Shown: piece after piece, positions 1 through 64,000 of the stretch
Numbering within the stretch: the stretch's first letter is position 1
Layout: every line of letters starts with the position of its first letter
Assembly: GCA_013298695.1 (NCBI GenBank)
Contig: JAAFIS010000004.1
Coordinates: 186,001 to 250,000 of the forward strand
Origin: Betaproteobacteria bacterium
GTDB taxonomy: Bacteria; Pseudomonadota; Gammaproteobacteria; Burkholderiales; Casimicrobiaceae
DNA: 64,000 bases
Direction: 5' to 3'
Made by a program: the position numbers and the translations under genes
Notes under the pieces: model-generated
What the model was told of the DNA's origin: nothing
The model's database searches: none
What the model saw: the letters and a program-made list of their open reading frames with translations, nothing else

Positions 1-221
1 GAGGCATTCAGACCTCGCACGCGATTCGATTGCGAATGCAGCTCGCTGCTCTCGATTCAGCGAAACACATTGAGGATATGGATTTGCCCGGTTACCGATT
101 GCACCCGCTGAAAGGTGATCGCAAAGGCACATGGTCAATTTCAGTAAACGGAAATTGGCGAATCACGTTTAAGTTTGGCGGCGGCAACGCCGAAATTGTT
201 GACTACGAGGACTACCACTGA
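1..221 (+). CDS. higB: HigB-type toxin (RelE/ParE fold), 5' end outside window
   Basis: The gene is open to the left edge of the window, with the first complete codon at position 3. The visible part ends in the family signature PGYRLHPLKGDRKGTWSI, then NWRITFKF and a terminal VDYEDYH. HigB toxins are ribosome-dependent mRNA interferases of about 92 residues, so roughly 20 N-terminal residues are missing. The stop TGA overlaps the ATG of the antitoxin gene by one base, giving toxin-before-antitoxin order with translational coupling, as is usual for higBA. An internal TTG at 30 could be mistaken for the start, but the frame upstream of it still matches the family (GIQTSHAIRLR). Function is inferred from family resemblance. 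Confidence 0.88.
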   Translation, partial: GIQTSHAIRLRMQLAALDSAKHIEDMDLPGYRLHPLKGDRKGTWSISVNGNWRITFKFGGGNAEIVDYEDYH

Positions 222-517
222 TGGCCATGCACAATCCCCCGCACCCCGGTGAATTCATTCAAGCCACTTATTTAGAGCCGTTTGCAATGAGCGGGCGGCA
301 GCTCGCCGAGAAACTTGATGTCGCTGCATCAACCCTCAATCGCGTACTCAAAGGTCAAAGCGGCGTGAGCCCTGAAATGGCGCTACGTCTTTCCAAGGCC
401 TTAGGTCGCAGCGCGGAGAGTTGGCTAGAAATGCAACATGCCTATGATCTTTGGCAGGCACGCAAAATGGTGCGACTCTCGGGTGTACGCAAGATTGAAT
501 TTCCTTTGGCAGCGTAA
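221..517 (+). CDS. higA: HigA-type antitoxin, XRE-family DNA-binding protein
   Basis: A 98-residue protein with the classic HigA opening HPGEFIQATYLEPFAMSGRQLAEKL, quoted here as two joined parts (HPGEFIQATYLEPF, then AMSGRQLAEKL). A helix-turn-helix follows around residues 25-60, including the recognition-helix stretch VAASTLNRVLKGQSGVSPEM. HigA neutralises HigB by binding it and represses the shared promoter, which would lie left of this window. The stop is only three bases before the ATG of a solute-binding protein gene. That gene may therefore be cotranscribed with the toxin-antitoxin pair, which is an odd pairing. Identification by motif is secure; the regulatory role is known for the family, not shown here. 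Confidence 0.92.
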   Translation: MAMHNPPHPGEFIQATYLEPFAMSGRQLAEKLDVAASTLNRVLKGQSGVSPEMALRLSKALGRSAESWLEMQHAYDLWQARKMVRLSGVRKIEFPLAA

Positions 518-520
518 ACC

Positions 521-1531
521 ATGTTTTTTCGCTTACTTACCGTTGTGTCGCTCGGTTTTCTCGCCGCCGCATCACACGCCCAACTCAACATCCTTTGCTC
601 CACCGACGTCGATTGGTGCGAATTAAAGACGCGTGAGTTCACATTAGCGACGGGCATCAAAGTGAATATGGTTCGCAAGGCCACTGGCGAGGTGTTCGCG
701 CAACTCAAAGCCGAGGCAAATAATCCGAAAACGGATCTTTGGTATGGCGGCACGCACGATCCGCATTTGCAAGCAGCAAATGAAAACCTGCTCGAACCGT
801 ACACGTCTGCGAACTTGAAAGATCAGTCCGCTTGGTCGGCCGATTTGCTTGCGAAATCGAACAACCAAGTCGTTGGCATTTATCGCATCACGCTGGGTTT
901 CGGCGTGAATCGCGAATTGCTAGCGCAGAAAAAATTGAAGATGCCTGCGTGTTGGAGCGACCTTACGAAGCCTGAATTCAAAGGCGAGGTGGAATTATCA
1001 AACCCGACGACGAGCGGCACGGCGTACACAATTCTCGCGACGATGGTGCAGCTCTATGGCGAAGACAAAGCCTTCGAGTACCTTCGCGCGCTTCACAAAA
1101 ACGTAAACCGCTACACGATGAGCGGCACGGCGCAAAAGCAAAGCGTGTCGCGCGGCGAATCGATGATCGGCGTTACGTTTCTCGATGAATTCATTCCCGA
1201 ACAATTCGCGGGCGCGCCGATTGAAACGGTATTGCCTTGCGAAGGCACGGGCTACAGCGTGGGCGCGATGAGTCTCGTTCGTGGCGCGCGCAATTTGGAT
1301 AACGCCAGGAAATTCTACGACTGGGCGCTCACCGTTGACGCGCAAAGCATTCGCGATCAAACCAAAGTGATCGCCATTCCTTCAAACAAGTCAACCTACG
1401 CGCCCGAGCGCGTGAAAGCGCTTGAAAACGCAAAACTCATTAACTACGATTTTGCAAAATTCGGCGCAAGCGCCGAGCGAAAGCGGCTCATCGAGAAATG
1501 GGATCGTGACGTTAAAAGCGCGCCGAAATGA
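521..1531 (+). CDS. Periplasmic solute-binding protein of an ABC importer (Fe3+/polyamine-like class)
   Basis: A 336-residue protein with an N-terminal signal peptide ending near SHAQ (about residue 21). The mature part starts LNILCSTDVDWCELKTREF. The fold family is the extracellular solute-binding protein family 1 group that includes FbpA/AfuA iron-binding proteins. Typical segments are DLWYGGTHDPHLQAA, LSNPTTSGTAY and the terminal ERKRLIEKWD. It is clearly homologous along its whole length to the next gene, so the two form a tandem duplication. No permease or ATPase gene adjoins either copy. The ligand cannot be read from the sequence: iron, a polyamine or another small anion complex are all possible. 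Confidence 0.8.
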   Translation: MFFRLLTVVSLGFLAAASHAQLNILCSTDVDWCELKTREFTLATGIKVNMVRKATGEVFAQLKAEANNPKTDLWYGGTHDPHLQAANENLLEPYTSANLKDQSAWSADLLAKSNNQVVGIYRITLGFGVNRELLAQKKLKMPACWSDLTKPEFKGEVELSNPTTSGTAYTILATMVQLYGEDKAFEYLRALHKNVNRYTMSGTAQKQSVSRGESMIGVTFLDEFIPEQFAGAPIETVLPCEGTGYSVGAMSLVRGARNLDNARKFYDWALTVDAQSIRDQTKVIAIPSNKSTYAPERVKALENAKLINYDFAKFGASAERKRLIEKWDRDVKSAPK

Positions 1532-1670
1532 ACAGCCAGAGTGCGCTCTCTCCGTTGCGGCCACACTCGTATAGTTGCACTAAAGCAGAAGAATTCGCGG
1601 GTAATTCCGTTGCCGTTTCTCAGGCGATAGCTACACTTTCGCCCATCATTGATTTCACCTATCTCTCGCA

Positions 1671-2687
1671 ATGAAAAAATTCATCACCGCTCTGGCAATC
1701 GGCGCGTCCTTGGCGGCGCCAACCGCTTTCGCGCAAACCGTAAATGCGATTTGTTCCACCAATCAAGCTTGGTGTGAACTGGCCGCGTCTGAATTCACTA
1801 AAGCAACCGGCATCAAAGTTCAACAAACCCGCATACCCACCGGCGAAGCCTTCGCGCGGATTAAAGCGGAAGCGGCAAATCCAAAATCTGACATTTGGTG
1901 GGGCGGCACGGGCGACCCGTTTTTGCAAGCCGCCGAAGAGAAATTGCTTGAGGCGTATCGCCCTACATACTTGAACGATCTCTACGATTGGTCGGTACGA
2001 CAGTACGACATGAGCGGCAATATGGTCGGCGGTTTCTATACGAGCGCGATCGGCTTCGGTTGGAACACCGAAATGCTCAAAAAGAAAAATCTACCCGCCC
2101 CGAAATGCTGGAACGACTTACTCGATCCAAAGTACAAAGGCGAAGTTGAAATGGCGAACCCCGGCACCTCCGGCGGCGCATACACCATCGTTGCAGGCTT
2201 GATTCAAACGATGGGCGAAGACAAAGCCTTCGACTACATGAAGAAGTTGCACAAAAACATCACGAGCTACACGCGCAGCTCGAATGCGCAGGGCAAAAAC
2301 GTTGCGCGCGGCGAAGCGACGATTGGTATTTCGTTCATCTTCGGTTTTGAGGAAGAGCGATTGAACGGTTTTCCGGTGGTATCCGGTGCTGCATGCGAAG
2401 GCGCCGGCTACGAAGTGGGCGGCATAGCGCTCATCAAGGGTGCGCGCAATTCTGCGGAAGCGAAAAAGTTCTACGACTGGTTGATGAGCCCTGCAGGCCA
2501 AGCCATCGGCGCGAAGGCGAACTCGCTGCAAAACCCCGCGAACAAAACGTTCAAGCAAGACCCGAAAATCCCAACAATGGACGGCGTGAAACTGGTGAAC
2601 TACGACTTCAAAAAATACGGTTCATCGGCGGAGCGCAAACGCATCATTGAGAAGTGGGAAAAAGAAGTAAATTCTTTGCCGCGATAA
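1671..2687 (+). CDS. Periplasmic solute-binding protein, paralogue of the preceding gene
   Basis: 338 residues with a standard signal peptide (MKKFITALAIGASL to AFAQ). The sequence is collinear with the gene at 521-1531: ICSTNQAWCELAASEF, DIWWGGTGDPFLQAAEE, MANPGTSGGAYTIVAGL and the shared C-terminus YGSSAERKRIIEKWE. The cysteines near residues 29 and 34 of both copies are conserved and could form a disulfide. The gap from the first copy is 139 bp, enough for a separate promoter. A strong hairpin followed by a T-run lies 16 bp after the stop. It is an orphan binding protein in this window, so its membrane partners must be encoded elsewhere. Confidence 0.82.
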   Translation: MKKFITALAIGASLAAPTAFAQTVNAICSTNQAWCELAASEFTKATGIKVQQTRIPTGEAFARIKAEAANPKSDIWWGGTGDPFLQAAEEKLLEAYRPTYLNDLYDWSVRQYDMSGNMVGGFYTSAIGFGWNTEMLKKKNLPAPKCWNDLLDPKYKGEVEMANPGTSGGAYTIVAGLIQTMGEDKAFDYMKKLHKNITSYTRSSNAQGKNVARGEATIGISFIFGFEEERLNGFPVVSGAACEGAGYEVGGIALIKGARNSAEAKKFYDWLMSPAGQAIGAKANSLQNPANKTFKQDPKIPTMDGVKLVNYDFKKYGSSAERKRIIEKWEKEVNSLPR

Positions 2688-2703
2688 GTTAATGGCACTG
2701 AGT

Positions 2704-2740
2704 GTGATCGCCCAAGTTAATTGGGCGATCACGCGTTTTT
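2704..2740 (+). terminator. Rho-independent terminator-like hairpin, formed by left palindrome of repeat copy A
   Basis: A perfect 12-bp inverted repeat (gtgatcgcccaa / ttgggcgatcac) with a 5-base loop, followed by acgcgttttt. It lies just after the second solute-binding protein and faces the convergent reductase gene. The hairpin contains the left palindrome of repeat copy A, so the repeat probably supplies the terminator. Confidence 0.6.
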
Positions 2741-2794
2741 GCGCTTTTATTGATTTGTAAGTTTATTCGCTCTGTCGCTCAGTTTAATTGGGTA
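2709..2794. repeat. Paired-palindrome element, copy A (19 + 48 + 19 bp)
   Basis: Left palindrome 2709-2727 (cgcccaagttaattgggcg), 48-bp AT-rich interior 2728-2775, right palindrome 2776-2794 (cgctcagtttaattgggta, degenerate on the left arm). The interior centre reads TTGA. It sits in the gap between convergent genes. It belongs to the eight-copy family described in the findings; the boundaries are my choice, taken from the palindromes. Confidence 0.75.
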
Positions 2795-2812
2795 TTAAGC
2801 GTTTAGGCTAAC

Positions 2813-3787
2813 TTAGTAAATTCTGCGTTCGCGCGCAAATAAACGAGCAAGCCCCAAAAGCGCATCGATGTTCGGCGTTGGCACCGCAACATGCTCGCCG
2901 ATTTCACGAACAACGGAAACCAACGCGTCAAGCTCAATCGATTTCCCCGCTTCGACGTCTTGCAGCATCGACGTTTTGAACACGCCAAGTTTGCGCGTCA
3001 CGTCGTGTCGTTCCTCCGGCGACTCGGCGATCTCAATGCCGATCTTCATGCCAATCGTTTGTGCTTCTCGCATGATGCGAATACAAAACGCGCTGACCAA
3101 ATCATCATCGACGATTTTGTCGGAGGTCACACCGGTGATTGCGGAGACGGGTCCGGTCGTCATGTTGCCCCAAAGCTTGTACCAAATGTCGCGCTGAACA
3201 TCGTGTGAAACGATCGTTTCGAAACCGGCAATCGAGAGCGTTTGCGCAAGCGAAGTCAGTCGATCTGATTCGCCGCCTAGCGCCTCGCCGACGATGAGTT
3301 TGTTGCCCGCTTTTCGCCGAATCACGGCAGGCGAATCGACGCTACACGACGCATGAACGACGCAAGCGACTGTGCGCTCAGGAACGACTACTTTTGCGAT
3401 TTCGCCGTAAGGATCGATTGTTTTTAGAGGCGTATTGAAAAGCGGCCGATCCTCGCGCGCGAAGAACCACGTCGGCACGCCGTTCATCGCCGAAAGAATG
3501 ATCGTCTCAGCGTGCAGCAACGGCGCTATTTGTTTCACAACTCCGCGCAGCGCGGGCGCCTTCACCGCGATGACGACGAGATCTTGTGGGCCGAGCGCTT
3601 GCGCAAGATCGCTGGCCGTTACGTCGACGCGCGTTTGCGTATCGCCCTCAATCAGCGTTAGACCGTTTGCGCGAATCACCGCTAGCGTTTCGCCGCGTGC
3701 CAACACGCACACTTGCGCGCCCGTCTGCGCGAGTTTTACGGCCATCCAGCCGCCTATCGCCCCTGCGCCAATGACACAAACTTTCAT
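2813..3787 (-). CDS. 2-dehydropantoate 2-reductase family protein (PanE/ApbA-like)
   Basis: The protein starts MKVCVIGAGAIGGWMAVKLA, a Rossmann NAD(P)H-binding GxGxxG motif at the very N-terminus. The PanE-family centre follows: VVIAVKAPAL, ILSAMNGVP and WYKLWGNM (the lysine and asparagine region used in ketopantoate reduction). Length is about 324 residues, normal for the family. The ATG at 3787 is preceded by AAGGAG at good spacing, which decides this start over an upstream in-frame one. True PanE makes pantoate for CoA. However, many members beside flavin-linked 2-hydroxyacid dehydrogenases act on other 2-keto acids, and a gene of that kind ends 40 bp upstream in the same direction. I therefore leave the exact substrate open. 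Confidence 0.82.
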   Translation of the reverse strand: MKVCVIGAGAIGGWMAVKLAQTGAQVCVLARGETLAVIRANGLTLIEGDTQTRVDVTASDLAQALGPQDLVVIAVKAPALRGVVKQIAPLLHAETIILSAMNGVPTWFFAREDRPLFNTPLKTIDPYGEIAKVVVPERTVACVVHASCSVDSPAVIRRKAGNKLIVGEALGGESDRLTSLAQTLSIAGFETIVSHDVQRDIWYKLWGNMTTGPVSAITGVTSDKIVDDDLVSAFCIRIMREAQTIGMKIGIEIAESPEERHDVTRKLGVFKTSMLQDVEAGKSIELDALVSVVREIGEHVAVPTPNIDALLGLARLFARERRIY

Positions 3788-3827
3788 GCAGCGTCTCCTT
3801 CGGCCCCTGCACGGATCACACAAATCT

Positions 3828-5234
3828 TCATCCCACAATTCCCTTCCCTGGATTCATCATGCCGCGTGGATCAAGCGCCTGCTTGATCGCACGTTGCAAC
3901 TTCATTTCGACATCACTTTTATATCGTCGCGCTTCCGCCGCACGCAATACGCCGAGCCCGTGCTCCGCAGAAATCGAGCCGGCGCACGCGATCACCGCAT
4001 CATGCACGATGCGATTCACGGCGGGTTCAATTTCGGAAAACGATTCACCACGCTCGCTTGTCTTCGGCGAGATGTTGTAGTGCAAATTTCCATCGCCCAA
4101 ATGCCCAAACACAATCATTCGCGCTTCAGAAAACGCATTCGTGACTTTCGCATTCGTTTCGCGAATGAATGCCGCAAACTTAGAAATCGGCACCGAGATA
4201 TCGTGCTTGATGTTCTTGCCCGCCTTTGCCTGCGCCTCACCCATGTTCTCGCGCAACGCCCAAAAATCACGCGTTTGCGAAAGATTGGTGGCAATTGCTG
4301 CATCGGTGACAAGCGCTTGTTCGAAGGCGGTCTCCAGCAACGATTCGAGCGTGCTCGCCGCGTTAGCTTCGTCAACGTTGTCGCTGACTTCTATGAGCAC
4401 ATACCAGTCGCTCGCCTGCGAAAGCGGCCAGCGCGAGCTCGGCATTTGTTCCCGCAACAAATCAACGCAGTCCTGCGACAGCAATTCAAAAGCCGTGAGC
4501 TTCGCGCCCGCATGCGATTGCGCGAGCTGCAATAACTCGGTGGCGTTCTCAACGGTGCCAATCGCCGCCCAAGCGCACAACGTTGCCTTCGGTAGGGGAA
4601 ACAACTTTAATGTCGCCGCCGTGATGATGCCGAGTGTGCCTTCTGAGCCGATAAAGAGATCGCGCAAGTCGTAGCCAGAATTATCTTTGCGCAAACCACG
4701 CAAGCCGTCCCAAATCTCTCCGTCCGCAGTCACCACTTCGAGCCCAAGACACAAGTCGCGCGCATTGCCATAACGCAACACACCAACACCGCCCGCGTTC
4801 GTCGCGAGATTGCCGCCAATCATGCACGAGCCTTCCGCCGAGAGCGAGAGCGGGAACAAACGATCGCTGTCTTTCGCAAGCTCTTGAAGCGTTTGCAAAA
4901 TGCAACCCGCCTCGACTGTCATCGTATTGTTGATCGGATCGATAACGCGCACGCGATTCATTCGGGCAAGCGAGAGTACGACTGTAGTGCCCTGCTGATC
5001 CGGCGTTGCCGCGCCAGACATTCCCGTGTTTCCACCCTGCGGCACGATGGAAAATCCGTTGTCGATGCACCAGCGCACAATCTTCACAACATCGTTCGTT
5101 GTGTATGGTTGCGCAACGGCAAATGCGTTGCCCCTCCATTTGTGTCGCCAATCCGTCAGAAACGGTGCCATCTCCGTCGACTCAGAAAGCAGCCGTCCAG
5201 AAAAGCAATCGCGCAGTGAATTCAATAACGCCAT
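3828..5234 (-). CDS. FAD-linked 2-hydroxyacid dehydrogenase (GlcD / D-2-hydroxyglutarate dehydrogenase-like)
   Basis: About 468 residues. The FAD-binding PCMH domain shows VPQGGNTGMSGAATPDQQG, SAEGSCMIGGNLATNAGG and GSEGTLGIITAATLKLF. The C-terminal FAD-oxidase domain has FGHLGDGNLHYNIS, SAEHGLGVLR and a closing DPRGMMNPGKG. This is the layout of GlcD, D-lactate and D-2-hydroxyglutarate dehydrogenases, which oxidise D-2-hydroxyacids and pass electrons to quinone or ETF. Translation could also begin 10 codons upstream. The chosen ATG at 5234 begins MALLNSLRDCF, where homology starts. The PanE-like reductase follows in the same direction after 40 bp, suggesting a two-gene hydroxyacid operon. 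No GlcE or GlcF partner is adjacent. Confidence 0.85.
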   Translation of the reverse strand: MALLNSLRDCFSGRLLSESTEMAPFLTDWRHKWRGNAFAVAQPYTTNDVVKIVRWCIDNGFSIVPQGGNTGMSGAATPDQQGTTVVLSLARMNRVRVIDPINNTMTVEAGCILQTLQELAKDSDRLFPLSLSAEGSCMIGGNLATNAGGVGVLRYGNARDLCLGLEVVTADGEIWDGLRGLRKDNSGYDLRDLFIGSEGTLGIITAATLKLFPLPKATLCAWAAIGTVENATELLQLAQSHAGAKLTAFELLSQDCVDLLREQMPSSRWPLSQASDWYVLIEVSDNVDEANAASTLESLLETAFEQALVTDAAIATNLSQTRDFWALRENMGEAQAKAGKNIKHDISVPISKFAAFIRETNAKVTNAFSEARMIVFGHLGDGNLHYNISPKTSERGESFSEIEPAVNRIVHDAVIACAGSISAEHGLGVLRAAEARRYKSDVEMKLQRAIKQALDPRGMMNPGKGIVG

Positions 5235-5291
5235 GACGGTTTTCTCATAACATTGGGTAGCCATTTTGCACGATCACACGTCCTACGAACC

Positions 5292-6560
5292 ATGACTTCG
5301 ACCGCCTTTCCCGATTCCCGCGAAACACGTACGCCTTCAGCGCGCGAAGCTGATTTGTTCGCCCGCCTGCCCGCGCAGATTGCGCACGCGAAAGCAAGCG
5401 CACCTGCTGTTGCGAAACTGCTTGCGAATGTCGATCCTGCGGCGATCACGTCACGCGCCGCGCTCGCGACGCTGCCAGTCTTTCGTAAAAGCGAATTGCT
5501 GGATGCACAAAAAGCGAGTCGACCTTTCGGCGGATTTGCTGCGGTGGGCTGGGGCGCAATGGCTAAACGTGCGGAACGTGTGTTCGCGTCACCCGGCCCG
5601 ATTTATGAACCTGAAGGTCATGGCAGCACGCATTACGCACGCACCGCGCGTGCGCTCTACGCGGCGGGCTTTCGCCCGGGCGATCTGGTGCACAACACCT
5701 TCGCGTATCACATGACACCTGGTGGCTGGATCATGGATGCGGGCGCAACCGCGCTCGGCTGCACTGTGTTTCCTGCGGGCGTCGGCAACACCGAACAGCA
5801 GATTGCGGCAATGCTTGATTTACAGCCCAATGGGTACACTGGAACGCCGTCTTTTCTGCGCATCTTGCTAGAAAAGGCAGATGAACTTGGCACGCCGATC
5901 ACAAGCTTGAAAAAAGCAGCCGTTTCCGGCGAATTTTTCGCACCGCAGCTGCGCGACATGTTCAAAGCACGCGGTATCGTCGGCACGCAAAGCTATGCGA
6001 CAGCGGAGCTCGGCCTTGTAGCGTACGAAGCGCCAGATGCATCGGGCAATGTTCAGGGCATGGTGATCGATGAAGATCTTATTCTTGAAATCGTCAAACC
6101 GGGAACTAATGATCCGCTGCCCGATGGCGAAGTCGGTGAGATTGTGGTGACGACATTTAATCCTGACTATCCGCTGATTCGTTTTGGTACTGGCGACTTA
6201 TCCGCAGTGTTGAGCGGAACGTGCCCGAGTGGTCGCACGAATACCCGCATCAAAGGCTGGATGGGTCGCGCCGATCAAACGGCAAAAGTGAAAGGCATGT
6301 TTGTGCATCCGTCGCAAGTGGATGCGGTTGCCAAAAAATTTCCTGAGTTGGGTCGTGTACGACTCGTGCTCACCAATCCTGATCAACGTGACGCGATGGC
6401 GCTGCATGTGGAGTGCGCCGCGCCTAACGATGCGCTGAAAGCAGCAATTGCGAATGCATTGCGTGACGCGACGAAGCTCGGTGGTGAGGTGACGTTTGTA
6501 TCGATGGCTTCACTTGCCAATGATGGAAAGGTGATTGATGACGCAAGAAAATATGACTGA
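5292..6560 (+). CDS. Phenylacetate-CoA ligase-like AMP-forming ligase
   Basis: About 422 residues of the PaaK branch of AMP-dependent synthetases: activation of a carboxylate as acyl-adenylate, then transfer to CoA. Visible signatures are HNTFAYHMTPGGWIMDAG, GYTGTPSFLRILLEKA, AAVSGEFFAPQLRD, then GTQSYATAELGLVAYEA (AMP-binding region) and LIRFGTGDLSAVL. The C-terminal lid domain includes RADQTAKVKGMFVHPSQV. The protein lacks the usual long N-terminal segment of PaaK and is close to the shorter PaaK-like enzymes. The ATG at 5292 is chosen because residues before it are not family-like. The last 23 bases overlap the next gene, so the two are translationally linked. The substrate is unknown. Confidence 0.82.
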   Translation: MTSTAFPDSRETRTPSAREADLFARLPAQIAHAKASAPAVAKLLANVDPAAITSRAALATLPVFRKSELLDAQKASRPFGGFAAVGWGAMAKRAERVFASPGPIYEPEGHGSTHYARTARALYAAGFRPGDLVHNTFAYHMTPGGWIMDAGATALGCTVFPAGVGNTEQQIAAMLDLQPNGYTGTPSFLRILLEKADELGTPITSLKKAAVSGEFFAPQLRDMFKARGIVGTQSYATAELGLVAYEAPDASGNVQGMVIDEDLILEIVKPGTNDPLPDGEVGEIVVTTFNPDYPLIRFGTGDLSAVLSGTCPSGRTNTRIKGWMGRADQTAKVKGMFVHPSQVDAVAKKFPELGRVRLVLTNPDQRDAMALHVECAAPNDALKAAIANALRDATKLGGEVTFVSMASLANDGKVIDDARKYD

Positions 6561-7650
6561 AATTTGGCCACTTAGCGTGACGCTTGAACGAGACGGCATT
6601 CGTCTTGAACCCCTCGCACTCGCGCATGAAAGCGGCTTGCGCGAAGCGGCTGCCGATGGCGAGTTGTGGAACATTCGCGTCACGTCTGTCCCTGAGCCAA
6701 GCAAAACACGTGAGTACATTGAAACAGCGTTGAAAATGCGTGAACAAGGCAATCGTCTTGCGTTCGCGGTGATTGATATCGCGACGAGTAAAGTACTAGG
6801 CAGCACGAGTTATCACGACATCATTTCTGCTGTGAAACGCGTTGAAATCGGCTACACCTGGTATCGCAAAAGTGTGCAGCGAAGTCATGTAAACACCGCT
6901 TGTAAATTGATGCTCATGCAGCATGCGTTCGAAACCTTGCAATGTCCGGTGGTCGGTTGGCGCACAGACATTTTCAACTTCGCGTCTCAGCGAGCAATCG
7001 AGAAATTGGGCGCTAAGCGCGAAGGTGTGTTGCTGAGTCACGCCGCTCGACGCGATGGTTCGGTGCGCGACACCGTGATGTACTCGATGCTCGCAAGCGA
7101 CTGGCCGGAGAAGAAAACGAAACTCGACGCACGTATGTTCGCGAAAGGAAGCACGCCCGCCTCGGTAACGCGCGAATCGAAGATTTCGCTGGTGCCTGTA
7201 ACTAAAGACAACTTGTTGCCGCTGCTGCGCATGAGTCCAGGCACGGTCGGCGAGCGGATGGTGGCAACAAACGCCGTTTCTATTGCGCAAGCGGCGCACA
7301 ATCCGAACGCATGGCCTCGCGCCGTCATGGTTGGTGATATCCCGGTGGGTTTTGTAATGCTGCTTGACCCAACGATCAATCCGGAAGCGGCGCTCGCCGA
7401 CGAAGAAGATTTGACGGCGCTCTACGTTTGGCGCCTGATGATCGATTTCAAATTTCACGGACTAGGGTTTGGTAAGCAAGTCATGGAACAGGTGATTGCG
7501 CGCGCACTGTCGACGCCAACTATTGACAAGATCACGCTGAGTTACGTGATGCGCGAAGGCAGCGCGAAACCGTTCTACGAATCGTGCGGGTTTGTAGAAA
7601 CTGGCAAGATCGAAGACGGCGAGATGAAAATGGTGCGTCTGCTTCGTTGA
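6538..7650 (+). CDS. Tandem two-domain GNAT acetyltransferase
   Basis: About 370 residues carrying two acetyltransferase domains. Residues 1-190 resemble RimJ/RimL-type N-acetyltransferases: IRLEPLALAHESGL, VLGSTSYHDI, RVEIGYTWYRKSVQRSHVN, then SQRAIEKLGAKREG. Residues 205-370 resemble BltD/spermidine-type enzymes: ISLVPVTKDNLLPLL, ADEEDLTALYVWRLMIDF, then FGKQVMEQVI and PFYESCGFVETGKI. Both acetyl-CoA binding loops look intact. The ATG at 6538 has a purine-rich ribosome site (GGAAAGG) and lies inside the end of the ligase gene. Substrates are not deducible. The fusion could be a bifunctional enzyme, or one domain could be regulatory. Confidence 0.78.
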   Translation: MTQENMTEIWPLSVTLERDGIRLEPLALAHESGLREAAADGELWNIRVTSVPEPSKTREYIETALKMREQGNRLAFAVIDIATSKVLGSTSYHDIISAVKRVEIGYTWYRKSVQRSHVNTACKLMLMQHAFETLQCPVVGWRTDIFNFASQRAIEKLGAKREGVLLSHAARRDGSVRDTVMYSMLASDWPEKKTKLDARMFAKGSTPASVTRESKISLVPVTKDNLLPLLRMSPGTVGERMVATNAVSIAQAAHNPNAWPRAVMVGDIPVGFVMLLDPTINPEAALADEEDLTALYVWRLMIDFKFHGLGFGKQVMEQVIARALSTPTIDKITLSYVMREGSAKPFYESCGFVETGKIEDGEMKMVRLLR

Positions 7651-7745
7651 AACACTGCGCGGGTGCCGACTTCGTAGCAACCCGATGCACCTTTTCGCCA
7701 ATCCGCGTTCATAATCGAATAATTCCATCTATTTCCGGAGCCGTC

Positions 7746-8744
7746 ATGTCTATTTCTCGCCGTCAATTCACGCAATCGGCCACTGCGATTGCCACTCTCG
7801 CGTCGCTCGGCCTTTCTTCACGCAGCTTTGCGCAAGCGCAGTCGGTCGAATCGCTGAAAGTCATTTGTGGCTTTGCAGCTGGTGGAACCGCCGACGCGAC
7901 AGCGCGCCGTGTTGCGAGCAAGCTGAGTCCTGGTTACGCTAAGGCGGCAACGGTTGAAAACCGCACGGGCGCGGGCGGGCAGATTGCGGTGCAAGCGATC
8001 AAAGGCCAGCCAGCGGACGGCTCGATGATGGTGCTCACACCAATGTCGATTCTGGGTATTTATCCCCACACTTACAAAAAATTGCCTTACGATCCAGTCG
8101 CAGATTTCCAGCCCGTTTCGGTGGGCGCTGTATTCGAATATGCATTGGCCGTCGGTCCGGCCGTGCCGTCGAGCGTTACCACGCTTGAGCAGTTCACCGC
8201 GTGGTGCAAGGCCAATCCCGACAAGGCGAACTACGGTTCACCTGCCGCCGGATCGCAACCGCATTTTGTCGCCGCGCTGTACGGCCGCGCCGCTGGTCTC
8301 GACTACAAACATATCCCCTATCGCGGCACGCAGCCCGCAGTGGTTGATCTGCTCGGCGGAAGCATCGCAAGTGTCAGCGGGCCAGTAGGAGACTTTTTGC
8401 AGCATTTGCCGACTGGGCGTGTGCGCATCCTGGCGACATCAGGTAAAGCGCGTAACCGTTTCGTACCCACGGTACCCACCTACGCGGAGCAGGGATTTAA
8501 GGATTTCGATTTCAGCGAATGGTTTGGTTTCTTCACCGTCGCGGGTACGCCCGCGCCGTTGGTGCAGCGTTTGAACGCTGCGGTGCGCGAAGCACTCGCG
8601 TCGAAAGATGTAGTCGATGGCTTGGCCACGTTCGGACTCGAAGCGCGCGGGACGTCGCCGGAGCAACTAGCGGCGATGTTGAAAGCCGACACCGATAAGT
8701 GGGCACCGCTGGTGAAGCAGATTGGCTTCACTGCTGATGCGTAA
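7746..8744 (+). CDS. Bug/TctC-family periplasmic binding protein with Tat-like signal
   Basis: About 332 residues of the Bordetella-uptake-gene (Bug) family, whose members bind carboxylates or other small polar ligands in the periplasm. The mature part opens VESLKVICGFAAGGTADATA, the conserved ligand-loop region. It is followed by VENRTGAGGQIAVQAI, YKHIPYRGTQPAVVDLLGG and FVPTVPTYAEQGF. The leader MSISRRQFTQSATAIATLA carries S-R-R-x-F, a twin-arginine motif, so export folded through Tat is likely. No TctA/TctB membrane genes are near. It is one of four orphan Bug genes in this window. The ligand is unknown. Confidence 0.87.
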   Translation: MSISRRQFTQSATAIATLASLGLSSRSFAQAQSVESLKVICGFAAGGTADATARRVASKLSPGYAKAATVENRTGAGGQIAVQAIKGQPADGSMMVLTPMSILGIYPHTYKKLPYDPVADFQPVSVGAVFEYALAVGPAVPSSVTTLEQFTAWCKANPDKANYGSPAAGSQPHFVAALYGRAAGLDYKHIPYRGTQPAVVDLLGGSIASVSGPVGDFLQHLPTGRVRILATSGKARNRFVPTVPTYAEQGFKDFDFSEWFGFFTVAGTPAPLVQRLNAAVREALASKDVVDGLATFGLEARGTSPEQLAAMLKADTDKWAPLVKQIGFTADA

Positions 8745-8769
8745 ATTGATTCTTGGCGCTTTGCTAAAT

Positions 8770-8855
8770 CGCCCAATTAAATCGGGCGATCGCCTCAAAT
8801 CGCGGATAAGTTAGTTCTATATTTTTATGCCGCGATCGCCCACTAGGAAGGGGCA
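8770..8855. repeat. Paired-palindrome element, copy B
   Basis: Left palindrome 8770-8788 (cgcccaattaaatcgggcg), interior 8789-8836 (48 bp), right palindrome 8837-8855 (cgcccactaggaaggggca). The interior centre reads TTAG, the only copy whose fourth core base is not A. It lies 25 bp after the Bug gene and before the membrane-protein gene. Confidence 0.75.
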
Positions 8856-8947
8856 CTCCGATTGTTTGTTGGCGCAATAGAATTTGATGTTCCAAGCTTC
8901 GGCGTAACTGCGTCTACATCGGCATTGTTATACGAATAATCAACGCC

Positions 8948-9733
8948 ATGTCGCTCGCGCTTTCGCTTCTCTACGCGTTTCTAATGTTGCTCGTGCCGCT
9001 TGCGGAAGCGCTCTATCACGGACGCTCGCCAGGCGCGCTGCTCTATCTCTATTGGGTCGAGTCGTTCGCGCTGCTCATTTTGCATTCCGCGCGAATCGTT
9101 TTGCATCAAGCGTGGACCAATGCAACGGGGCACTACGTCAAACCGCTGCGCGATGATCGCGCCCCAGGAGCAAAACGCGCTGCGAAAAAGGTAGAAACAC
9201 TCGCATCGCGCTTCACATTTCTTTCGCAGTTCATCGGCACGATAGCGATATTCACACTCGCTCACGGCCTATTTATTTTGCTGCTCGTATTCGTGTTCAA
9301 AGTTAGCGGCCCGGTTAGCGCAAATGACTTGCGCGCAGCAACGATATGGGGCTTAGGTGTTCCGCTTGGACTCTTTATAGTCGATCTTTTCACGCTACGA
9401 CGCTGGCCGTTTTCGCGACTGCGCGACAGCATTGGCCCGCTGGCGCTTCGTATGTTGGTCACGCAGTTCGGAATAATTTTCGGAATGATTGCAACGGCGA
9501 TGACGAAATCGCCATGGGCGCTGTTTGCAACTTTTTTTGCGTTTCGCGTCCTCTCCGATGGCCTCGCTGATTGGTCAAAACGCACACAGCGTTCGCGAAA
9601 TCTCTCGCCGCGTTTTGCCGCGATGATCGCGAAGAAAGAGGCAAAATCTATTGAGCGCGTTTACGAAGAATTTCGCAACTCGGCTGAGATAGATCGCGAA
9701 ATCGACGCAGCGCTCAATGCGCCGCGCACCTAA
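8948..9733 (+). CDS. Multi-pass membrane protein (DUF6498-like), function unknown
   Basis: 261 residues with hydrophobic segments at about residues 2-22, 30-50, 92-115, 130-148 and 165-200. Between the second and third segments lies a basic stretch (DDRAPGAKRAAKK). Early on it has LYLYWVESFALLILHSARI, reminiscent of the YWxE motif of DUF6498-type membrane proteins. The C-terminal 60 residues are soluble and charged. I know of no assigned function for this type. It stands alone between the Bug gene and the oppositely oriented cyanase cluster. Confidence is high that it is a gene and moderate for the family. Confidence 0.65.
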   Translation: MSLALSLLYAFLMLLVPLAEALYHGRSPGALLYLYWVESFALLILHSARIVLHQAWTNATGHYVKPLRDDRAPGAKRAAKKVETLASRFTFLSQFIGTIAIFTLAHGLFILLLVFVFKVSGPVSANDLRAATIWGLGVPLGLFIVDLFTLRRWPFSRLRDSIGPLALRMLVTQFGIIFGMIATAMTKSPWALFATFFAFRVLSDGLADWSKRTQRSRNLSPRFAAMIAKKEAKSIERVYEEFRNSAEIDREIDAALNAPRT

Positions 9734-9772
9734 AAAACGTGACGCGCGCGAGCTCTAGTGGCGGCCAACGCG

Positions 9773-10249
9773 CTAGAGCGCTAACTCACTCAAGCTTGGA
9801 TGATCGTCAGGACGTCGCCCATGCGGCCAGTGAAATTTGCGTTGGCTTTCGTCAATCGCGAGATCGTTGATGCTCGCGATGCGTCGTCGCATATAACCGA
9901 GCTCGTCGAACTCCCAATTCTCGTTGCCGTATGAGCGAAACCATTGTCCCGATTCGTCATGCCACTCATACGCGAAGCGAACGGCGATGCGGTTGTCGGT
10001 AAACGCCCACAGCTCTTTGATCAAGCGGTAGCCGTTTTCTTTCGCCCATTTACGACTGAGAAATTCAACGATGGCCGCACGGCCAGAGAAAAATTCCGAA
10101 CGATTGCGCCACACGCTGTCGGGTGTGTAAGCGAGCGACACCCGCGCCGGATCGCGCGCGTTCCACGCGTCTTCTGCCGCGCGAACTTTTTGGATCGCGG
10201 CTTCGCGGGTGAACGGTGGCAGCGGTGGGCGTGGGGCTTCAGCGCTCAT
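9773..10249 (-). CDS. DUF1348 / nuclear transport factor 2-like protein
   Basis: 158 residues with the DUF1348 signature: [59 protein letters not shown] and [16 protein letters not shown]. The fold is the SnoaL/NTF2 cone, seen in small ligand-binding proteins and isomerases. No function is established for this subgroup. The start lies five bases after the cyanase stop, so it should be the last gene of the cyanate/nitrate operon. Its role in that pathway is only inferred from position. Confidence 0.85.
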
Positions 10250-10254
10250 TCGAA

Positions 10255-10698
10255 TTAGTAGGTTTTATACGGCAAAAACTTACCGGAGAGCACAACATTC
10301 ACGCGATCACCTTTTTCGTTGGGCTCGCGCTTAATGTCCATGCTGAAGTCAATCGCACTCATGATGCCGTCGCCAAACTCTTCGTGAATCAATTCTTTGA
10401 TCGTGGTGCCGTACACGCTCACAATTTCATACCAACGATAAATGAGCGGATCGGTGGGCACGGACGTGGGCAGCGAGCCTTTGTACGGCACGACTTGCAG
10501 CCACTTTTGTTCTTCGGCATCAAGGCCAAAAATTTTGCCGATGACCTTGGCTTGTTCGGCGGTAAGTGTCATTTGACCCAGGCACGCGGCGGTCACCCAT
10601 TCTTTGGATTCGCCCACCTTTTTCGCGACATCAGCCCATTTGATGTCTTTTTTTACTTTCACCGTGATGATTTTTTCGGTGACGTCGTTACGGTTCAT
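10255..10698 (-). CDS. cynS: Cyanate hydratase (cyanase)
   Basis: 147 residues. Cyanase converts cyanate and bicarbonate to ammonia and two CO2 (via carbamate), both detoxifying cyanate and releasing nitrogen. The C-terminal catalytic domain is intact: [20 protein letters not shown] and [20 protein letters not shown]. Arg88, Glu91 and Ser114 match the catalytic triad of the E. coli enzyme (Arg96, Glu99, Ser122). The N-terminal domain is the usual helical bundle. Neighbours are the importer ATPase gene 27 bp upstream and the DUF1348 gene 5 bp downstream. The partner carbonic anhydrase (CynT) and LysR regulator (CynR) of E. coli are absent. A two-component system sits at the head of the cluster instead. 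Confidence 0.97.
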
Positions 10699-10725
10699 GC
10701 AATGCTCCTTTGGATAAAAATGACA

Positions 10726-11517
10726 TTAGTGTTTGGCGCGCGTGACTAAAAAATCCACGATGTTGTTGCGCAGTTCGTAATAGCCGTCGAGGTGATGCAA
10801 ATTGCGACGGTTGCGATCCTTCGGCAGCGTGTTGACCACGACTTCTCCAACGCCTCCGGGCACATAACCCGCGTCAGTTTCGCCGCCGTTTTTCATCAGC
10901 AAAATGCGATCTGCGAGCAAAATCGCTTCATCGACATCGTGCGTAATCATGAACACGGTTTGCTGCGTTTTGCGCACGATCGAGATAAGCTCTTCTTGAA
11001 TCGTGCCGCGCGTGAGCGCATCAAGTGCACCGAACGGCTCATCGAGCAGCAGCATCTTCGGCTGAATCGCAAACGCGCGAGCGATACCAACACGCTGTTT
11101 CATGCCACCCGAGAGTTGAGATGGCAATTTATCAATAGCAGCCGTGAGTCCAACGAGTTCTACCGCAGCGCGAACGGCCTCATCAATTTGCGACGCCTTT
11201 TTCTCGGGCCAGCGTGATTCCACTGCGAACGCGATGTTCTTGCGCACGGTGAGCCACGGCATCAGCGCATGACTTTGAAACACGACGCCGCGCTCCAAAC
11301 TCGGCCCTGCGACTTCACGCCCGTCCATGAACACGTGCCCTGTGCTCGCCGTATCTAATCCTGCGATCACGTTCAAAATCGTCGTTTTGCCGCAGCCCGA
11401 ATGCCCGATGATGCACACGAATTCGCCGCGATCTAGCTTGAATGAAACGTCACTGAACACGGGCTTGTCAGCGGCGAACGCTTTGCCCAATTTTTCTACG
11501 CGTAAGAATCCGTCCAC
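10726..11517 (-). CDS. ABC importer ATPase, nitrate/cyanate type
   Basis: 263 residues of the NrtC/NrtD/SsuB/TauB family. Walker A is GHSGCGKTT (residues 38-46), the signature is LSGGMKQR, and Walker B is MLLLDEPFGALDALTR. The switch histidine is in VFMITHDVDEAI. It powers uptake together with the permease (11631-12518) and the Tat-type binding protein (12647-14041). The order on the minus strand is binding protein, permease, ATPase, cyanase. Placement directly before cynS suggests cyanate as a substrate. The family also serves nitrate, nitrite and bicarbonate, so CynD is a likely but unproven name. Confidence 0.9.
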   Translation of the reverse strand: MDGFLRVEKLGKAFAADKPVFSDVSFKLDRGEFVCIIGHSGCGKTTILNVIAGLDTASTGHVFMDGREVAGPSLERGVVFQSHALMPWLTVRKNIAFAVESRWPEKKASQIDEAVRAAVELVGLTAAIDKLPSQLSGGMKQRVGIARAFAIQPKMLLLDEPFGALDALTRGTIQEELISIVRKTQQTVFMITHDVDEAILLADRILLMKNGGETDAGYVPGGVGEVVVNTLPKDRNRRNLHHLDGYYELRNNIVDFLVTRAKH

Positions 11518-11630
11518 AATCTAACCCTTATTCCATTTCCAGTTCGATGCGAGATTAGGCGCGACGACGAAGACAGTGCGAATGCACGGCGAGGAGAAGC
11601 AACGACATATCGGATTGAAATGGAATGGAA

Positions 11631-12518
11631 TCATTCGACGTAGGTGACTGCGCGCTGCAACCGCGCAAAGAACAAATCGAGCAACATGCCGACGACGCCG
11701 ATCACCAAGATCGCAAAAATCACATTGGTGAGCGACAAGTTGTTCCATTCGTTCCACACGAAATAGCCGATGCCGGTGCCGCCAACGAGCATTTCTGCCG
11801 CAACGATTACGAGCCATGCGATGCCCATCGAAATGCGCATGCCGGTGAGAATCGTGGGAGCCGCCGCAGGCAGAATCACCTTCAACGCTTTGCGCAACGG
11901 CTTCACTTCAAGTGTGCTTGCCACGTTTAACCACTCGCGTTTCACCGATGCCACGCCGAACGCGGTGTTGAGCAGCATTGGCCAGACCGAGCAAATGAAA
12001 ATCACGAACACACCGCTGATCGACGAATCTTTGATCGTGTAGAGTGCAAGCGGCATCCACGCGAGCGGAGAAATCGGTTTCAACACTTGAATGAACGGAT
12101 CGAACGCGCGTCGCAACAAAGGCGACATGCCGATTACAAACCCCAAGGGTATTGCGACCAAACACGCGATCAAAAATCCAAGCCCCACGCGCGCGAGCGA
12201 ATAGGCGAGTTGGATCGCGATGCCTTTGTCGTTCGGGCCGTTGTCGTAAAACGGGTTGCTCAATTGCTTCACAACCGTGCTACCCATTTGCGCGAGCGTC
12301 GGGAAGCCAGTAGTTTTGGCTGTCTCACCCGCTGCGGGTGCGCTCTTGCCCATCAATTTGTCGTATTCAGCTTGTTCCGCCGACACTGGCGTTGTCGGCG
12401 CAGGTGCGGGCGCGCTTTGCAGGGTTGCCGCATGCCACACCGCAAGGATGAACACGAAGATCAAGAGCGAGACCAGCCCCGCTCTGAATTCGAGTGATTT
12501 AAATAGTGAAGCGTTCAT
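11631..12518 (-). CDS. ABC importer permease, nitrate/cyanate type
   Basis: About 295 residues with a first transmembrane helix at the N-terminus (AGLVSLLIFVFILAVWHAAT). A periplasmic Ala/Pro-rich segment follows, then the transporter core with five further helices. The cytoplasmic coupling motif is seen around EWLNVASTLEVKPLRKALKV, followed by ILPAAAPTILTGMRISMGIA, the EAA loop that contacts the ATPase. It belongs to the NrtB/CmpB/SsuC family. The ATG at 12518 is preferred over an upstream in-frame start that would read into the inverted-repeat element. A 113-bp gap separates it from the ATPase gene. Confidence 0.87.
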   Translation of the reverse strand: MNASLFKSLEFRAGLVSLLIFVFILAVWHAATLQSAPAPAPTTPVSAEQAEYDKLMGKSAPAAGETAKTTGFPTLAQMGSTVVKQLSNPFYDNGPNDKGIAIQLAYSLARVGLGFLIACLVAIPLGFVIGMSPLLRRAFDPFIQVLKPISPLAWMPLALYTIKDSSISGVFVIFICSVWPMLLNTAFGVASVKREWLNVASTLEVKPLRKALKVILPAAAPTILTGMRISMGIAWLVIVAAEMLVGGTGIGYFVWNEWNNLSLTNVIFAILVIGVVGMLLDLFFARLQRAVTYVE

Positions 12519-12540
12519 TAATCGGCGAAGGATTAGGTGT

Positions 12541-12640
12541 CCCTCCCCCTTCAAGGGGGAGGTTAGGAGGGGGATGGGTTCGATTCATTTGCTGAAAAGA
12601 AACCCATCCCCACCCTAGCCCTCCCCTTGAAGGGGAGGGA
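12541..12640. repeat. 100-bp inverted-repeat element (CCCCTTGAAGGGG type)
   Basis: Two 40-bp arms (12541-12580 and 12601-12640) are near-perfect reverse complements around a 20-bp loop. Each arm itself contains the palindrome ctccccttgaaggggag (or a one-base variant). It lies between the binding-protein and permease genes. A single arm of the same sequence lies inside the start of xdhB at 39383-39421, so this is a dispersed, MITE-like repeat. As RNA it would form a very stable hairpin within the operon message, which could attenuate the genes downstream of it. Confidence 0.85.
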
Positions 12641-12646
12641 ACTGGG

Positions 12647-14041
12647 TTAAGAGAGTTTATTAATCTTGAAACTCTTCACATATTCATCAGGTTTCGTCGG
12701 ATCGAATTCGCGCCCCATTACTTTGAAGCGTTTGTAATTGCCCGCTTCGGTTTGCCAGCCCGCCTCGGTCATGTACTTTTTCGCATCAGTAATCATGAAC
12801 ACTTTCTCAGCGATCTGTTTGTAGTTCACGTCGCCTTTGATGTAGCCCCAACGCTTCATTTGTGTGAGGATCCAAACCGCCATACTGTGCCATGGCACCG
12901 GATCGAAGTTCGCGCGATCAGGCACATTTTTCACCCCGCCCAAACCATCAGCGAACTTGCCGGTGAGCACCTGCGCAACAACAGTTTCTGGCTGATTGAG
13001 ATACGCGGTCGGCGCAATCGATTTAGCAATCAGCGCGCGGTTTGACGGCTCCTTGGCCATGTAAGCTGCGGCGATGAGCGAACGATAGAGGGCCGCGAAC
13101 GTATTTGGATTTTGCTTGATGAATTCATCGCTCACGCCGAACGCGCAGCACGGATGTCCGTCCCAAATTTCTTTCGAGAGAATGTGAATGAAGCCGACTT
13201 CGTCATACACCGCGCGTTGGTTAAACGGATCGGGCCCGAGGAAGCCGTCGATGTTGCCAGCGCGCAGGTTGGCGACCATTTCCGGCGGCGGCGTCACGCG
13301 GATTTGCACATCAGTATCGGGATTAATGCCGCTTTCTGCGAGGTAGTAGCGCAGCAAAAAATTGTGCATGCTGTATTCAAACGGCACCGCGAACTTGAAG
13401 CCTTTCCAGTCTTTGGGATTCCTCTTGTCTTTGTGTTTGACATGCAGCGTGATCGCTTGACCATTCGTGTTCTGAATCGTCGCCACATTCATGTTCACCT
13501 GATTCGAACCGAGACCCATCGACATCGCAATTGGCATCGGCGCCAAGAAGTGCGACGCGTCGTGTTCCTTGTTAATCATCTTGTCGCGAATGAGTGCCCA
13601 GCCCGCGGTTTTATTCAGCGATACATTGAGCCCTTGGCGTTTATAGAAACCTAGCGGATCGGCCATAATAATTGGGGAAGCGCACGTGATTGCGATAAAC
13701 CCGATCTTGAGATCTTTCTTCTCTAGCGCCCCACTATTTTGAGCCATGGCTTCCAAGGCTGATAGCGGGAACATTGAGGCAATTGCAGCGCGCGCGGTGT
13801 TCGTGCCCACCGCTCTCAGAAATCCGCGACGCACGCTATCCACTGGGAAGAGCGCCTTCATCACTGTCGCTTCAATCACGTTGCGCGACATGTCTTCTTC
13901 GTTGTGCAAACGCTGAGCCGCGATTTCGTTGTGTTGATCTGGCGCGTGGTCTTCGCCGCAACTGCAGCCGACGAGAAGAGGTTTTTCTGCGTTATACGGG
14001 TCGTAGAGCGCGGAGATACCGGTGTTGGAAGGCTTTGACAT
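12647..14041 (-). CDS. CmpA/NrtA-family periplasmic binding protein with long N-terminal region
   Basis: 464 residues. The mature domain (from about residue 108) is of the nitrate/bicarbonate/cyanate-binding type: LKIGFIAITCASPIIMADPL, KTAGWALIRDKMINKEHDAS, HFLAPMPIAMSMGLGS and FLGPDPFNQRAVYDE. A twin-arginine export motif, SVRRGFLRAVG, is preceded by about 70 cytoplasmic residues that contain GCSCGEDH and two further histidines. This Cys/His group could bind metal, though that is not established. It is the first gene of the transporter-cyanase operon, 133 bp after the response regulator. Its ligand could be cyanate, nitrate or nitrite. Confidence 0.87.
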   Translation of the reverse strand: MSKPSNTGISALYDPYNAEKPLLVGCSCGEDHAPDQHNEIAAQRLHNEEDMSRNVIEATVMKALFPVDSVRRGFLRAVGTNTARAAIASMFPLSALEAMAQNSGALEKKDLKIGFIAITCASPIIMADPLGFYKRQGLNVSLNKTAGWALIRDKMINKEHDASHFLAPMPIAMSMGLGSNQVNMNVATIQNTNGQAITLHVKHKDKRNPKDWKGFKFAVPFEYSMHNFLLRYYLAESGINPDTDVQIRVTPPPEMVANLRAGNIDGFLGPDPFNQRAVYDEVGFIHILSKEIWDGHPCCAFGVSDEFIKQNPNTFAALYRSLIAAAYMAKEPSNRALIAKSIAPTAYLNQPETVVAQVLTGKFADGLGGVKNVPDRANFDPVPWHSMAVWILTQMKRWGYIKGDVNYKQIAEKVFMITDAKKYMTEAGWQTEAGNYKRFKVMGREFDPTKPDEYVKSFKINKLS

Positions 14042-14143
14042 GATTCACCTCGTGAAGAGTTATGCAGCCTTCTATGCAAGCGTCGCGCCTGAATGCGCTC
14101 GCGTGAGCCAGAGCGCAAAGGTCGTGATGATTTCTTCGCGTCG

Positions 14144-14163
14144 TTGTAGTGGTGGCACTACAA
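14144..14163. promoter_or_regulatory. Short inverted repeat before the transporter operon, possible operator
   Basis: Seven-base perfect arms (ttgtagt / actacaa) around six bases, located between the response regulator and the binding-protein gene it probably controls. The position suits an operator for the NarL-type regulator. The arms are short and no second site was seen, so this is tentative. Confidence 0.25.
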
Positions 14164-14174
14164 ATTTGGCGCGG

Positions 14175-14804
14175 TCAACGCGTGCTGCTATGTCGTAGCG
14201 CGTAAATCGCGAGCTCAACGTCGTTCTTCGCGCCCGTTTTTTCGAGAATGCGTGCGCGGTAGGTGCTCACTGTGTTGGGCGCGAGTTCGAGCTGCGCACC
14301 AATTTCACTCACGGAATGCCCCAAAGTGAGCAATCGAAATACTTGATGCTCGCGATGCGAGAGCGATTCCGCACCACGTTTGCTCGCGACCGCCTCAGCG
14401 AGCGCTTCCGCCGTGATCGGGTTCACCCAAATCCCGCCGCTCGCCGCTTTGCGCACCGCCGCGCACATGTCATCAGGATCGGCGCTCTTGGTGAGATAGC
14501 CGGAAGCGCCAAGTTTGATGCAGCGCGCGGCGTATTGCCGCTCTGGATATGTCGAGAGCATGAGCACAGGCAATTGCGGATGCGCTTTCTTGATCGCTTG
14601 CAGCACATCGAGCCCATCGCGACCGGGCAGCGCAATGTCCATGAGCACCAGGTGCAGCTCGTCGCGTTGCGCGGCGACGCAAGCCAGCGCTGATTCACCA
14701 TCACTCGCCTCGGCGATGACGCGAATGTCCGGTGCTTCCGAGAGCACTTGCTTAATCCCCTGCCTTACGACATTGTGGTCGTCGCAAATGAGTACGTGAA
14801 TCAT
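14175..14804 (-). CDS. NarL/LuxR-type response regulator
   Basis: 209 residues. The receiver domain (1-120) shows the acidic pair in MIHVLICDDHNVVRQG, the phospho-accepting Asp in LVLMDIALPGRDGLDVL and the conserved lysine in GYLTKSADPDD. The LuxR-type helix-turn-helix (about 145-205) reads LSHREHQVFRLLTLG, then SVSEIGAQLELAPNTVSTYR. Its start overlaps the kinase stop by four bases (ATGA), which is strong coupling. As the gene before the cyanate/nitrate operon on the same strand, it probably controls that operon. The signal is not known. Confidence 0.93.
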   Translation of the reverse strand: MIHVLICDDHNVVRQGIKQVLSEAPDIRVIAEASDGESALACVAAQRDELHLVLMDIALPGRDGLDVLQAIKKAHPQLPVLMLSTYPERQYAARCIKLGASGYLTKSADPDDMCAAVRKAASGGIWVNPITAEALAEAVASKRGAESLSHREHQVFRLLTLGHSVSEIGAQLELAPNTVSTYRARILEKTGAKNDVELAIYALRHSSTR

Positions 14805-16078
14805 GTGCGCTCCATGGCAACAGGGTCATGCGTGAACGCCGCATCAAATGGCAGCTCCAGGCGAAACGTGCTGCCAACACCGATTTCACTATGAATTGCA
14901 ATCTCGCCCCTGAAATGTCGGGCGCGCTCGCGCATGCCCATGACGCCATACGCTTTGCTTGATTCAAACGCCGTTGCGTTTGCGCCGATGCCGTTGTCAG
15001 CCACCGAGATCGTAAGCCGCGCTGCGTTTGCATCAATTCGAATCGTGACCATCGTCGCTTTCGAATGCCGCCCAACGTTTGAAAGCATCTCTTGAAAAAT
15101 GCGAAATACGGCGATCGCCATCGCGTCATCCGGCGTTGGCGCTTCGCTCGTGCTCATGTGCCAATCGCAGGCGAGTTCTGCGCCAATCGCGCTTGCCGCA
15201 AACTCCTGCGCTTGCCATTCAAGCGCAGCCCACAAGCCTTGATGATCGAGAATGCTCGGTCGCAAATCGGTGATGATGCGCCCGACATTATCGACCGCAG
15301 TTTCAATCAAGCGACTCATGTTTTTGCATTTGCCGCCCATCGTTTCGCGCATCGCTTGCGCGGCAGTCGCGGCTCGATCTTGCTGCTCAGATAGGCGCTT
15401 TCCAAGCCAATTGACATCCATCTTGAGCGCCACCAACAGGCTGCCCAACTCATCATGCACCTCGCGTGCGATGCGAGTGCGTTCCTCTTCGCGCACTGCA
15501 TGTGTGTAAGCGGAGAGTTCGCGCAGTTGTGTGAGCGCCGTTTGCAATTCATGAGTTCGCTCGGCAACGCGCTGCTCCAATCGATCTTTCGCTTCGCGCA
15601 GCGCATCGGCGGCGCGCTTGCGCTCGGTGATGTCAACAAAGGTAATCACCGCACCGCGCACGATGCCTTGATCCATGATCGGATAGCTCGAATACTCCAC
15701 CGCAAACGACGAGCCGTCCGCGCGCCAGAACACTTCCGTATCAATGCGGCACGAATCGCCGCGCCGAAACGCGTTGAAAATTGGGCAATCGGTATCGGCA
15801 TAGCGCGAACCATCCGCATGCGAATGATGCGTCAGCCAATGCATGTTTTTGCCGAGCACCTCATCGCGCTCATGCCCCAGCATCTGCGCCCCCGCGCGAT
15901 TGATGAACACGCAATGGCCGCCTAGATCAATACCGAAAATGCCCTCACCAGTGGATTCCAGCAGTAAGCCGAGCTGGTGCTGCCATATCTCATCGCCCGC
16001 CACCACACGCGCTAGATCGCCCGTGTACAAGCCGGATAAATCGCGTGCAGCAGGGCGCAGGGTGGTTTCGGTGCTCAT
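14801..16078 (-). CDS. PAS-domain sensor histidine kinase (NarX/HisKA_3 class)
   Basis: About 425 residues without obvious membrane segments, so probably cytoplasmic. A PAS domain at about 35-165 (LLLESTGEGIFGIDLGGHCV, MLGHERDEVLGKNMHWL, GAVITFVDITERKRA) leads into a coiled-coil. The HisKA_3 phosphorylation site follows: ERTRIAREVHDELGSLLVAL. The ATPase domain has VADNGIGANA, YGVMGMRERA and a GVGSTFRLELPF end. The ATG at 16078 is chosen over an upstream in-frame option because the extra residues are not family-like. It is divergent from the VWA gene. Fused PAS input suggests sensing of redox state or a small ligand. Confidence 0.9.
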   Translation of the reverse strand: MSTETTLRPAARDLSGLYTGDLARVVAGDEIWQHQLGLLLESTGEGIFGIDLGGHCVFINRAGAQMLGHERDEVLGKNMHWLTHHSHADGSRYADTDCPIFNAFRRGDSCRIDTEVFWRADGSSFAVEYSSYPIMDQGIVRGAVITFVDITERKRAADALREAKDRLEQRVAERTHELQTALTQLRELSAYTHAVREEERTRIAREVHDELGSLLVALKMDVNWLGKRLSEQQDRAATAAQAMRETMGGKCKNMSRLIETAVDNVGRIITDLRPSILDHQGLWAALEWQAQEFAASAIGAELACDWHMSTSEAPTPDDAMAIAVFRIFQEMLSNVGRHSKATMVTIRIDANAARLTISVADNGIGANATAFESSKAYGVMGMRERARHFRGEIAIHSEIGVGSTFRLELPFDAAFTHDPVAMERT

Positions 16079-16159
16079 GGTTCTCTGAGGATAGCAATCC
16101 CAATGCCACGCGCCGGTTCTTGCATCGCAGCAACCGGCCAGTCTGTCAAAATCAGAACC

Positions 16160-17332
16160 ATGCTCCTCGATTTTTTCTATCACCTGCGCAGTCGCGATCT
16201 GAAACCGAGCACGCGGGAGTTTTTAACGCTGCTCGAAGCGCTCAAAGAAGATGTGATCTCGCCATCGATTGACGATTTTTACTTTTTATCGAAAGCGACG
16301 CTGGTTAAAGACGAATCGAAATTTGACCGTTTTGATTTCGCGTTCGCTGAATATTTCAAAGGCGTTTCCGAACTTGTCGATCTGAAAACAGCGATTCCTG
16401 AAGAATGGCTGCGCAAAATTTTGGAGAAAACCCTCTCACCGGAAGAGCTTGCAAAACTCAAAGCGCTCGATTGGAACGAACTCATGGAGACGCTTAAAAA
16501 ACGTCTCGAAGAACAGCAGGGTCGTCATCAGGGCGGCAACAAATGGATTGGCACGGGCGGCACGTCGCCCTTCGGCGCCTACGGACAAAATCCCGCAGGC
16601 GTGCGCATTGGGCAAGACAAAAGCCGCAATCGCAGCGCCGTGAAAGTGTGGGATGAACGTCAATTTCGTGATTACGATGACAACGTTGATTTCAATACGC
16701 GCAACGTGAAAGTCGCTTTGCGCCGCTTGCGCAAGTTCGCGCGCGAAGGCGCGGTTGATGAGCTCGATTTGCCGCACACGTTAGAGGAAACCGGCAAGAA
16801 CGCCGGCATGCTCTCGATCCAAATGCGCCCTGAGCGGAGGAACGCCGTGAAGGTGCTCTTACTGCTCGACATCGGCGGATCAATGGACGATCACATCGAG
16901 CAAGTCGAAGCGCTATTCAGCGCCGCGAAAAGCGAATTTAAGCGGCTCGAGCATTTCTATTTTCACAACTGCCTCTACGACTTCGTGTGGAAAACCAATC
17001 GCCGTCGCTCCACCGAGCGCACGCTCACGATGGATTTGCTGCACAAATATGGTCCCGACTACCGCGTGATTTTCGTAGGCGATGCCGCGATGAGTCCGTA
17101 CGAAATCGAAATGGACGGCGGCAGCGTTGAATATATGAACAGCGAATCCGGTCGCGTATGGCTCGCTCGCGTCGTCAATCATTTCAAACGCGTCGCCTGG
17201 TTAAATCCGATGCCGCAGCGTACGTGGGAATACACGTATTCGACTGATTTGATCAAGAAGATTGTCAATGATCGAATGTATCCGACGACGGTGACGGGGC
17301 TTACTGATGCTATGAAGGCGTTGGCGAAGTGA
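16160..17332 (+). CDS. VWA-domain protein, CoxE-like
   Basis: 390 residues. The N-terminus MLLDFFYHLRSRDLKPSTRE and a basic middle part are typical of the CoxE-like VWA group. The VWA domain starts around residue 230 with VLLLLDIGGSMDDHIEQV, a metal-ion-dependent adhesion site (D-x-G-x-S). It continues with YFHNCLYDFVW and IFVGDAAMSPYEI. Family members usually work with a MoxR-type AAA ATPase, encoded next door, to mature or insert metal centres (as for CO dehydrogenase). No MoxR gene is adjacent here. A divergent histidine kinase gene starts 81 bp upstream. The client protein is unknown, although the molybdenum-dependent xanthine dehydrogenase in this window is a possible one. Confidence 0.83.
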   Translation: MLLDFFYHLRSRDLKPSTREFLTLLEALKEDVISPSIDDFYFLSKATLVKDESKFDRFDFAFAEYFKGVSELVDLKTAIPEEWLRKILEKTLSPEELAKLKALDWNELMETLKKRLEEQQGRHQGGNKWIGTGGTSPFGAYGQNPAGVRIGQDKSRNRSAVKVWDERQFRDYDDNVDFNTRNVKVALRRLRKFAREGAVDELDLPHTLEETGKNAGMLSIQMRPERRNAVKVLLLLDIGGSMDDHIEQVEALFSAAKSEFKRLEHFYFHNCLYDFVWKTNRRRSTERTLTMDLLHKYGPDYRVIFVGDAAMSPYEIEMDGGSVEYMNSESGRVWLARVVNHFKRVAWLNPMPQRTWEYTYSTDLIKKIVNDRMYPTTVTGLTDAMKALAK

Positions 17333-17374
17333 AATCTCTGCACGAGTCTGTACAAACTTCGCAAAATGGCGCGT

Positions 17375-17396
17375 CCTCCCCGCGCAGGCGGGGATC
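17375..17396. repeat. Short palindromic repeat of the CCCGCG-AGGCGGG type
   Basis: ctccccgcgcaggcggggat and neighbours match the core found as long inverted pairs at 41743-41888 and 45497-45600. Here only one arm is present, just after the VWA gene. It resembles the widespread dRS3/REP-like hairpins of proteobacteria. Confidence 0.55.
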
Positions 17397-17451
17397 CATC
17401 GGTGGTTATCCTCAACGTGATTTGACGCAATCTCTCAACGAGGACATGCAT

Positions 17452-17607
17452 ATGGAACGCGTCGATGCGTGGTATGACGGCTCAGCAATCTGCGTTATTG
17501 TGTCTGGGGCGAGAGGCGATCCAGTTGATATGGGCGAGGGTGAAGTTGAAGCGCTTATCGAAAAGCTTCAGAGCTGTTTGCGAGAAGCTCGTGGGCTTTC
17601 ATCGTAG
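17452..17607 (+). CDS. Small hypothetical protein (51 aa)
   Basis: MERVDAWYDGSAICVIVSGA begins a compact, acidic, 51-residue protein. The C-terminal half EVEALIEKLQSCLREAR is predicted helical. The start at 17452 has GAGG eight bases upstream. Alternative starts at 17446 or further upstream would read through the palindromic repeat and are less likely. I do not recognise the family. The beta-then-helix layout looks protein-like rather than random, but the short length keeps confidence moderate. Confidence 0.4.
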   Translation: MERVDAWYDGSAICVIVSGARGDPVDMGEGEVEALIEKLQSCLREARGLSS

Positions 17608-17681
17608 CCTCGCTGCACGCATCGAAGTTTCCATAACTGAAGTCACGAAGCGATCAAGTTCGAGCGCCGCCGCTCTGAAAA

Positions 17682-17706
17682 CCCCGGATGCAAGCATCTG
17701 GACTAC
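17682..17706. repeat. Half copy of a CCCGGATGC-GCATCCGGG repeat
   Basis: ccccggatgcaagcatctgg followed by actac matches one arm of the perfect inverted pair at 48843-48974, with a few substitutions. It lies just upstream of the ribosome site of the Bug gene at 17736. Confidence 0.5.
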
Positions 17707-17735
17707 GCGCTACCATCCGCGCTAAGGAGGCTACT

Positions 17736-18677
17736 ATGTTCAAACCATTCATTGGCGCGTTCGTCGCGTCGCTTGTTGCTGCGAGTGCGTTCGCGCAATT
17801 CCCTGACAAAAATGTGAACTACATCATTCCGTTTCCAGCGGGCGGTGAATCGGATGTTGCCGCGCGGCAGCAGGGCATCATTGCGAAAAAATTGACGGGC
17901 AAAGATTTCATCGTGCTCAACAAAGCGGGCGCGGGCGGCGCACTGGTGTGGGGTACGTTAAACCGTGAACCGGCGGATGGCTACACCGTGGCCGGGATCA
18001 ACTTGCCTCATATTGTGTTGCAGCCGATGGAAGGCAATGTGCAATACAAAACGGAGGATATGGCGAGCGTGTATTGGTTTCATTTCACACCGGATGCGAT
18101 CATCGTGCCCAACGAAAGTCCGTACAAAACGCTCGCGGATTTGATCGCTGCGGCGAAAGCAAATCCGGGCAAACTAAACATTGGCGGCAGCGCGCTCAAC
18201 TCGGCCAATCATGCAGCAACGGCGCGTTTCGAATCGCTTGCGGGCGTGAAATTCACCTATGTGCCGTTCAAAGGCACGGCGGATATGGCCACCTCCATTC
18301 TCGGCAAACACGTCGACGCTGCGATGAGCTACACCACATTTGCGATTTCGCAGAAAGAGAAAGTCCGCGTGCTCGCAGTGGCAACCGAGAAGCGTCATCC
18401 GCTGTTTCCGAATGTGCCGACCTTCAAAGAGGCGGGATTTAATTGGGTCGATGGCGCGTATCGCGGCGTCGCGCTGCCGAAATCAACGCCAGACGCGGTG
18501 AAGAAACAGGTGAGCGATTTGTTTCAGCGCATCAACAATGATGACGCGATGAAAAAACAAATGGCCGATGGCGGTTTCGAATGGATCGATGTGCCGCTTG
18601 AGCGCGTGGGTGCGTTTATGCAGGAACGCACGAAGGCGTATGCGGAGGCGGCGAAATTGTTGGCGTTGATAAAGTAA
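17736..18677 (+). CDS. Bug/TctC-family periplasmic binding protein
   Basis: 313 residues with a clear Sec signal peptide (MFKPFIGAFVASLVAASAFA, then Q). Bug hallmarks follow: NYIIPFPAGGESDVAARQQG, LNKAGAGGALVWGTLN, FTYVPFKGTADMATSILG and LFPNVPTFKEAGFNW. A strong ribosome site, AAGGAGG, precedes the ATG and fixes the start. It is an orphan like the other Bug genes, with no TctA or TctB nearby. The acidic residue in GGESD replaces the small residue (S or T) seen at that place in the other copies here. This may mark a different ligand. Confidence 0.88.
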   Translation: MFKPFIGAFVASLVAASAFAQFPDKNVNYIIPFPAGGESDVAARQQGIIAKKLTGKDFIVLNKAGAGGALVWGTLNREPADGYTVAGINLPHIVLQPMEGNVQYKTEDMASVYWFHFTPDAIIVPNESPYKTLADLIAAAKANPGKLNIGGSALNSANHAATARFESLAGVKFTYVPFKGTADMATSILGKHVDAAMSYTTFAISQKEKVRVLAVATEKRHPLFPNVPTFKEAGFNWVDGAYRGVALPKSTPDAVKKQVSDLFQRINNDDAMKKQMADGGFEWIDVPLERVGAFMQERTKAYAEAAKLLALIK

Positions 18678-18751
18678 TCGGTATCGCCGAATTGGCGAGT
18701 AACGTTAGCATTACAAACTAACTCGGTTACAGCTGTGACGTGCGCCAGCTG

Positions 18752-20500
18752 TTACGGCGGCAGTACGCGAAACGCATGAACTGTTGAAGGCGCCGCGTCG
18801 CAGCTCGACTTGATAAGCAATGTGCGCCCGCCCGACAGGGCTAGGCTGCCATTTTCTGGTGTACTCCATTCGCTCTGCCGCGTACTTAAGTTGATCGCGT
18901 GCGTGCCGGCAGCCGTGCTGGTAAACACATGGGTGTCCGTGACCAACACGTTTGAGCAAAACGAAAACGCGCCCGGCGCGCCCCAGCTCCACAGAACCGC
19001 GCCACTTAAGCTGTCAAGTGCACTTAATTGTTGTGTTTGCCCGTTTTGCGCATAGACAATACCCTGCCGATACGCTGGCTGCCCCACGTATCCGATTCCG
19101 CTTCGCCACGCGATCGATCGTGCAGAGGTATTAAACGCAGTAATATGACCGGGAGAGTATGTCCTGGCGTAGATGTACCCATTGTCGCCAACGATAGGCG
19201 CGCCGTTCATGCTGTAGCCAGACCAACTGGATTGCAGATCATTGATCGAAAACGACTGGTTGCCTGTGACGATGTCCATCGCTGACAAAACACTAGTGTC
19301 ACCGCCGGTAAAACTGTACGCAGTATTCTGGTCGATGGCGATCGCGTGCTTGTCGTATCCTGACTGTGCGCCGCCGCTCCACAATAGCGAACCATCGGCT
19401 CCATCAAACGCGACGATTGGACCTTGATCGCTGCCACCAACAAATACACGACCACCGAACGCCGTCGGTGCGAGAAGTGTGGGCCATTGAGTGTAGAAAG
19501 GCGTACGCCAGCGGCGCACTCCATTCGCGAAATCATATGCGTGCAAAGCTGTATCGCTGTGTCCGCTGGACGCCACATAAACTGTATCGCCGCTGATCGT
19601 GGGTCCAAAAACGCCGTGCAACTGCCCTGTATTTGCGGAGTTTCCTGTGACGGGCGTTCTCCAGCGCAATGTGCCATTGTGTTCTTCAAGAACGATTACC
19701 GATTGAGGCTGGAATCTACCAGTCGCGGTGACCGCAACCCCGCCGTTGAGTGAGCTCACGGTAGTTAACCAGAGCGGATCGTTTTGAGATTCTTGCTCTG
19801 AGGGCCAAAACCAAAGCTTCGTAAACGCAACCGATGAAAAGGACATTGGCACATAGCCAGTTTGTTTTGCGCTACCCTGGAAGCCCGCCCAATCTCGTCG
19901 AGCGACACTTAAGCTCACGTTCGTGGACGCAAAACTGTTGTCGATCACTGTTGAGAGAGAGCTGTCGCTATATAGTCGAACTCCTATGCTGACCATGCGT
20001 TGGCCAATTGGCAGCGAGGTCGGCGTGGTCAACGTAATGCCCCATACGCCATTGGGCAGGCGGGTAACAACCGGCGAAAATTCATCGAGCCCAATCACGC
20101 GTAGCCGCGCAGTATCCGGAACTGCCGGCGCAAAAAAGTAGCGCAATGTGATTTGAGCGCCGTCTCCGGGGGAAAGCGGAATATTGGGCGGGTACGCCGA
20201 AAGCGTTGTAGAACCAACCTGCGTTGTCGCGAATTGACATTGCACGTCCATGTAGGACCGAATGTCCTCATAGGTGCGGCGAGTCGCATTAGAGCCAAGT
20301 GCTCCATCCACGACGCTTGCGCCTGTCATGCCAAGCGCCATGCGCGTCAAGATCAAAGCATCTGTCGTAGCGAGGAAACGACCGTCACCGTCGACGTCTA
20401 AATTGCAGATCGATTGCGCAGTGGCGATCGAAGAAGCGAAACAAACAATTGACCCAAATACCGCGACGCTAGTCAAAATCGGTCGAGTTCCCCTTGCCAT
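18752..20500 (-). CDS. Secreted PQQ-like beta-propeller protein with a dockerin-like calcium loop
   Basis: About 582 residues with a signal peptide ending near SIATAQ (residue 29). Directly after it comes CNLDVDGDGRFLATTDALIL, then TRMALGM, a single EF-hand loop plus helix as in type I dockerin repeats. The middle (100-200) looks like a beta-sandwich. From about residue 205 there are repeated blades of the PQQ/BamB type, such as LRWRTPVTG, VRRWRTPFY, LLWSGGAQ and VLWSWGAPG. Each blade pairs a W-rich strand with a VYVASSG- or RVFVGGS-like strand. Such propellers bind proteins or quinone cofactors; the cofactor residues cannot be confirmed here. It is probably outside the inner membrane. Function unknown. 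Confidence 0.75.
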   Translation of the reverse strand: MARGTRPILTSVAVFGSIVCFASSIATAQSICNLDVDGDGRFLATTDALILTRMALGMTGASVVDGALGSNATRRTYEDIRSYMDVQCQFATTQVGSTTLSAYPPNIPLSPGDGAQITLRYFFAPAVPDTARLRVIGLDEFSPVVTRLPNGVWGITLTTPTSLPIGQRMVSIGVRLYSDSSLSTVIDNSFASTNVSLSVARRDWAGFQGSAKQTGYVPMSFSSVAFTKLWFWPSEQESQNDPLWLTTVSSLNGGVAVTATGRFQPQSVIVLEEHNGTLRWRTPVTGNSANTGQLHGVFGPTISGDTVYVASSGHSDTALHAYDFANGVRRWRTPFYTQWPTLLAPTAFGGRVFVGGSDQGPIVAFDGADGSLLWSGGAQSGYDKHAIAIDQNTAYSFTGGDTSVLSAMDIVTGNQSFSINDLQSSWSGYSMNGAPIVGDNGYIYARTYSPGHITAFNTSARSIAWRSGIGYVGQPAYRQGIVYAQNGQTQQLSALDSLSGAVLWSWGAPGAFSFCSNVLVTDTHVFTSTAAGTHAINLSTRQSEWSTPENGSLALSGGRTLLIKSSCDAAPSTVHAFRVLPP

Positions 20501-20605
20501 ATTTACCCCGTCTCGCGAGCGCCATGAACAATTGATCATGCTCGCATTTGCTGGTTACAAAAATTTAGTTCTGTGCGAATTGCTCGAAGCAGTCACAAAT
20601 TTATT

Positions 20606-21529
20606 CTAGCGACGACGCTTCTTCGCAATGACTTTCCCGCGTTTCGCTTTTGATTTTTTGTAAACCACTGGCTTTGGAATCTCGAGCACTTCGCCGGTTT
20701 CCATCCAAGTCTTGATGCGTTGCGCGTCGCCAATGCGTGAGAACTTGCCAACGGAATCAAGCAGCACGAGCACGACAGGGCGTTTCGCGATTTCGGTAAG
20801 CATTACGACGCAACGACCGGCTTCGCGAATGAACCCGGTTTTTTGCAAGCTGATATTCCAGTTGTCGGATTTCACCAGCGCATTGGAATTGCCGAAGTGA
20901 TACGTCTTTCCGGTTTCGTTGCTCTGCAAATACTGCTCGCGCTGCGTGCTCAGGCTCGCGATCAATGGATATTGATTCGCAGCGGTGACGAGCGTGGCTA
21001 AATCTTTCGCGGTCGACACGTTTTCCGGCGAAAGGCCGGTCGTATCGGCGAACTGGGTGCTGGTCATGCCGAGCGATTTTGCTTTGGCATTCATCGCGCG
21101 AACCGCAGCAGGCGAACCACCGGGGAAATAGCGACCCAGTGCGTTCGCTGCGCGGTTTTCTGACGACATCAGCGCGAGCGAAAGCATTTCACGTCGCGTG
21201 AAGGTTTCGCCGATGGTTAGGCGCGAGCGCGAGCCTTTGAGGAAATCCAAATCCTCCATCGTGATCGTGAGCTTTTCGTCGAGAAACTGATCGGCATCGA
21301 TCACGATCATCGCGGTCATCAGCTTGGTGATGCTCGCAATCGGGGTGACGTGCGCGGAATTCTTCGCGTAGATCGCTTCGCCGCTTTTTGCATCAAGAAC
21401 TAACGCGGCTTGAGAAAGCAGATTTGGCCCCGCTGCGTTGGCAAACGGTGCAAGGAGTGTCACTGAAAAAGTTAGGGCTGCAGTTGCAAAAAACCGATAC
21501 AAATCAAACACTCCGGCGAACTTCTTCAT
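20606..21529 (-). CDS. D-alanyl-D-alanine endopeptidase, PBP7/DacA-like serine peptidase
   Basis: 307 residues with an N-terminal signal or anchor segment. The three active-site motifs of penicillin-binding S11 peptidases are present: SITKLMTAM (SxxK), SSEN (SxN) and LQKTGF (KTG). The protein acts in the periplasm on peptidoglycan cross-links or stem peptides. The size and lack of the large C-terminal domain of DacA fit PBP7 (PbpG). The last 20 residues are strongly basic (KSKAKRGKVIAKKRRR), which may bind membrane or murein. The start ATG at 21529 has the usual leader MKKFAGVFDLYRFFA. Confidence 0.9.
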   Translation of the reverse strand: MKKFAGVFDLYRFFATAALTFSVTLLAPFANAAGPNLLSQAALVLDAKSGEAIYAKNSAHVTPIASITKLMTAMIVIDADQFLDEKLTITMEDLDFLKGSRSRLTIGETFTRREMLSLALMSSENRAANALGRYFPGGSPAAVRAMNAKAKSLGMTSTQFADTTGLSPENVSTAKDLATLVTAANQYPLIASLSTQREQYLQSNETGKTYHFGNSNALVKSDNWNISLQKTGFIREAGRCVVMLTEIAKRPVVLVLLDSVGKFSRIGDAQRIKTWMETGEVLEIPKPVVYKKSKAKRGKVIAKKRRR

Positions 21530-21953
21530 ATTGAATCTCAGATTGTATCGTGGACTTCACGAGAACTTGTCTACAAATCGCGACAGTATTGACTTTTTTC
21601 TAAAAACGCCAATTTAATTGGGCTTTCGTGCAAATAAAGTCTTAACTTGATAAATTGTGTTAATACGAGTATCGCCCATTTAAACTGGGTGAAAAAGAAA
21701 AATGCTGTGCGCAACCTGTGCTACTGACGCTTCACGGCAAGTTCGCCTTGAAAGCTGCCCAGTTTTGTCGGAAGTTGCGCTGTAGCGCCCTTCAGTGCGC
21801 TTATCTCACCCGGCCAAACAGATACGCGCAAGAAGTGTGACAGCGCGAACGACAAACGCGCCGCGGGAGGCCGACGATGACGAGGGTTTACTCCAGAGCG
21901 CCGAGGCGGCAGCGTGTCCGCAGGCGCGTGCGTAAGCGCCAATCGGCGCTTGC
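21530..21953. other. 424-bp intergenic region with repeat copy C
   Basis: The region lies between the endopeptidase gene and the CARDB gene, both on the minus strand. It holds repeat copy C (21606-21691). The rest includes a GC-rich stretch (21720-21953) that reads open on the minus strand but encodes an arginine-rich, low-quality peptide, which I do not call as a gene. No other structure was seen. Confidence 0.5.
21606..21691. repeat. Paired-palindrome element, copy C
   Basis: Left palindrome 21606-21624 (acgccaatttaattgggct), interior 21625-21672 (48 bp, centre TTGA), right palindrome 21673-21691 (cgcccatttaaactgggtg). It lies upstream of the endopeptidase gene and downstream of the CARDB gene. 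Confidence 0.75.
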
Positions 21954-22538
21954 TTAGCGTTCGAGCACGCGAAATCCGTTGAATTCGTTGTTGGTCTCGT
22001 TGCTCTCCGCGATGCGCGCGAATCGATCAACAATCAGGCGTGCGTTCGTTGTTGCGTTGAAAAACGTCGCCGATGTGCTCGATTCCTTGGTGTAGATGTG
22101 CAGCGTCGCGCAATGCGTGCCGCCTGGCTCGAGTCCGGGCACGCGTGCCGAAAGCGTTTCGGTGGGGGCGCGCATCGGAAGAGGGCGTCCGAGATCGCCC
22201 ACAATGGCGTTGGCAAAGACGACTGTCGCACCTTCTGACGACGCGCCGCCGCCGATGTTTTTAACGCAGAAATTCACCTTGTTCCAGCGATATCGATCAT
22301 GTACGGGCAATCGCGCAACCGTGGATTCGGTGATGACCAGATCGGGCAAGATCATCTCAGCGACGCGTGCGCGGCTCGGATCAATCGTTGGCAAGGGCTG
22401 TCGACCACCTTGCCCGGGCGTGAATCCTCCCGGCGTCGCGGGCAATTCCCAAGGTTGCGCCGTGGCAATCGCGGCGGCAGTTGCAATCGCGATGAGCGCG
22501 GCGTGTGAAAGCGCCCGTACGACAGAATTTTGTTTCAT
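21954..22538 (-). CDS. Secreted CARDB-domain protein
   Basis: 194 residues with a signal peptide (ALIAIATAAAIATAQ). The domain from about residue 65 is of the CARDB type, an Ig-like cell-adhesion-related fold: LPDLVITESTVA, VNFCVKNIGGGASSEG, VPGLEPGGTHCATLHIY and the closing RIAESNETNNEFNGF. The two cysteines could form a disulfide. The N-terminal mature region is Gly/Pro-rich (PGGFTPGQGG). Single CARDB proteins are found at the cell surface, but no partner is evident here. The gene is followed on the same strand by the 424-bp gap and the endopeptidase gene. Confidence 0.82.
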   Translation of the reverse strand: MKQNSVVRALSHAALIAIATAAAIATAQPWELPATPGGFTPGQGGRQPLPTIDPSRARVAEMILPDLVITESTVARLPVHDRYRWNKVNFCVKNIGGGASSEGATVVFANAIVGDLGRPLPMRAPTETLSARVPGLEPGGTHCATLHIYTKESSTSATFFNATTNARLIVDRFARIAESNETNNEFNGFRVLER

Positions 22539-22598
22539 GACGAACCCCTCGACCTTGCATTCTTGACTCTCGTGAGTCGTGCAAGGAGCGCGCGGGGT

Positions 22599-23576
22599 TC
22601 AATCGACTTTCGCGCCCGATTCTTTGACGATCTTGGCGTACTTCGGAAGCTCTTTAGCGATGAATGCAGCAAACGCTTCGGGCGTTGTCGGCGACGGCTC
22701 AGCGCCGCTTGCGAGCCACTTTTCTTTGAGATCCGGTGCGGCGAGCGCTTTTGCCACTTCTGCGTTGAGTCGCTTCACGATATCGGGCGGCGTAGCGGCG
22801 GGCGCGAACAATCCCCACCACGTAAACACGTCAAAGTCTTTGATACCTGCTTGCGCCATCGTGGGCAGCTCGGGCGCGAGCGCGCTTTTGTTCGGCGTGG
22901 TGACGGCAAACGCCTTTAACTTGCCGGCTTTGATCTGTGGCAGCGCGCTGGCCATGTTGTCAAACATCATCTGGACTTGTCCGCCCAGCAAATCCGTCAT
23001 CGCAGGGCCGCCGCCCTTGTACGGCACATGCGTGATTGAAGCGCCGGTGCTCAAGCGAAACAATTCACACGCAAGATGCCCAGCGCTGCCGTTGCTGCCG
23101 CTCGCGCAGTTCACTTTGCCGGGATTCTTTTTTGCAAAATCAATCAGGCCCGCGACATCATTGGCCGGTAGCACTGCCGGATTGACAACGAGCACGTTCG
23201 GCGTGACCACAACCAATGAAATCGGCGCGAAATCTTTCTGCGCGTCGAACGGCATTTTTGGATACAACGATGGGTTCACGGCGTGTGTCGATAGCGCGCC
23301 CATGCCAATCGTGTAGCCATCAGGTGCCGATTTCGCCAGCGCATCCATGCCAATGTTTCCGCCCGCCCCGGCGCGGTTTTCTACGATGACTTGTTGACCG
23401 AGCTGCTCGGAGAGCTTCTGTGCGAGCCCTCGTGAGGTTACGTCAACGGACCCGCCGGCGGGAAACGGAACGATGAGTTTGATCGGCTTGGTGGGGTAAG
23501 TCTGTGCCGCGCAGAAAACGCTCGCACTAGCCGCGATAAAAAACGCAACAAATTGTTTCGAAAGTGGTGTGAACAT
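22599..23576 (-). CDS. Bug/TctC-family periplasmic binding protein
   Basis: 325 residues with a signal peptide ending near VFCAAQ. Conserved segments are YPTKPIKLIVPFPAGGSVDV, ENRAGAGGNIGMDALA, ITHVPYKGGGPAMTDLLGG and LAPELPTMAQAGIKDF. This is the canonical Bug pattern, without a local TctAB transporter. It is followed on the same strand, after 60 bp, by the CARDB gene. It is divergent from the RND adaptor gene, with a 125-bp gap holding both promoters. The ligand is unknown, probably a carboxylate or aromatic acid. Confidence 0.9.
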   Translation of the reverse strand: MFTPLSKQFVAFFIAASASVFCAAQTYPTKPIKLIVPFPAGGSVDVTSRGLAQKLSEQLGQQVIVENRAGAGGNIGMDALAKSAPDGYTIGMGALSTHAVNPSLYPKMPFDAQKDFAPISLVVVTPNVLVVNPAVLPANDVAGLIDFAKKNPGKVNCASGSNGSAGHLACELFRLSTGASITHVPYKGGGPAMTDLLGGQVQMMFDNMASALPQIKAGKLKAFAVTTPNKSALAPELPTMAQAGIKDFDVFTWWGLFAPAATPPDIVKRLNAEVAKALAAPDLKEKWLASGAEPSPTTPEAFAAFIAKELPKYAKIVKESGAKVD

Positions 23577-23701
23577 AATGATCGGCTTGCTCAGTTGAAC
23601 TTGGCTAAAAGTTTACGGTCTGCACGTAGGAAAGCCGTCATCGTTGACGCGCATAATTAGCATGGACGCGCGAAAAAACCGGTCGCGCCTAGAAAAGAAG
23701 T

Positions 23702-25039
23702 ATGAAGAAATCAATTTACGGGCTCGTTGTGGCCGTGTTGGGCGTTGTCGTCGGTGCTGGCGCAATGTTTTTGTTTGGCCTCTTTAAGCCCGCACCCGCC
23801 ACTTCGCCCCCCGGCGCACCCGCAGGTGGCAGCCCGGGTCAGGCCGCAAATGCCAGCGGCAAAGCTAGCGACGGCGCGGCCAAGTCGGGCGCTTCAGGGA
23901 CAGTTGCGCCCGGAGCTTCTGCAGCAGGTGCGCCACCAGGCGCACCGGTCGAGCTTGGCAAACCAGAAAAAGCGAGCTGGCCGCTATCAGTTACCGCGGT
24001 CGGCACCTTGCGCTCTGATGAGTCGGTGATCATTCGCAGTGAACAATCGGGACGCATCGCCGCTCTTAATTTCAAAGAAGGACAACCGGTTCGCAAGGGG
24101 CAGCTTCTCGTTCAACTCGACGACAGTGTCACTCGCGCCGAACTCGGTCAGGCCAACGCAAATTTGAAGCTCGCGAAAGCAAAGTTTGATCGCGCCGCTG
24201 AGTTGAAAGAGAGAAATTTCATTTCTGGGCAGGCTAAAGACGAAGCGGAAAATGCGCTCAAGGTTGCCGAGGCCGCAGTGAAACTCATTGAGGCACGACT
24301 TCGCCGATTCAACATCGAAGCGCCGTTTTCAGGAACGGTGGGTTTGCGCTCGGCAAGCGTTGGCGATTACGTTCGCGACGGTCAAGACATCGTGAATCTT
24401 GAAAAAACGGACCCGATCAAGGTTGATTTCAAAGTGCCTGAATTGTTTCAATCAAAAGTACGCGTTGGGCAAGCGCTCGCCGTGACGCTCGATGCAGTGC
24501 CAGGTAAAAACTTTACGGGAACGCTCTACGCGGTGAACCCGCAACTCGATCAAGCCGGCCGCGCCGTGGTGCTTCGCGCCCAGATGGGCAACGGCGACGC
24601 CGCGCTCAAACCCGGCATGTTTGCGCGAGTCCGGCTCGCGCTCTCGGAGACGACCGAAACGCTGGTAGTTCCGGAGCAAGCGGTGTCGATGCAGGGTGAA
24701 GATCAGGTGATTTTTCGCGTTGTCGACGGACGCGCACAGCGCACTAAAGTTGAAGTGGGGCAGCGACGTGATGGCAAGGCCGAGATTGCTCAAGGTATTT
24801 CTGCGGGCGACACTATTGTGTTAGCGGGCTGGCAGCGCTTGCGCGATGGCGCAGCCGTCAGAGGCGCGGGCGCACCGAGCGCTCCGCCAACCGCTGCGGC
24901 TGCTCCGAGAAACGAAACCGCGCCGCCGAAGGCGGAAACTGCAGCTCCGAAGGGGGAAACTACCGCTCCGAAGGCGGACGCCGCACCGGCGAAAGCCGAT
25001 GGCAGCGCGCGTGCGGCCGACGCTAAGCCAAAGACTTAG
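23702..25039 (+). CDS. RND efflux periplasmic adaptor (membrane fusion protein)
   Basis: 445 residues. One N-terminal helix (YGLVVAVLGVVVGAGAMFLF) anchors it to the inner membrane. A Gly/Ala/Pro linker runs to about residue 80. The adaptor core follows: lipoyl half GRIAALNFKEGQPVRKGQLL, a hairpin, the second lipoyl half NIEAPFSGTVGLRSASVGDY, then a beta-barrel with LKPGMFARVRLAL. The last 60 residues are an unusual Ala/Pro/Lys/Glu-rich tail of near-repeats (APPKAETAAPKGETTAPKAD). It joins the RND pump encoded downstream to an outer-membrane channel. No TolC-type gene is in view. The cargo is unknown. Confidence 0.92.
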   Translation: MKKSIYGLVVAVLGVVVGAGAMFLFGLFKPAPATSPPGAPAGGSPGQAANASGKASDGAAKSGASGTVAPGASAAGAPPGAPVELGKPEKASWPLSVTAVGTLRSDESVIIRSEQSGRIAALNFKEGQPVRKGQLLVQLDDSVTRAELGQANANLKLAKAKFDRAAELKERNFISGQAKDEAENALKVAEAAVKLIEARLRRFNIEAPFSGTVGLRSASVGDYVRDGQDIVNLEKTDPIKVDFKVPELFQSKVRVGQALAVTLDAVPGKNFTGTLYAVNPQLDQAGRAVVLRAQMGNGDAALKPGMFARVRLALSETTETLVVPEQAVSMQGEDQVIFRVVDGRAQRTKVEVGQRRDGKAEIAQGISAGDTIVLAGWQRLRDGAAVRGAGAPSAPPTAAAAPRNETAPPKAETAAPKGETTAPKADAAPAKADGSARAADAKPKT

Positions 25040-25078
25040 CAATTGAGCGGCGTATTCTGATGTAACTTACGATCTATA

Positions 25079-25164
25079 ACGCCGATTTAATTGGGCAATG
25101 ACATCGATTGATTGGCGCATCGATTATTTATGAAAACTGGTTTGTAGCCCAATTAAATACGGGT
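25079..25164. repeat. Paired-palindrome element, copy D
   Basis: Left palindrome 25079-25097 (acgccgatttaattgggca), interior 25098-25145 (48 bp, centre TCGA within atcgat), right palindrome 25146-25164 (agcccaattaaatacgggt). It lies in the 221-bp gap between the adaptor and transporter genes of the RND pump. Confidence 0.75.
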
Positions 25165-25260
25165 ACTCAAGCTAGAGTTGTGAGTGAGTTTGTGCGCAGC
25201 CACGGACGTCTGCCACCACTTTGACGACATACGAACGCGGTTCACCGCCGAGGTAGTTTT

Positions 25261-28200
25261 ATGAAGCTTTTTGATCTGTGTATTCGTCGGCCCGTGTTGG
25301 CCACCGTGCTCTCGCTTATCGTTGTGCTGCTGGGTCTCATTAGCTACCAGCGGCTCTCGGTTCGCGAGTATCCAAAGATTGACGAGCCAATTGTTTCCGT
25401 CTCGACGGGCTACAAAGGTGCGTCGCCTGAAGTGATCGAATCCCAGATCACCAAAACGCTGGAAGACTCGCTCTCTGGAATCGAGGGTGTGAGCCTGATC
25501 ACTTCAAACTCGCGTTCAGAGCGGAGCGACATTACGGTCACGTTCAACATCAGCAAAGATCCCGACGTCGCTGCAGCTGAGGTGCGCGATAAGGTCGCCC
25601 GCGTGCGCGCGCGACTGCCGGAGGCGGCGGACGAACCGGTGATCGCCAAGCAAGAAGCGGATTCATTTCCGGTGATGTGGTTCGCGCTCACGTCCGACAA
25701 GCACACGCAACTCGAGCTTTCCGACACCGTAAACCGAGTCATTAAACCGCGCATGCTTGTCTTGCCGGGCGCCGCTGACCTTCGCTTGTTTGGCGAGCGC
25801 CGCACCTCGATGCGCATTTTTCTAGAACCACAGAAGCTCGCCGCGTACCGACTCACCCCGGCGGATGTTGAAGCAGCACTGCGTTCGCAAAACGTTGAAA
25901 TTCCCTCGGGTCGCATTGAGTCTCGACTGCGCGAATTTAACGTGCTCACGCAAACTGATTTGCAAACACCAGAGGAATTCGGCGCGGTGGTGATCACGCA
26001 GGCTAACGGTTACTCGGTGCGCATTCGCGATGTCGCAAAGGTTGAAATCGCGGCCGCAGAAGAGCGCGGGTTCCAGCGGTTTATGGGAAAGACAGCGGTC
26101 GGCTTCGGCATCATTCGACAATCCACTGGCAACCCGCTCGACCTATCGAAAGCCGTCAAGGAAGCGATTCCGAAGATTCAAGAAACGCTTCCAACAGGGA
26201 TGAAAATTGAGCTGAACTACGACAGCTCAGTGTTCATCGCGCAATCGATTAAAGCGGTGTTCACCACCATCGGCGAAGCGGTATTGTTAGTTGCGTTGGT
26301 GATCTTTTTCTTCTTACGCAGCTTCCGGGCGACGATTATTCCGCTGGTGACGATTCCGGTGAGTTTGATTGGTGCATTTTTTGTGATGTACGCGTTTGGT
26401 TTTACGATCAACACGCTCACGCTGCTCGCGATGGTGCTCGCCGTGGGGCTCGTCGTCGATGACGCTATCGTGGTGCTGGAAAATATCTATCGCAACATCG
26501 AAAACGGTATGGATCGGATCCAAGCCGCGATCGTTGGTACACGCGAAATCGGGTTTGCGGTGATCGCAATGACGCTCACGCTGGCGGCAGTTTTTGCGCC
26601 GCTCGCGTTCGCAACCGGGCGAACCGGCCGACTCTTCATTGAATTCGCGCTCGCGCTCGCGGGTGCGGTGTTGGTGTCAGGTTTTGTCGCACTCACGCTC
26701 TCGCCGATGATGTGTTCGTTGATGCTTAAACATCAACCAGCGCATTCAAAGCTCTACAACACGATCGAGCGCGGATTCGATGCCATGACCCGCGGCTATC
26801 AACGCGTTCTCAATCTCTCGCTCGATAATCGCCTGATCGTTATCCTGATCGCGGTGATTGTTGCCGGTATCGGCGCTGTGCAGTTCAAGCTCATCAAAAC
26901 AGAGCTTTCGCCGCTTGAAGATCGCGGCGTGATTTTCGGTTTTTTGTCTGCGCCGGAAGGCTCCACGTCTGACTATCTCGTGAAGTATGTTCAGCAGGTG
27001 GAGAGCATTTATCAAAAATTGCCTGAAATGCAAGCGTACGGTGGCAACGGCGGTTTTCCCAACGTTGCCGACGGCACTGCGATTTTGCGTCTGAAAGATT
27101 GGAACGAGCGAACTCGCACTCAGGCCGATATTGCGAAAGAATTACTGCCTAAATTTCAAGGTATTCCGGGCGTGCAAGCGTTTCCGTCGCAGCCAGGATC
27201 TCTCGGTCAATCGCCGCGTGCCAAGCCGATTGAGTTTGTCATTTTGGCGCCCGTTCCGTATGAACAAATGCAAACCTACGTGCAGCGCATGCAGGAAGAG
27301 ATGCGAAAAAATCCTGGCTTCATCAATATCGATACCGACTTGCGGGTGAACACACCCGAGCTTCGGGTCCGCGTTAATCGTGATCGCGTGCTCGACGTCG
27401 GCGCCAATGTAGACACGGTCGGGCGGACACTTGAAACCATGCTGGGCGGCCGATTGGTAACGCGCTTCAAACAAGATGGCGAGCAATACGACGTGATTGT
27501 TCAGGTTGCGCGCGACGGCCGAGACACACCCGAGCGGATCAGTGAAATTAACGTCCGAAATCGCGCTGGTGAGATGGTGCCACTATCAAATTTGCTCACG
27601 GTTCGTGAAGGTGTGAGCCCACGCGGCATTGCGCACTTCCAGCGCGTACGCTCGGCAACGGTAAATGCAAACCTCGCCCCTGGTTTGACTCAAGGCGACG
27701 CGATTGCGTACATGCAAGAGGCGGCCAAACGCGTTTTGCCGAGCACGGTGCAAACCGATCTTTCCGGTCAGTCGCGCGAGTTCCGTGACTCATCGAGCGA
27801 CATTTACTTCGTGTTTTTTCTCGCGCTTGGATTTATCTATCTAGTGCTTGCCGCACAGTTCGAAAGCTTCGTTGATCCGTTGATTATCATGCTCACGGTG
27901 CCGCTTTCGATGACCGGCGCGCTGCTCGCGCTGCAGTGGACGGGGAGCACGCTCAACATCTATTCACAGATTGGGTTGATAACGCTCGTGGGCCTCATCA
28001 CTAAACACGGCATCCTGATTGTTGAATTCGCCAATCAGCTTCGCGATAAAGGCTTAGCCGCGCGAGAAGCGGTGGTTGAGGCTGCGCAATTGCGCCTGCG
28101 CCCGATTCTGATGACGACAGGCGCGATGGTCCTCGGCGCGATTCCACTGGCGCTCGCTTCGGGTGCGGGAGCCGAGAGTCGCGCGGTGATTGGCTGGGTG

Positions 28201-28356
28201 ATCGTTGGCGGATTGCTGCTCGGAACGCTGCTCACACTGTTTGTCGTGCCAACGGCTTACACGCTCTTGGCACGTAAAAACCGCGGCGAGCGAGATCGGG
28301 CTTTTGACCGCGCCGATCAGTCAGTGCATCAAGGATCGCCAGTTGCTGCAGAATAG
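25261..28356 (+). CDS. RND-family multidrug/hydrophobe efflux transporter
   Basis: 1031 residues, the full length of AcrB/MexB-type inner-membrane pumps. It has 12 predicted helices and two large periplasmic loops. The proton-relay aspartates are visible in VGLVVDDAIVVLENIYRNIE, with another family motif at GASPEVIESQITKTLEDSL. The C-terminal half shows PLSMTGALLAL and GLITKHGILIVEFANQL. The H-x-x-L-I-V-E-F style of the second half is typical of the HAE-1/MexW-like branch. A ribosome site (GAGG) lies eight bases before the ATG. It works as a trimer with the upstream adaptor. Substrates cannot be told from sequence. Confidence 0.93.
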   Translation: MKLFDLCIRRPVLATVLSLIVVLLGLISYQRLSVREYPKIDEPIVSVSTGYKGASPEVIESQITKTLEDSLSGIEGVSLITSNSRSERSDITVTFNISKDPDVAAAEVRDKVARVRARLPEAADEPVIAKQEADSFPVMWFALTSDKHTQLELSDTVNRVIKPRMLVLPGAADLRLFGERRTSMRIFLEPQKLAAYRLTPADVEAALRSQNVEIPSGRIESRLREFNVLTQTDLQTPEEFGAVVITQANGYSVRIRDVAKVEIAAAEERGFQRFMGKTAVGFGIIRQSTGNPLDLSKAVKEAIPKIQETLPTGMKIELNYDSSVFIAQSIKAVFTTIGEAVLLVALVIFFFLRSFRATIIPLVTIPVSLIGAFFVMYAFGFTINTLTLLAMVLAVGLVVDDAIVVLENIYRNIENGMDRIQAAIVGTREIGFAVIAMTLTLAAVFAPLAFATGRTGRLFIEFALALAGAVLVSGFVALTLSPMMCSLMLKHQPAHSKLYNTIERGFDAMTRGYQRVLNLSLDNRLIVILIAVIVAGIGAVQFKLIKTELSPLEDRGVIFGFLSAPEGSTSDYLVKYVQQVESIYQKLPEMQAYGGNGGFPNVADGTAILRLKDWNERTRTQADIAKELLPKFQGIPGVQAFPSQPGSLGQSPRAKPIEFVILAPVPYEQMQTYVQRMQEEMRKNPGFINIDTDLRVNTPELRVRVNRDRVLDVGANVDTVGRTLETMLGGRLVTRFKQDGEQYDVIVQVARDGRDTPERISEINVRNRAGEMVPLSNLLTVREGVSPRGIAHFQRVRSATVNANLAPGLTQGDAIAYMQEAAKRVLPSTVQTDLSGQSREFRDSSSDIYFVFFLALGFIYLVLAAQFESFVDPLIIMLTVPLSMTGALLALQWTGSTLNIYSQIGLITLVGLITKHGILIVEFANQLRDKGLAAREAVVEAAQLRLRPILMTTGAMVLGAIPLALASGAGAESRAVIGWVIVGGLLLGTLLTLFVVPTAYTLLARKNRGERDRAFDRADQSVHQGSPVAAE

Positions 28357-28406
28357 GGGCATAACGATATCGCGCACCGGAGTCACTGCATGGGAATCTC
28401 AAGATC

Positions 28407-28949
28407 ATGAACGTCGCCGCAGGAATATCCGTCCGAACGCTGAAAGCCGCAGACGCGGGTTTGTACCGCGCAATCATGCTGCGCGGTTACAGCGAACACC
28501 CCGACGCGTTCACGTCGACATTTGAGGAGCGAGCGACAAAACCGATCGACTGGTGGTCGCGTCGTTTGCAAGACCCCACGACCGCGACGCTCGGCGCGTT
28601 TGATTCAGGTGACACACTCATTGGCACCGTGCGCTTAGAGCAATTTCAGCGCGCTCGCGAGCGCCACAAAATTAATCTCGCCGCAATGTACGTGATGCGT
28701 GATTTCGCGGGTCAGGGCATCGGTCGCAAACTGATGGACGAGGCGCTCATTGCGTCGCGAAAATTATCCGGTATTGAGATGATGAATCTCACCGTTACCT
28801 CTGATAACTTGGCGGCGCTGCGGCTTTACGGGAAAGTCGGTTTCCAAGAATTCGGGCGCGAACAGCGCGCAGTCAAGGGCGACACCCATTATTTGGATAA
28901 ACTATATATGTGGCGGCCAATCAGCGCGGAATATGTTGCGCCCATCTAG
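28407..28949 (+). CDS. GNAT-family N-acetyltransferase
   Basis: 180 residues with one acetyltransferase domain. The N-terminal part is ISVRTLKAADAGLYRAIMLR. The acetyl-CoA loop is MYVMRDFAGQGIGRKLMDEA (V-x-x-x-x-R/Q-x-G-x-G/A pattern), followed by LTVTSDNLAALRLYGKVGF. It most resembles small-molecule or protein N-acetyltransferases of unassigned substrate. It begins 50 bp after the pump gene on the same strand, so it may be cotranscribed with it. That raises the possibility of drug inactivation beside efflux, which is inference only. Confidence 0.85.
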   Translation: MNVAAGISVRTLKAADAGLYRAIMLRGYSEHPDAFTSTFEERATKPIDWWSRRLQDPTTATLGAFDSGDTLIGTVRLEQFQRARERHKINLAAMYVMRDFAGQGIGRKLMDEALIASRKLSGIEMMNLTVTSDNLAALRLYGKVGFQEFGREQRAVKGDTHYLDKLYMWRPISAEYVAPI

Positions 28950-28976
28950 CGGCGTCGGCGCTCAAAGGTTCACGGA

Positions 28977-29011
28977 GTTAACTGCGCAACCTGATTTCTC
29001 ACGCAGTTAAC
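28977..29011. terminator. Inverted repeat at the purC 3' end, possible terminator
   Basis: Perfect 10-bp arms (gttaactgcg / cgcagttaac) with a 15-base loop, placed between the convergent GNAT and purC genes and overlapping the purC stop. There is no clear T-run on either side, so it may protect mRNA ends rather than terminate by itself. Confidence 0.4.
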
Positions 29012-29904
29012 CGCGAGAGGGCCTCGCGGTACTTCGCTGCCGTCTGCTCAATCACTTCTTGCGGCAGATTCGGTGCGGGTGCTTTTTTGCCCCACGGTTT
29101 TCCGTCAATGCGAACTGCTTCAAGCCAATCGCGCAAAAACTGCTTGTCATAGCTTGGCGGGTTGGCGCCAGCGTTGAGCGCGGCCTGGTAGCCGTCGATC
29201 GGCCAGTAGCGTGACGAATCTGGCGTAAGCACTTCGTCCATCAAGGTGAGCGTGCCGTTGTCATCCAGTCCAAATTCGAACTTCGTATCGGCAATGATGA
29301 TGCCCTTTGCGAGCGCATATTCGGTGGCACGAGAATACAAAGCGAGCGATACATCGCGAACTTTTTTCGCGAGATCGGTGCCCACAATTTCGCTCATTCG
29401 CGCGAACGAGATGTTTTCATCGTGTTCACCCATTTCGGCTTTGGTCGCGGGCGTAAAAATCGGTGACGGCAACTTGCTCGCGTTTTTGAGCCCTGCAGGA
29501 AGCTCGACGCCACATACCGATTGGGAAACCTGATATTCCGCCCAGCCAGAACCCGCGAGGTAGCCGCGAACGACCGCTTCCACCGGCAAGGGCTTCAATT
29601 TTTTCACCAACATCGAGCGACCCACCACTTGCGACTTCTCGCTCGCGGGCACAGCGCTTTCCGGCGCGTCGCCAGTCAAGTGATTCGGGACAATGCCGTC
29701 GAGTTTCTCAAACCAGAACAGCGCCATTTGTGTGAGCAACTCACCTTTACCCGGAATCGGCTCATTCATGATGACGTCGAACGCGCTAATGCGATCGCTG
29801 GCAACCATCAAGATGCGGTCCTTACCGACCGCGTAGTTATCGCGCACCTTGCCTCGGGCGAGCAGTGGAAGCGAGGCGAGGGAAGACGTGTGAAGTGAGC
29901 TCAT
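28999..29904 (-). CDS. purC: Phosphoribosylaminoimidazole-succinocarboxamide synthase (SAICAR synthetase)
   Basis: 301 residues, the longer class of PurC. It condenses CAIR with aspartate using ATP, in purine biosynthesis in the cytoplasm. Diagnostic stretches are [70 protein letters not shown] and [20 protein letters not shown]. The start is eight bases after the stop of an amino-acid permease gene on the same strand, so purC is probably the last gene of that operon. Nothing is unusual in the sequence. Confidence 0.97.
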
Positions 29905-29911
29905 TCCGAAA

Positions 29912-30565
29912 TTATCGCCCGCCGACCGCTAAACGCGCCTCCAGTCGCTTGCTCCACCAAGAAATTGGGTAGCAAAGGGCGAAGTAGAAAAGCGCGACTA
30001 CGGTGTAGACGACAAACGGCTTGAACGTCGCATTCGCGATCATCTGCGCCGCTTTCGTTAGCTCAACAAAACCAATGATCGAGGCAAGCGCTGTGCCCTT
30101 GACGACCTGCACCAGAAAGCCAACCGTCGGCGCGACTGAAATGCGTGCGGCTTGCGGCAATATCACCAGTCGCAGTTGTTGAACAAATGACAAACCAATG
30201 CTTTTGGCGGCGTCCCATTGTCCGCGCGGCACCGCGTCGACGCAGCCGCGCCAAATTTCTGCGAGAAACGCGCTCGCGTAAAGCGTCAAGCACAGAGCGG
30301 CCGCAGTCCAAGCAGATGTAGGCAAGCCAAGCGCAGCAAGCCCGAAATAAAAGAGAAAAAGCTGCATCAGCAACGGCGTGCCCTGAAACAGCTGCACATA
30401 CCCAGCGACCAAAAGCTTGCCGGTTCGTCGGCTGCCGATCCGCGCGAAAAGCAGCGCTAGTCCGAACACTGCACCTCCGACAAATGCGACCAGTGACAGC
30501 ACAATCGTCCAGCGTGCGGCGAGTCCAAGGTTACGAACGATGTCCCATACCGAAAACTCAACCAT
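29912..30565 (-). CDS. Polar amino-acid ABC permease (HisM/GlnP-like)
   Basis: About 217 residues with five predicted helices. The coupling loop [20 protein letters not shown] is the EAA motif of the His/Glu/Gln permease family. Its start lies inside the last codons of the other permease (8-base overlap), so they are surely co-translated and probably form a heterodimer. The partner ATPase gene that normally accompanies such permeases is not in this cluster. Another in-frame start 12 codons upstream would overlap even more and is less likely. Confidence 0.88.
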
Positions 30566-31235
30566 GAGCCAGGCCTCGCCCAAATAGAAAGCGCGGGCCA
30601 AACCACATCAGAGTGCGACGTAGTGAAATCGCAAGCATCAAATAAATAGATGCGGCAATGATGAACGACTCGAACGCTCGAAAATTTCTGCTCTGGATCA
30701 GGTTGGCCGCGTAGCTCAACTCTTCCGTTGAAATTTGTCCGCAGACTGCTGAGCCCAGCATCACGATGATGAGCTGCGACACCAGCGCAGGCCATACCTT
30801 TGCAAGCGCGGGTGGCAACACAACGAGTCGAAACATCTGAAGTTGCGACAGACCCAACGCTTTCGCCGCGTCAATTTGCCCCAAAGGAGTTGCTTGCAGT
30901 CCGGCGCGCACAATTTCAGTCGCGTAAGCGCCCAAATTGATTGACATCGCGAACACGCTCGCGGTCTCCGGTGTGAGCTTGACTCCGGCAGCGGGAAGCC
31001 CAAAGAAGATAAAAAATAGTTGAACAATGAATGGCGTGTTGCGAATAGCTTCAACGTAGGCGCTAACGATCCCGGAAATCCAGCTTCGTGCATGAAGCCG
31101 AAGCCACGCGCAGCTAACGCCGATCAACCCACCGAGTACCGCTGAAACCGCGGTAAGTCCGAGCGTCCAGGCGACGCCCTTGACTAGCAGCGGCCATTCG
31201 GAAACGACCGCAGAAAAGTCAAGCGCAATTGCCAT
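30558..31235 (-). CDS. Polar amino-acid ABC permease (HisQ/GlnP-like)
   Basis: 225 residues with several transmembrane helices and the coupling loop AAKALGLSQLQMFRLVVLPP. The early YVEAIRNTPFIVQLFFIFFG is a classic signature of polar amino-acid permeases. It lies 26 bp after the binding-protein gene. With the next gene it would form the membrane channel of the importer. The substrate is set by the binding protein, which is of the glutamine/arginine type. Confidence 0.9.
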   Translation of the reverse strand: MAIALDFSAVVSEWPLLVKGVAWTLGLTAVSAVLGGLIGVSCAWLRLHARSWISGIVSAYVEAIRNTPFIVQLFFIFFGLPAAGVKLTPETASVFAMSINLGAYATEIVRAGLQATPLGQIDAAKALGLSQLQMFRLVVLPPALAKVWPALVSQLIIVMLGSAVCGQISTEELSYAANLIQSRNFRAFESFIIAASIYLMLAISLRRTLMWFGPRFLFGRGLAHG

Positions 31236-31261
31236 AACCTAGAGCGCGAGGGACGCTCGTT

Positions 31262-32065
31262 TTAGTTGGGGAGTTCACCCGCAGGTCGACCCAACCACTT
31301 TTGCGCCATCTTATCGAGGTCGCCGGATTTTTTCGCGTCAGCAATGATTTCATTCACCTTGGCGCGCAGCTTATCTTCACCCTTCGCGATGCCGATGAAA
31401 TTGGGCGAATCCTTCAATACAAATTTGTACTCAGCAGATAGCGAAGGATTGCGCGCCATCATGTTGCCTGCGACCGAGGCACCGGTTGCCAATAGAGTGG
31501 TTTGACCTGAGACAAACGCTGCGACGGTTGCGTTGTTGTCCTCAAAACGTTTCACGTCAACGCCAGGTGGAGCGATTTTGGTGAGTTCAGCATCTTCGAT
31601 CGCGCCGCGCGTCACCGCAACGCTTTTTCCGGCGAGATCGGTCGCTGATTTGACAACAATGTTTTTTGGACCGAATACGGCTTGAAAAAACGGCGAATAC
31701 GCTGCCGTGAAATCAATCACTTTCTCGCGATCTGGATTCTTCCCAAGCGTTGATATCACCAAATCTGCCTTTTTGGTTTGCAGATACGGAATTCGGTTTG
31801 CGCTAGTCACGGGCACCAAATCGACCTTTACGCCGAGCTTGTTCCCGATGTAATTGGCCATATCAATATCGAGCCCCTGCGGCTTCAGGTCGGTGCCCAC
31901 AAAACCATACGGTGGGAAATCAGTGGGGATTGCGATCTTGACTTCCTTCGCCTTCATCACGTCATCAAGCGCCGTTTGCGCGGACGATGGCAACGCGACG
32001 GCAAACATGCCGAGCAAAAACATCACTCGAGTGATCTTGCGCAGGTAAGGGCTAAAGGAGAACAT
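31262..32065 (-). CDS. Periplasmic amino-acid-binding protein (SBP family 3)
   Basis: About 267 residues with a leader that ends near LPSSAQ. The mature part shows the family 3 layout: VKIAIPTDFPPYGFVGTDLK, QGLDIDMANYIGNKLGVKVD, NRIPYLQTKKADLVISTLG and DPDREKVIDFTAAYSPFF. This group binds glutamine, glutamate, arginine, lysine or cystine. The ATG at 32065 (MFSFSPYLRK) was chosen; a later start at MFLLGMFAV also keeps a signal peptide. It heads the operon with two permeases and purC. No ATPase gene is present, so one must be shared from elsewhere. Confidence 0.88.
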   Translation of the reverse strand: MFSFSPYLRKITRVMFLLGMFAVALPSSAQTALDDVMKAKEVKIAIPTDFPPYGFVGTDLKPQGLDIDMANYIGNKLGVKVDLVPVTSANRIPYLQTKKADLVISTLGKNPDREKVIDFTAAYSPFFQAVFGPKNIVVKSATDLAGKSVAVTRGAIEDAELTKIAPPGVDVKRFEDNNATVAAFVSGQTTLLATGASVAGNMMARNPSLSAEYKFVLKDSPNFIGIAKGEDKLRAKVNEIIADAKKSGDLDKMAQKWLGRPAGELPN

Positions 32066-32491
32066 GTTGGGCGGCTTTCTAGTTTCTAAGTTGGGGGAAA
32101 ACGTACGGTGGGCAAACAGGAGCGCACGTGGCATTTCGAGCAATCATCATGCCGCCGCGAGTGTCGCAACTTATTGACTCTTCCTGTAACAAACCATTTT
32201 AAAAGGGCGATATAGGTAAAAGTCTTTAAGTTAACTTGTCGCGTTTTTTCCACGCAAGCAATTTAAGATATGGCATCGCGACAAAATGAGGACTACGACA
32301 TTCAATCTGAAAGCACACGCACACGCGCACGCCCGAGCACCTAGCTTTGAAATGATTTCGCCGGGAATCCAACATGATCGCGATGAGGCAAGTTTCGTGT
32401 GCAAAATTTCGTCATCGAGGCTGGGAGCGCGCGCTGACCTAGACTCATAAGATAATTCTGCGTTTCGAACGAAGTTTCGCTGGGTGCGTCG
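32066..32491. other. 426-bp intergenic region between divergent genes
   Basis: It lies between the amino-acid-binding protein gene (minus) and the frameshifted secreted-protein gene (plus), so both promoters should be here. It contains a possible decayed copy of the paired-palindrome element (32191-32275) and a short CA/CG-rich run (cacacgcacacgcgcacgc) near 32310-32330. No open frame of quality was seen. Confidence 0.5.
32191..32275. repeat. Possible decayed paired-palindrome element (copy J)
   Basis: aaaccattttaaaagggcg at 32191-32209 matches the family consensus at 13 of 19 positions. A weaker partner, agcaatttaagatatggca, lies at 32257-32275. The interior is 47 bp, one less than in the clear copies. 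A TTAA core lies 24 bp from the right palindrome and 22 from the left, as if one base were lost on the left side. Tentative. Confidence 0.3.
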
Positions 32492-33897
32492 ATGAAGAAA
32501 ATATTTCCGCAGACTATTAAGTGGCTTGCCGCGAGTGCTTCGTTGCTTGGCCTCACGATCGCGCACGCAATACAAATTAATCCGGCAGGCGATGGAGAGG
32601 TCTTGCTATTCCCGTATTACACGGTGAGAAACAATTCGATCACGTTGATTTCTTTGGTCAACACGCTGCCGTCGAGCAAGGTTGTACGGGTGAATGTGCA
32701 GGAGGGAAAGAACGGCGGTGACATGATTCTGAAGTGTATCTTTCCGCTAACGATGTTTGGACTGCGGCGATCGTGCCGACCGCCGACGGCGCAAAATTGG
32801 TGAGCACGGATAAGAGTTGCACGATGCCACCACAAATATCGACACGAGGGCTAGATTTCTCGCGCGGCACTTACGTCTCGGATGGCCCCGAGCTTCGCTC
32901 ACTTGACCGGCTACGTGAAGGGCAGATTCAGATCGTAGAGAGCGCAGCAATCGAGCCGGGCAGCGAGACGGACCGTGATATCTCGCCCGATAGCCAGGGT
33001 AACCGCTCCTGCGCGAAAACACTGCTTGCAGTCTCGCCGGGTTTCGCTGCAGATTACAAATCCGCCACGGGGGGATTGGCCGGGACTGCATCGATAGTAG
33101 GTCAGTCTCTGAGCACCAGCTATTCGGCGCTTGCAATAACGGGCATGGGTTACTCTGCCAAGGAAGACTTAAGGTTGCCATTCAGCCTGGAGCGGCGTGC
33201 AACGAGCAAAAAAGCAATCATCCACGAAAGTACGACGTCTGGGGCGTCGCGCATAACTATTGCTGAATTTGACCTTTCAGGCGACGCACTGCAAGCGGTT
33301 CTGATGCGCTCAATTCTCGTTGCCGAGTACTCTACAGATAGCGTCCTCGCAACCGACTGGGTGTTTACTGCACCTACCAAACGGCGCGCGACCAACTTCA
33401 CAGTCGGACAACCCGCGCGCGCACCGTTTGAACGCGTGTGGAATGGCGGTGCGGCGGGTGGCGACGGTACCGCGTGTGACACCGTCCGCTATACCTTGAT
33501 GGATCGAGAGTCGAATCTGCTGTCGGGCGCGAGCAGCTCCACTGCTCAGCTTTGCTGGGCAACAACAGTCGTCTCTGTCAACGCGCTGGGTAATTCAAAT
33601 CCGGTGCTCTCATCGGTCAACGTTGCTGGTCTTTCGAGCCCCGGGCCAAGCGAAGGTTTCGGCACGATTGATTTGACAAACGGCGATAGTGCGACGAAAA
33701 GAGTCGTATCAAACGCCACCTCAAAGATCGTCACAATCGCCAACGACGGCACTGTGACCACCACAACAGGCCCTATTACATTTCGTGGCCTGCCTATAGT
33801 CGGTGTCGCGTTTTCAGCGGCTCGATTCAACCGCACTCAAGACAACTATGGCAGCTCGATACCCATCCTTGGGAAGATAAGCATTAGTCAAGACTAG
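32492..33897 (+). pseudogene. Secreted protein of unknown function, interrupted by a frameshift
   Basis: The reading frame opens at 32492 with a signal peptide (WLAASASLLGLTIAHA) and QINPAGDGEVLLFPYYTVRN. It loses homology after residue 80 (GKNGGDMILK). The continuation VYLSANDVWTAAIVPTADGA, then KLVSTDKSCTMP, is in the minus-one frame from about 32734 and runs to the stop at 33897. One extra G at about 32735 would join the two frames, giving about 468 residues. It is either a real one-base deletion or a sequencing error. The joined protein is a secreted, Ser/Thr-rich beta-type protein, of a kind found in related bacteria without known function. Read separately, the first frame stops at 32803. 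Confidence 0.7.
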
Positions 33898-33937
33898 CGG
33901 TTTGGAGCTGGCACGCGCGGAGCCAATTCCAGAGCGC

Positions 33938-36574
33938 TCAACGCGTTAGAAAAGCAAGGTTTTTTCTTATTGCGTCATACGCCCAAGCGTTCCGCTCGAC
34001 GGACGCCACATTCCGCAACGTTTCCACCCGCGCATCTGCATCAAGATGTTTTTCCGCGAGCGCTTTAATTTGTTTGGCAAGTGAGAGATCGCGGCTTTGC
34101 TCGAGTGGCGCGGCGATGATGTAGCGCCGACCATAGTTCGAATTGCGATTAAAAAGCTGTTCTAAATTCTCATTGGTGAATTGCGCGGCGAGTTTGTCGT
34201 GACCGCTGTTCCGCGCAACACGTCCTACCATTCGTTGCGCTATTGAACGAGGTATCGCATCGGAAAGCGAAAGTCTTAACGCGTGAGTCGCGGCAACCGG
34301 TGAGGCAGCGCTCGCGATCGCTTCCATCAGCGGCCATTGCAGCGCGACATGTTGCGGGTTTGCCAACATCGCGGCCATGCGATCAATGTCCGCGACACTC
34401 GCGTTCGCGCCCAGCGCTCGTAGCGCGCCTGTGCGAACGTTGCCGTCATAGTTGCTATCGCCGCGCTCGATGGAGGCAAACGCCGATCGTGATTGCGCGA
34501 TCACCGCCGCGTCACCAAAACGCCCAAGCGCCGCGATAAGATCGCCGCGAAGTGCTTTCGTTGTATCGTTTTCATTGGGTTTACTGTCCCAGCCGAGCGT
34601 TGCAAACTTCAGGTTAAGTGTGCGCCTCGCATGGGCTCGTAACGCGCTGTGCGCGTCGCCATTTTTCAAGAGCGTGGCAAGTCGCGCGTACACATTGATC
34701 GCTTCGGCCCAGAGATCGGGCGCGTCGTCTGCGCTCAGGGCTTGAATCATTGCAAACGTTTGCTGCGGCCTCGCAAGCCCCGCCTCGGAAAGCGCCCAGC
34801 TGTCACTCAACAAACGCAAGCGATCCGCTGCGCTCAGTGAAGCCGCGTTGGCGACGAGCGACTTCATCATCGCCGCGTCATAGTGAACGCGGTAATAACC
34901 TTCGCCGCCCACATCGACCAGCACCGGCTCGCCACATTTCCCTGCCGGTAATACCTTTGGTTGCAACGATACAAACACGGTTTGCGCGGCCGCGTCTTTG
35001 GCAAGCGGCTGCGAAACGAGCAACGCAAGGTTCCAAGTGAGCTGCGGCACATAACCCGCGCGCAATACGAAACGCGATTGTTGCAAGATGAGCTCTTGTT
35101 TTCCCGCGCGACAGGTCACTCGCGCATCAAGTAACGGAAACCCTGGTTGTTGCGTCCAGCGATTCGCAAACGCCCGCACATCGCGTCCACTTGCTTTCGT
35201 TCTCCCAGTGATTGATGACCAGAGATCAGCGCTCGTTGCATTGCTATACGAATGTTTTTTCATGTAATCGCGCAGACCATCACGCCATTCGGATTCACCT
35301 GCATAGCGCTCGATCATTGCGAGCACAGCGTGACCTTTTTGATAGGTCAAACTATCAAATAACTCACTCGAATTTTGATCACGCGTCACTGTGCGTTCAA
35401 TGGCCGACGCGCTCGATAGTGCGTCCGCGTCCATCGCGCGTGCCTTTGCCTCGGCCTTCTTCGACGTTAAATTCCAATCAGGATTGAGCGCCGCTGTCGC
35501 CTTATGCGCCATCCACTCGGCAAACGATTCGTTGAGCCAGAGGCCATCCCACCAAGCCATCGTGACTAAGTTGCCGAACCATTGATGCGCAATCTCATGC
35601 GCAATCACGTTAAACGACCAAAAGCGCTGCGTATAGCTCGCAGTCGCGGGATCAACGATCAAACCGTCTTCTGAATACGTAATAAGTCCCCAGTTCTCCA
35701 TCGCTCCGCGCTTACCCGGCACCGCGATTTGATCAAGCTTGGGTAGCGGATAGCTGCTGCCGAAATAGTCTTTGAAGTACGCGAGCACTTTTTTCGTCGC
35801 GTCCATCGCGTAGACGACGTTTTTGTGCTTCGTAGCGACGGTGTAGATGTTGAGTTCGATATCTTCAAATCGATCTGTTGTCTTCTCGAATTCGCCTACC
35901 GCGATGGCGAGCAAGTACGACGCCATGGATGGTGTTGAGACGAAATCAGTGCGTCGCTTTCCGTTCGCAACGTTCGTTTTCGCAACGGGCATATTCGAAA
36001 GCGCGGTGTATTTTTCGTCGGTGGTGATGGCAATATCCCACACCGTGCGAAACGCCGGCTCATCAAAATTGGGCAGCATTTCGCGCGCACCAATCGGCTC
36101 CATCTGAGTTGCGAGCATGCGCTTATCTGCGCCGCTTGCATCTTTGTAGCGCGCGAAGTAAAGCCCGTAACCGTTTGCAGTGATCTTGCCGCTGAAAGCG
36201 ATGTCGATGCGATGCGTACCAACACTAATCTCGCGTGGCGCGGTGAGAGTGATCATCTGCGCGTCTTTGTCGATGGCGACCGTGAGCGCTGTGTCGCCCC
36301 ACATCGCTTTTGTGATGTCTAAATCCGCCGAGTGCAGGCGAATTTGACGGGTCGCTTTGCGCACATCGATCGCATGGGTCACCGTGCCGCTGAATCGATC
36401 TGCGTACGGATCTAGCTCAAAGTGCGCCGAGCTTTTCGTAGGAACGACAAACTTGGAGAGTGCGCCGGGCGTAGCATCAAACTTGAAGGGCGCTGCGCCT
36501 GGGCGATAGGTGTCGGCGAGCGCCGAATTGACTGAAACAAGAAACGCGAGTAGCGCGAACAGAATTTTCTTCAT
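33938..36574 (-). CDS. M1-family zinc aminopeptidase
   Basis: About 878 residues with a signal peptide (FALLAFLVSVNSALA), so exported. The substrate-anchoring motif is GAMENWGLITY. The zinc site HEIAHQWFGNLVTMAWWDG is followed by LNESFAEW 18 residues on, about residue 325 onwards, all intact. The C-terminal ERAP1-like helical domain includes GEGYYRVHYDAAMMK. These enzymes remove N-terminal residues from peptides and oligopeptides. It is followed by a LysR gene upstream on the same strand. The ATG at 36574 gives the better leader; a TTG four codons earlier is possible. Confidence 0.93.
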   Translation of the reverse strand: MKKILFALLAFLVSVNSALADTYRPGAAPFKFDATPGALSKFVVPTKSSAHFELDPYADRFSGTVTHAIDVRKATRQIRLHSADLDITKAMWGDTALTVAIDKDAQMITLTAPREISVGTHRIDIAFSGKITANGYGLYFARYKDASGADKRMLATQMEPIGAREMLPNFDEPAFRTVWDIAITTDEKYTALSNMPVAKTNVANGKRRTDFVSTPSMASYLLAIAVGEFEKTTDRFEDIELNIYTVATKHKNVVYAMDATKKVLAYFKDYFGSSYPLPKLDQIAVPGKRGAMENWGLITYSEDGLIVDPATASYTQRFWSFNVIAHEIAHQWFGNLVTMAWWDGLWLNESFAEWMAHKATAALNPDWNLTSKKAEAKARAMDADALSSASAIERTVTRDQNSSELFDSLTYQKGHAVLAMIERYAGESEWRDGLRDYMKKHSYSNATSADLWSSITGRTKASGRDVRAFANRWTQQPGFPLLDARVTCRAGKQELILQQSRFVLRAGYVPQLTWNLALLVSQPLAKDAAAQTVFVSLQPKVLPAGKCGEPVLVDVGGEGYYRVHYDAAMMKSLVANAASLSAADRLRLLSDSWALSEAGLARPQQTFAMIQALSADDAPDLWAEAINVYARLATLLKNGDAHSALRAHARRTLNLKFATLGWDSKPNENDTTKALRGDLIAALGRFGDAAVIAQSRSAFASIERGDSNYDGNVRTGALRALGANASVADIDRMAAMLANPQHVALQWPLMEAIASAASPVAATHALRLSLSDAIPRSIAQRMVGRVARNSGHDKLAAQFTNENLEQLFNRNSNYGRRYIIAAPLEQSRDLSLAKQIKALAEKHLDADARVETLRNVASVERNAWAYDAIRKNLAFLTR

Positions 36575-36637
36575 GCGGGTAGGCAAGCAATGATTAGGCA
36601 GTGCTTTGTGGGCACAGCCTAATGCTACGACGTTTGC

Positions 36638-37576
36638 CTACGCCGAAATCAACACTGCAATTTGCTCGCGCAGCCAGCGTGCGGCATTTGAGTCGTGCGT
36701 TCGTTCATGCCAGAGTTGATAGAAGCGCAGCGGTGGAAAATTAAGCGGCGCACGAAGGATCGTGATCGGCAGCAGTTTTGTAAACGGTTCGGCAAAGCGT
36801 CGACCGGTGGTGAACACGAGATCGGTGTTGGCAAGCACATACGGCACCACATGAAAATACGGTATCGATGCACGAATATTGCGCCGATGCCCAAGCTTGT
36901 GAAGATGCTCATCAATGGCACCACGCACGCCGCCCGCGTATGGCACGGGTGCTAGATGTTGCGCATTCAAATAATCTTCGGCGCTGATCGCGCCAAGTTT
37001 GGCCAAAGGATGGCGATTTGACACCACGCAGACCACTTCATCATCGAAGAGCGGCACTGTGCGCAAATATTGCGGCGGGTTTGGCCAATTGCCGATCACC
37101 ACATCAATTTCGCCGTTTTCCAACAGCAATTCAAAATCAATATCGAGTGAGAGTGAGCGAATGTTGAGTCGCGCATTCGGCGCTTCGCGGCGCATCTGCG
37201 CGGTCAAATTTGAGAGAAAAAACGCATCAAAATAATCTGGTGCGCCAACGCCGAAGGTGCGCGCGGTCGTCTTCGGTTTGAAATCATCGACCAAGTCAAG
37301 AATCTTGTCGATACCGTCAACGGTTTGCCGCAAGGGCTCCAGAAGCGTAAGTGCGCGCTCCGTCGGTGTCATCCCATTTCTTGTGCGCACCAGCAGCTCG
37401 TCGCCCGTGAGTTCGCGCAAGCGCTTGAGCGCGCTGCTTACTGCCGGCTGCGTGATCCCGAGTTTATCTGCCACTCGCGACACGCTCCGCTCTTGCAATA
37501 CCAGGTGCAACACACGAATGAGTTGCGTGTCGATGCGATCAACGCGCGGGCTGGGAGGTGGATGAGGCGTGGTCAT
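36638..37576 (-). CDS. LysR-family transcriptional regulator, divergent from xdhA
   Basis: 312 residues. The N-terminal winged helix (about 13-75) reads LIRVLHLVLQERSVSRVADK, then LGITQPAVSSALKRLRELTG. The effector domain follows, with LLENGEIDVVIGNWPNPPQY and NRHPLAKLG, in the NodD/SyrM-like subgroup. LysR regulators normally control the divergent gene, here the xanthine dehydrogenase operon, in response to a pathway metabolite. The 69-bp gap holds both promoters and a 5-bp inverted repeat (37621-37635) next to the xdhA start. The effector is unknown. Confidence 0.9.
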   Translation of the reverse strand: MTTPHPPPSPRVDRIDTQLIRVLHLVLQERSVSRVADKLGITQPAVSSALKRLRELTGDELLVRTRNGMTPTERALTLLEPLRQTVDGIDKILDLVDDFKPKTTARTFGVGAPDYFDAFFLSNLTAQMRREAPNARLNIRSLSLDIDFELLLENGEIDVVIGNWPNPPQYLRTVPLFDDEVVCVVSNRHPLAKLGAISAEDYLNAQHLAPVPYAGGVRGAIDEHLHKLGHRRNIRASIPYFHVVPYVLANTDLVFTTGRRFAEPFTKLLPITILRAPLNFPPLRFYQLWHERTHDSNAARWLREQIAVLISA

Positions 37577-37620
37577 AAAGCGGAGCTATGCTCAGAATAA
37601 GTGCGGTACAAAGTAAGTTT

Positions 37621-37635
37621 TACACCGCTCGTGTA
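37621..37635. promoter_or_regulatory. Possible LysR-type operator near the xdhA start
   Basis: tacaccgctcgtgta is an interrupted palindrome (tacac / gtgta) ten bases before the xdhA ATG, in the divergent gap with the LysR gene. LysR sites are often T-N11-A interrupted dyads, and this spacing (T-N13-A) is close but not exact. Tentative. Confidence 0.3.
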
Positions 37636-37645
37636 GAGTGATGCA

Positions 37646-39253
37646 ATGAATGCAGTGTCAACATCAATCAAGTTTTTGCTGAATGGCGCACCGCACGAAG
37701 TCGCTGATCTTGATCCGCACACGAGCGTACTCAGTTATTTGCGCGAACATCTGTTCTTAACCGGCACCAAAGAAGGCTGCGCAGAGGGTGATTGCGGTGC
37801 GTGTACGGTGGCAATCGCAGAGCTAGACGGCGTGGATCGGCTGCGAGTGATGCCGATCAACGCGTGCATCCGTTTGCTGCCAACGATTGATGGAAAAGCG
37901 CTGTTCACCGTAGAAGCGCTCTCCATGTTTGGCGAGAGCGGCGAGCTGCATCCGGTGCAACAAGCGATGGTTGATTGCCACGCCTCGCAATGTGGGTTTT
38001 GTACGCCGGGATTCGTGATGTCGCTTTTCGCGCTGTTCAAAAACGACGTAGCGCCGTCACGCGAACGCATCTGCGAAGCAATCTCGGGGAATTTGTGTCG
38101 ATGCACCGGTTACCGGCCGATTATCGAGGCGGCACAGCAAGCAACACATTCCCGAATCGCCCAATCGATGCGGGCGAACGAATCAGAAAATCAGATTGTT
38201 GACAAAAACAATTTAGCGGCTTCACACCCATTTAAATTGGGCCTAGAAATCCGAAGCTCATCTAGTACTTGGCTACATTGCGCAGCCGCCGACTCCAACG
38301 CTCCCGCTGCCCGCGACGCGGAAAAACATATTGCTAAATCACTCGCAGCGCTACAGCGGAACTCTGCGCTTGATTACCGCGCGAACGACGCACGCTTCAT
38401 CGCGCCGCGAACCCTTGATGAATTCTCCACGCTCGTTGAAACGCTTCCGAGCGCATGGATTTTGAGCGGCGGCACTGATGTCGGTTTGTGGATCAACAAA
38501 GCCCTGCAAACAAATTCGACAATCCTCTACACGGGCGAAATCGCCGCGTTGCGCAAAATTGATATTCATCAAGGCGCGCTCACGATTGGCGCAGCAGCAT
38601 CGCTGGAAGATGCATTCCGCGCGATGAATCAGCACTATCCCGAACTCGCGCATGTGTGGACGCGTTTCGCGAGCTGGCCGATTCGAGCGAGCGGCACGTT
38701 GGGCGGTAATGTCGCCAACGGTTCGCCGATTGGCGACTCCATGCCCGCCCTCATCACGCTCGGCGCGGAAGTGGTGTTGCGTAAAGGCGCGAAGCAGCGA
38801 ACAATTCCACTTGAATCGCTCTACATCGATTACAAAAAGCAATCACGTGAACCCGGCGAATGGGTGGAAGCGATTCGCGTTCCCGCACGCGCGGAAGGGA
38901 TGCAAATCGCGAGCTATAAAAATTCGAAACGCAACGAACAAGATATTTCAGCCGTGTGCGCCGCGATTGCGATGACGATTGAAGACGGTGTTGTTACGAA
39001 AGCGCGCATCGCATACGGCGGCGTTGCGGGAATTCCGAAACGTGCAGCAAACACCGAAGCTGCGGTGATTGGAAAACCGTGGAACGAAACAACGGTTCGC
39101 GCCGCAATGCAAGCGATGACGAATGACTTCACGCCGATGAACGACATGCGCGCGTCGGCGGAGTATCGGATGCAAGTTGCGCAGAATCACTTGCTGCGGT
39201 TTTGGCATGAATCGCAGGACGAAGCGGCATCGCTTGAAGCGCGGGTGTTCTGA
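37646..39253 (+). CDS. xdhA: Xanthine dehydrogenase small subunit (2Fe-2S and FAD domains)
   Basis: 535 residues, longer than the usual 460-500. The plant-type [2Fe-2S] domain has EGCAEGDCGACTVAI. The second cluster has CHASQCGFCTPGFVMSLFAL and ISGNLCRCTGYRPI. The FAD domain from about residue 245 shows WILSGGTDVGLWINK and ASGTLGGNVANGSPIGDSMP. It oxidises hypoxanthine and xanthine with XdhB, transferring electrons to NAD+. Between the two domains lies an extended linker (about residues 170-205), encoded by repeat copy H, which stays in frame. The operon continues with xdhB and xdhC. Confidence 0.95.
   Translation: MNAVSTSIKFLLNGAPHEVADLDPHTSVLSYLREHLFLTGTKEGCAEGDCGACTVAIAELDGVDRLRVMPINACIRLLPTIDGKALFTVEALSMFGESGELHPVQQAMVDCHASQCGFCTPGFVMSLFALFKNDVAPSRERICEAISGNLCRCTGYRPIIEAAQQATHSRIAQSMRANESENQIVDKNNLAASHPFKLGLEIRSSSSTWLHCAAADSNAPAARDAEKHIAKSLAALQRNSALDYRANDARFIAPRTLDEFSTLVETLPSAWILSGGTDVGLWINKALQTNSTILYTGEIAALRKIDIHQGALTIGAAASLEDAFRAMNQHYPELAHVWTRFASWPIRASGTLGGNVANGSPIGDSMPALITLGAEVVLRKGAKQRTIPLESLYIDYKKQSREPGEWVEAIRVPARAEGMQIASYKNSKRNEQDISAVCAAIAMTIEDGVVTKARIAYGGVAGIPKRAANTEAAVIGKPWNETTVRAAMQAMTNDFTPMNDMRASAEYRMQVAQNHLLRFWHESQDEAASLEARVF
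38158..38243. repeat. Paired-palindrome element, copy H, inside xdhA
   Basis: Left palindrome 38158-38176 (cgcccaatcgatgcgggcg), interior 38177-38224 (48 bp, centre TTGA), right palindrome 38225-38243 (cacccatttaaattgggcc). It encodes RIAQSMRANESENQIVDKN and NLAASHPFKLGLE of the XdhA interdomain linker, without stop codons in that frame. Confidence 0.75.
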
Positions 39254-39266
39254 TGATCAAACAATC

Positions 39267-39331
39267 TGTAGGAGCGACCTGCCGCGACCACAGCGACCGC
39301 AAGTATCCTGTCGCGGCAAGCCGCTCCCACG
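39267..39331. repeat. Inverted repeat of the GTAGGAGCG / GCCGCGA type between xdhA and xdhB
   Basis: The left arm tgtaggagcgacctgccgcg (from 39267) pairs with the right arm cgcggcaagccgctcccac (ending 39330), separated by about 20 bases. This is a REP-like sequence common in Pseudomonadota. It fills most of the 88-bp gap between the two subunit genes. Confidence 0.7.
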
Positions 39332-39341
39332 GGAGCTGCCG

Positions 39342-41714
39342 ATGAACTCTCCGATCAAAAACACGCGAAAGATGCAAGAGAGCCCCATCCCCACCCCAAC
39401 CCTCCCCTTGAAGGGGAGGGGGTTCGCAGTCGGTGACGCGGTCGCGCACGACAGCGCGCATTTGCACGTGAGCGGCCGCGCGACCTACGCCGACGACGTG
39501 CGCGAGCCGCGCGGCACCTTGCACGCAGCGATTGCATACAGCCCGATTGCGCGCGGCGTGTTGCGCGCGGTCGATCTGGTCGACGTGCTGGCGATGAAGG
39601 ACGTGGTCGGCGCATTCACCGCGAAAGATATTCCCGGAAAAAATTGTTACGGCGCGATCACGCATGACGAGCCGTTTCTCGCCGAAGATCGCGTTGAATT
39701 TGTCGGGCAGCCGATTGCCATCATCGTCGCCAAAACACGCGACGCTGCAAGACGTGCTGCACGGAAAGCGAAATTCGATATCGCGGACGAAACTCCGATC
39801 CTTACGATCAACGATGCCATCGCCGCAAACTCGTTGCTGAAACCACCGACGATCATTGAACGCGGCGTACCGAAAGAAGCGATCGCAAGGGCTACTCACA
39901 GCGTTCGCGGTGAATGCGAAATCGGTGCCCAAGAACACTTCTATCTCGAAGGCCAAATCGCGCTCGCGATTCCACATGAAGACGGCCAGATGCAAGTCAT
40001 CGTCTCGACCCAACATCCCACTGAGATGCAGCAAGTGACAGCAACGATTCTCGGCATCGGTTGGAATGATGTCGTCTCTGAAGTGCGGCGCTTAGGTGGT
40101 GGTTTTGGCGGCAAAGAAGTGCAACCCGCACAGTTCGCAGCGCTCGCCGCACTCGCAGCGCATCACACTCAGTGCCCCGTGAAACTGCGCTTGGATCGCG
40201 ATGATGATTTCCTCATCACCGGAAAGCGCCATGATTTCGCGTTTCACTACGATGCCGCAAGTGATGCTAACGGTCGACTCACCGCATTCGATTTAACGCT
40301 CTCGTCGCGTTGCGGTTTTTCAACGGACTACTCGCATCAGGTGAATGATCGAGCGCTGTGTCACATCGATAACGGCTATCACCACACGAATCTGAAAGTC
40401 ACCAACTATCGCTGCAGAACGAACACGCAATCCGCCACCGCGTTTCGCGGATTCGGCGCGCCGCAAGGCATGTTCGCGATTGAACATTGCATCGAATCGA
40501 TTGCTCGCAATGTCGGTCGCGATCCGCTTGATGTGCGGAAGGCAAATTTCTACGGTGAAAAAACGGGGCTAACAACGCATTACGGACAAGCCGTCGAGGG
40601 GTTTTGGTTGCCGCAAATGGTTGAGCGTTTGGAGCAAACGAGTGACTATCGCGCGCGCCGCGCCGCGATTACCACTCACAACGCGAGGAACCCAATCATT
40701 CGCAAAGGCATTTCTCTCACGCCCGTAATGTTTGGCGTATCGTTCAACGCATCATTTTTGAATCGCGGCAGTGCTCTGCTTTCGCTCTATCTTGATGGCA
40801 CCTTTGTGCTCAATCACGCAGGCACTGAGATGGGTCAAGGCTTGTTCATTAAGATGCAGCAGATCGTTGCCGAGGCGTTCGGCGTTGATGCACGCAAAGT
40901 GCGCTCAACGACAACGAATACATCAAAACTGCCGAACACCCCACCGACCGCCGCATCGTCAGGCGCCGATTTGAACGGTATGGCGGTGCTCGATGCCTGC
41001 AACATTTTGAAAGCACGACTCGCGCCGTGGCTGAGTAAAGTGTTGCAATGTGAAGCGAACGATATCGAGTTTTGCGACGGCGTCGTTACTTCGAAACACG
41101 GCGTGATTTTCCTCACGATGCAAGAGCTCGCAACGCGCGCGACCTTCGCAAAAATCCCACTCACTGCACAAGGTTTCTATTACACACCGGGCATTCAGTG
41201 GAACGGCGAAACCTTTTCCGGCAAGCCCGCGTATTACTTTGCGTATGGCGCGGCGGTGTCGGAGGTTGCAGTTGACACGCTCACCGGAGAACACAAAGTC
41301 ACGCGGGTGGATATCTTGCACGATGTAGGCAAATCGTTGAACCCCGCGATTGATCGTGGTCAGATTGAAGGCGGTTTTGTTCAAGGTATGGGCTATCTCA
41401 CCAGCGAAGAATTGGTGTGGGATGGCAAAGGGCGGCTGCGCACGCACGCGCCTTCGACTTACAAAATTCCCACAGCGGCAGATGTGCCCGAAGTGTTCAA
41501 TGTTGAATTGTGGGATCAAGATAACCACGTGGAGAGCATTCATCGCAGCAAAGCGGTCGGTGAACCGCCGCTGATGCTCGCGTTTTCGGTGTGGTTCGCG
41601 ATTGCAGATGCGATTTCGTCGTACACCGACTCGCGAGCGATGCCGAAGCTCGTTGCGCCCGCGACGCCGGAGGCGATTTTGCGGGCGATGCATGCCGCAA
41701 GAGCCGCGCGATGA
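39342..41714 (+). CDS. xdhB: Xanthine dehydrogenase large subunit (molybdopterin domain)
   Basis: About 790 residues carrying the molybdenum cofactor. Typical stretches are RRLGGGFGGKEVQ, TAFRGFGAPQGMFAIEHCIE, HAGTEMGQGLFIKMQQIVA, PPTAASSGADLNGMAV and SKAVGEPPLMLAFSVW. The last carries the catalytic glutamate of the family (GEPP). The ATG at 39342 lies after the preceding repeat. Residues 14-27 (SPIPTPTLPLKGRG) are encoded by a CCCCTTGAAGGGG repeat arm, so the N-terminus has been extended or altered by the repeat before homology resumes at FAVGDAVAHDSAHLHVSGRA. A start further upstream would read through another repeat and is not chosen. Confidence 0.94.
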   Translation: MNSPIKNTRKMQESPIPTPTLPLKGRGFAVGDAVAHDSAHLHVSGRATYADDVREPRGTLHAAIAYSPIARGVLRAVDLVDVLAMKDVVGAFTAKDIPGKNCYGAITHDEPFLAEDRVEFVGQPIAIIVAKTRDAARRAARKAKFDIADETPILTINDAIAANSLLKPPTIIERGVPKEAIARATHSVRGECEIGAQEHFYLEGQIALAIPHEDGQMQVIVSTQHPTEMQQVTATILGIGWNDVVSEVRRLGGGFGGKEVQPAQFAALAALAAHHTQCPVKLRLDRDDDFLITGKRHDFAFHYDAASDANGRLTAFDLTLSSRCGFSTDYSHQVNDRALCHIDNGYHHTNLKVTNYRCRTNTQSATAFRGFGAPQGMFAIEHCIESIARNVGRDPLDVRKANFYGEKTGLTTHYGQAVEGFWLPQMVERLEQTSDYRARRAAITTHNARNPIIRKGISLTPVMFGVSFNASFLNRGSALLSLYLDGTFVLNHAGTEMGQGLFIKMQQIVAEAFGVDARKVRSTTTNTSKLPNTPPTAASSGADLNGMAVLDACNILKARLAPWLSKVLQCEANDIEFCDGVVTSKHGVIFLTMQELATRATFAKIPLTAQGFYYTPGIQWNGETFSGKPAYYFAYGAAVSEVAVDTLTGEHKVTRVDILHDVGKSLNPAIDRGQIEGGFVQGMGYLTSEELVWDGKGRLRTHAPSTYKIPTAADVPEVFNVELWDQDNHVESIHRSKAVGEPPLMLAFSVWFAIADAISSYTDSRAMPKLVAPATPEAILRAMHAARAAR
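39383..39421. repeat. CCCCTTGAAGGGG repeat arm within xdhB
   Basis: ccccatccccaccccaaccc followed by tccccttgaaggggagggg corresponds to the right arm of the inverted element at 12601-12640. It encodes the Pro/Thr/Lys/Gly stretch of the XdhB N-terminus. Only one arm is present here. Confidence 0.75.
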
Positions 41715-41742
41715 ATTTATCGCCAATCACCGCTTCCTATGC

Positions 41743-41888
41743 TGTCATCCCCGCGAAGGCGGGGACCCAGACCGGGCGGATTGCGTCTTATGTGAGATTT
41801 GCTTTGAAGAAGACCTTTGAGCACCGTCACAATGTTGGCGATTGCCGACAAAGTCTCGGTCTGGGTCCCCACCTTCGTGGGGATGACG
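41743..41888. repeat. Inverted pair of tgtcatccccgcg-type repeats between xdhB and xdhC
   Basis: The left arm 41743-41773 (tgtcatccccgcgaaggcgg and following) and right arm 41858-41888 are reverse complements with few mismatches, about 84 bp apart. They fill the 190-bp gap before xdhC. The family is the same kind as at 45497-45600 and 17375-17396 (dRS3/REP-like). Confidence 0.75.
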
Positions 41889-41904
41889 GGTTGGAGAGTT
41901 TCGT

Positions 41905-42807
41905 GTGAGAAACACTTTCGCTCGTTTGCAACAACTCGCAGAACACGAACCCTGCGCCTGGATCATCATCGCCGACGCAAAAGGCTCAACGCCGCGCGAA
42001 ACCGGCGCATCAATGATCGTCACTGCCACGAAAACTTTCGACACCATTGGCGGTGGGCATCTTGAGTTCAAAGCGATTGAGTTCGCGCGCGAGCAGTTAC
42101 AGCGAAACGCAGGCGCCGCGACAACACGTCACTTTCCGCTTGGCCCCGCGCTCGGTCAATGCTGCGGTGGCGCAGTGACGTTGCTATTTGTCCCGATGAA
42201 CGTGATGCATCGAGAATCAATCGCAAAGCTCATGGGCGAAGCAGCCAGCGGCAAACCACTCTCATTCACAACAACGCTCGACACTGGCGAATGCATTACC
42301 GTCGCACTACCTTACGAAGCGTGGAACATTTGCATCTTCGGCGCAGGCCATGTCGGCAAAGCGATAGTGGATGTGCTCTCGACTTTGCCCTGCGACATCA
42401 CTTGGATCGACGAACGCGAAGCGGAATTTCCGGAACACGTCGCAGCGAATGTAGAAATCATTCATTCCGATTCACCTGCTCGCGAAGTCACGGCGATTCC
42501 CGCCGCCGCGCAAGTGCTCGTGCTCACTCATTCGCATGCGCTGGATTTGGACATTTGTTTTGCTTTGCTTAAGCGCGATGATCTTGCGTATTGCGGTCTG
42601 ATCGGTTCCGAAACAAAAGCGGCAACGTTTCGCAAACGATTTGAGAATCGCGGCATTTCAGCGGCGGAAATCTCTCGTATCATGTGCCCGATTGGCGATG
42701 TACAACTTAAAAGCAAAGTGCCGGGCGTGATTGCGGTGGGCGTTGCGCGTGATTTGATTTTGAGACATCAGCAATACGCTTTATCGCCCAGTATTATTGG
42801 GCGATAA
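41905..42807 (+). CDS. xdhC: Xanthine dehydrogenase accessory protein XdhC
   Basis: 300 residues. XdhC binds molybdenum cofactor, promotes its sulfuration and inserts it into XdhB. The N-terminal part shows WIIIADAKGSTPRETGASMI, TIGGGHLEFKAIEFA and LGPALGQCCGGAVTLLF with the conserved cysteine pair. The C-terminal Rossmann part is ICIFGAGHVGKAIVDVLS. It starts with GTG at 41905, preceded by GGAG, and no better ATG exists. The last codons and the stop (SPSIIGR) are read from the left palindrome of repeat copy E. It is the third gene of the xdh operon, upstream of a nucleoside-type importer. Confidence 0.93.
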   Translation: MRNTFARLQQLAEHEPCAWIIIADAKGSTPRETGASMIVTATKTFDTIGGGHLEFKAIEFAREQLQRNAGAATTRHFPLGPALGQCCGGAVTLLFVPMNVMHRESIAKLMGEAASGKPLSFTTTLDTGECITVALPYEAWNICIFGAGHVGKAIVDVLSTLPCDITWIDEREAEFPEHVAANVEIIHSDSPAREVTAIPAAAQVLVLTHSHALDLDICFALLKRDDLAYCGLIGSETKAATFRKRFENRGISAAEISRIMCPIGDVQLKSKVPGVIAVGVARDLILRHQQYALSPSIIGR

Positions 42808-42870
42808 GGTCGTTTTTATTGTTTATTAAAAATACCGTAGATATTGCTTGTCGCCCGCAAGAATGGGGCG
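42785..42870. repeat. Paired-palindrome element, copy E, overlapping the xdhC 3' end
   Basis: Left palindrome 42785-42803 (cgcccagtattattgggcg, extended to 11 bp arms by flanking ttat / ataa), interior 42804-42851 (48 bp, centre TTAA), right palindrome 42852-42870 (cgcccgcaagaatggggcg). The left hairpin is followed by ggtcgttttta, so it may act as a terminator after xdhC. Confidence 0.75.
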
Positions 42871-42906
42871 ATGAGCGATTAAGTTGATAACGAATCAAAC
42901 TAGGGA

Positions 42907-44433
42907 ATGAGTCAAACGAATACCCCTCCGCGGCTCGAACTTCGCGGCATCACCAAACGCTATCCCGCCGTCGTTGCCAATGATGGCGTGAGCCTCGTCG
43001 TTGCGCCCGGAGAAATTCATGCGGTGCTCGGTGAAAACGGCGCGGGCAAATCGACGCTGATGAAAATCATTTACGGCGCGGTGAAGCCGGACGCGGGGGA
43101 AGTTTTTTTCAACGGCGAACCGCATCTCGCGAAAAATCCACGCGAATCGCGAGCGCTCGGTATCAGCATGGTGTTTCAACATTTCTCATTGTTCGAAACC
43201 CTTTCTGTCGCCGAGAATATTTGGCTCGGTCTCGATCAGTCGATGTCGCTTGAGCAAGTGCGCGAACAAATTGCAGCGACCGCATCGAAGTTTGGTTTGC
43301 CGCTAGAAGCTGATCGCCCGGTGCACACGCTCTCCGTCGGCGAACGCCAGCGTGTTGAAATCATGCGTTCGTTGATGACGCACCCGAAGCTCTTGATTCT
43401 TGATGAACCGACCTCGGTGCTCACGCCGCAAGCGGTTGAAAAATTGTTCGATACGCTGCGGCAGCTCGCGGCGACCGGTTGCAGCATTCTCTACATCAGC
43501 CATAAGCTCGACGAGATTCGTTCGCTATGTACGAATTGCACGGTGCTTCGCGGCGGCAAAGTCACCGGCACCGTTGATCCACGTAATGAAAGCAATGCAT
43601 CGCTCTCGCGGTTGATGATTGGCGCCGAGCCGCCCGCGCTGCAACATCGCGACGCAACGCTTGGCGACGTTGCGCTTTCTGTTCGCGATCTATCGCTCAC
43701 AAGCGAAGCAACGTTCGGCACCGATTTGCACCACGTGACACTCGATGTGCGTGGTGGCGAAATCGTAGGCATTGCGGGGGTTTCGGGCAACGGACAGCAG
43801 GAGTTGCTCGCCGCACTTTCGGGTGAGAGCGTACGCGCACCGCGCGGCAGCGTGCTGCTGTTTGGCAACGACATCGCTACGAAAAATCCGCAGGCGCGTC
43901 GCGCAGGCGGTTTGCATTTCATTCCCGAAGAGCGGCTCGGGCGCGGCGCAGTACCGATGCATTCGCTGGCGATGAATGGTTTGCTCACGCGTGCGAGTGA
44001 TCTCGTGAAATCATCATTCATTTCGTGGGTTTCACCTTCGCGAAACGCGATGCTCGCGCGCGATGTGATTTCAAGATTCAACGTGAAAGCTGGTGGCAGC
44101 GACGCCGCAGCGAAATCACTTTCTGGCGGCAATTTGCAGAAATACATTGTCGGGAGAGAAATCAGCGTTGCACCGAAAGTGCTGATCGTGTCGCAGCCGA
44201 CCTGGGGTGTTGATGTGGGTGCGGCGGCGCAGATTCGTGGTGAGTTGCTCAAGCTGCGTGACAACGGCTGTGCCGTGCTGGTCGTGAGCGAAGAGTTGGA
44301 TGAATTGTTTGAGCTGTGTGATCGTTTGCACGTGATCGCAAAGGGAAAACTGTCGCCTTCGATTGCAACGCGTGAAGCGAGCGTGGAATTGATTGGCGAA
44401 TGGATGAGTGGGTTGTGGGAGAAGGTCGTGTGA
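42907..44433 (+). CDS. BMP-type ABC importer ATPase (purine/nucleoside), two ATP-binding domains
   Basis: 508 residues with duplicated ATPase domains. The first has Walker A GENGAGKSTLMKII, signature LSVGERQRVEIMRSLM, Walker B LLILDEPTSVLTPQA. The second has GVSGNGQQELLAAL and LSGGNLQKYIVGREI with VLIVSQPTWGVDVGAA. The second Walker A is degenerate, as is common in the sugar/nucleoside (RbsA, YufO) family. The downstream permease overlaps by four bases. Placement beside xdhABC suggests import of purines or nucleosides that feed the xanthine dehydrogenase. This is inference from the family and context. Confidence 0.9.
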   Translation: MSQTNTPPRLELRGITKRYPAVVANDGVSLVVAPGEIHAVLGENGAGKSTLMKIIYGAVKPDAGEVFFNGEPHLAKNPRESRALGISMVFQHFSLFETLSVAENIWLGLDQSMSLEQVREQIAATASKFGLPLEADRPVHTLSVGERQRVEIMRSLMTHPKLLILDEPTSVLTPQAVEKLFDTLRQLAATGCSILYISHKLDEIRSLCTNCTVLRGGKVTGTVDPRNESNASLSRLMIGAEPPALQHRDATLGDVALSVRDLSLTSEATFGTDLHHVTLDVRGGEIVGIAGVSGNGQQELLAALSGESVRAPRGSVLLFGNDIATKNPQARRAGGLHFIPEERLGRGAVPMHSLAMNGLLTRASDLVKSSFISWVSPSRNAMLARDVISRFNVKAGGSDAAAKSLSGGNLQKYIVGREISVAPKVLIVSQPTWGVDVGAAAQIRGELLKLRDNGCAVLVVSEELDELFELCDRLHVIAKGKLSPSIATREASVELIGEWMSGLWEKVV

Positions 44434-45485
44434 TTTCTCTCGAAGCACGTCCCGCTCAATCTAATTTCTGGAGCATCGCTTCTCCGCTGCTCGCGCTGGC
44501 GATTACCGTGGTGATCGGCGCATTGATTTTCGCGGCGATGGGCAAAGATCCCATTCGCGGGCTGGGCGTTTTTTTCTGGGAACCGATCAAGTCGACCTAC
44601 GCGCTTTCCGAACTTGCGGTAAAGGCAACGCCTCTCATTTTGATCGCGCTCGGCCTCGCGGTGTGTTTCCGCTCTAACGTGTGGAACATCGGCGCGGAGG
44701 GCCAATACTTGATTGGCGCGTTGTTCGGCGGCGGTGTGGCGCTCACCGCGGACGCGAACACCGGCGGCTGGATCGTCGTTGCGATTTTGGTTGCCGGTGT
44801 GATCGGTGGGATGCTCTGGGCGGGGCTCGTTGCCTTGCTTCGTGATCGCTTCAATGCGAACGAAATTTTGGTGAGCTTGATGCTCGTCTACGTCGCTACC
44901 TATTTGCTGACCTACATGGTGTACGGCCCGTGGAAAGATCCGCAAGGATTTAATTTTCCGCAATCAAAAACATTTGAGAAAGCGACGCAGATTCCGCGCT
45001 TAATCGATGGTCTGCGCATGAATATTGGCCTCATCATCGCGCTTGCGTCTGCCGCGCTGCTTTGGGTATTTTTGTTTCGTACGTTTCGCGGTTATCAATT
45101 GCAAGTCGGCGGCATTGCACCTGCAGCGGCGCGCTACGCAGGGTTTTCTTCGCGCGGCGCGTTGTGGACAGCATTGTTGATTTCTGGTGGCGCGGCCGGG
45201 CTCGCGGGCGCGCTCGAAGTCGCGGGGCCGATTGGTCAACTCACGCCGTATGTGCCCGCAGGCTATGGCTTTGCAGCAATCATCGTTGCGTTTGTGGGGC
45301 GGCTGCATCCCGTGGGTATCGTGTTCGCCGCGATTCTGATGAGCATGTTTTATATCGGTGGTGAGTTAGCGCAATCGCGGCTCGGGATGCCAAAGTCGCT
45401 GACGGGCGTGTTTCAGGGGTTGCTGCTTTTTGCGCTGCTTGCGTGCGATACCTTGGTTGCGTATCGATTGAGGGTGAGGACGTGA
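44430..45485 (+). CDS. BMP-type ABC importer permease 1
   Basis: About 351 residues with eight to ten hydrophobic segments, of the YufP/BmpB group. Segments typical of the family are LILIALGLAVCFRSNVWNIG, AEGQYLIGALFGGG and GFAAIIVAFVGRLHPVGIVF. The start is GTG at 44430, with GTGA overlapping the upstream stop, which signals translational coupling. A start ten codons upstream is possible. The next permease follows after a 130-bp gap filled by an inverted repeat. Confidence 0.88.
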   Translation: MISLEARPAQSNFWSIASPLLALAITVVIGALIFAAMGKDPIRGLGVFFWEPIKSTYALSELAVKATPLILIALGLAVCFRSNVWNIGAEGQYLIGALFGGGVALTADANTGGWIVVAILVAGVIGGMLWAGLVALLRDRFNANEILVSLMLVYVATYLLTYMVYGPWKDPQGFNFPQSKTFEKATQIPRLIDGLRMNIGLIIALASAALLWVFLFRTFRGYQLQVGGIAPAAARYAGFSSRGALWTALLISGGAAGLAGALEVAGPIGQLTPYVPAGYGFAAIIVAFVGRLHPVGIVFAAILMSMFYIGGELAQSRLGMPKSLTGVFQGLLLFALLACDTLVAYRLRVRT

Positions 45486-45496
45486 ATAACCATTTC

Positions 45497-45600
45497 TTGT
45501 CATTCCCGCGTAGGCGGGAATCCACTGTTCGAGAAACGCTAACTGCCGTAACTAACAAGCTGATTGCCAGGATGGATTCCCGCCTGCGCGGGAATGACAA
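45497..45600. repeat. Inverted pair of ttgtcattcccgcg-type repeats between the two permease genes
   Basis: Arms 45497-45524 and 45573-45600 (28 bp each) are near-perfect reverse complements; each contains its own cccgcg-ggcggg stem. They are 48 bp apart, by coincidence or not, the same as in the paired-palindrome element, although the arms are unrelated. The repeat interrupts an otherwise tightly packed operon. Confidence 0.75.
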
Positions 45601-45615
45601 TGTCTGGGTTCGCAC

Positions 45616-46536
45616 ATGAACGAATTCGCCCTCCTCCTCGCGGCAACATTAAATGCAGGGACCGTGCTCGCGATTGCCGCGCTCGGTTTGCTCATCAATG
45701 AAAAAGCAGGCATTGTCAATTTGGGCGCGGAGGGCATCATGCTCTGCGCAGCGATTGCTGGGTTTGCGGCAGTCGTTCATACGGGCAACGATTGGGTCGG
45801 CTTCCTCGCAGGCGCAGGCGCAGGCGCGTTGCTTGCCTCCATTTTTGGTGTGCTCGTAATTTGGCTCAACACCAATCAATATGCCACCGGGCTTGCACTG
45901 TCGCTGTTTGGCGTTGGCTTCTCTGCGTTTGCAGGCGTGAAGTATGTGCAAGAAAAATTACCAGAGCGACCCAACTTCGCGATTCCGTTGTTGAGCGACA
46001 TTCCGCTCGTCGGCACTGCGATATTCAAGCAACATCCCATCGTGTATTTCACGGTGTTACTCGCGGTCGGTATCGTGTGGTTTTTGTATCGCACGCGAAG
46101 CGGGCTCGTGCTGCGCTCGGTCGGCGAAAGCCCCGAGTCCGCGCATGCGCTCGGCTATCCCGTGCGCCGTATTCGTTTACTCGCAGTCGTTGTTGGCGGC
46201 GCGTTGTGTGGCGTCGCAGGCGCGTATCTCTCGATCATTTACACGCCGCTGTGGGTGGAAGGCATGGTCGCAGGCAAAGGCTGGATCGCGCTTGCGCTGA
46301 CGACGTTCGCCACTTGGCGTCCGGCACGTGTTTTGCTCGGTGCATATTTGTTTGGCGGCGTCACGATGTTGCAGTTTGCATTGCAAAGTCGTGGCGTAGA
46401 AATCTCGGAGCAATTGCTTTCGATGCTGCCTTATGTGGCAACCATTGTGGTGCTCGCACTCATTTCGCGCAACCCGGCATGGATTCGAGTCAATATGCCT
46501 GCGTCGTTGGGAAGACCCTTCTATCCGAACGCTTAA
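45616..46536 (+). CDS. BMP-type ABC importer permease 2
   Basis: 306 residues with about eight hydrophobic segments, of the YufQ/BmpC group. Early signature: LNAGTVLAIAALGLLINEKA, GIVNLGAEGIMLC. Later: GLVLRSVGESPESAHALGYP and GMVAGKGWIALALTTFATWR. It pairs with the preceding permease to make the transmembrane channel. It is followed after 61 bp by the binding-lipoprotein gene. Confidence 0.88.
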   Translation: MNEFALLLAATLNAGTVLAIAALGLLINEKAGIVNLGAEGIMLCAAIAGFAAVVHTGNDWVGFLAGAGAGALLASIFGVLVIWLNTNQYATGLALSLFGVGFSAFAGVKYVQEKLPERPNFAIPLLSDIPLVGTAIFKQHPIVYFTVLLAVGIVWFLYRTRSGLVLRSVGESPESAHALGYPVRRIRLLAVVVGGALCGVAGAYLSIIYTPLWVEGMVAGKGWIALALTTFATWRPARVLLGAYLFGGVTMLQFALQSRGVEISEQLLSMLPYVATIVVLALISRNPAWIRVNMPASLGRPFYPNA

Positions 46537-46597
46537 GCAAATGCCTAAAATAAAGGCAGTCAATTTTTTCACTCACACTTTTTTTATGGGGAATATC

Positions 46598-47740
46598 ATG
46601 ACATCGAAACGCGCCCTGCTCGCCGCAGGTTTAAGCGCCGCACTGCTTGCCACGTTGGTAGGCTGCGGCAAAAAAGAAGAGCCGAAAAAGGAAGCCGCCG
46701 CACCCGCCGCTGCGCCTGCCCCGGCAAAACCTGAGCCACTCAAAATCGCCTTCGCTTACGTCGGCCCGGTCGGCGACGGCGGTTGGACTTTTGCGCACGA
46801 CAATGGCCGCAAAGCCATCGAAAAAGAATTCGGCGATAAAGTCGTCACCAGCTTCGTTGAAAAAGTGCCCGAGAGCGCGGACGCGGAGCGCGTGATTCGC
46901 GACATGGCGTCGCAGGGCAACAAGCTCATCTTCGGCACTACGTTTGGCTACATGGAACCGATGCTCAAAGTCGCCGCTGACAACAAGGGTGTGAAATTCG
47001 AGCATGCGACCGGTTACAAGACCGCTGAAAACATGCGCACCTACGACAGCCGCACCTACGAAGGCGCGTACATGGCTGGCGTGATCGCGGGCAAGATGAC
47101 GAAAACCAACACGCTGGGCGTTGTCGGCTCGATCCCGATTCCCGAAGTGATCCGCAACATCAATAGCTTCACGATGGGCGCGCAAACGGTCAATCCGAAA
47201 ATCAAAACCAAAGTGGTGTGGGTCGGCGAATGGTTCAACCCGCCGAAAGAAACCGAAGCGGCAACCGCACTCATCAACGGCGGCGCTGACGTGTTGATGC
47301 AAAACACCGATTCATCCGCCGTGTTGCAAACGGCGGAAAAAATGGGCAAGCGCGCATTTGGTTGGGATAGCGACATGACGGCCTATGGCCCGAAAGCGCA
47401 TCTTGGCTCGGCGGTCATTAACTGGGGGCCGTACTACGTGAAAGCCACGCGCGAAGCGCTTGAAGGCAAATGGGCAACTGGCAGCGCTTGGTGGGGCGTG
47501 AAAGAAGGCGCCATTGAAATGGTGAACGTCGCCGCCGACGTGCCCGCCGATACCAAAGCCAAAATCGATGAAATCAAAGCGGGTTTGAAATCGGGCAGCT
47601 TCCATCCGTGGACGGGGCCAATCGTTGGTCAAGATGGAAAAGAAGTGCTGGCCAAGGGTGTTGTTGCTGATGACAAATTCCTGGGCGGCGTGAAGTTTTA
47701 CGTTAAAGGCGTTGAAGGCAAAGTGCCGGGCGATAAGTAA
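46598..47740 (+). CDS. BMP/PnrA-family nucleoside- or purine-binding lipoprotein
   Basis: About 380 residues. A lipoprotein signal ends at the lipobox LVGC, with C at about residue 20 followed by GKKEEPKKE and an Ala/Pro linker. The domain opens LKIAFAYVGPVGDGGWTFAH and continues VIRDMASQGNKLIFGTTFGY, MAGVIAGKMTKTNTLGVVGS and NGGADVLMQNTDSSAVLQ. This family binds nucleosides or purines for the ABC importer encoded just upstream. The start at 46598 has GGGG at proper distance; an ATG four codons earlier is possible. A clear terminator follows. Confidence 0.92.
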   Translation: MTSKRALLAAGLSAALLATLVGCGKKEEPKKEAAAPAAAPAPAKPEPLKIAFAYVGPVGDGGWTFAHDNGRKAIEKEFGDKVVTSFVEKVPESADAERVIRDMASQGNKLIFGTTFGYMEPMLKVAADNKGVKFEHATGYKTAENMRTYDSRTYEGAYMAGVIAGKMTKTNTLGVVGSIPIPEVIRNINSFTMGAQTVNPKIKTKVVWVGEWFNPPKETEAATALINGGADVLMQNTDSSAVLQTAEKMGKRAFGWDSDMTAYGPKAHLGSAVINWGPYYVKATREALEGKWATGSAWWGVKEGAIEMVNVAADVPADTKAKIDEIKAGLKSGSFHPWTGPIVGQDGKEVLAKGVVADDKFLGGVKFYVKGVEGKVPGDK

Positions 47741-47762
47741 GCGTTTGCAAACTATCGCGAAG

Positions 47763-47787
47763 AAGCCGCTTTCGAGCGGCTTTTTAT
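47763..47787 (+). terminator. Rho-independent terminator after the importer operon
   Basis: aagccgctttcgagcggctt with a short tetraloop-like turn is followed by ttttatt. It lies 22 bp after the binding-lipoprotein stop, closing the purine operon. Confidence 0.85.
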
Positions 47788-47806
47788 TTACAACAATCAT
47801 GCTAAT

Positions 47807-47892
47807 CGCCCAATCTATTTGGGCCGTACGGTATAAAAATTAACTGATCAAGTACGAAATAAATTAGTGCTTTTGCCCACAATTAATGGGCG
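47807..47892. repeat. Paired-palindrome element, copy F
   Basis: Left palindrome 47807-47825 (cgcccaatctatttgggcc), interior 47826-47873 (48 bp, centre TCAA), right palindrome 47874-47892 (tgcccacaattaatgggcg). It lies in the gap between the convergent importer and glutaminase genes, 20 bp after the terminator. Confidence 0.75.
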
Positions 47893-47910
47893 GTACATAT
47901 AAAAGCTGAT

Positions 47911-48825
47911 TCAGAAAATTGATCGCTTCGTCATCGTCGTAAACATCTCCAGCGCGAGTGACCCGGCGTGGCTGTTCCCGCTCGGCTCCAGCGCGGGCGA
48001 CCACACGCAGATGCCGCATTCGCCCGGAAGAATCGCAACGATTCCGCCACCGACGCCGCTTTTTGCGGGCAGGCCGACGCGGAATGCGAAATCACCGGCT
48101 GCGTCGTACGTACCGCAGGTCAACATCAACGCGGACAAACGTTTCGCTGAACTCGCGTCGATCACGGTTTCGCCGCTCCACGGATTGACGCCGCCGTTCG
48201 CGAGAAAACACGCCGCCTTCGCAAGCTCCACGCAATTCATTTCAATCGCGCAGTGGCGGCAATACGCATCGAGCACATCGCCGACTTTGTTTTGCAAGTT
48301 GCCAAAGCTTTTCATGAAATGCGCCATCGCCGCGTTGCGTGACGACGTTTCGCGCTCGGATTGCGCGACCTTTCGGCTATAGCCAATATCGTTCGCACCG
48401 GAAATTTTGCGCATGAAATCCACCAGCGCGTTTTCAGCATTCACAAATCGACTCGCAAGCATGTCGGTAACCACCAGCGCACCCGCATTGATGAACGGAT
48501 TTCTCGGAATGCCGTTCTCGCGTTCGAGCTGTACGAGTGAATTAAATGGATTGCCCGAAGGCTCGCGCCCCACGCGCGTCCAGAGCGAATCGCCTTCGCG
48601 CTGAAACGCAAGTGTCAACGCAAACAATTTCGAAATCGATTGAATCGAAAAGCGCGTGTTCGCATCGCCCACGAGATTCACATTCCCCGAAAAATCAACC
48701 ACCGCCATGCCAAATTGATCGGCGCGCACGCTAGCCAATTCAGGAATGTAGGACGCGACCTTGCCCTCACCGAGCACGGGTTTGATTGCGGCATAGATTC
48801 GGTCGAGTGTGGGTTGATACGTCAT
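47911..48825 (-). CDS. glsA: Glutaminase
   Basis: 304 residues of the serine-dependent beta-lactamase-like glutaminase family, which hydrolyses glutamine to glutamate and ammonia in the cytoplasm. The catalytic SxxK is in RFSIQSISKLFALTLAF. Other family segments are NPFNSLVQLERENGIPRNPF, INAGALVVTDML, CANGG-like ACFLANGGVNPWSG and KSGVGGGIVAILPGECGICV. The ATG at 48825 starts MTYQPTLDRIYAAI and is preferred over an upstream in-frame start that runs into the repeat. Downstream it faces the importer operon. Confidence 0.95.
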   Translation of the reverse strand: MTYQPTLDRIYAAIKPVLGEGKVASYIPELASVRADQFGMAVVDFSGNVNLVGDANTRFSIQSISKLFALTLAFQREGDSLWTRVGREPSGNPFNSLVQLERENGIPRNPFINAGALVVTDMLASRFVNAENALVDFMRKISGANDIGYSRKVAQSERETSSRNAAMAHFMKSFGNLQNKVGDVLDAYCRHCAIEMNCVELAKAACFLANGGVNPWSGETVIDASSAKRLSALMLTCGTYDAAGDFAFRVGLPAKSGVGGGIVAILPGECGICVWSPALEPSGNSHAGSLALEMFTTMTKRSIF

Positions 48826-48842
48826 GAGGTTCGTGATGTGTC

Positions 48843-48974
48843 GTAGCCCGGATGCTCGCATCCGGGTTCCCGTAATTCCAATCGCGAAGCGATCATTGTC
48901 ATGTTGCACGATGTTAGGTTCGTGACTTCGTCACTCACGGAATTGAGGAACCCGGATGCGAGCATCCGGGCTAC
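48843..48974. repeat. Perfect 27-bp inverted pair (GTAGCCCGGATGC type)
   Basis: The left arm 48843-48869 and right arm 48948-48974 are perfect reverse complements over 27 bases, with partial further matching inward. Each arm holds its own cccggatgc / gcatccggg hairpin. The right arm includes the stop codon of the small membrane gene at 48971. A half copy occurs at 17682-17706. Confidence 0.85.
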
Positions 48975-49147
48975 GTCGCTGATTCGTTACTCAGTTGATT
49001 CAGAAAATCGGGCGGAAAGAAGAATTGCACCATTACGTTTTGCATGATCGAAACGAACACCATCAGCGCCGACACCACGATGCTGAACCAGGCGAGAGCG
49101 GTAACGAATTGCGAGCGGGGCTTCTTAGTTGACGAAACATCAATCAT
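48971..49147 (-). CDS. Small single-helix membrane protein (58 aa)
   Basis: The 58-residue protein runs MIDVSSTKKPRSQFVTALAW, then a helix FSIVVSALMVFVSIMQNVMV, then QFFFPPDFLNQLSNESAT. A short basic N-terminus with one hydrophobic helix suggests an inner-membrane protein. Its start overlaps the end of the next upstream gene by eight bases, which supports co-translation. Its stop lies in the repeat arm at 48948-48974. Similar short proteins with the FVTALAW / LQN-VM pattern occur next to such membrane proteins in Burkholderiales, by my recollection; function unknown. Confidence 0.65.
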   Translation of the reverse strand: MIDVSSTKKPRSQFVTALAWFSIVVSALMVFVSIMQNVMVQFFFPPDFLNQLSNESAT

Positions 49148-49640
49148 GGTTACTCAGTTTGAGCAAATCAACGATTCTCACCGCGTAGCAAATTGTGAGA
49201 AAGCCCGCGAGAGCCGAGATGCCCCAACCCACGAGATCGCCGCTCATTAGATGAAAAGTCATGCCGTTGCTTGTCGAACTTGCGGAAGACAAGGTGCGTA
49301 AAAAGTGTAGTGTTCCGTCGATTAGCCAGTACAACCCTAGTAGTTTCGTTGCGGAGAGAAAAAAGCTGCGACTGTAAACCGTAGCGGGAACAGCCGCTTC
49401 AATTTCTTGCTTTGCAAAATAGCGAAGAATCAGAAGGCCACCCACAATCCATGCGGCCGAGTGCATTAGTCCGGTTAGCAACATTAACAAAGGGTCGGCT
49501 TTCACCATTTCCATCGCCGATTTCGAACTCAAGACGTAGAAGTAAGGAAAGAACGCTGCCGAAATAGACGCGACTCCGGAGACGATAAAGAAAATGCCCA
49601 TTAACCGACCGCCAACGATGAAAAGTTGCTGGGCACTCAT
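49140..49640 (-). CDS. Four-helix membrane protein of unknown function
   Basis: 166 residues with hydrophobic segments near residues 10-32, 50-75, 95-112 and 130-158. The sequence begins MSAQQLFIVGGRLMGIFFIV. It is directly adjacent to the decarboxylase gene: the TAA of that gene is followed at once by this ATG. The 58-residue membrane protein overlaps its end. The three-gene run suggests one operon, but nothing shows that these membrane proteins serve the decarboxylase. I do not recognise the family. Confidence 0.65.
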   Translation of the reverse strand: MSAQQLFIVGGRLMGIFFIVSGVASISAAFFPYFYVLSSKSAMEMVKADPLLMLLTGLMHSAAWIVGGLLILRYFAKQEIEAAVPATVYSRSFFLSATKLLGLYWLIDGTLHFLRTLSSASSTSNGMTFHLMSGDLVGWGISALAGFLTICYAVRIVDLLKLSNHD

Positions 49641-51884
49641 TTACACCCTCACACAATCCACAAAATATCGCTCCTCACCTTTGTGATGTTCCATTACCAG
49701 TCCATGCACATCGGTATCAAATCCCGGTAATTGCCCGTTGAATTCACGAGCGAATTGCAGGTATTTCACGATCACTTTGTTGAAGCGCTCACCCGGAATT
49801 AGCAGCGGAATGCCCGGTGGGTAAGGCGTGACCAGCATCGCCGTAATGCGGCCTTCGAGCTCATCGATGGGTACGCGATCTACTTTGCGATGAGCGAGAT
49901 GCTCGAACGCATCGCTCGGTTTCATCGCGGGTTCCATCTGCGATAGATACATCTCGGTCGTTACGCGAGCAACGTCGTATTTGCGATACGCCTCATGAAT
50001 TTTTTGCGCGAGATCGCGCAATCCGACTTTCTCGTAATGCGGATGTGCCGCTACGAACTCGGGCATCACGCGCCACAGCGGCTGGTTTTGGTCGTAATCC
50101 ATTTTGAATTGCTGTAGCTCGGTCACGAGCGAATTCCAGCGCCCTTTGGTAATGCCAATGGTGAACATCACAAAGAATGAATAGAGCCCTGTTTTCTCGA
50201 CGACCACGCCATGCTCCGCCAAATATTTGGTGACGATAGTGGCCGGAATACCTTGCGCAGAAAACTTGCCGTTAATGTCGAGCCCTGGCGTGACGATCGT
50301 TGCCTTGATCGGATCGAGCATGTTGAAGCCGGTTTCAACTTTGCCAAAGCCATGCCATTTGTCGGTGGGTTTCAGGAACCAATCTTCACGATTGCCCGAT
50401 CCTTCGTGCGCAAACTTGCTCGGGCCCCAGGTCTTAAACCACCAATCTTTGCCCCACTCTTTATCCACCTTCGCCATCGCGCGGCGGAAATCGAGCGCTT
50501 CCGAAATGCTCTCTTCCACCAGCGCGCCGCCGCCCGGTTGCTCCATCATCGCAGCGGCCACGTCGCAGCTCGCGATGATCGCGTATTGCGGACTCGTGCT
50601 CGTGTGCATCAAATACGCTTCGTTGAAGCGCGTGGTGTCGAGCTTCAAATTTTGTGCGTCTTGCACGAGAATTTGCGAGGCTTGCGACAAACCCGCGAGC
50701 AGTTTGTGCGTGCTCTGCGTGGCAAACACCATCGAATCTTTGCACGGCTTGCGGCCCGGGCCAATCGCGTGCATATCCTGATACATCGGATGAAACGCCG
50801 CATGCGGCAACCACGCCTCGTCGAAGTGCAAATTCTCGACGTAGCCTTGCAGTTCCTTTTTGATCGTTTCCACGTTGTAGAGCACACCATCGTAGGTGCT
50901 CTGCGTAATCGTCATCACGCGCGGCGCGAGCTTTTTGTTTTTTACGAGCGGATGCGCATTGATTTTTTTCTGAATGGACGCTCGCGAAAATTCACTTTTC
51001 GGAATTGGACCGATGATGCCGTAATGGTTACGCGTTGGTTGCAAGAAAATCGGAATCGTTCCGGTCATCATGATCGCGTGAAGAATACTTTTGTGACAGT
51101 TGCGATCCACCAGCACGATGTCATCTCGCGCCACGTTCGCATGCCATACAACTTTGTTTGACGTGCTCGTGCCGTTCGTTACGAAAAACAAATGATCCGC
51201 GCCAAAGATGCGCGCGGCATTACGCTCCGATGCAGCGACAGGCCCTGTGTGATCGAGCAGTTGCCCGAGTTCGTCGACCGAATTGCACACGTCGGCACGC
51301 AACATGTTTTCACCGAAAAACTGGTGAAACATTTGCCCAACGGGGCTTTTCAAGAATGCCACACCGCCGGAATGTCCGGGGCAATGCCAAGAATATGAGC
51401 CATCTCGCGCATATTCCACCAGTTCTTTAAAAAACGGCGGGGCAAGTTGCGACAGGTATTTGTTCGCCTCACGCAAAATGTTGCGCGCTACGAATTCCGG
51501 CGTGTCTTCAAACATATGAATAAAGCCGTGCAGCTCTTTCAAGATGTCGTTGGGCAAATGCTGCGATGTGCGCGTTTCGCCGAATAGAAAAATCGGCACA
51601 TCGGCATTGCGCTTACGCGTCGCCCCGATGAACTTGCGCAGATCCTCAACCGCTTGGCTCTTTGCGCCGTCTTCGCTGACTTCCTCATCATCGATTGACA
51701 CGATAAATGCTGAGGCGCGAGCCGATTGGTTCGCCACCATTCCGACGTCGAGATACGTGAATCCGCCGACCACCTCCATGCCTTGATCCTCGATGGCCTT
51801 TGCCAGAGCGCGGATGCCCAAGCCGGAAGAGGACTCTGAGCGCCAATCTTCATCGATGATGACGACGGGGAAGCGAAATTTCAT
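49641..51884 (-). CDS. Orn/Lys/Arg decarboxylase, fold type I PLP enzyme
   Basis: 747 residues. An N-terminal receiver-like wing domain (FPVVIIDEDWRSESSSGLGI) precedes the PLP domain. The PLP lysine is in FATQSTHKLLAGLSQAS, and the aspartate of LHFDEAWLPHAAF contacts the cofactor ring nitrogen. Further family segments are SWHCPGHSGGVAFLKSPVGQ and YPPGIPLLIPGERF. It decarboxylates arginine, lysine or ornithine to a polyamine precursor; arginine is likely given the size, but cannot be fixed by eye. The ATG at 51884 (MKFRFPVVII) is chosen over an upstream in-frame start. It is divergent from the DUF3683 gene. Confidence 0.92.
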   Translation of the reverse strand: MKFRFPVVIIDEDWRSESSSGLGIRALAKAIEDQGMEVVGGFTYLDVGMVANQSARASAFIVSIDDEEVSEDGAKSQAVEDLRKFIGATRKRNADVPIFLFGETRTSQHLPNDILKELHGFIHMFEDTPEFVARNILREANKYLSQLAPPFFKELVEYARDGSYSWHCPGHSGGVAFLKSPVGQMFHQFFGENMLRADVCNSVDELGQLLDHTGPVAASERNAARIFGADHLFFVTNGTSTSNKVVWHANVARDDIVLVDRNCHKSILHAIMMTGTIPIFLQPTRNHYGIIGPIPKSEFSRASIQKKINAHPLVKNKKLAPRVMTITQSTYDGVLYNVETIKKELQGYVENLHFDEAWLPHAAFHPMYQDMHAIGPGRKPCKDSMVFATQSTHKLLAGLSQASQILVQDAQNLKLDTTRFNEAYLMHTSTSPQYAIIASCDVAAAMMEQPGGGALVEESISEALDFRRAMAKVDKEWGKDWWFKTWGPSKFAHEGSGNREDWFLKPTDKWHGFGKVETGFNMLDPIKATIVTPGLDINGKFSAQGIPATIVTKYLAEHGVVVEKTGLYSFFVMFTIGITKGRWNSLVTELQQFKMDYDQNQPLWRVMPEFVAAHPHYEKVGLRDLAQKIHEAYRKYDVARVTTEMYLSQMEPAMKPSDAFEHLAHRKVDRVPIDELEGRITAMLVTPYPPGIPLLIPGERFNKVIVKYLQFAREFNGQLPGFDTDVHGLVMEHHKGEERYFVDCVRV

Positions 51885-52060
51885 GTGAATATCTTTCTGG
51901 GAGACTGAAGGCGAATTAAGGGTCGAATGGTACATAAAAACCGTCCTCAGAATGTGGCTAAAGCAAGTCTTGGCGCGGGTTCTAGCGTTGCTGCAGCGCG
52001 ATATACTTCATTCCCATCGTTTGAGGTGTTTGAGCGGTGGATTTTGTTGAACCGCTGTAC

Positions 52061-55000
52061 ATGAAACGCATCCTCCCTTTCGCACTTCGCTCACTTTTCA
52101 ATTCGACCGCTGCGCACGCGCTACCCGCGTCTGCGGCGGCGTCGAGCTCCACCGCTGCGCGCACCGTTGCGCAAAAGGCGGCGCTGGTTAATGGCGCATC
52201 GTCGGAGGCAAGTGGCGACGGCGCACGCATCCGTGAAATTCCTTACAACTACACGAGTTTTTCCGATCGCGAAATCGTGATTCGATTGCTCGGTGATGAT
52301 GCTTGGGATATTTTGCAATCGTTGCGTGGCGAGCGGAAAACAGGGCGCAGCGCGCGCATGTTGTTCGAAGTGCTCGGCGATATTTGGGTGGTCGAGAGAA
52401 ATCCGTATTTACAAGACGATCTCGTTGAAAACCCCAAGCGCCGCGCGATGCTGATCGATGCTTTGCGGCATCGGTTGAATGAAGTGCAAAAGCGCCGCGT
52501 GGTTCAGCTCGTCGACGATGAAGCCAAATCGCGAGATGAAAAAGTTGGCGAACTGCTTGCGCGTGCGACGAAAGCCGTTGATACGTTCGAAAAGCAGTTC
52601 CGCGACACCTACGATTTGCGTAAACGCATCACCAAAGTGCTCGGCAAGGTGACCCACAAAGACAACATCACGTTTGATGGTTTGGCGCGAGTGTCGCACG
52701 TGACGGACGCAACCGATTGGCGCGTTGAGTATCCATTCGTCGTATTGCATCCTGATACTGAGATCGAAGTCGCGGGTCTTGTTAAAGGCTGTATCGAACT
52801 CGGACTCACGATCATTCCACGTGGCGGCGGCACGGGCTACACCGGCGGCGCAATTCCGCTCACCAAAAACTCAGCAGTGATTAACACTGAGAAACTGGAG
52901 ACGATTTCACCGGTGCGCTTGGAAGTGTTGCCCGGACACACCGAGCCGTACGGTGTGATTGAGTGCGAGGCGGGCGTGGTCACGCGTCGCGGCATGGAGG
53001 CGGCGGAAGCGAAAGGGCTTGTATGGGCCTGCGATCCGACGAGCGCGGATGCGAGCTGTATCGGCGGCAACATTGCGATGAACGCGGGCGGCAAGAAGGC
53101 CGTGCTTTGGGGCACGGCGCTCGACAATCTTGTGCAATGGCGCATGGTCACGCCGCAAGGCGAGTGGCTCGAAGTCACGCGCATGGATCACAACTTAGGC
53201 AAGATTCATGATGCGAATCATGCAACGTTTCGTTTGCAATACTTTGATGAAAGCCTGAATCGGGCGCGACCGCTGCGCGAAGAAACGCTCATCATTCCTG
53301 GTCCTTCATTTCGGAAGATCGGTCTGGGTAAAGACGTTACTGATAAATTCTTGAGTGGTCTTCCTGGCATTCAAAAAGAAGGCTGCGACGGCCTTATCAC
53401 CTGGTCGAAATGGATTCTGCACAAGATGCCGCCGCACACGCGCACCGTGTGCATGGAATTCTTCGGCCAAGTGCGCGATTCGGTGCCTGCGATTGTTGAG
53501 GTGAAAAATTACCTCGATGCGCTCCCAAAATTAGGAACCGCACGCGTGATGCTCTCCGGGCTTGAGCATCTTGATGAACGCTACGTGAAGGCGGTCGGTT
53601 ACGCCACGAAGGCCAAGCGTCACGGTCGCCCAAAGATGGTGCTGATCGGCGATATCGTTGGCGATGATGAAAACGAAGTCGCGAAAGCCGCCTCCGAAGT
53701 TGTGCGCATCTGCAATGCGCGAGGCGCAGAAGGCTTCGTTGCGGTACCCGCCGAAACGCGCAAAAAATTCTGGCTTGATCGCGCGCGCACGGCGGCGATT
53801 GCGAAGCACACGAACGCGTTTAAGCTCAATGAAGACGTGGTGATTCCGCTGCCGCGCATGGGCGACTACTGCGACGGCATTGAGCGGATCAATATCGAGC
53901 TTTCGATTAAGAACAAACTCGCGTTGTGCGCAGAGTTGGAGAAATTTTTCGCAGGCGCGATGCCGCAACATCGGTATGAAGAATTCGGTGTATCTGCGGA
54001 ATTGCTGGAAGAAAAGGTGAGCGAAGCGAGAACGCTCGTTACCTCAGTACGCGAGAACTGGCAAGGCCTGCTCGACAACGTTGATTCGTATTTCCGCCAA
54101 CTGCAATCCCACGAAATCCGCGTAAGCTGGAAAACACAAATCAAAGCGCCGCTCGAAGACGTCTTTGCTGGCGAGGCCTTGAAGCCGATCATGGATCGCG
54201 TGCGCGCGATTCACAAAGAAGTGCTGCGCGCTCGTGTTTGGGTTGCGCTCCACATGCACGCGGGCGACGGCAACGTGCATACGAATTTGCCGGTGAATAG
54301 CGACAACTATGAAATGTTGCAAGAAGCGAATGCTGCGGTGGCGCGCATCATGGCGCTCGCGCGTTCGCTCGATGGCGTAATTTCAGGTGAACACGGCATT
54401 GGCATCACCAAACTCGAATTCTTGACTGACGAAGAGATCGGTCCGTTCCAGCGCTACAAGCAAAAGGTTGATCCTGAGGGTCGCTTCAACGCGGGCAAAC
54501 TGCTGCCCGGTGGCGATCTGCGCTATGCATACACGCCATCGTTCGGTTTGCTAGGCAGCGAATCGCTGATTCTTGAGCAATCAGATATCGGCGCGATCAG
54601 TGATTCGATAAAGGATTGTTTGCGTTGCGGAAAATGCAAGCCCGTCTGTGCGACGCATGTGCCACGCGCGAACTTGCTGTATTCGCCGCGTAACAAAATT
54701 CTTGCGACCGGTTTGCTCGTGGAAGCGTTTTTGTACGAGGAGCAAACGCGTCGCGGTGTATCGCTCAAGCATTGGGATGAACTCGCGGATGTCGCCGATC
54801 ATTGCACGGTGTGTCACAAGTGTGTGAATCCGTGTCCGGTCGATATTGATTTCGGCGAAGTGTCGATGGCGATGCGCAATTTGCTGCGCAAAGAAGGCAA
54901 GAAAAAATTCAACCCTGGCACCGCGATGGCGATGACGCTGCTCAACGCCAAAGACCCTGCGACGGTAAATTTCTTGAAAGCGACCGTGATGAACACGGGC

Positions 55001-56056
55001 TACAAAGCGCAGCGCTTCGCGCATACGCTCGCGAAGCGTTTCGGCTTGATTGGATCGCAAACTAAACGCCCGCCCGCGACTACCGGTGTCAAACCACCGA
55101 TCAAAGCGCAGGTGATTCATTTCATCAATAAGCCGATGCCGGGCGGATTGCCGAAACAAACCGCGCGCAAGCTACTCGATATTGAAGACGATAAAGTCGT
55201 GCCGATTATTCGCAATCCGAAGATGAGCGCGGATGAGCAAGAGCCAGTGTTTTATTTCCCCGGTTGTGGTTCAGAGCGATTGTTCTCGCAAGTGGGGTTG
55301 GCGACGCAAGCGATGCTCTGGCACGTCGGCGCGCAAACGGTGTTGCCGCCGGGCTATCTCTGCTGTGGCTATCCGCAAACCGCGAGCGGCAATCACGATA
55401 AGGGTCAGGAAATCATCACCGACAATCGTGTGCTGTTCCATCGCATGGCGAATACGCTCAACTATCTCGATATCAAAACCGTGATCGTTTCTTGCGGCAC
55501 CTGCATGGATCAATTGCAGAAATATGAATTCGAGAAAATTTTCCCCGGCTGCCGTCTGCTCGATATTCACGAATACTTGATGGAAAAAGGCGTGAAGCTC
55601 GAAAACATCACCGGCACGCGCTACATGTATCACGACCCGTGCCACACGCCGATGAAAACCTATCAACCGACCAAAGTCGTGAACGAATTGATGGGGCAGA
55701 AAGTGGATTTGAACGAGCGTTGCTGCGGCGAATCCGGCACGCTCGCGGTGACGCGCCCGGACATTTCAACGCAAGTGCGTTTCCGTAAGGAAGAAGAGAT
55801 GCGCAAAGGGGCAGAAAAACTGCGCGCCAATCCGGTGAAATCAGCGTCAGGCGCGGAGCAAAAATTCGAAGGCGACGTGAAGATTCTCACCAGCTGCCCA
55901 AGCTGCTTGCAGGGCCTCTCACGCTTTGACAATGACAGCGACACCAAAGCCGACTACATCGTCGTCGAAATCGCGAAACATGTGCTCGGTGAGAAGTGGT
56001 TGCCGGAGTATGTGGAGCGGGCGAATTCGGGGGGGATTGAGAGGGTGTTGGTGTGA
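52061..56056 (+). CDS. DUF3683 FAD-oxidoreductase fused to Fe-S and CCG domains
   Basis: About 1331 residues, a fusion of several modules. DUF3683 (about 55-150) has [20 protein letters not shown]. The FAD-binding domain (about 225-450) has [20 protein letters not shown] and [20 protein letters not shown]. The FAD-oxidase C domain has [15 protein letters not shown] and [14 protein letters not shown]. Two 4Fe-4S clusters follow at about 853 ([11 protein letters not shown]) and 915 ([12 protein letters not shown]). Then come CCG domains: [34 protein letters not shown] and [11 protein letters not shown]. The layout resembles GlcD and GlcF in one chain, so it probably oxidises a 2-hydroxyacid (lactate-like) and feeds electrons to the chain. 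A GTG at 52037 is an alternative start. Confidence 0.9.
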
Positions 56057-56077
56057 GGTCGCGGACTAACTGAATCG

Positions 56078-56473
56078 ATGCTTATTCCGAATTTCATCGA
56101 AATACTGTTTGGGATGATGGTCGCGTCTATAGTTGGCGGGCTCGTTTCGCTGCGGCTCGTAAAAAAGAAGCCGGCGACCGCTTGGATTGATCATGAGTCT
56201 TTGCCTATTCGGTGGTTTCACCGCACCAGCCTTTTTCTAGCAACGATCCTGATGCCACTATCGTTGAATACGGTGGTAACCACATTGATCATGAAGTACT
56301 TTCAGATATCGAATGTGGCGTACAGTGAGCTTGGTGTATGGATTCAACTTTGGCTGTTAGTGGGCACTCTGATATGCGCTTCTTTGTTGTACCGCAGCCT
56401 GTCGAACTACAGCAGATCGCTTCACCAGAGCGTCGATCAAGCAAGACGTAATACCTGCGTGCCTGGCCACTGA
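56078..56473 (+). CDS. Small membrane protein of unknown function
   Basis: 131 residues with hydrophobic segments at about 5-27, 48-70 and 88-108. The sequence begins MLIPNFIEILFGMMVASIVG, with a first helix and a basic loop RLVKKKPATAW. It starts 21 bases after the stop of the DUF3683 gene on the same strand. I do not recognise the family. Codon use appears like that of the neighbours, and the helix pattern supports a real gene. Confidence 0.55.
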   Translation: MLIPNFIEILFGMMVASIVGGLVSLRLVKKKPATAWIDHESLPIRWFHRTSLFLATILMPLSLNTVVTTLIMKYFQISNVAYSELGVWIQLWLLVGTLICASLLYRSLSNYSRSLHQSVDQARRNTCVPGH

Positions 56474-56638
56474 CATGCGAGATCCCAATTTCTCCAATCC
56501 GCGCTGGTTCGTACTAATTTCGGTGCAGTAAGGCCGCAACCTACGATCACCACGGAAAACCGACCGTCATATGATCTGAATCAACGCTCGTACGCATAAA
56601 CGCATCAAAATTCACCTCAACCCCTCAAGGAGATCACG

Positions 56639-57061
56639 ATGAAAGTTTTACTTGCGGTCGATGGCAGCAAACACACCAAGAAAATGCTTGCCTATCTCTC
56701 AACGCACGAGGGCTTGCTCGGCACGACCCCAGAGTATGTGGTGCTTAACGTGCAAATGCCGATTCCGCCACGTGCGGCGCGCGCTGTCGGTAAAGAGATT
56801 GTTGAGAATTTTCATCACGCGGAATCGGAAACGGTGATGAATCCGGTGTGTAAATTTCTTGATCGCCACAGCGCAACTTACAAAACGCGAACAGTCGTGG
56901 GCCACGCGGCGGAAGAAATTTTGAAGTGCGCAAAAAAAGATAAGGTCGATTTGATCGTGATGGGTTCGCGCGGTCACGGCAGCTTCACATCGATGTTGCT
57001 CGGATCGGTGGCGCAGAAGGTGCTCGCGCAGGCAGAGGCGCCGGTGATGGTGGTTCGCTAG
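56639..57061 (+). CDS. Universal stress protein, UspA family
   Basis: 140 residues with the nucleotide-binding fold. The N-terminus is MKVLLAVDGSKHTKKMLAYL. The ATP-binding motif is IVMGSRGHGSFTSMLLGSVA (G-2x-G-9x-G-S type), followed by QKVLAQAEAPVMVVR. Such proteins are induced by starvation and other stresses. A ribosome site AAGGAG lies eight bases before the ATG. A bidirectional terminator follows, shared with the convergent dodecin gene. Confidence 0.93.
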   Translation: MKVLLAVDGSKHTKKMLAYLSTHEGLLGTTPEYVVLNVQMPIPPRAARAVGKEIVENFHHAESETVMNPVCKFLDRHSATYKTRTVVGHAAEEILKCAKKDKVDLIVMGSRGHGSFTSMLLGSVAQKVLAQAEAPVMVVR

Positions 57062-57076
57062 CGAATGGATGAGTGG

Positions 57077-57120
57077 CGGCGAATAAAAAAAGGCGCTTCA
57101 CGCGCCTTTTTTATTCGCCG
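57077..57120. terminator. Bidirectional rho-independent terminator
   Basis: A long inverted repeat (cggcgaataaaaaaaggcgc / gcgccttttttattcgccg) with a short loop. A-run on one side and T-run on the other make it work in both directions, between the convergent UspA and dodecin genes. Confidence 0.92.
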
Positions 57121-57130
57121 CGAGTTCGGT

Positions 57131-57334
57131 TCATTCTGCGAGGATAAACGTCACTTTCATCGAGACGCGATAGGCAACTATCTTGCCTTTACTGATGACG
57201 ACTTTCTGATCTTGAATCCATGCGCCTTCGACGTTCTTCAACGTTTTGCAGGCGCGATCAATACCCTGTTTGATGGCGTCGTCAAAACTTTTCTTTGATG
57301 ACGAGGTGATTTCGGTGACGCGTGCAACGCTCAT
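57131..57334 (-). CDS. Dodecin, flavin-binding protein
   Basis: 67 residues of the dodecin family, which assembles as a dodecamer that stores or buffers flavins. Signature: MSVARVTEITSSSKKSFDDA, TLKNVEGAWIQDQKVVISKG and the conserved VTFIL end. The aromatic that sandwiches the flavin (W in GAWIQDQ) is present. A GGAG ribosome site precedes the ATG. It is separated from gpsA by 237 bp containing repeat copy G. Confidence 0.92.
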   Translation of the reverse strand: MSVARVTEITSSSKKSFDDAIKQGIDRACKTLKNVEGAWIQDQKVVISKGKIVAYRVSMKVTFILAE

Positions 57335-57463
57335 GATGAACTCCTTGGGTGATGGGATACGCGCTGCACGAATGCGCTGGCGCGACGGACGAGTTCTAGC
57401 CTCATTTCGTGTCGACGTCTAGCCGAATCTTTCCGAAAGTTTGAATGCAGCTTAAGACTATAA

Positions 57464-57549
57464 GCGCCGTTTCAACTGGGCGAAAAAGCGCTATAGAGGG
57501 TAAATCGAAAAATATTGAAACTAATCGTCAAGCCCAATAAGAACGGCGC
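57464..57549. repeat. Paired-palindrome element, copy G
   Basis: Left palindrome 57464-57482 (gcgccgtttcaactgggcg), interior 57483-57530 (48 bp, centre TCGA), right palindrome 57531-57549 (agcccaataagaacggcgc). In this copy the outer halves pair best with each other (gcgccg with cggcgc), so it also reads as a terminal inverted repeat. Confidence 0.75.
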
Positions 57550-57571
57550 TACAAGGGTAGAGGTGAAGTCG

Positions 57572-58570
57572 CTAGAACTCCGAGCGAGGCTTTCTAGTCA
57601 TCAATGCTTCGATCGCCCGCTGCGGCGTGATTTCGCCTGAGAGCAGCGCGGCAACCGCGCGGGTGATGGGCATGTCGATGCCCTTCGATTGCGCTAGTGA
57701 ATGCGCAAGTTGCGCAGCGTAAACGCCTTCGGCAACGTGTCCGAGCGACGTCAAAATCTCGGGCAGCGGCTTTCCGGCTGCAAGCTGCAAACCGACTTGT
57801 CGATTGCGCGAGGCGTCACCGGTCGTAGTGAGCAAAACGTCACCCACGCCCGCTAAACCGGAAACGGTGTCGCCGCGACCGCCGCAGGCCTCAACCAATC
57901 GACGCAGCTCCGCGAGCCCGCGGGTCACCAGCGCAGCGCGGGCGTTTGCGCCCAACTGCAGCCCGTCGGAGACGCCTGCAGCAATGGCAAAAATGTTTTT
58001 AACGGCACCGCACAGCGAGACGCCGATCACGTCTTCGCTCGCATACACGCGCATTGCCGGATCGCGCAGTGCGTGCGCGAGCTCGGTCGCCAACGCGCCA
58101 TCTTTCAAAGCGCATACGAGTGCAAGCGGCAATCCGCGCGCGGCTTCGCTGGCGAAACTCGGCCCGCTCAGGAGCCCGGTCGGCATACTGTGAGCCGCGC
58201 CAAACTTGTCGAGCACGTCGGGAAGCAGCTGCGTGCCTTCGCCGTGGGCGATGAATCCTTTCGACAACGACAGCACGGCGCGCGCGCTAGAGCGTGGAAG
58301 CGAGGCGAGAAGCGGCTCGGTTGCAGCGACTGGTGTGCCGATGATCAGCAGTTGAGCGCCAGAGACGGCTTCAGAAAGGTTCGCTGTAACTTGCAATTCG
58401 TCGGCCAAACGAATGCCGGGCAGATAGTGTGTGCTTACACGTGCCGCGAGGATAGCATCCATCGCGGTAGCATTTCGCCCCCACAGAACAACGCGAAGGT
58501 CCGGATTCGCGGCAAGTCGAGAGGCGAGCGCCGTGCCCCAGGCACCGGCGCCAAGAACGGAAATTTTCAT
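57572..58570 (-). CDS. gpsA: Glycerol-3-phosphate dehydrogenase [NAD(P)+]
   Basis: 332 residues. GpsA reduces dihydroxyacetone phosphate to sn-glycerol-3-phosphate for phospholipid synthesis. Evidence: MKISVLGAGAWGTALASRLA (GxGxxG), VLSLSKGFIA, LSGPSFASEAARGLP, LCGAVKNIFAIAAGVSDGLQ with the catalytic lysine, and LAGVGDVLLTTTGDASRNRQ. Length and order are normal. It precedes the SH3 protein, secB, grxC and rhodanese in reverse transcription order, a run conserved in betaproteobacteria. Confidence 0.97.
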   Translation of the reverse strand: MKISVLGAGAWGTALASRLAANPDLRVVLWGRNATAMDAILAARVSTHYLPGIRLADELQVTANLSEAVSGAQLLIIGTPVAATEPLLASLPRSSARAVLSLSKGFIAHGEGTQLLPDVLDKFGAAHSMPTGLLSGPSFASEAARGLPLALVCALKDGALATELAHALRDPAMRVYASEDVIGVSLCGAVKNIFAIAAGVSDGLQLGANARAALVTRGLAELRRLVEACGGRGDTVSGLAGVGDVLLTTTGDASRNRQVGLQLAAGKPLPEILTSLGHVAEGVYAAQLAHSLAQSKGIDMPITRAVAALLSGEITPQRAIEALMTRKPRSEF

Positions 58571-58631
58571 GAACGGATGTTAGCGAGGGCCGCAACCCGG
58601 GGATAGCGGTGCGCGAATTGTTTAGCTCAAG

Positions 58632-59081
58632 CTATAGCCCGAATGCGGCATCAATTCGCAGGAAGCCGGTCACGCCGTCGCGGTTTCGAACTTGCGCGAA
58701 AGCGCCGGTCGCAGCGGTAGGCGGAGAGACTAGTGAAAGCAACACGCCCGGCTCTACGCGAAAGAGCACTGCGCTCGCGGAATCGGGCGCTTGCAGCACA
58801 TCTGCAGCCGCGCTTGATTTGATTTGCACATTGCTGCGTTCGCCGAGCGATTTGCGCTCGACCCACAACAGTGTGCCTTGGGCGTCTCGGACTTTGTACC
58901 AGCCGTCGATCGCAACCAGAAGCTCAAGCGGTGTTCCGCGCGAATAAATGAACTGCTTAGTCGCGCGTGTTGACGGACCTTCGTAGCCAATCGTGGCGGC
59001 ATCAACGGTTTGCTTAAAGTCGTCCGCCACCGCGCACGGCATTGCGAGCGCAGCAGCGAGAGAGATCAATAAGCAACGCAT
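58632..59081 (-). CDS. Periplasmic SH3-domain protein
   Basis: 149 residues with a signal peptide (CLLISLAAALAMPCAVA). Two bacterial SH3-like folds seem present: PSTRATKQFIYSRGTPLELL to GTLLWVERKSLGERSNVQIK, then VLFRVEPGVLLSLVSPP to GFLRIDAAFGL. Such domains bind peptidoglycan or peptides. The start at 59081 gives the better leader; eight codons upstream is another option. Conserved beside secB in related organisms. Function unknown. Confidence 0.85.
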   Translation of the reverse strand: MRCLLISLAAALAMPCAVADDFKQTVDAATIGYEGPSTRATKQFIYSRGTPLELLVAIDGWYKVRDAQGTLLWVERKSLGERSNVQIKSSAAADVLQAPDSASAVLFRVEPGVLLSLVSPPTAATGAFAQVRNRDGVTGFLRIDAAFGL

Positions 59082-59105
59082 AGCGATCAGCACATTATTC
59101 GACAA

Positions 59106-59579
59106 CTACTGCTTGGTCGCAGCCTCTTGTTCGAGTTGAGCCTGAATGCGCGACTGATAAAGCGCTTCGAAATTGATCGGTTGCAGATACACCGGTGGGA
59201 AGCCCATACGGGTTACGGCTTCGCTGATCACTTCACGTGCGTACGGGAAAATAATGTTCGGGCAATGCGCGCCGATCAGCGGCTGCAGTTCGTTGTCAGG
59301 CACGTTGCGAATTTGGAAGATTCCGCCCATTGCCGCTTCAACCAGAAACATTGTTTTGTCGGCAATTGAAGCGGTCACGGTGAGTTTCACGATCACGTTG
59401 TGGAAGCCGTCTTCAATTGAGGAGACGTCGGTGTCGATACCAACTTGGACCGACGGGCCTTCACGCCAGAGATACGCCTGCGGGGCGTTAGGATTCTCAA
59501 CGGACAGATCCTTCAAATAAATTTTCTCGATCGAGAAAACTGGTGCGTTAGGGTCTTGTTGCGCGGCTGCGTCGGACAT
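59106..59579 (-). CDS. secB: Protein-export chaperone SecB
   Basis: About 157 residues. SecB holds precursors unfolded in the cytoplasm and passes them to SecA. Signatures: FSIEKIYLKDLSVENPNAP, YLWREGPSVQVGIDTDVSS, NVIVKLTVTASIADKTMFLV and AHCPNIIFPYAREVISEAV. The terminal LEQEAATKQ is a usual acidic/polar tail. The ATG at 59579 is used; a start two codons earlier is possible. grxC lies upstream on the same strand. Confidence 0.97.
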   Translation of the reverse strand: MSDAAAQQDPNAPVFSIEKIYLKDLSVENPNAPQAYLWREGPSVQVGIDTDVSSIEDGFHNVIVKLTVTASIADKTMFLVEAAMGGIFQIRNVPDNELQPLIGAHCPNIIFPYAREVISEAVTRMGFPPVYLQPINFEALYQSRIQAQLEQEAATKQ

Positions 59580-59682
59580 GGTCAATCTTTCTTGTACGAA
59601 TTTAGGACGTAACCCGTGATTTTACGAGGTTTATGAAGGTAGCTCGCGGCTTGAGAACGAGGCCGCGAGCATGAATATCGGG

Positions 59683-59943
59683 CTACGCGGCGAGCAATTT
59701 ATCCAGGCCGCCGGCGCGATCCAGCGCGGAGAGATCATCAAAACCGCCTACGTGCGTGTCGCCGATAAAAATTTGCGGCACTGTGCGACGACCGGTTTTT
59801 GCAATCATCGCGTCGCGCAACGCAGGCTCTAGATCAACGCGAATTTTCTCGATGTCACTCACGCCTTTCGACTTGAGTAAACGCTCAGCTTGAATGCAAA
59901 ATGGGCACACCGCTGTTGAATACATCTGGACTTTTGCCACCAA
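59683..59943 (-). CDS. grxC: Glutaredoxin 3 (GrxC type)
   Basis: 86 residues with the redox motif CPFC near residue 14 (MYSTAVCPFCIQAERLLKSK). The glutathione-binding segment RRTVPQIFIGDTHVGGFDDL carries the cis-proline (TVP). The protein reduces disulfides with glutathione. The CPFC variant in place of CPYC is uncommon but seen. It sits between rhodanese and secB, 10 bp after the former. Confidence 0.95.
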   Translation of the reverse strand: MVAKVQMYSTAVCPFCIQAERLLKSKGVSDIEKIRVDLEPALRDAMIAKTGRRTVPQIFIGDTHVGGFDDLSALDRAGGLDKLLAA

Positions 59944-59953
59944 TGAAATGTCC

Positions 59954-60367
59954 TTAGAGTTTGTCGACCGGCAAGCCGGCGTCTGCCCAAGCTTTAAATC
60001 CGCCGTTCAAATTAAATAATTGGGTAAAACCGGCGTTTTTCAAGGTGCCGCCCGCCATCATCGCGCGTTGTCCGCGCGAGCAGTAAACGATGAGCGGTTT
60101 TGATTTATCGGCTTTGATTTCCCCTATCCGATCCTTGAGCTGCGAGTAGGGAATGTGTTGTGCGCCAACGATTTTGGTACCGGTCATTTCACGAGCTTCG
60201 CGAATATCGAGCACAGCAGCATCTTCGCGATTGATGAGATGGGTGAGACGGACGTTACCCACTTCAGACATTCCGGAAGAGCGACGTTGAATCAGAGGAA
60301 ACAGCAGCAGCGCGCCTGACATAAACATGATCAGAACGAGCATCCAGTTATTGGCTAAAAATTGCAT
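59954..60367 (-). CDS. Membrane-anchored rhodanese-like protein
   Basis: 137 residues with an N-terminal helix (MLVLIMFMSGALLLFPLI) and a rhodanese domain with the active-site cysteine in PLIVYCSRGQRAMMAGG. Single-domain rhodaneses transfer sulfane sulfur from thiosulfate or persulfides. The ATG at 60367 gives the anchor; an upstream in-frame start is less likely. grxC follows after 10 bp. Conserved neighbour in this gene order; substrate unknown. Confidence 0.9.
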   Translation of the reverse strand: MQFLANNWMLVLIMFMSGALLLFPLIQRRSSGMSEVGNVRLTHLINREDAAVLDIREAREMTGTKIVGAQHIPYSQLKDRIGEIKADKSKPLIVYCSRGQRAMMAGGTLKNAGFTQLFNLNGGFKAWADAGLPVDKL

Positions 60368-60466
60368 TTGAAAACAAGGACGAGTGACGAATGACGAACG
60401 ACGCAAAGCTACAACGTCAATTCTGCTCATTCGACGAGCAAATAATTGCTCGATGTTGTTAAAGCC

Positions 60467-60497
60467 CGTTCGTGGTGAGCTTGTCGAACCATGAACG
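60467..60497. repeat. Palindromic repeat (GTTCGTGGTGAGC-type)
   Basis: cgttcgtggtgagcttgtcg continues into aaccatgaacg, an imperfect hairpin resembling a short dispersed sequence common in betaproteobacterial genomes. It lies between the divergent rhodanese and gpmI genes. Confidence 0.5.
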
Positions 60498-60567
60498 CAC
60501 CGATGGCAGAAGCCTCCCGCGCGCTACAAGCCTAGAATTTTAGGGCTTCGCCACCATTTGCCATCTC

Positions 60568-62106
60568 ATGTCTTCCCCAATCGCCCTCTCTGTACGCCCC
60601 GTCGTCTTGATAATTCTGGATGGTTTCGGCCATCGCGCGCCCGCGCCGGATAACGCGATTTCTCTCGCACGCAAGCCGACTTGGGACGCGTTGATGCGCG
60701 ACTGCCCACACGGTTTAATCGACGCGTCAGAGCAATTTGTAGGGCTGCCGAAGGGGCAATTCGGCAATTCTGAGGTCGGGCATTTGAATTTGGGCGCGGG
60801 TCGCGTGGTCTATCAAGACCTCACGAAAGTCGATCACGCCATCGAAACGGGCGAGTTTCAGACCAATCCAGCGCTTGTCGGTGCATGCGAAAAGGCGATT
60901 GCGAGCGGCGGCACTTTGCACGTCATGGGTTTGCTCTCTTCGGGCGGCGTGCATTCCCACGAACGCCACATTCACGCGATGCTGCGGCTTGCAAAAGCGA
61001 AGAATGTGGGCAAGATTGTGCTTCACGTGTTTCTCGACGGTCGCGACACACCTCCGCGCAGCGCTGCCCAATCTATCGGGGCGATACAGTTAATTTGTGA
61101 CGAAGTCGGTGTAATCATCGGATCAGTATCAGGCCGTTTCTACGCGATGGATCGTGACAAAAGATGGGAGCGCATTGAGCTCGCGTATCGCGCGCTTGCC
61201 GAGGCGAACTCCGAGTACCACGCGCCGACGCTGATCGACGCATTAAACGCAGCTTACGCGCGAGACGAAAACGACGAATTCGTGAAACCGACCGTTATCG
61301 GCACCGGTGCGCCCATCAAGGACGGCGACGTTGTGGTCTTCATGAACTTTCGCGCCGACCGAGCGCGCGAGATGACGACCGCGCTCACCGACTCCGCATT
61401 CAGCGGCTTCGCACGAAACGCGCCGAAGTTATCCGACTTCGTCTGCCTTTCTCACTACGGCGACGCCTACGCGCATCTCTCCACGGCGTTTCGCAACGAC
61501 AAAATCATCAATAGTTTCGGCGAAGTGCTCGCCGCCAACAGCCTCAAACAATTGCGCATTGCCGAAACCGAAAAGTACGCGCACGTAACGTATTTTTTCT
61601 CAGGCGGTCGCGAGCAACCGTTTGAAGGCGAAGACCGCGCGCTGGTGCCATCGCCGAAAGTTGCGACGTACGATTTGCAACCTGAAATGAGTGCGCACGA
61701 AGTCACTGACAAATTAGTCGCCGCAATCGAGTCAAAACAATATGCGGCGATTGTGTGCAACTACGCCAATGGCGACATGGTCGGTCACACAGGAATTCTG
61801 TCTGCGGCGATCAAAGCCGTGGAAACGCTAGACGCCTGCCTCGCACGCGTACTCGCAGCTGCACGATCTAGCGGCGCACAAGTGCTCATCACGGCCGATC
61901 ACGGCAATTGCGAGCAAATGTTCGACCCCGAATCCAACCAAGCGCACACGCAGCACACGACGGATAAAGTGCCGCTCGTTTATGTGGGTGTTGATCGCGT
62001 GTCGATTCGAAGCGGCGGCGCGCTGCGCGACATTGCGCCAACGTTGTTCGCGATGATGGGCGTGAAAAAGCCGATTGAAATGACGGGAACTTCGCTGTTA
62101 TCGTAA
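60568..62106 (+). CDS. gpmI: 2,3-bisphosphoglycerate-independent phosphoglycerate mutase
   Basis: 512 residues. GpmI interconverts 3- and 2-phosphoglycerate in glycolysis with two Mn ions. Motifs: VVLIILDGFGHRAPAPDNAI (metal Asp), NSEVGHLNLGAGRVVYQDLT (phospho-serine in NSEVGH), HVFLDGRDTPPRSA, GRFYAMDRDKRWER, FRADRAREMT, ANGDMVGHTG and TADHGNCEQM. Many relatives carry the unrelated GpmA at this chromosomal place. A stretch after DTPPRSAAQ contains a 19-bp palindrome like the repeat family. The C-terminal nine bases overlap the convergent LysR gene. Confidence 0.97.
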   Translation: MSSPIALSVRPVVLIILDGFGHRAPAPDNAISLARKPTWDALMRDCPHGLIDASEQFVGLPKGQFGNSEVGHLNLGAGRVVYQDLTKVDHAIETGEFQTNPALVGACEKAIASGGTLHVMGLLSSGGVHSHERHIHAMLRLAKAKNVGKIVLHVFLDGRDTPPRSAAQSIGAIQLICDEVGVIIGSVSGRFYAMDRDKRWERIELAYRALAEANSEYHAPTLIDALNAAYARDENDEFVKPTVIGTGAPIKDGDVVVFMNFRADRAREMTTALTDSAFSGFARNAPKLSDFVCLSHYGDAYAHLSTAFRNDKIINSFGEVLAANSLKQLRIAETEKYAHVTYFFSGGREQPFEGEDRALVPSPKVATYDLQPEMSAHEVTDKLVAAIESKQYAAIVCNYANGDMVGHTGILSAAIKAVETLDACLARVLAAARSSGAQVLITADHGNCEQMFDPESNQAHTQHTTDKVPLVYVGVDRVSIRSGGALRDIAPTLFAMMGVKKPIEMTGTSLLS

Positions 62107-63060
62107 AGTTGAGTGATGGCCACCACCGCCCGCAGTTTCGCGCACGCCGCCATTAGCTTCGGCGCCACCTGATACCAATAGCCAATCGCGAAATGCAAGA
62201 AACGCTGCGTTCTTACGCATGCGTTCCGGCGCAAGCAGCTGATAGCTCGCAGTTGGGCGATAACAGTGACGCCCAATTCTGACGAGGCGCTTTTCGCGTA
62301 AGTCTCCTGCAACGACATACTCTGGTAGCAACGCAATGCCGAGCCCGACGAGTGTGGCCTGATGGCCTAAGCTCAGGAGCTGATATTGCGGCCCCTCGCG
62401 GGTTGAACTCGCGTCGATATCCAGTTGCGCCAGATAATCTCGCCACGCGTTTGGCAGCGTGAGTTGCCCTAGGAGCGGCAGTTGCGTTAGCGTATGGCGC
62501 GCGTCGCGCGCTGCTCGCGCAGTGACAATTTTGCTGGAGGCAACCGGCATAAGATCGAGCGGCAAGATCCGGCTCGCGTCGATCCCATCCGGGGGCGCGT
62601 CGCAAAAGGAAATCGCGCAATCGACTTTCAACGCGTTTAAATTCGGCACGCCAATCGCCGTTTGTAAATTGAGCGTCACGTACGGATGCGCTTCGTAAAA
62701 CGAGGCCAAGCGCGGAATCAACCAATGATTACAAAACGTTGGCGACACGGCGACGTCGAGATGATTAGAGGCGCTGTGTTTCGATCGCAGACGAAGCGTT
62801 GCTTCTTCGATTCTCGCTAGACTCTCACGCACCGTAACCGCGTAGTCTTCGCCTGCAGCGGTGAGGCGTACGTTGCGTGTTGAGCGCACAAAAAGCTCGC
62901 AGTCGAGAAAATCCTCCAGCTCACGCAGCTGCTTGCTAATTGCGCTCGCGCTCAAGTTGAGTTGTTCGGCCGCTCGCGCAAGTGAAAGCGTGCGCGAGAC
63001 GGTTGCGAAACCCACCAGAGATTGCATACCAGGATAGCGTCGCAATGGATCTTTATTCAT
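62098..63060 (-). CDS. LysR-family transcriptional regulator, divergent from a Bug gene
   Basis: 320 residues of the LysR family. The winged helix reads GFATVSRTLSLARAAEQLNL, then SASAISKQLRELEDFLDCEL. The effector part has HLDVAVSPTFCNHWLIPRLA and LGHQATLVGLGIALLPEYVV, in the GcvA/DsdC-like subgroup. It is divergent from the Bug gene at 63156, which it probably controls. Its stop overlaps the gpmI end by nine bases. The effector is unknown. Confidence 0.9.
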   Translation of the reverse strand: MNKDPLRRYPGMQSLVGFATVSRTLSLARAAEQLNLSASAISKQLRELEDFLDCELFVRSTRNVRLTAAGEDYAVTVRESLARIEEATLRLRSKHSASNHLDVAVSPTFCNHWLIPRLASFYEAHPYVTLNLQTAIGVPNLNALKVDCAISFCDAPPDGIDASRILPLDLMPVASSKIVTARAARDARHTLTQLPLLGQLTLPNAWRDYLAQLDIDASSTREGPQYQLLSLGHQATLVGLGIALLPEYVVAGDLREKRLVRIGRHCYRPTASYQLLAPERMRKNAAFLAFRDWLLVSGGAEANGGVRETAGGGGHHSTLR

Positions 63061-63155
63061 GAGGAAAAGTGCACAAATACTGAAAACGAATCGCTTTTAT
63101 GCGCTTAGTCTATTAGATAGCATCCTTTCAAATCCAACCAACACGCTCGGCAAAC

Positions 63156-64000
63156 ATGAATCGTTTTCTTCAATCTGTTTCTCTGGCCGCGCTTGCGCTT
63201 ACGATTCCGATCTCATTCGCGGCGTACCCAGATAAGCCAGTGCGCGTCGTTGTGCCGTCAGCAGCGGGCGGCGCTCCTGACACGCTCACTCGATATCTGG
63301 TGGGCGAGTTGGCCAAGAGTTTGGGTCAGGCATTTGTGGTGGATAACAAGCCGGGCGCAGCAGGCCAAATCGCGATGCGAGATTTGGCGAGTTCTCCGCC
63401 CGATGGCTACACCATTGCCTACGCCAATGTCGTCACCCACGCTATCAACAAAGGGCTCGTACCTAACCTCAATTACGATCCCGAAAAAGACACCGTCGGC
63501 GTCGCCCTCGTTGCCTTTACCCAGAACGCGCTGGTCGTCAACCCATCGCTTTCTGTGAAAACGGTCAAAGAATTGGTGGCTCTTGCGAAAACACAACCTG
63601 ACAAGCTCTCGATGGCATCCGCTGGAAACGGCACCACTGGTCATCTGAGCGGTGAAATGTTCAAGGTGGCCACCGATATAAAAATCGTGCATGCACCGTA
63701 CCGCGGTAGCCCACAGGCGATCAATGATTTGATCGGGGGGCAAGTGCAGCTGATGTTTGACAACTTAGCGTCGATCGGCCCGCACATTCAAGGCAATCGC
63801 GTGCGAGCGCTTGCCGTGACGGGTAGCAAGCGCAGTCCGTTGTATCCCGATCTGCCAACGATGGCAGAGGCAGGTATTCAAAATGTGGTCGCCACTGCGT
63901 GGGGCGGATTTGTTGCGCCTGCGAACACGCCACCGGCGGTAGTGAACAAACTCAATGCAGAAATCAACAAAATTCTTGCGCGCGATGACGCCCGGGCTCG
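63156..64000 (+). CDS. Bug/TctC-family periplasmic binding protein, 3' end outside window
   Basis: The first 281 codons are visible and the gene runs off the right edge. A signal peptide (SLAALALTIPISFAA) leads into YPDKPVRVVVPSAAGGAPDT, followed by VDNKPGAAGQIAMRDLASSP, IVHAPYRGSPQAINDLIGGQ and LYPDLPTMAEAGIQNVVATA. These are the core Bug motifs. It starts 95 bp from the divergent LysR gene, a pairing seen often with such genes, which suggests induction by its ligand. Perhaps 35-45 residues are missing at the end. Confidence 0.9.
   Translation, partial: MNRFLQSVSLAALALTIPISFAAYPDKPVRVVVPSAAGGAPDTLTRYLVGELAKSLGQAFVVDNKPGAAGQIAMRDLASSPPDGYTIAYANVVTHAINKGLVPNLNYDPEKDTVGVALVAFTQNALVVNPSLSVKTVKELVALAKTQPDKLSMASAGNGTTGHLSGEMFKVATDIKIVHAPYRGSPQAINDLIGGQVQLMFDNLASIGPHIQGNRVRALAVTGSKRSPLYPDLPTMAEAGIQNVVATAWGGFVAPANTPPAVVNKLNAEINKILARDDARA

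Follow-up and report, generated by a model that had tools for sequence, protein, structure and literature searches.

A stretch of 64,000 nucleotides from a Betaproteobacteria genome (contig JAAFIS010000004.1; hereafter the window) carries eight copies of a sequence in which two 19-bp palindromes always stand 48 bp apart, and the question that it raises is what keeps this distance constant when the interiors do not align. The earlier note that listed these copies as 86-bp units had proposed selection on geometry, in the form of two sites bound by one complex, a twin-hairpin RNA or a unit whose interior is exchanged. When the window was analysed again, all eight core copies (8/8) were located at the coordinates given below, each of 19 + 48 + 19 bp. 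The core coordinates were thus correct, but the limits of the unit had to be widened, as the core is only the inner portion of a conserved dyad of about 126 bp. This dyad is made, in order, of an outer AGCTT(TT) block, a palindrome, AT-rich blocks with a phase of about 9.6 bp and a central TCGA, followed by the mirror image of the same parts. Its consensus has full two-fold symmetry and no strandedness, and no strand was assigned to any copy.

Element A (2689..2814, core 2709-2794) lies between convergent SBP_bac and ApbA-like genes and element B (8750..8875, core 8770-8855) has a TctC gene on one side and a DUF6498 gene on the other. Element C (21586..21711, core 21606-21691) is the top-scoring copy of the window. 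Element D (25059..25184, core 25079-25164), the best conserved site, is found between HlyD-type adaptor and AcrB-type genes. Element H (38138..38263, core 38158-38243) is located within an xdhA-like gene, where it falls in the linker that joins the Fer2_2 domain to the FAD_binding_5 domain, and element E (42765..42890, core 42785-42870) overlaps the end of an xdhC-like ORF. Element F (47787..47912, core 47807-47892) lies between convergent genes, just past a terminator-like sequence, and element G (57444..57569, core 57464-57549) between dodecin-like and gpsA-like genes. Two further copies were detected, a weaker one of 34 bits within an NMT1-family gene (13640..13765, core 13660-13745), absent from the earlier list, and the weakest, of 13 bits, within the called gene 60568-62106 (61045..61170, core 61065-61150).

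The pitch between palindromes was then tabulated. In the window, with palindrome-like 19-mers defined by at least 12 of 19 matches, a pitch of 67 bp was found for eight pairs, whereas any other distance up to 200 bp was represented by one pair at most. The eight pairs correspond to seven of the listed copies plus the pair 13660/13727; the right arm of copy G falls under the cut. In a non-random 464-kb sample, composed of the window and 20 stretches of 20 kb picked around strong palindromes, the unique partners of 66 strong palindromes were at pitch 67 in 28 cases and at 66 in three, with six single pairs at other pitches between 19 and 200, so that the interior lengths are not broadly spread and the 48-bp interior held. 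Genome-wide, the pattern GCCCA-N7-TGGGC-N50-GCCCA-N7-TGGGC was found at 92 places with up to two mismatches, and the reversed pattern at none. The copy number was estimated at 146-637, varying with threshold and method; the element is probably present in hundreds of copies.

The interiors are diverged, with a mean pairwise identity of 35% among 55 copies and a best match of 32/48, and no near-identical copies were found among these 55. However, to call them unrelated was right only as far as alignment goes, as the central TCGA is conserved and the AT-rich blocks keep a fixed phase. The W/S phasing power reached 0.82 against a null maximum of 0.033, and 0.41 against 0.025 for the interior by itself. 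An exchange of interiors is not supported by this pattern, in which the interiors diverge but retain their centre and the phasing of their AT blocks.

The element was detected in 16 of the 17 genomes of one Burkholderiales genus of environmental bacteria, G016 being the only one without a match, compared to none of 47 genomes from the other genera of the family. When the junctions matching sites A to H were inspected in congeners, an element was called at 33 of 84 and not at the other 51, and presence varied among species at every site. Site D was occupied in 11 of 14 congeners. The remaining sites were occupied in 5/10 congeners for A (G001, G005, G011, G013 and, weakly, G002), 2/4 for B (G002 and G009, both weak), 4/14 for C (G002, G009, a weak G010 and G014 with 51.5 bits), 6/10 for E (G005, G011, G013, weak G002 and G010, and G007), 2/11 for F (G002 and G011), 2/9 for G (G002 and G010, several others having a different next gene) and 1/12 for H (G009, 17.3 bits). 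Several of these matches are weak, the lowest at 13.6 bits, and for five just one flank was mapped (G001, G005, G011 and G013 at A; G011 at F). In stretches fetched around matching junctions, all the matches were at such a junction (9/9 in 135.6 kb and 19/19 in 89.5 kb). The copy at 13660 had no called counterpart in the equivalent gene of either G004 or G007; the best sub-threshold score of G004 sits at the matching position. Retention, which may reflect purifying selection, is clear at site D and partial across the eight sites, and the fixed pitch together with elements at orthologous junctions with diverged interiors strongly supports the selection on geometry proposed before.

In three species (G003, G007 and G012), the inner palindrome GCCCA-N7-TGGGC is replaced by CGACC-N7-GGTCG, which in the G012 consensus (20 copies, from 61 places) occupies positions 2-6/14-18. 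Both types occupy the same positions of the element and sometimes the same locus: G007 has a CGACC-type element at its site E (89.5 bits), and G012 (93.0 bits) and G003 (82.2 bits) each have one at site D. The unrooted trees of two loci did not tell which type is older. This switch suggests that a binding protein changed its specificity and that the sites followed in place. Specificity switches are known for ParB/Noc, according to the accessible text of one report (PMC7383237), and Noc sites are 16 bp long in that of another (PMC8429893).

Regarding gene context, counts based on the gene calls of a simple in-house caller showed that convergent junctions were enriched (19/57 elements vs. 29/178 spaces of at least 100 bp, Fisher P 0.008), whereas divergent ones were depleted (5/57 vs. 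40/178, P 0.021). Many copies lie directly past stop codons. The flanking genes were unrelated, and a regulon was dropped as an explanation. Copies were also found inside genes. One of 71 bits in an epimerase-family gene spans a YGKSK stretch, and the alignment of the protein to 8rdg had no insertion across its extent; another of 56 bits, in an iminohydrolase-like gene, coincides with just 4 extra residues compared to 3mdu. With a matrix built without coding copies, these sites still scored 61.8 and 46.9 bits, respectively. By contrast, about 9 residues more than in 4y0w were seen within or beside the span of the TsaB-like coding copy, and the linker in which H sits is variable in length. Some copies could therefore be insertions.

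The rigid layout, the positions kept between species and the freedom of the letters in between suggest the docking of a large protein complex. The element would be a putative double-stranded docking site of about 126 bp for a large two-fold symmetric complex, with TCGA at its centre, a reading to which we give a probability of roughly 0.58. Among the three forms of selection first proposed, two sites bound by one complex is the one that fits best. A sequence-specific, HTH-like protein would bind the 17-bp palindromes as two dimers, 33.5 bp on each side of the centre, and the same or a partner complex would touch the centre as well as the outer AGCTTTT blocks. The DNA would be bent or wrapped, with AT blocks facing inward about once per helical turn, and the constant 67-bp pitch would hold all contacts in register; when the protein shifted its specificity, the sites would have changed along with it. 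As flanking genes have no common theme, convergent junctions are favoured and divergent ones avoided, and some copies are intragenic, the role is likely to be in chromosome architecture or topology and not in the regulation of single genes. The element holds 66-90 bits summed over 126 positions, and since a site this long is hard to build by point mutation, an older step of dispersal is likely.

A bolder version of the docking site is more tentative, and we put it at clearly less than even odds: a nucleosome-like complex that wraps about 126 bp at hundreds of loci would fold the chromosome genus-wide, and all of its sites, at one junction after another and also within enzyme genes, would have been rewritten where they stood when the binding protein changed its specificity. 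If true, a rigid composite site of 126 bp in hundreds of copies, some at deeply conserved positions, would imply a wrapping complex new for bacteria, whose chromosome sites are short to our knowledge. The series of species in which either palindrome type can stand at a given junction is a natural experiment on how the sites of a DNA-binding protein, many at a time, change along with it. No description of the element was found in the searched open-access literature, as far as its accessible text extends.

Among the alternatives, strong DNA gyrase sites survive best, although we regard them as unlikely. In this reading the element would trap gyrase at gene ends, where positive supercoils would be removed, as do BIME-2 of E. 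coli and the centre site of phage Mu, and the enrichment at convergent junctions would suit it. Gyrase wraps about 130 bp symmetrically round a 4-bp staggered cut, the arms being held by the GyrA C-terminal discs, and the element has a similar build, with 126 bp, symmetry, a 4-bp centre and phased arms. The E. coli gyrase motif is described, in the accessible text of its report, as symmetric over 130 bp, with a central part from -16 to 19 and arms from -63 to -17 and from 20 to 66 that are periodic at 10.75 bp with AT facing the protein (PMC6379681), whereas the period of the element is about 9.6 bp. When the W profile built from 58 copies of G000 was run over 20 kb of phage Mu, the annotated cut centre came at rank 159 of 19,872 (606 with 19 congener copies, 203 with the pooled profile), and the sole S4-W9-S4 block there lies 34.5 bp from the cut, compared to 33.5 bp in the element. 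The right arm ranked 14-18 one bp off the cut centre but just 556-2103 exactly at it, where left arm and core were near chance. With the palindromes masked, the match fell to ranks 3500-4255, and the G012 profile reached rank 1735.

Further points against gyrase come from its distribution and from base content. Gyrase is universal, whereas the element turned up in a single genus; the palindrome core of the G012 type is not rich in AT, with a W of 0.33-0.47 at positions 7-13, and both the base-specific GGG/CCC and the palindrome switch require that bases be read. The repeat number of GyrA was not unusual, as the counts of GyrA-repeat matches did not differ between the genus (6-7, none in G013) and genomes outside it (6-8, two with none). 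The phage relatives of the Mu site were uninformative, as all eight records were at least 95% identical to Mu. Gyrase therefore fits the element partly, and as a full explanation it is weakened by the masked Mu test and the G012 type.

Next to be weighed, and quite improbable in our opinion, are old mobile elements of the REPIN/MITE type, with two inverted palindromic ends at a fixed distance, a variable spacer and a transposase acting in trans, now decayed. The length of the motif makes an ancestral spread plausible, and the patchy presence among congeners would agree with it. However, REPINs show compensatory changes, and in the element no excess of arm complementarity over shuffled partners was detected in 14 of 16 tests on four species sets, the two below 0.05 being both from G000 (P 0.031 and 0.044). 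Absence of near-identical copies, retention of site D and copies overlying conserved protein domains without insertion also speak against decayed mobile elements, and a true dispersed repeat of the same window has copies that align at 78-88% in congeners. A companion RAYT/TnpA-like gene, for which the earlier note had advised looking, was represented in G000 by a single Y1_Tnp match, flanked by a different, GTAG-type REP, and the link was dropped. That the element is not a REP, which the same note had stated on sight, is thus borne out by test. REPINs are the closest published system, and their fixed spacing was absent from the comparison made there.

A recombination or integration site for a serine or tyrosine recombinase, with TCGA as the crossover, is very improbable: symmetric arms about a short conserved centre have the appropriate form, and one clear copy lies on an IMG/VR contig (L193:8843-8957), but the chromosomal copies are probably in the hundreds, and an unsystematic look at the regions compared revealed no cassettes between copies. 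In viral contigs the exact pattern gave no match and the frame pattern five, of which the copy on L193 alone resembles the element; a scan of ten proteins of that contig gave one Pfam family, DUF1376.

The RNA option, a twin-hairpin terminator or mRNA-stability element, is the least credible of all and was dropped: despite the copies past stop codons, the terminator-like hairpin in the left palindrome of E and an excess over independent expectation in the 55 pooled copies for the palindrome column pairs 1/19, 7/13 and 9/11 (3/9), an excess that may come from mixing species types, the compensatory stem changes once envisaged showed no clear covariation, with single-species pair totals near the column expectation, a separate terminator-like sequence adjoins F, copies lie inside conserved coding domains, the consensus has no strand and no Rfam match reached its gathering score in the window.

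Compared to known systems, the element shares with REPINs two palindromic conserved ends at a fixed distance (71 or 110 bp in REPINs, in the accessible text of PMC3116915; pitch 67 here), a less conserved spacer and a high copy number, but differs from them in its conserved centre, in the lack of clear hairpin covariation and of a cognate RAYT among the genes found, and in having some positions kept across species and copies that overlie genes without insertion. With the Mu site, BIME-2 and the E. coli gyrase motif it has in common a two-fold symmetric span of about 130 bp, phased AT/GC arms, a short centre and a frequent location at gene ends; unlike them, it has a high base-specific content, was found in a single genus, switches palindrome letters and, in the CGACC type, has a core that is not AT-rich. 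Finally, the sites of chromosome-organising proteins (parS/ParB, NBS/Noc and matS/MatP) are also dispersed dyads, but parS, NBS and matS are single short palindromes, whereas here a pair of palindromes is joined with outer blocks and a central part in one unit of 126 bp.

The eight copies first seen by eye in the window (A–H) were all located, each measuring exactly 19+48+19 bases, with two 19-bp palindromes around a 48-bp interior. Between palindrome-like 19-mers of the window, the distance of 67 was found eight times and every other distance up to 200 at most once; the eight pairs comprised seven of the A–H copies and an additional pair at 13660/13727. Broad variation of interior length around 48 was looked for and not seen, and the pitch of 67 dominated both the window and a 464-kb sample of the source genome (G000), made up of the window and 20 stretches picked around strong palindromes and thus biased towards them. 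Unique partners among 66 strong palindromes of this sample stood at pitch 67 in 28 cases, at 66 in three and at six other pitches in one each, and 43 pairs counted at pitches 65–69 only were distributed as 36 at 67, four at 66, two at 69 and one at 68. A whole-genome search with the paired-palindrome pattern returned 92 places at up to two mismatches and none with the reversed pattern. With an element matrix, 81 elements were detected in the sample at 5 bits or more, a count that includes the copies used to build the matrix, and none in two third-order Markov shuffles, even at thresholds down to −5 bits. The expectation of hundreds of copies in the genome was borne out as an estimate of 146–637, varying with threshold and method.

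The 86-bp unit of the earlier note proved to be the core of a larger conserved dyad of about 126 bp, in a consensus from 36 copies aligned by pitch and symmetrised, plus 19 loci of congeners (G001–G016). From the outside in, each half carries (C)AGCTT(TT) at −15 to −8 and then the palindrome; a drifting stretch, in which AT-rich blocks occupy 29–32 and 38–40, leads to the central TCGA, followed by the mirror image; in the G011 set, the centre is mostly AAAGTCGACTTT. No alignable sequence was seen in the interiors of 55 copies, which average 35% pairwise identity and reach 32 of 48 positions at best. In 58 G000 copies, AT content was periodic over the whole element (period near 9.6 bp, power 0.82 vs. 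a null maximum of 0.033) and over the interior alone (9.2 bp, 0.41 vs. 0.025), and scarcely so in the flanks (0.049 vs. 0.045).

A sequence-only model built from 58 copies, in which each place scores on both strands, detected the element in 16 of the 17 genomes of the genus. Eight had at least 150 scored matches each (about 75 places), followed by G009 (147), G002 (132), G004 (118), G014 (107), G008 (15), G007 (7), G003 (4), G012 (2) and G016 (0). Under stricter filters, 47 genomes from six further genera of the family gave the model no match, and the paired-palindrome pattern had none in the 43 genomes searched outside the genus. Two of ten stretches matching the pattern look unrelated, L052 being a GC-rich repeat and L053 a regular array, judged from positions alone. 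G016 and G008, with no or few elements, are also the smallest two of the genus in genome size, a hint that elements are lost as genomes shrink. One clear copy was seen on the viral-filed contig IMGVR_UViG_3300049488_000082 (L193:8843–8957), where only one of ten proteins scanned had a Pfam family, DUF1376. In two genomes (G000:C18:241091–241109 and G006:C16:1543–1626), a palindrome or element is also found near the gyrA C-terminal repeats, which may be chance given the element density.

G012, G007 and G003, almost without matches to the 58-copy model, gave 61, 44 and 37 places with a palindrome-blind pattern (AGCTTT..GTCGAC..AAAGCT, free gaps of 38–60) that matched 11 of the 17 genomes; its reversed control matched once, in G012. 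The G012 consensus, from 20 copies of the 61 places, keeps the common frame with CGACC-N7-GGTCG at 2–6 and 14–18 replacing the GCCCA-N7-TGGGC of the others, and its core between the palindrome arms is not AT-rich. Both types share junctions, the G012 type standing at E (overlapping the end of an xdhC-like ORF) in G007 (89.5 bits) and at D (between HlyD-type adaptor and AcrB-type genes) in G012 (93.0 bits) and G003 (82.2 bits). Unrooted trees of two loci did not tell which type is older.

After the window was located in the congeners, stretches were taken around the junctions corresponding to A–H. All nine matches outside the window in a first scan (135.6 kb) fell at the junction of a G000 copy, and all 19 in a second (89.5 kb) at corresponding junctions, in stretches selected around these junctions and with several matches weak, down to 13.6 bits; five more were found at E in G007, D in G009, G012 and G003 and C in G014. 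With misses counted, the element was held at 33 of 84 congener junctions: 5/10 at A (mapped via one flank only in G001, G005, G011 and G013), 2/4 at B, 4/14 at C, 11/14 at D, 6/10 at E (the G011 copy being one of the 58 used for the model), 2/11 at F (one flank only in G011), 2/9 at G (where the following gene differs in several genomes) and 1/12 at H. At D, the element was called in G001, G002, G004, G005, G006, G009, G011, G013 and G015 and, with the CGACC palindrome, in G003 and G012; none was detected in G008 or G016, and a degenerate one in G010 was recognised by eye only. Because the motif is kept beside a drifted interior in genomes whose aligned DNA is mostly 64–87% identical, the comparison suggests purifying selection on motif and spacing at D and E; gains and losses are frequent at the remaining sites. 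A second, ordinary dispersed repeat of about 105 bp (11527–11633 and 12538–12642) has matches 78–88% identical in many congeners; its copies align, whereas the element interiors do not.

By a simple purpose-made gene caller, some of whose calls may be spurious, the 81 elements divide into 57 between genes, 21 centred within a called gene and three at stretch ends. The intergenic ones occupy 19 convergent, 33 tandem and 5 divergent junctions, compared to 29, 109 and 40 among spaces of at least 100 bp, convergent junctions being over-represented (Fisher P 0.008) and divergent ones under-represented (P 0.021). A Pfam family was found in eight of nine scanned products of element-containing genes. 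A 71-bit copy (L020:6910–6995) corresponds to residues 130–171 of an epimerase-family protein, with no insertion relative to 8rdg_A across the aligned part, which includes the YGKSK stretch and stops at residue 156; a 56-bit copy (L021:884–969) corresponds to residues 275–317 of an iminohydrolase-like protein with just four extra residues compared to 3mdu_A. Since an insertion of 126 bp would lengthen a protein by 42 residues, these two copies, at the least, were written into pre-existing sequence. A weaker copy (24.5 bits) in a homogentisate dioxygenase gene is also without insertion, a TsaB-like copy has about nine extra residues within or adjoining its span, and H lies in a length-variable linker of the xdhA-like protein. 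Six coding copies keep 38–64 bits with a matrix lacking nine copies in or near called genes. Read in frame, the G000 palindrome gives Ala-Gln-(Leu/Phe)-Asn-Trp-Ala (e.g. L020:6910, L021:884, L025:4533, L008:13095), and AQLNWA-like peptides are repeated across unrelated proteins.

The most economical account, which we consider somewhat more likely than not, is that the element is a large putative protein docking site in double-stranded DNA, where we infer the protein, its binding and the wrapping. A specificity dimer would sit at each palindrome, the DNA would probably be bent or wrapped by the docked complex, and the likely role would be in chromosome architecture or topology. The recount with misses included (33/84 junctions holding an element) slightly lowered the weight of this reading.

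The leading rival, that the element is a strong gyrase site, seems unlikely; gyrase may instead be a partner. In phage Mu, whose gyrase site has AT facing the protein (PMC11626157), the AT profile of the copies was centred on the annotated cut over 20 kb, where the G000 profile ranks 159 of 19,872, that of congener copies 606 and the pooled one 203; the right arm ranks 14–18 at +1 bp from the cut, but 556–2103 at the cut centre proper, where the left arm and the core score close to chance level. The sole S4-W9-S4 block in these 20 kb stands 34.5 bp from the cut. Masking the palindromes drops the profile match to rank 3500–4255, and the profile of G012, whose type lacks the AT core, ranks 1735. 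Neither the confinement to one genus nor the base-specific palindrome switching is explained by gyrase.

Rather improbable too is an origin as old REPIN/MITE-like mobile elements, now decayed, to which the junction misses gave weight. In 14 of 16 tests, complementarity between the two arms of a copy did not exceed that between arms taken from separate copies; the exceptions, both in G000, concern the palindromes (P 0.031) and the half-element (P 0.044). A co-occurring RAYT, looked for at the suggestion of the earlier note, yielded a single RAYT-like Y1_Tnp match (L005:1501–1866; G000 C1:100270–100635), with neighbours resembling, by eye, an IS110-type transposase and a toxin–antitoxin pair. 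This gene is flanked by its own GTAG-type REP, recognised by features given in PMC2817692.

A twin-hairpin RNA with compensatory stem changes was set aside, since Watson–Crick pairs in the palindromes were near the independent-column expectation within species (537 vs. 519.5 of 812 in G000, 146 vs. 144.7 of 210 in G011, 143 vs. 148.1 of 280 in G012), and an excess at three of nine column pairs (1/19, 7/13, 9/11) in the species-pooled test may be caused by the mixture of types.

Compared to known systems, the putative docking site resembles in size the Escherichia coli gyrase motif, described in PMC6379681 as symmetric, 130 bp long and phased at 10.75 bp; the element is likewise symmetric at about 126 bp, but with phasing near 9.6 bp. 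By layout, the closest published case is the REPIN (PMC3116915), whose two palindromes are spaced by 71 or 110 bp and which has a less conserved spacer, compensatory changes and a partner RAYT. Whereas the element was found without clear compensation or a matching RAYT, it shares with REPINs the paired palindromes at a fixed distance.
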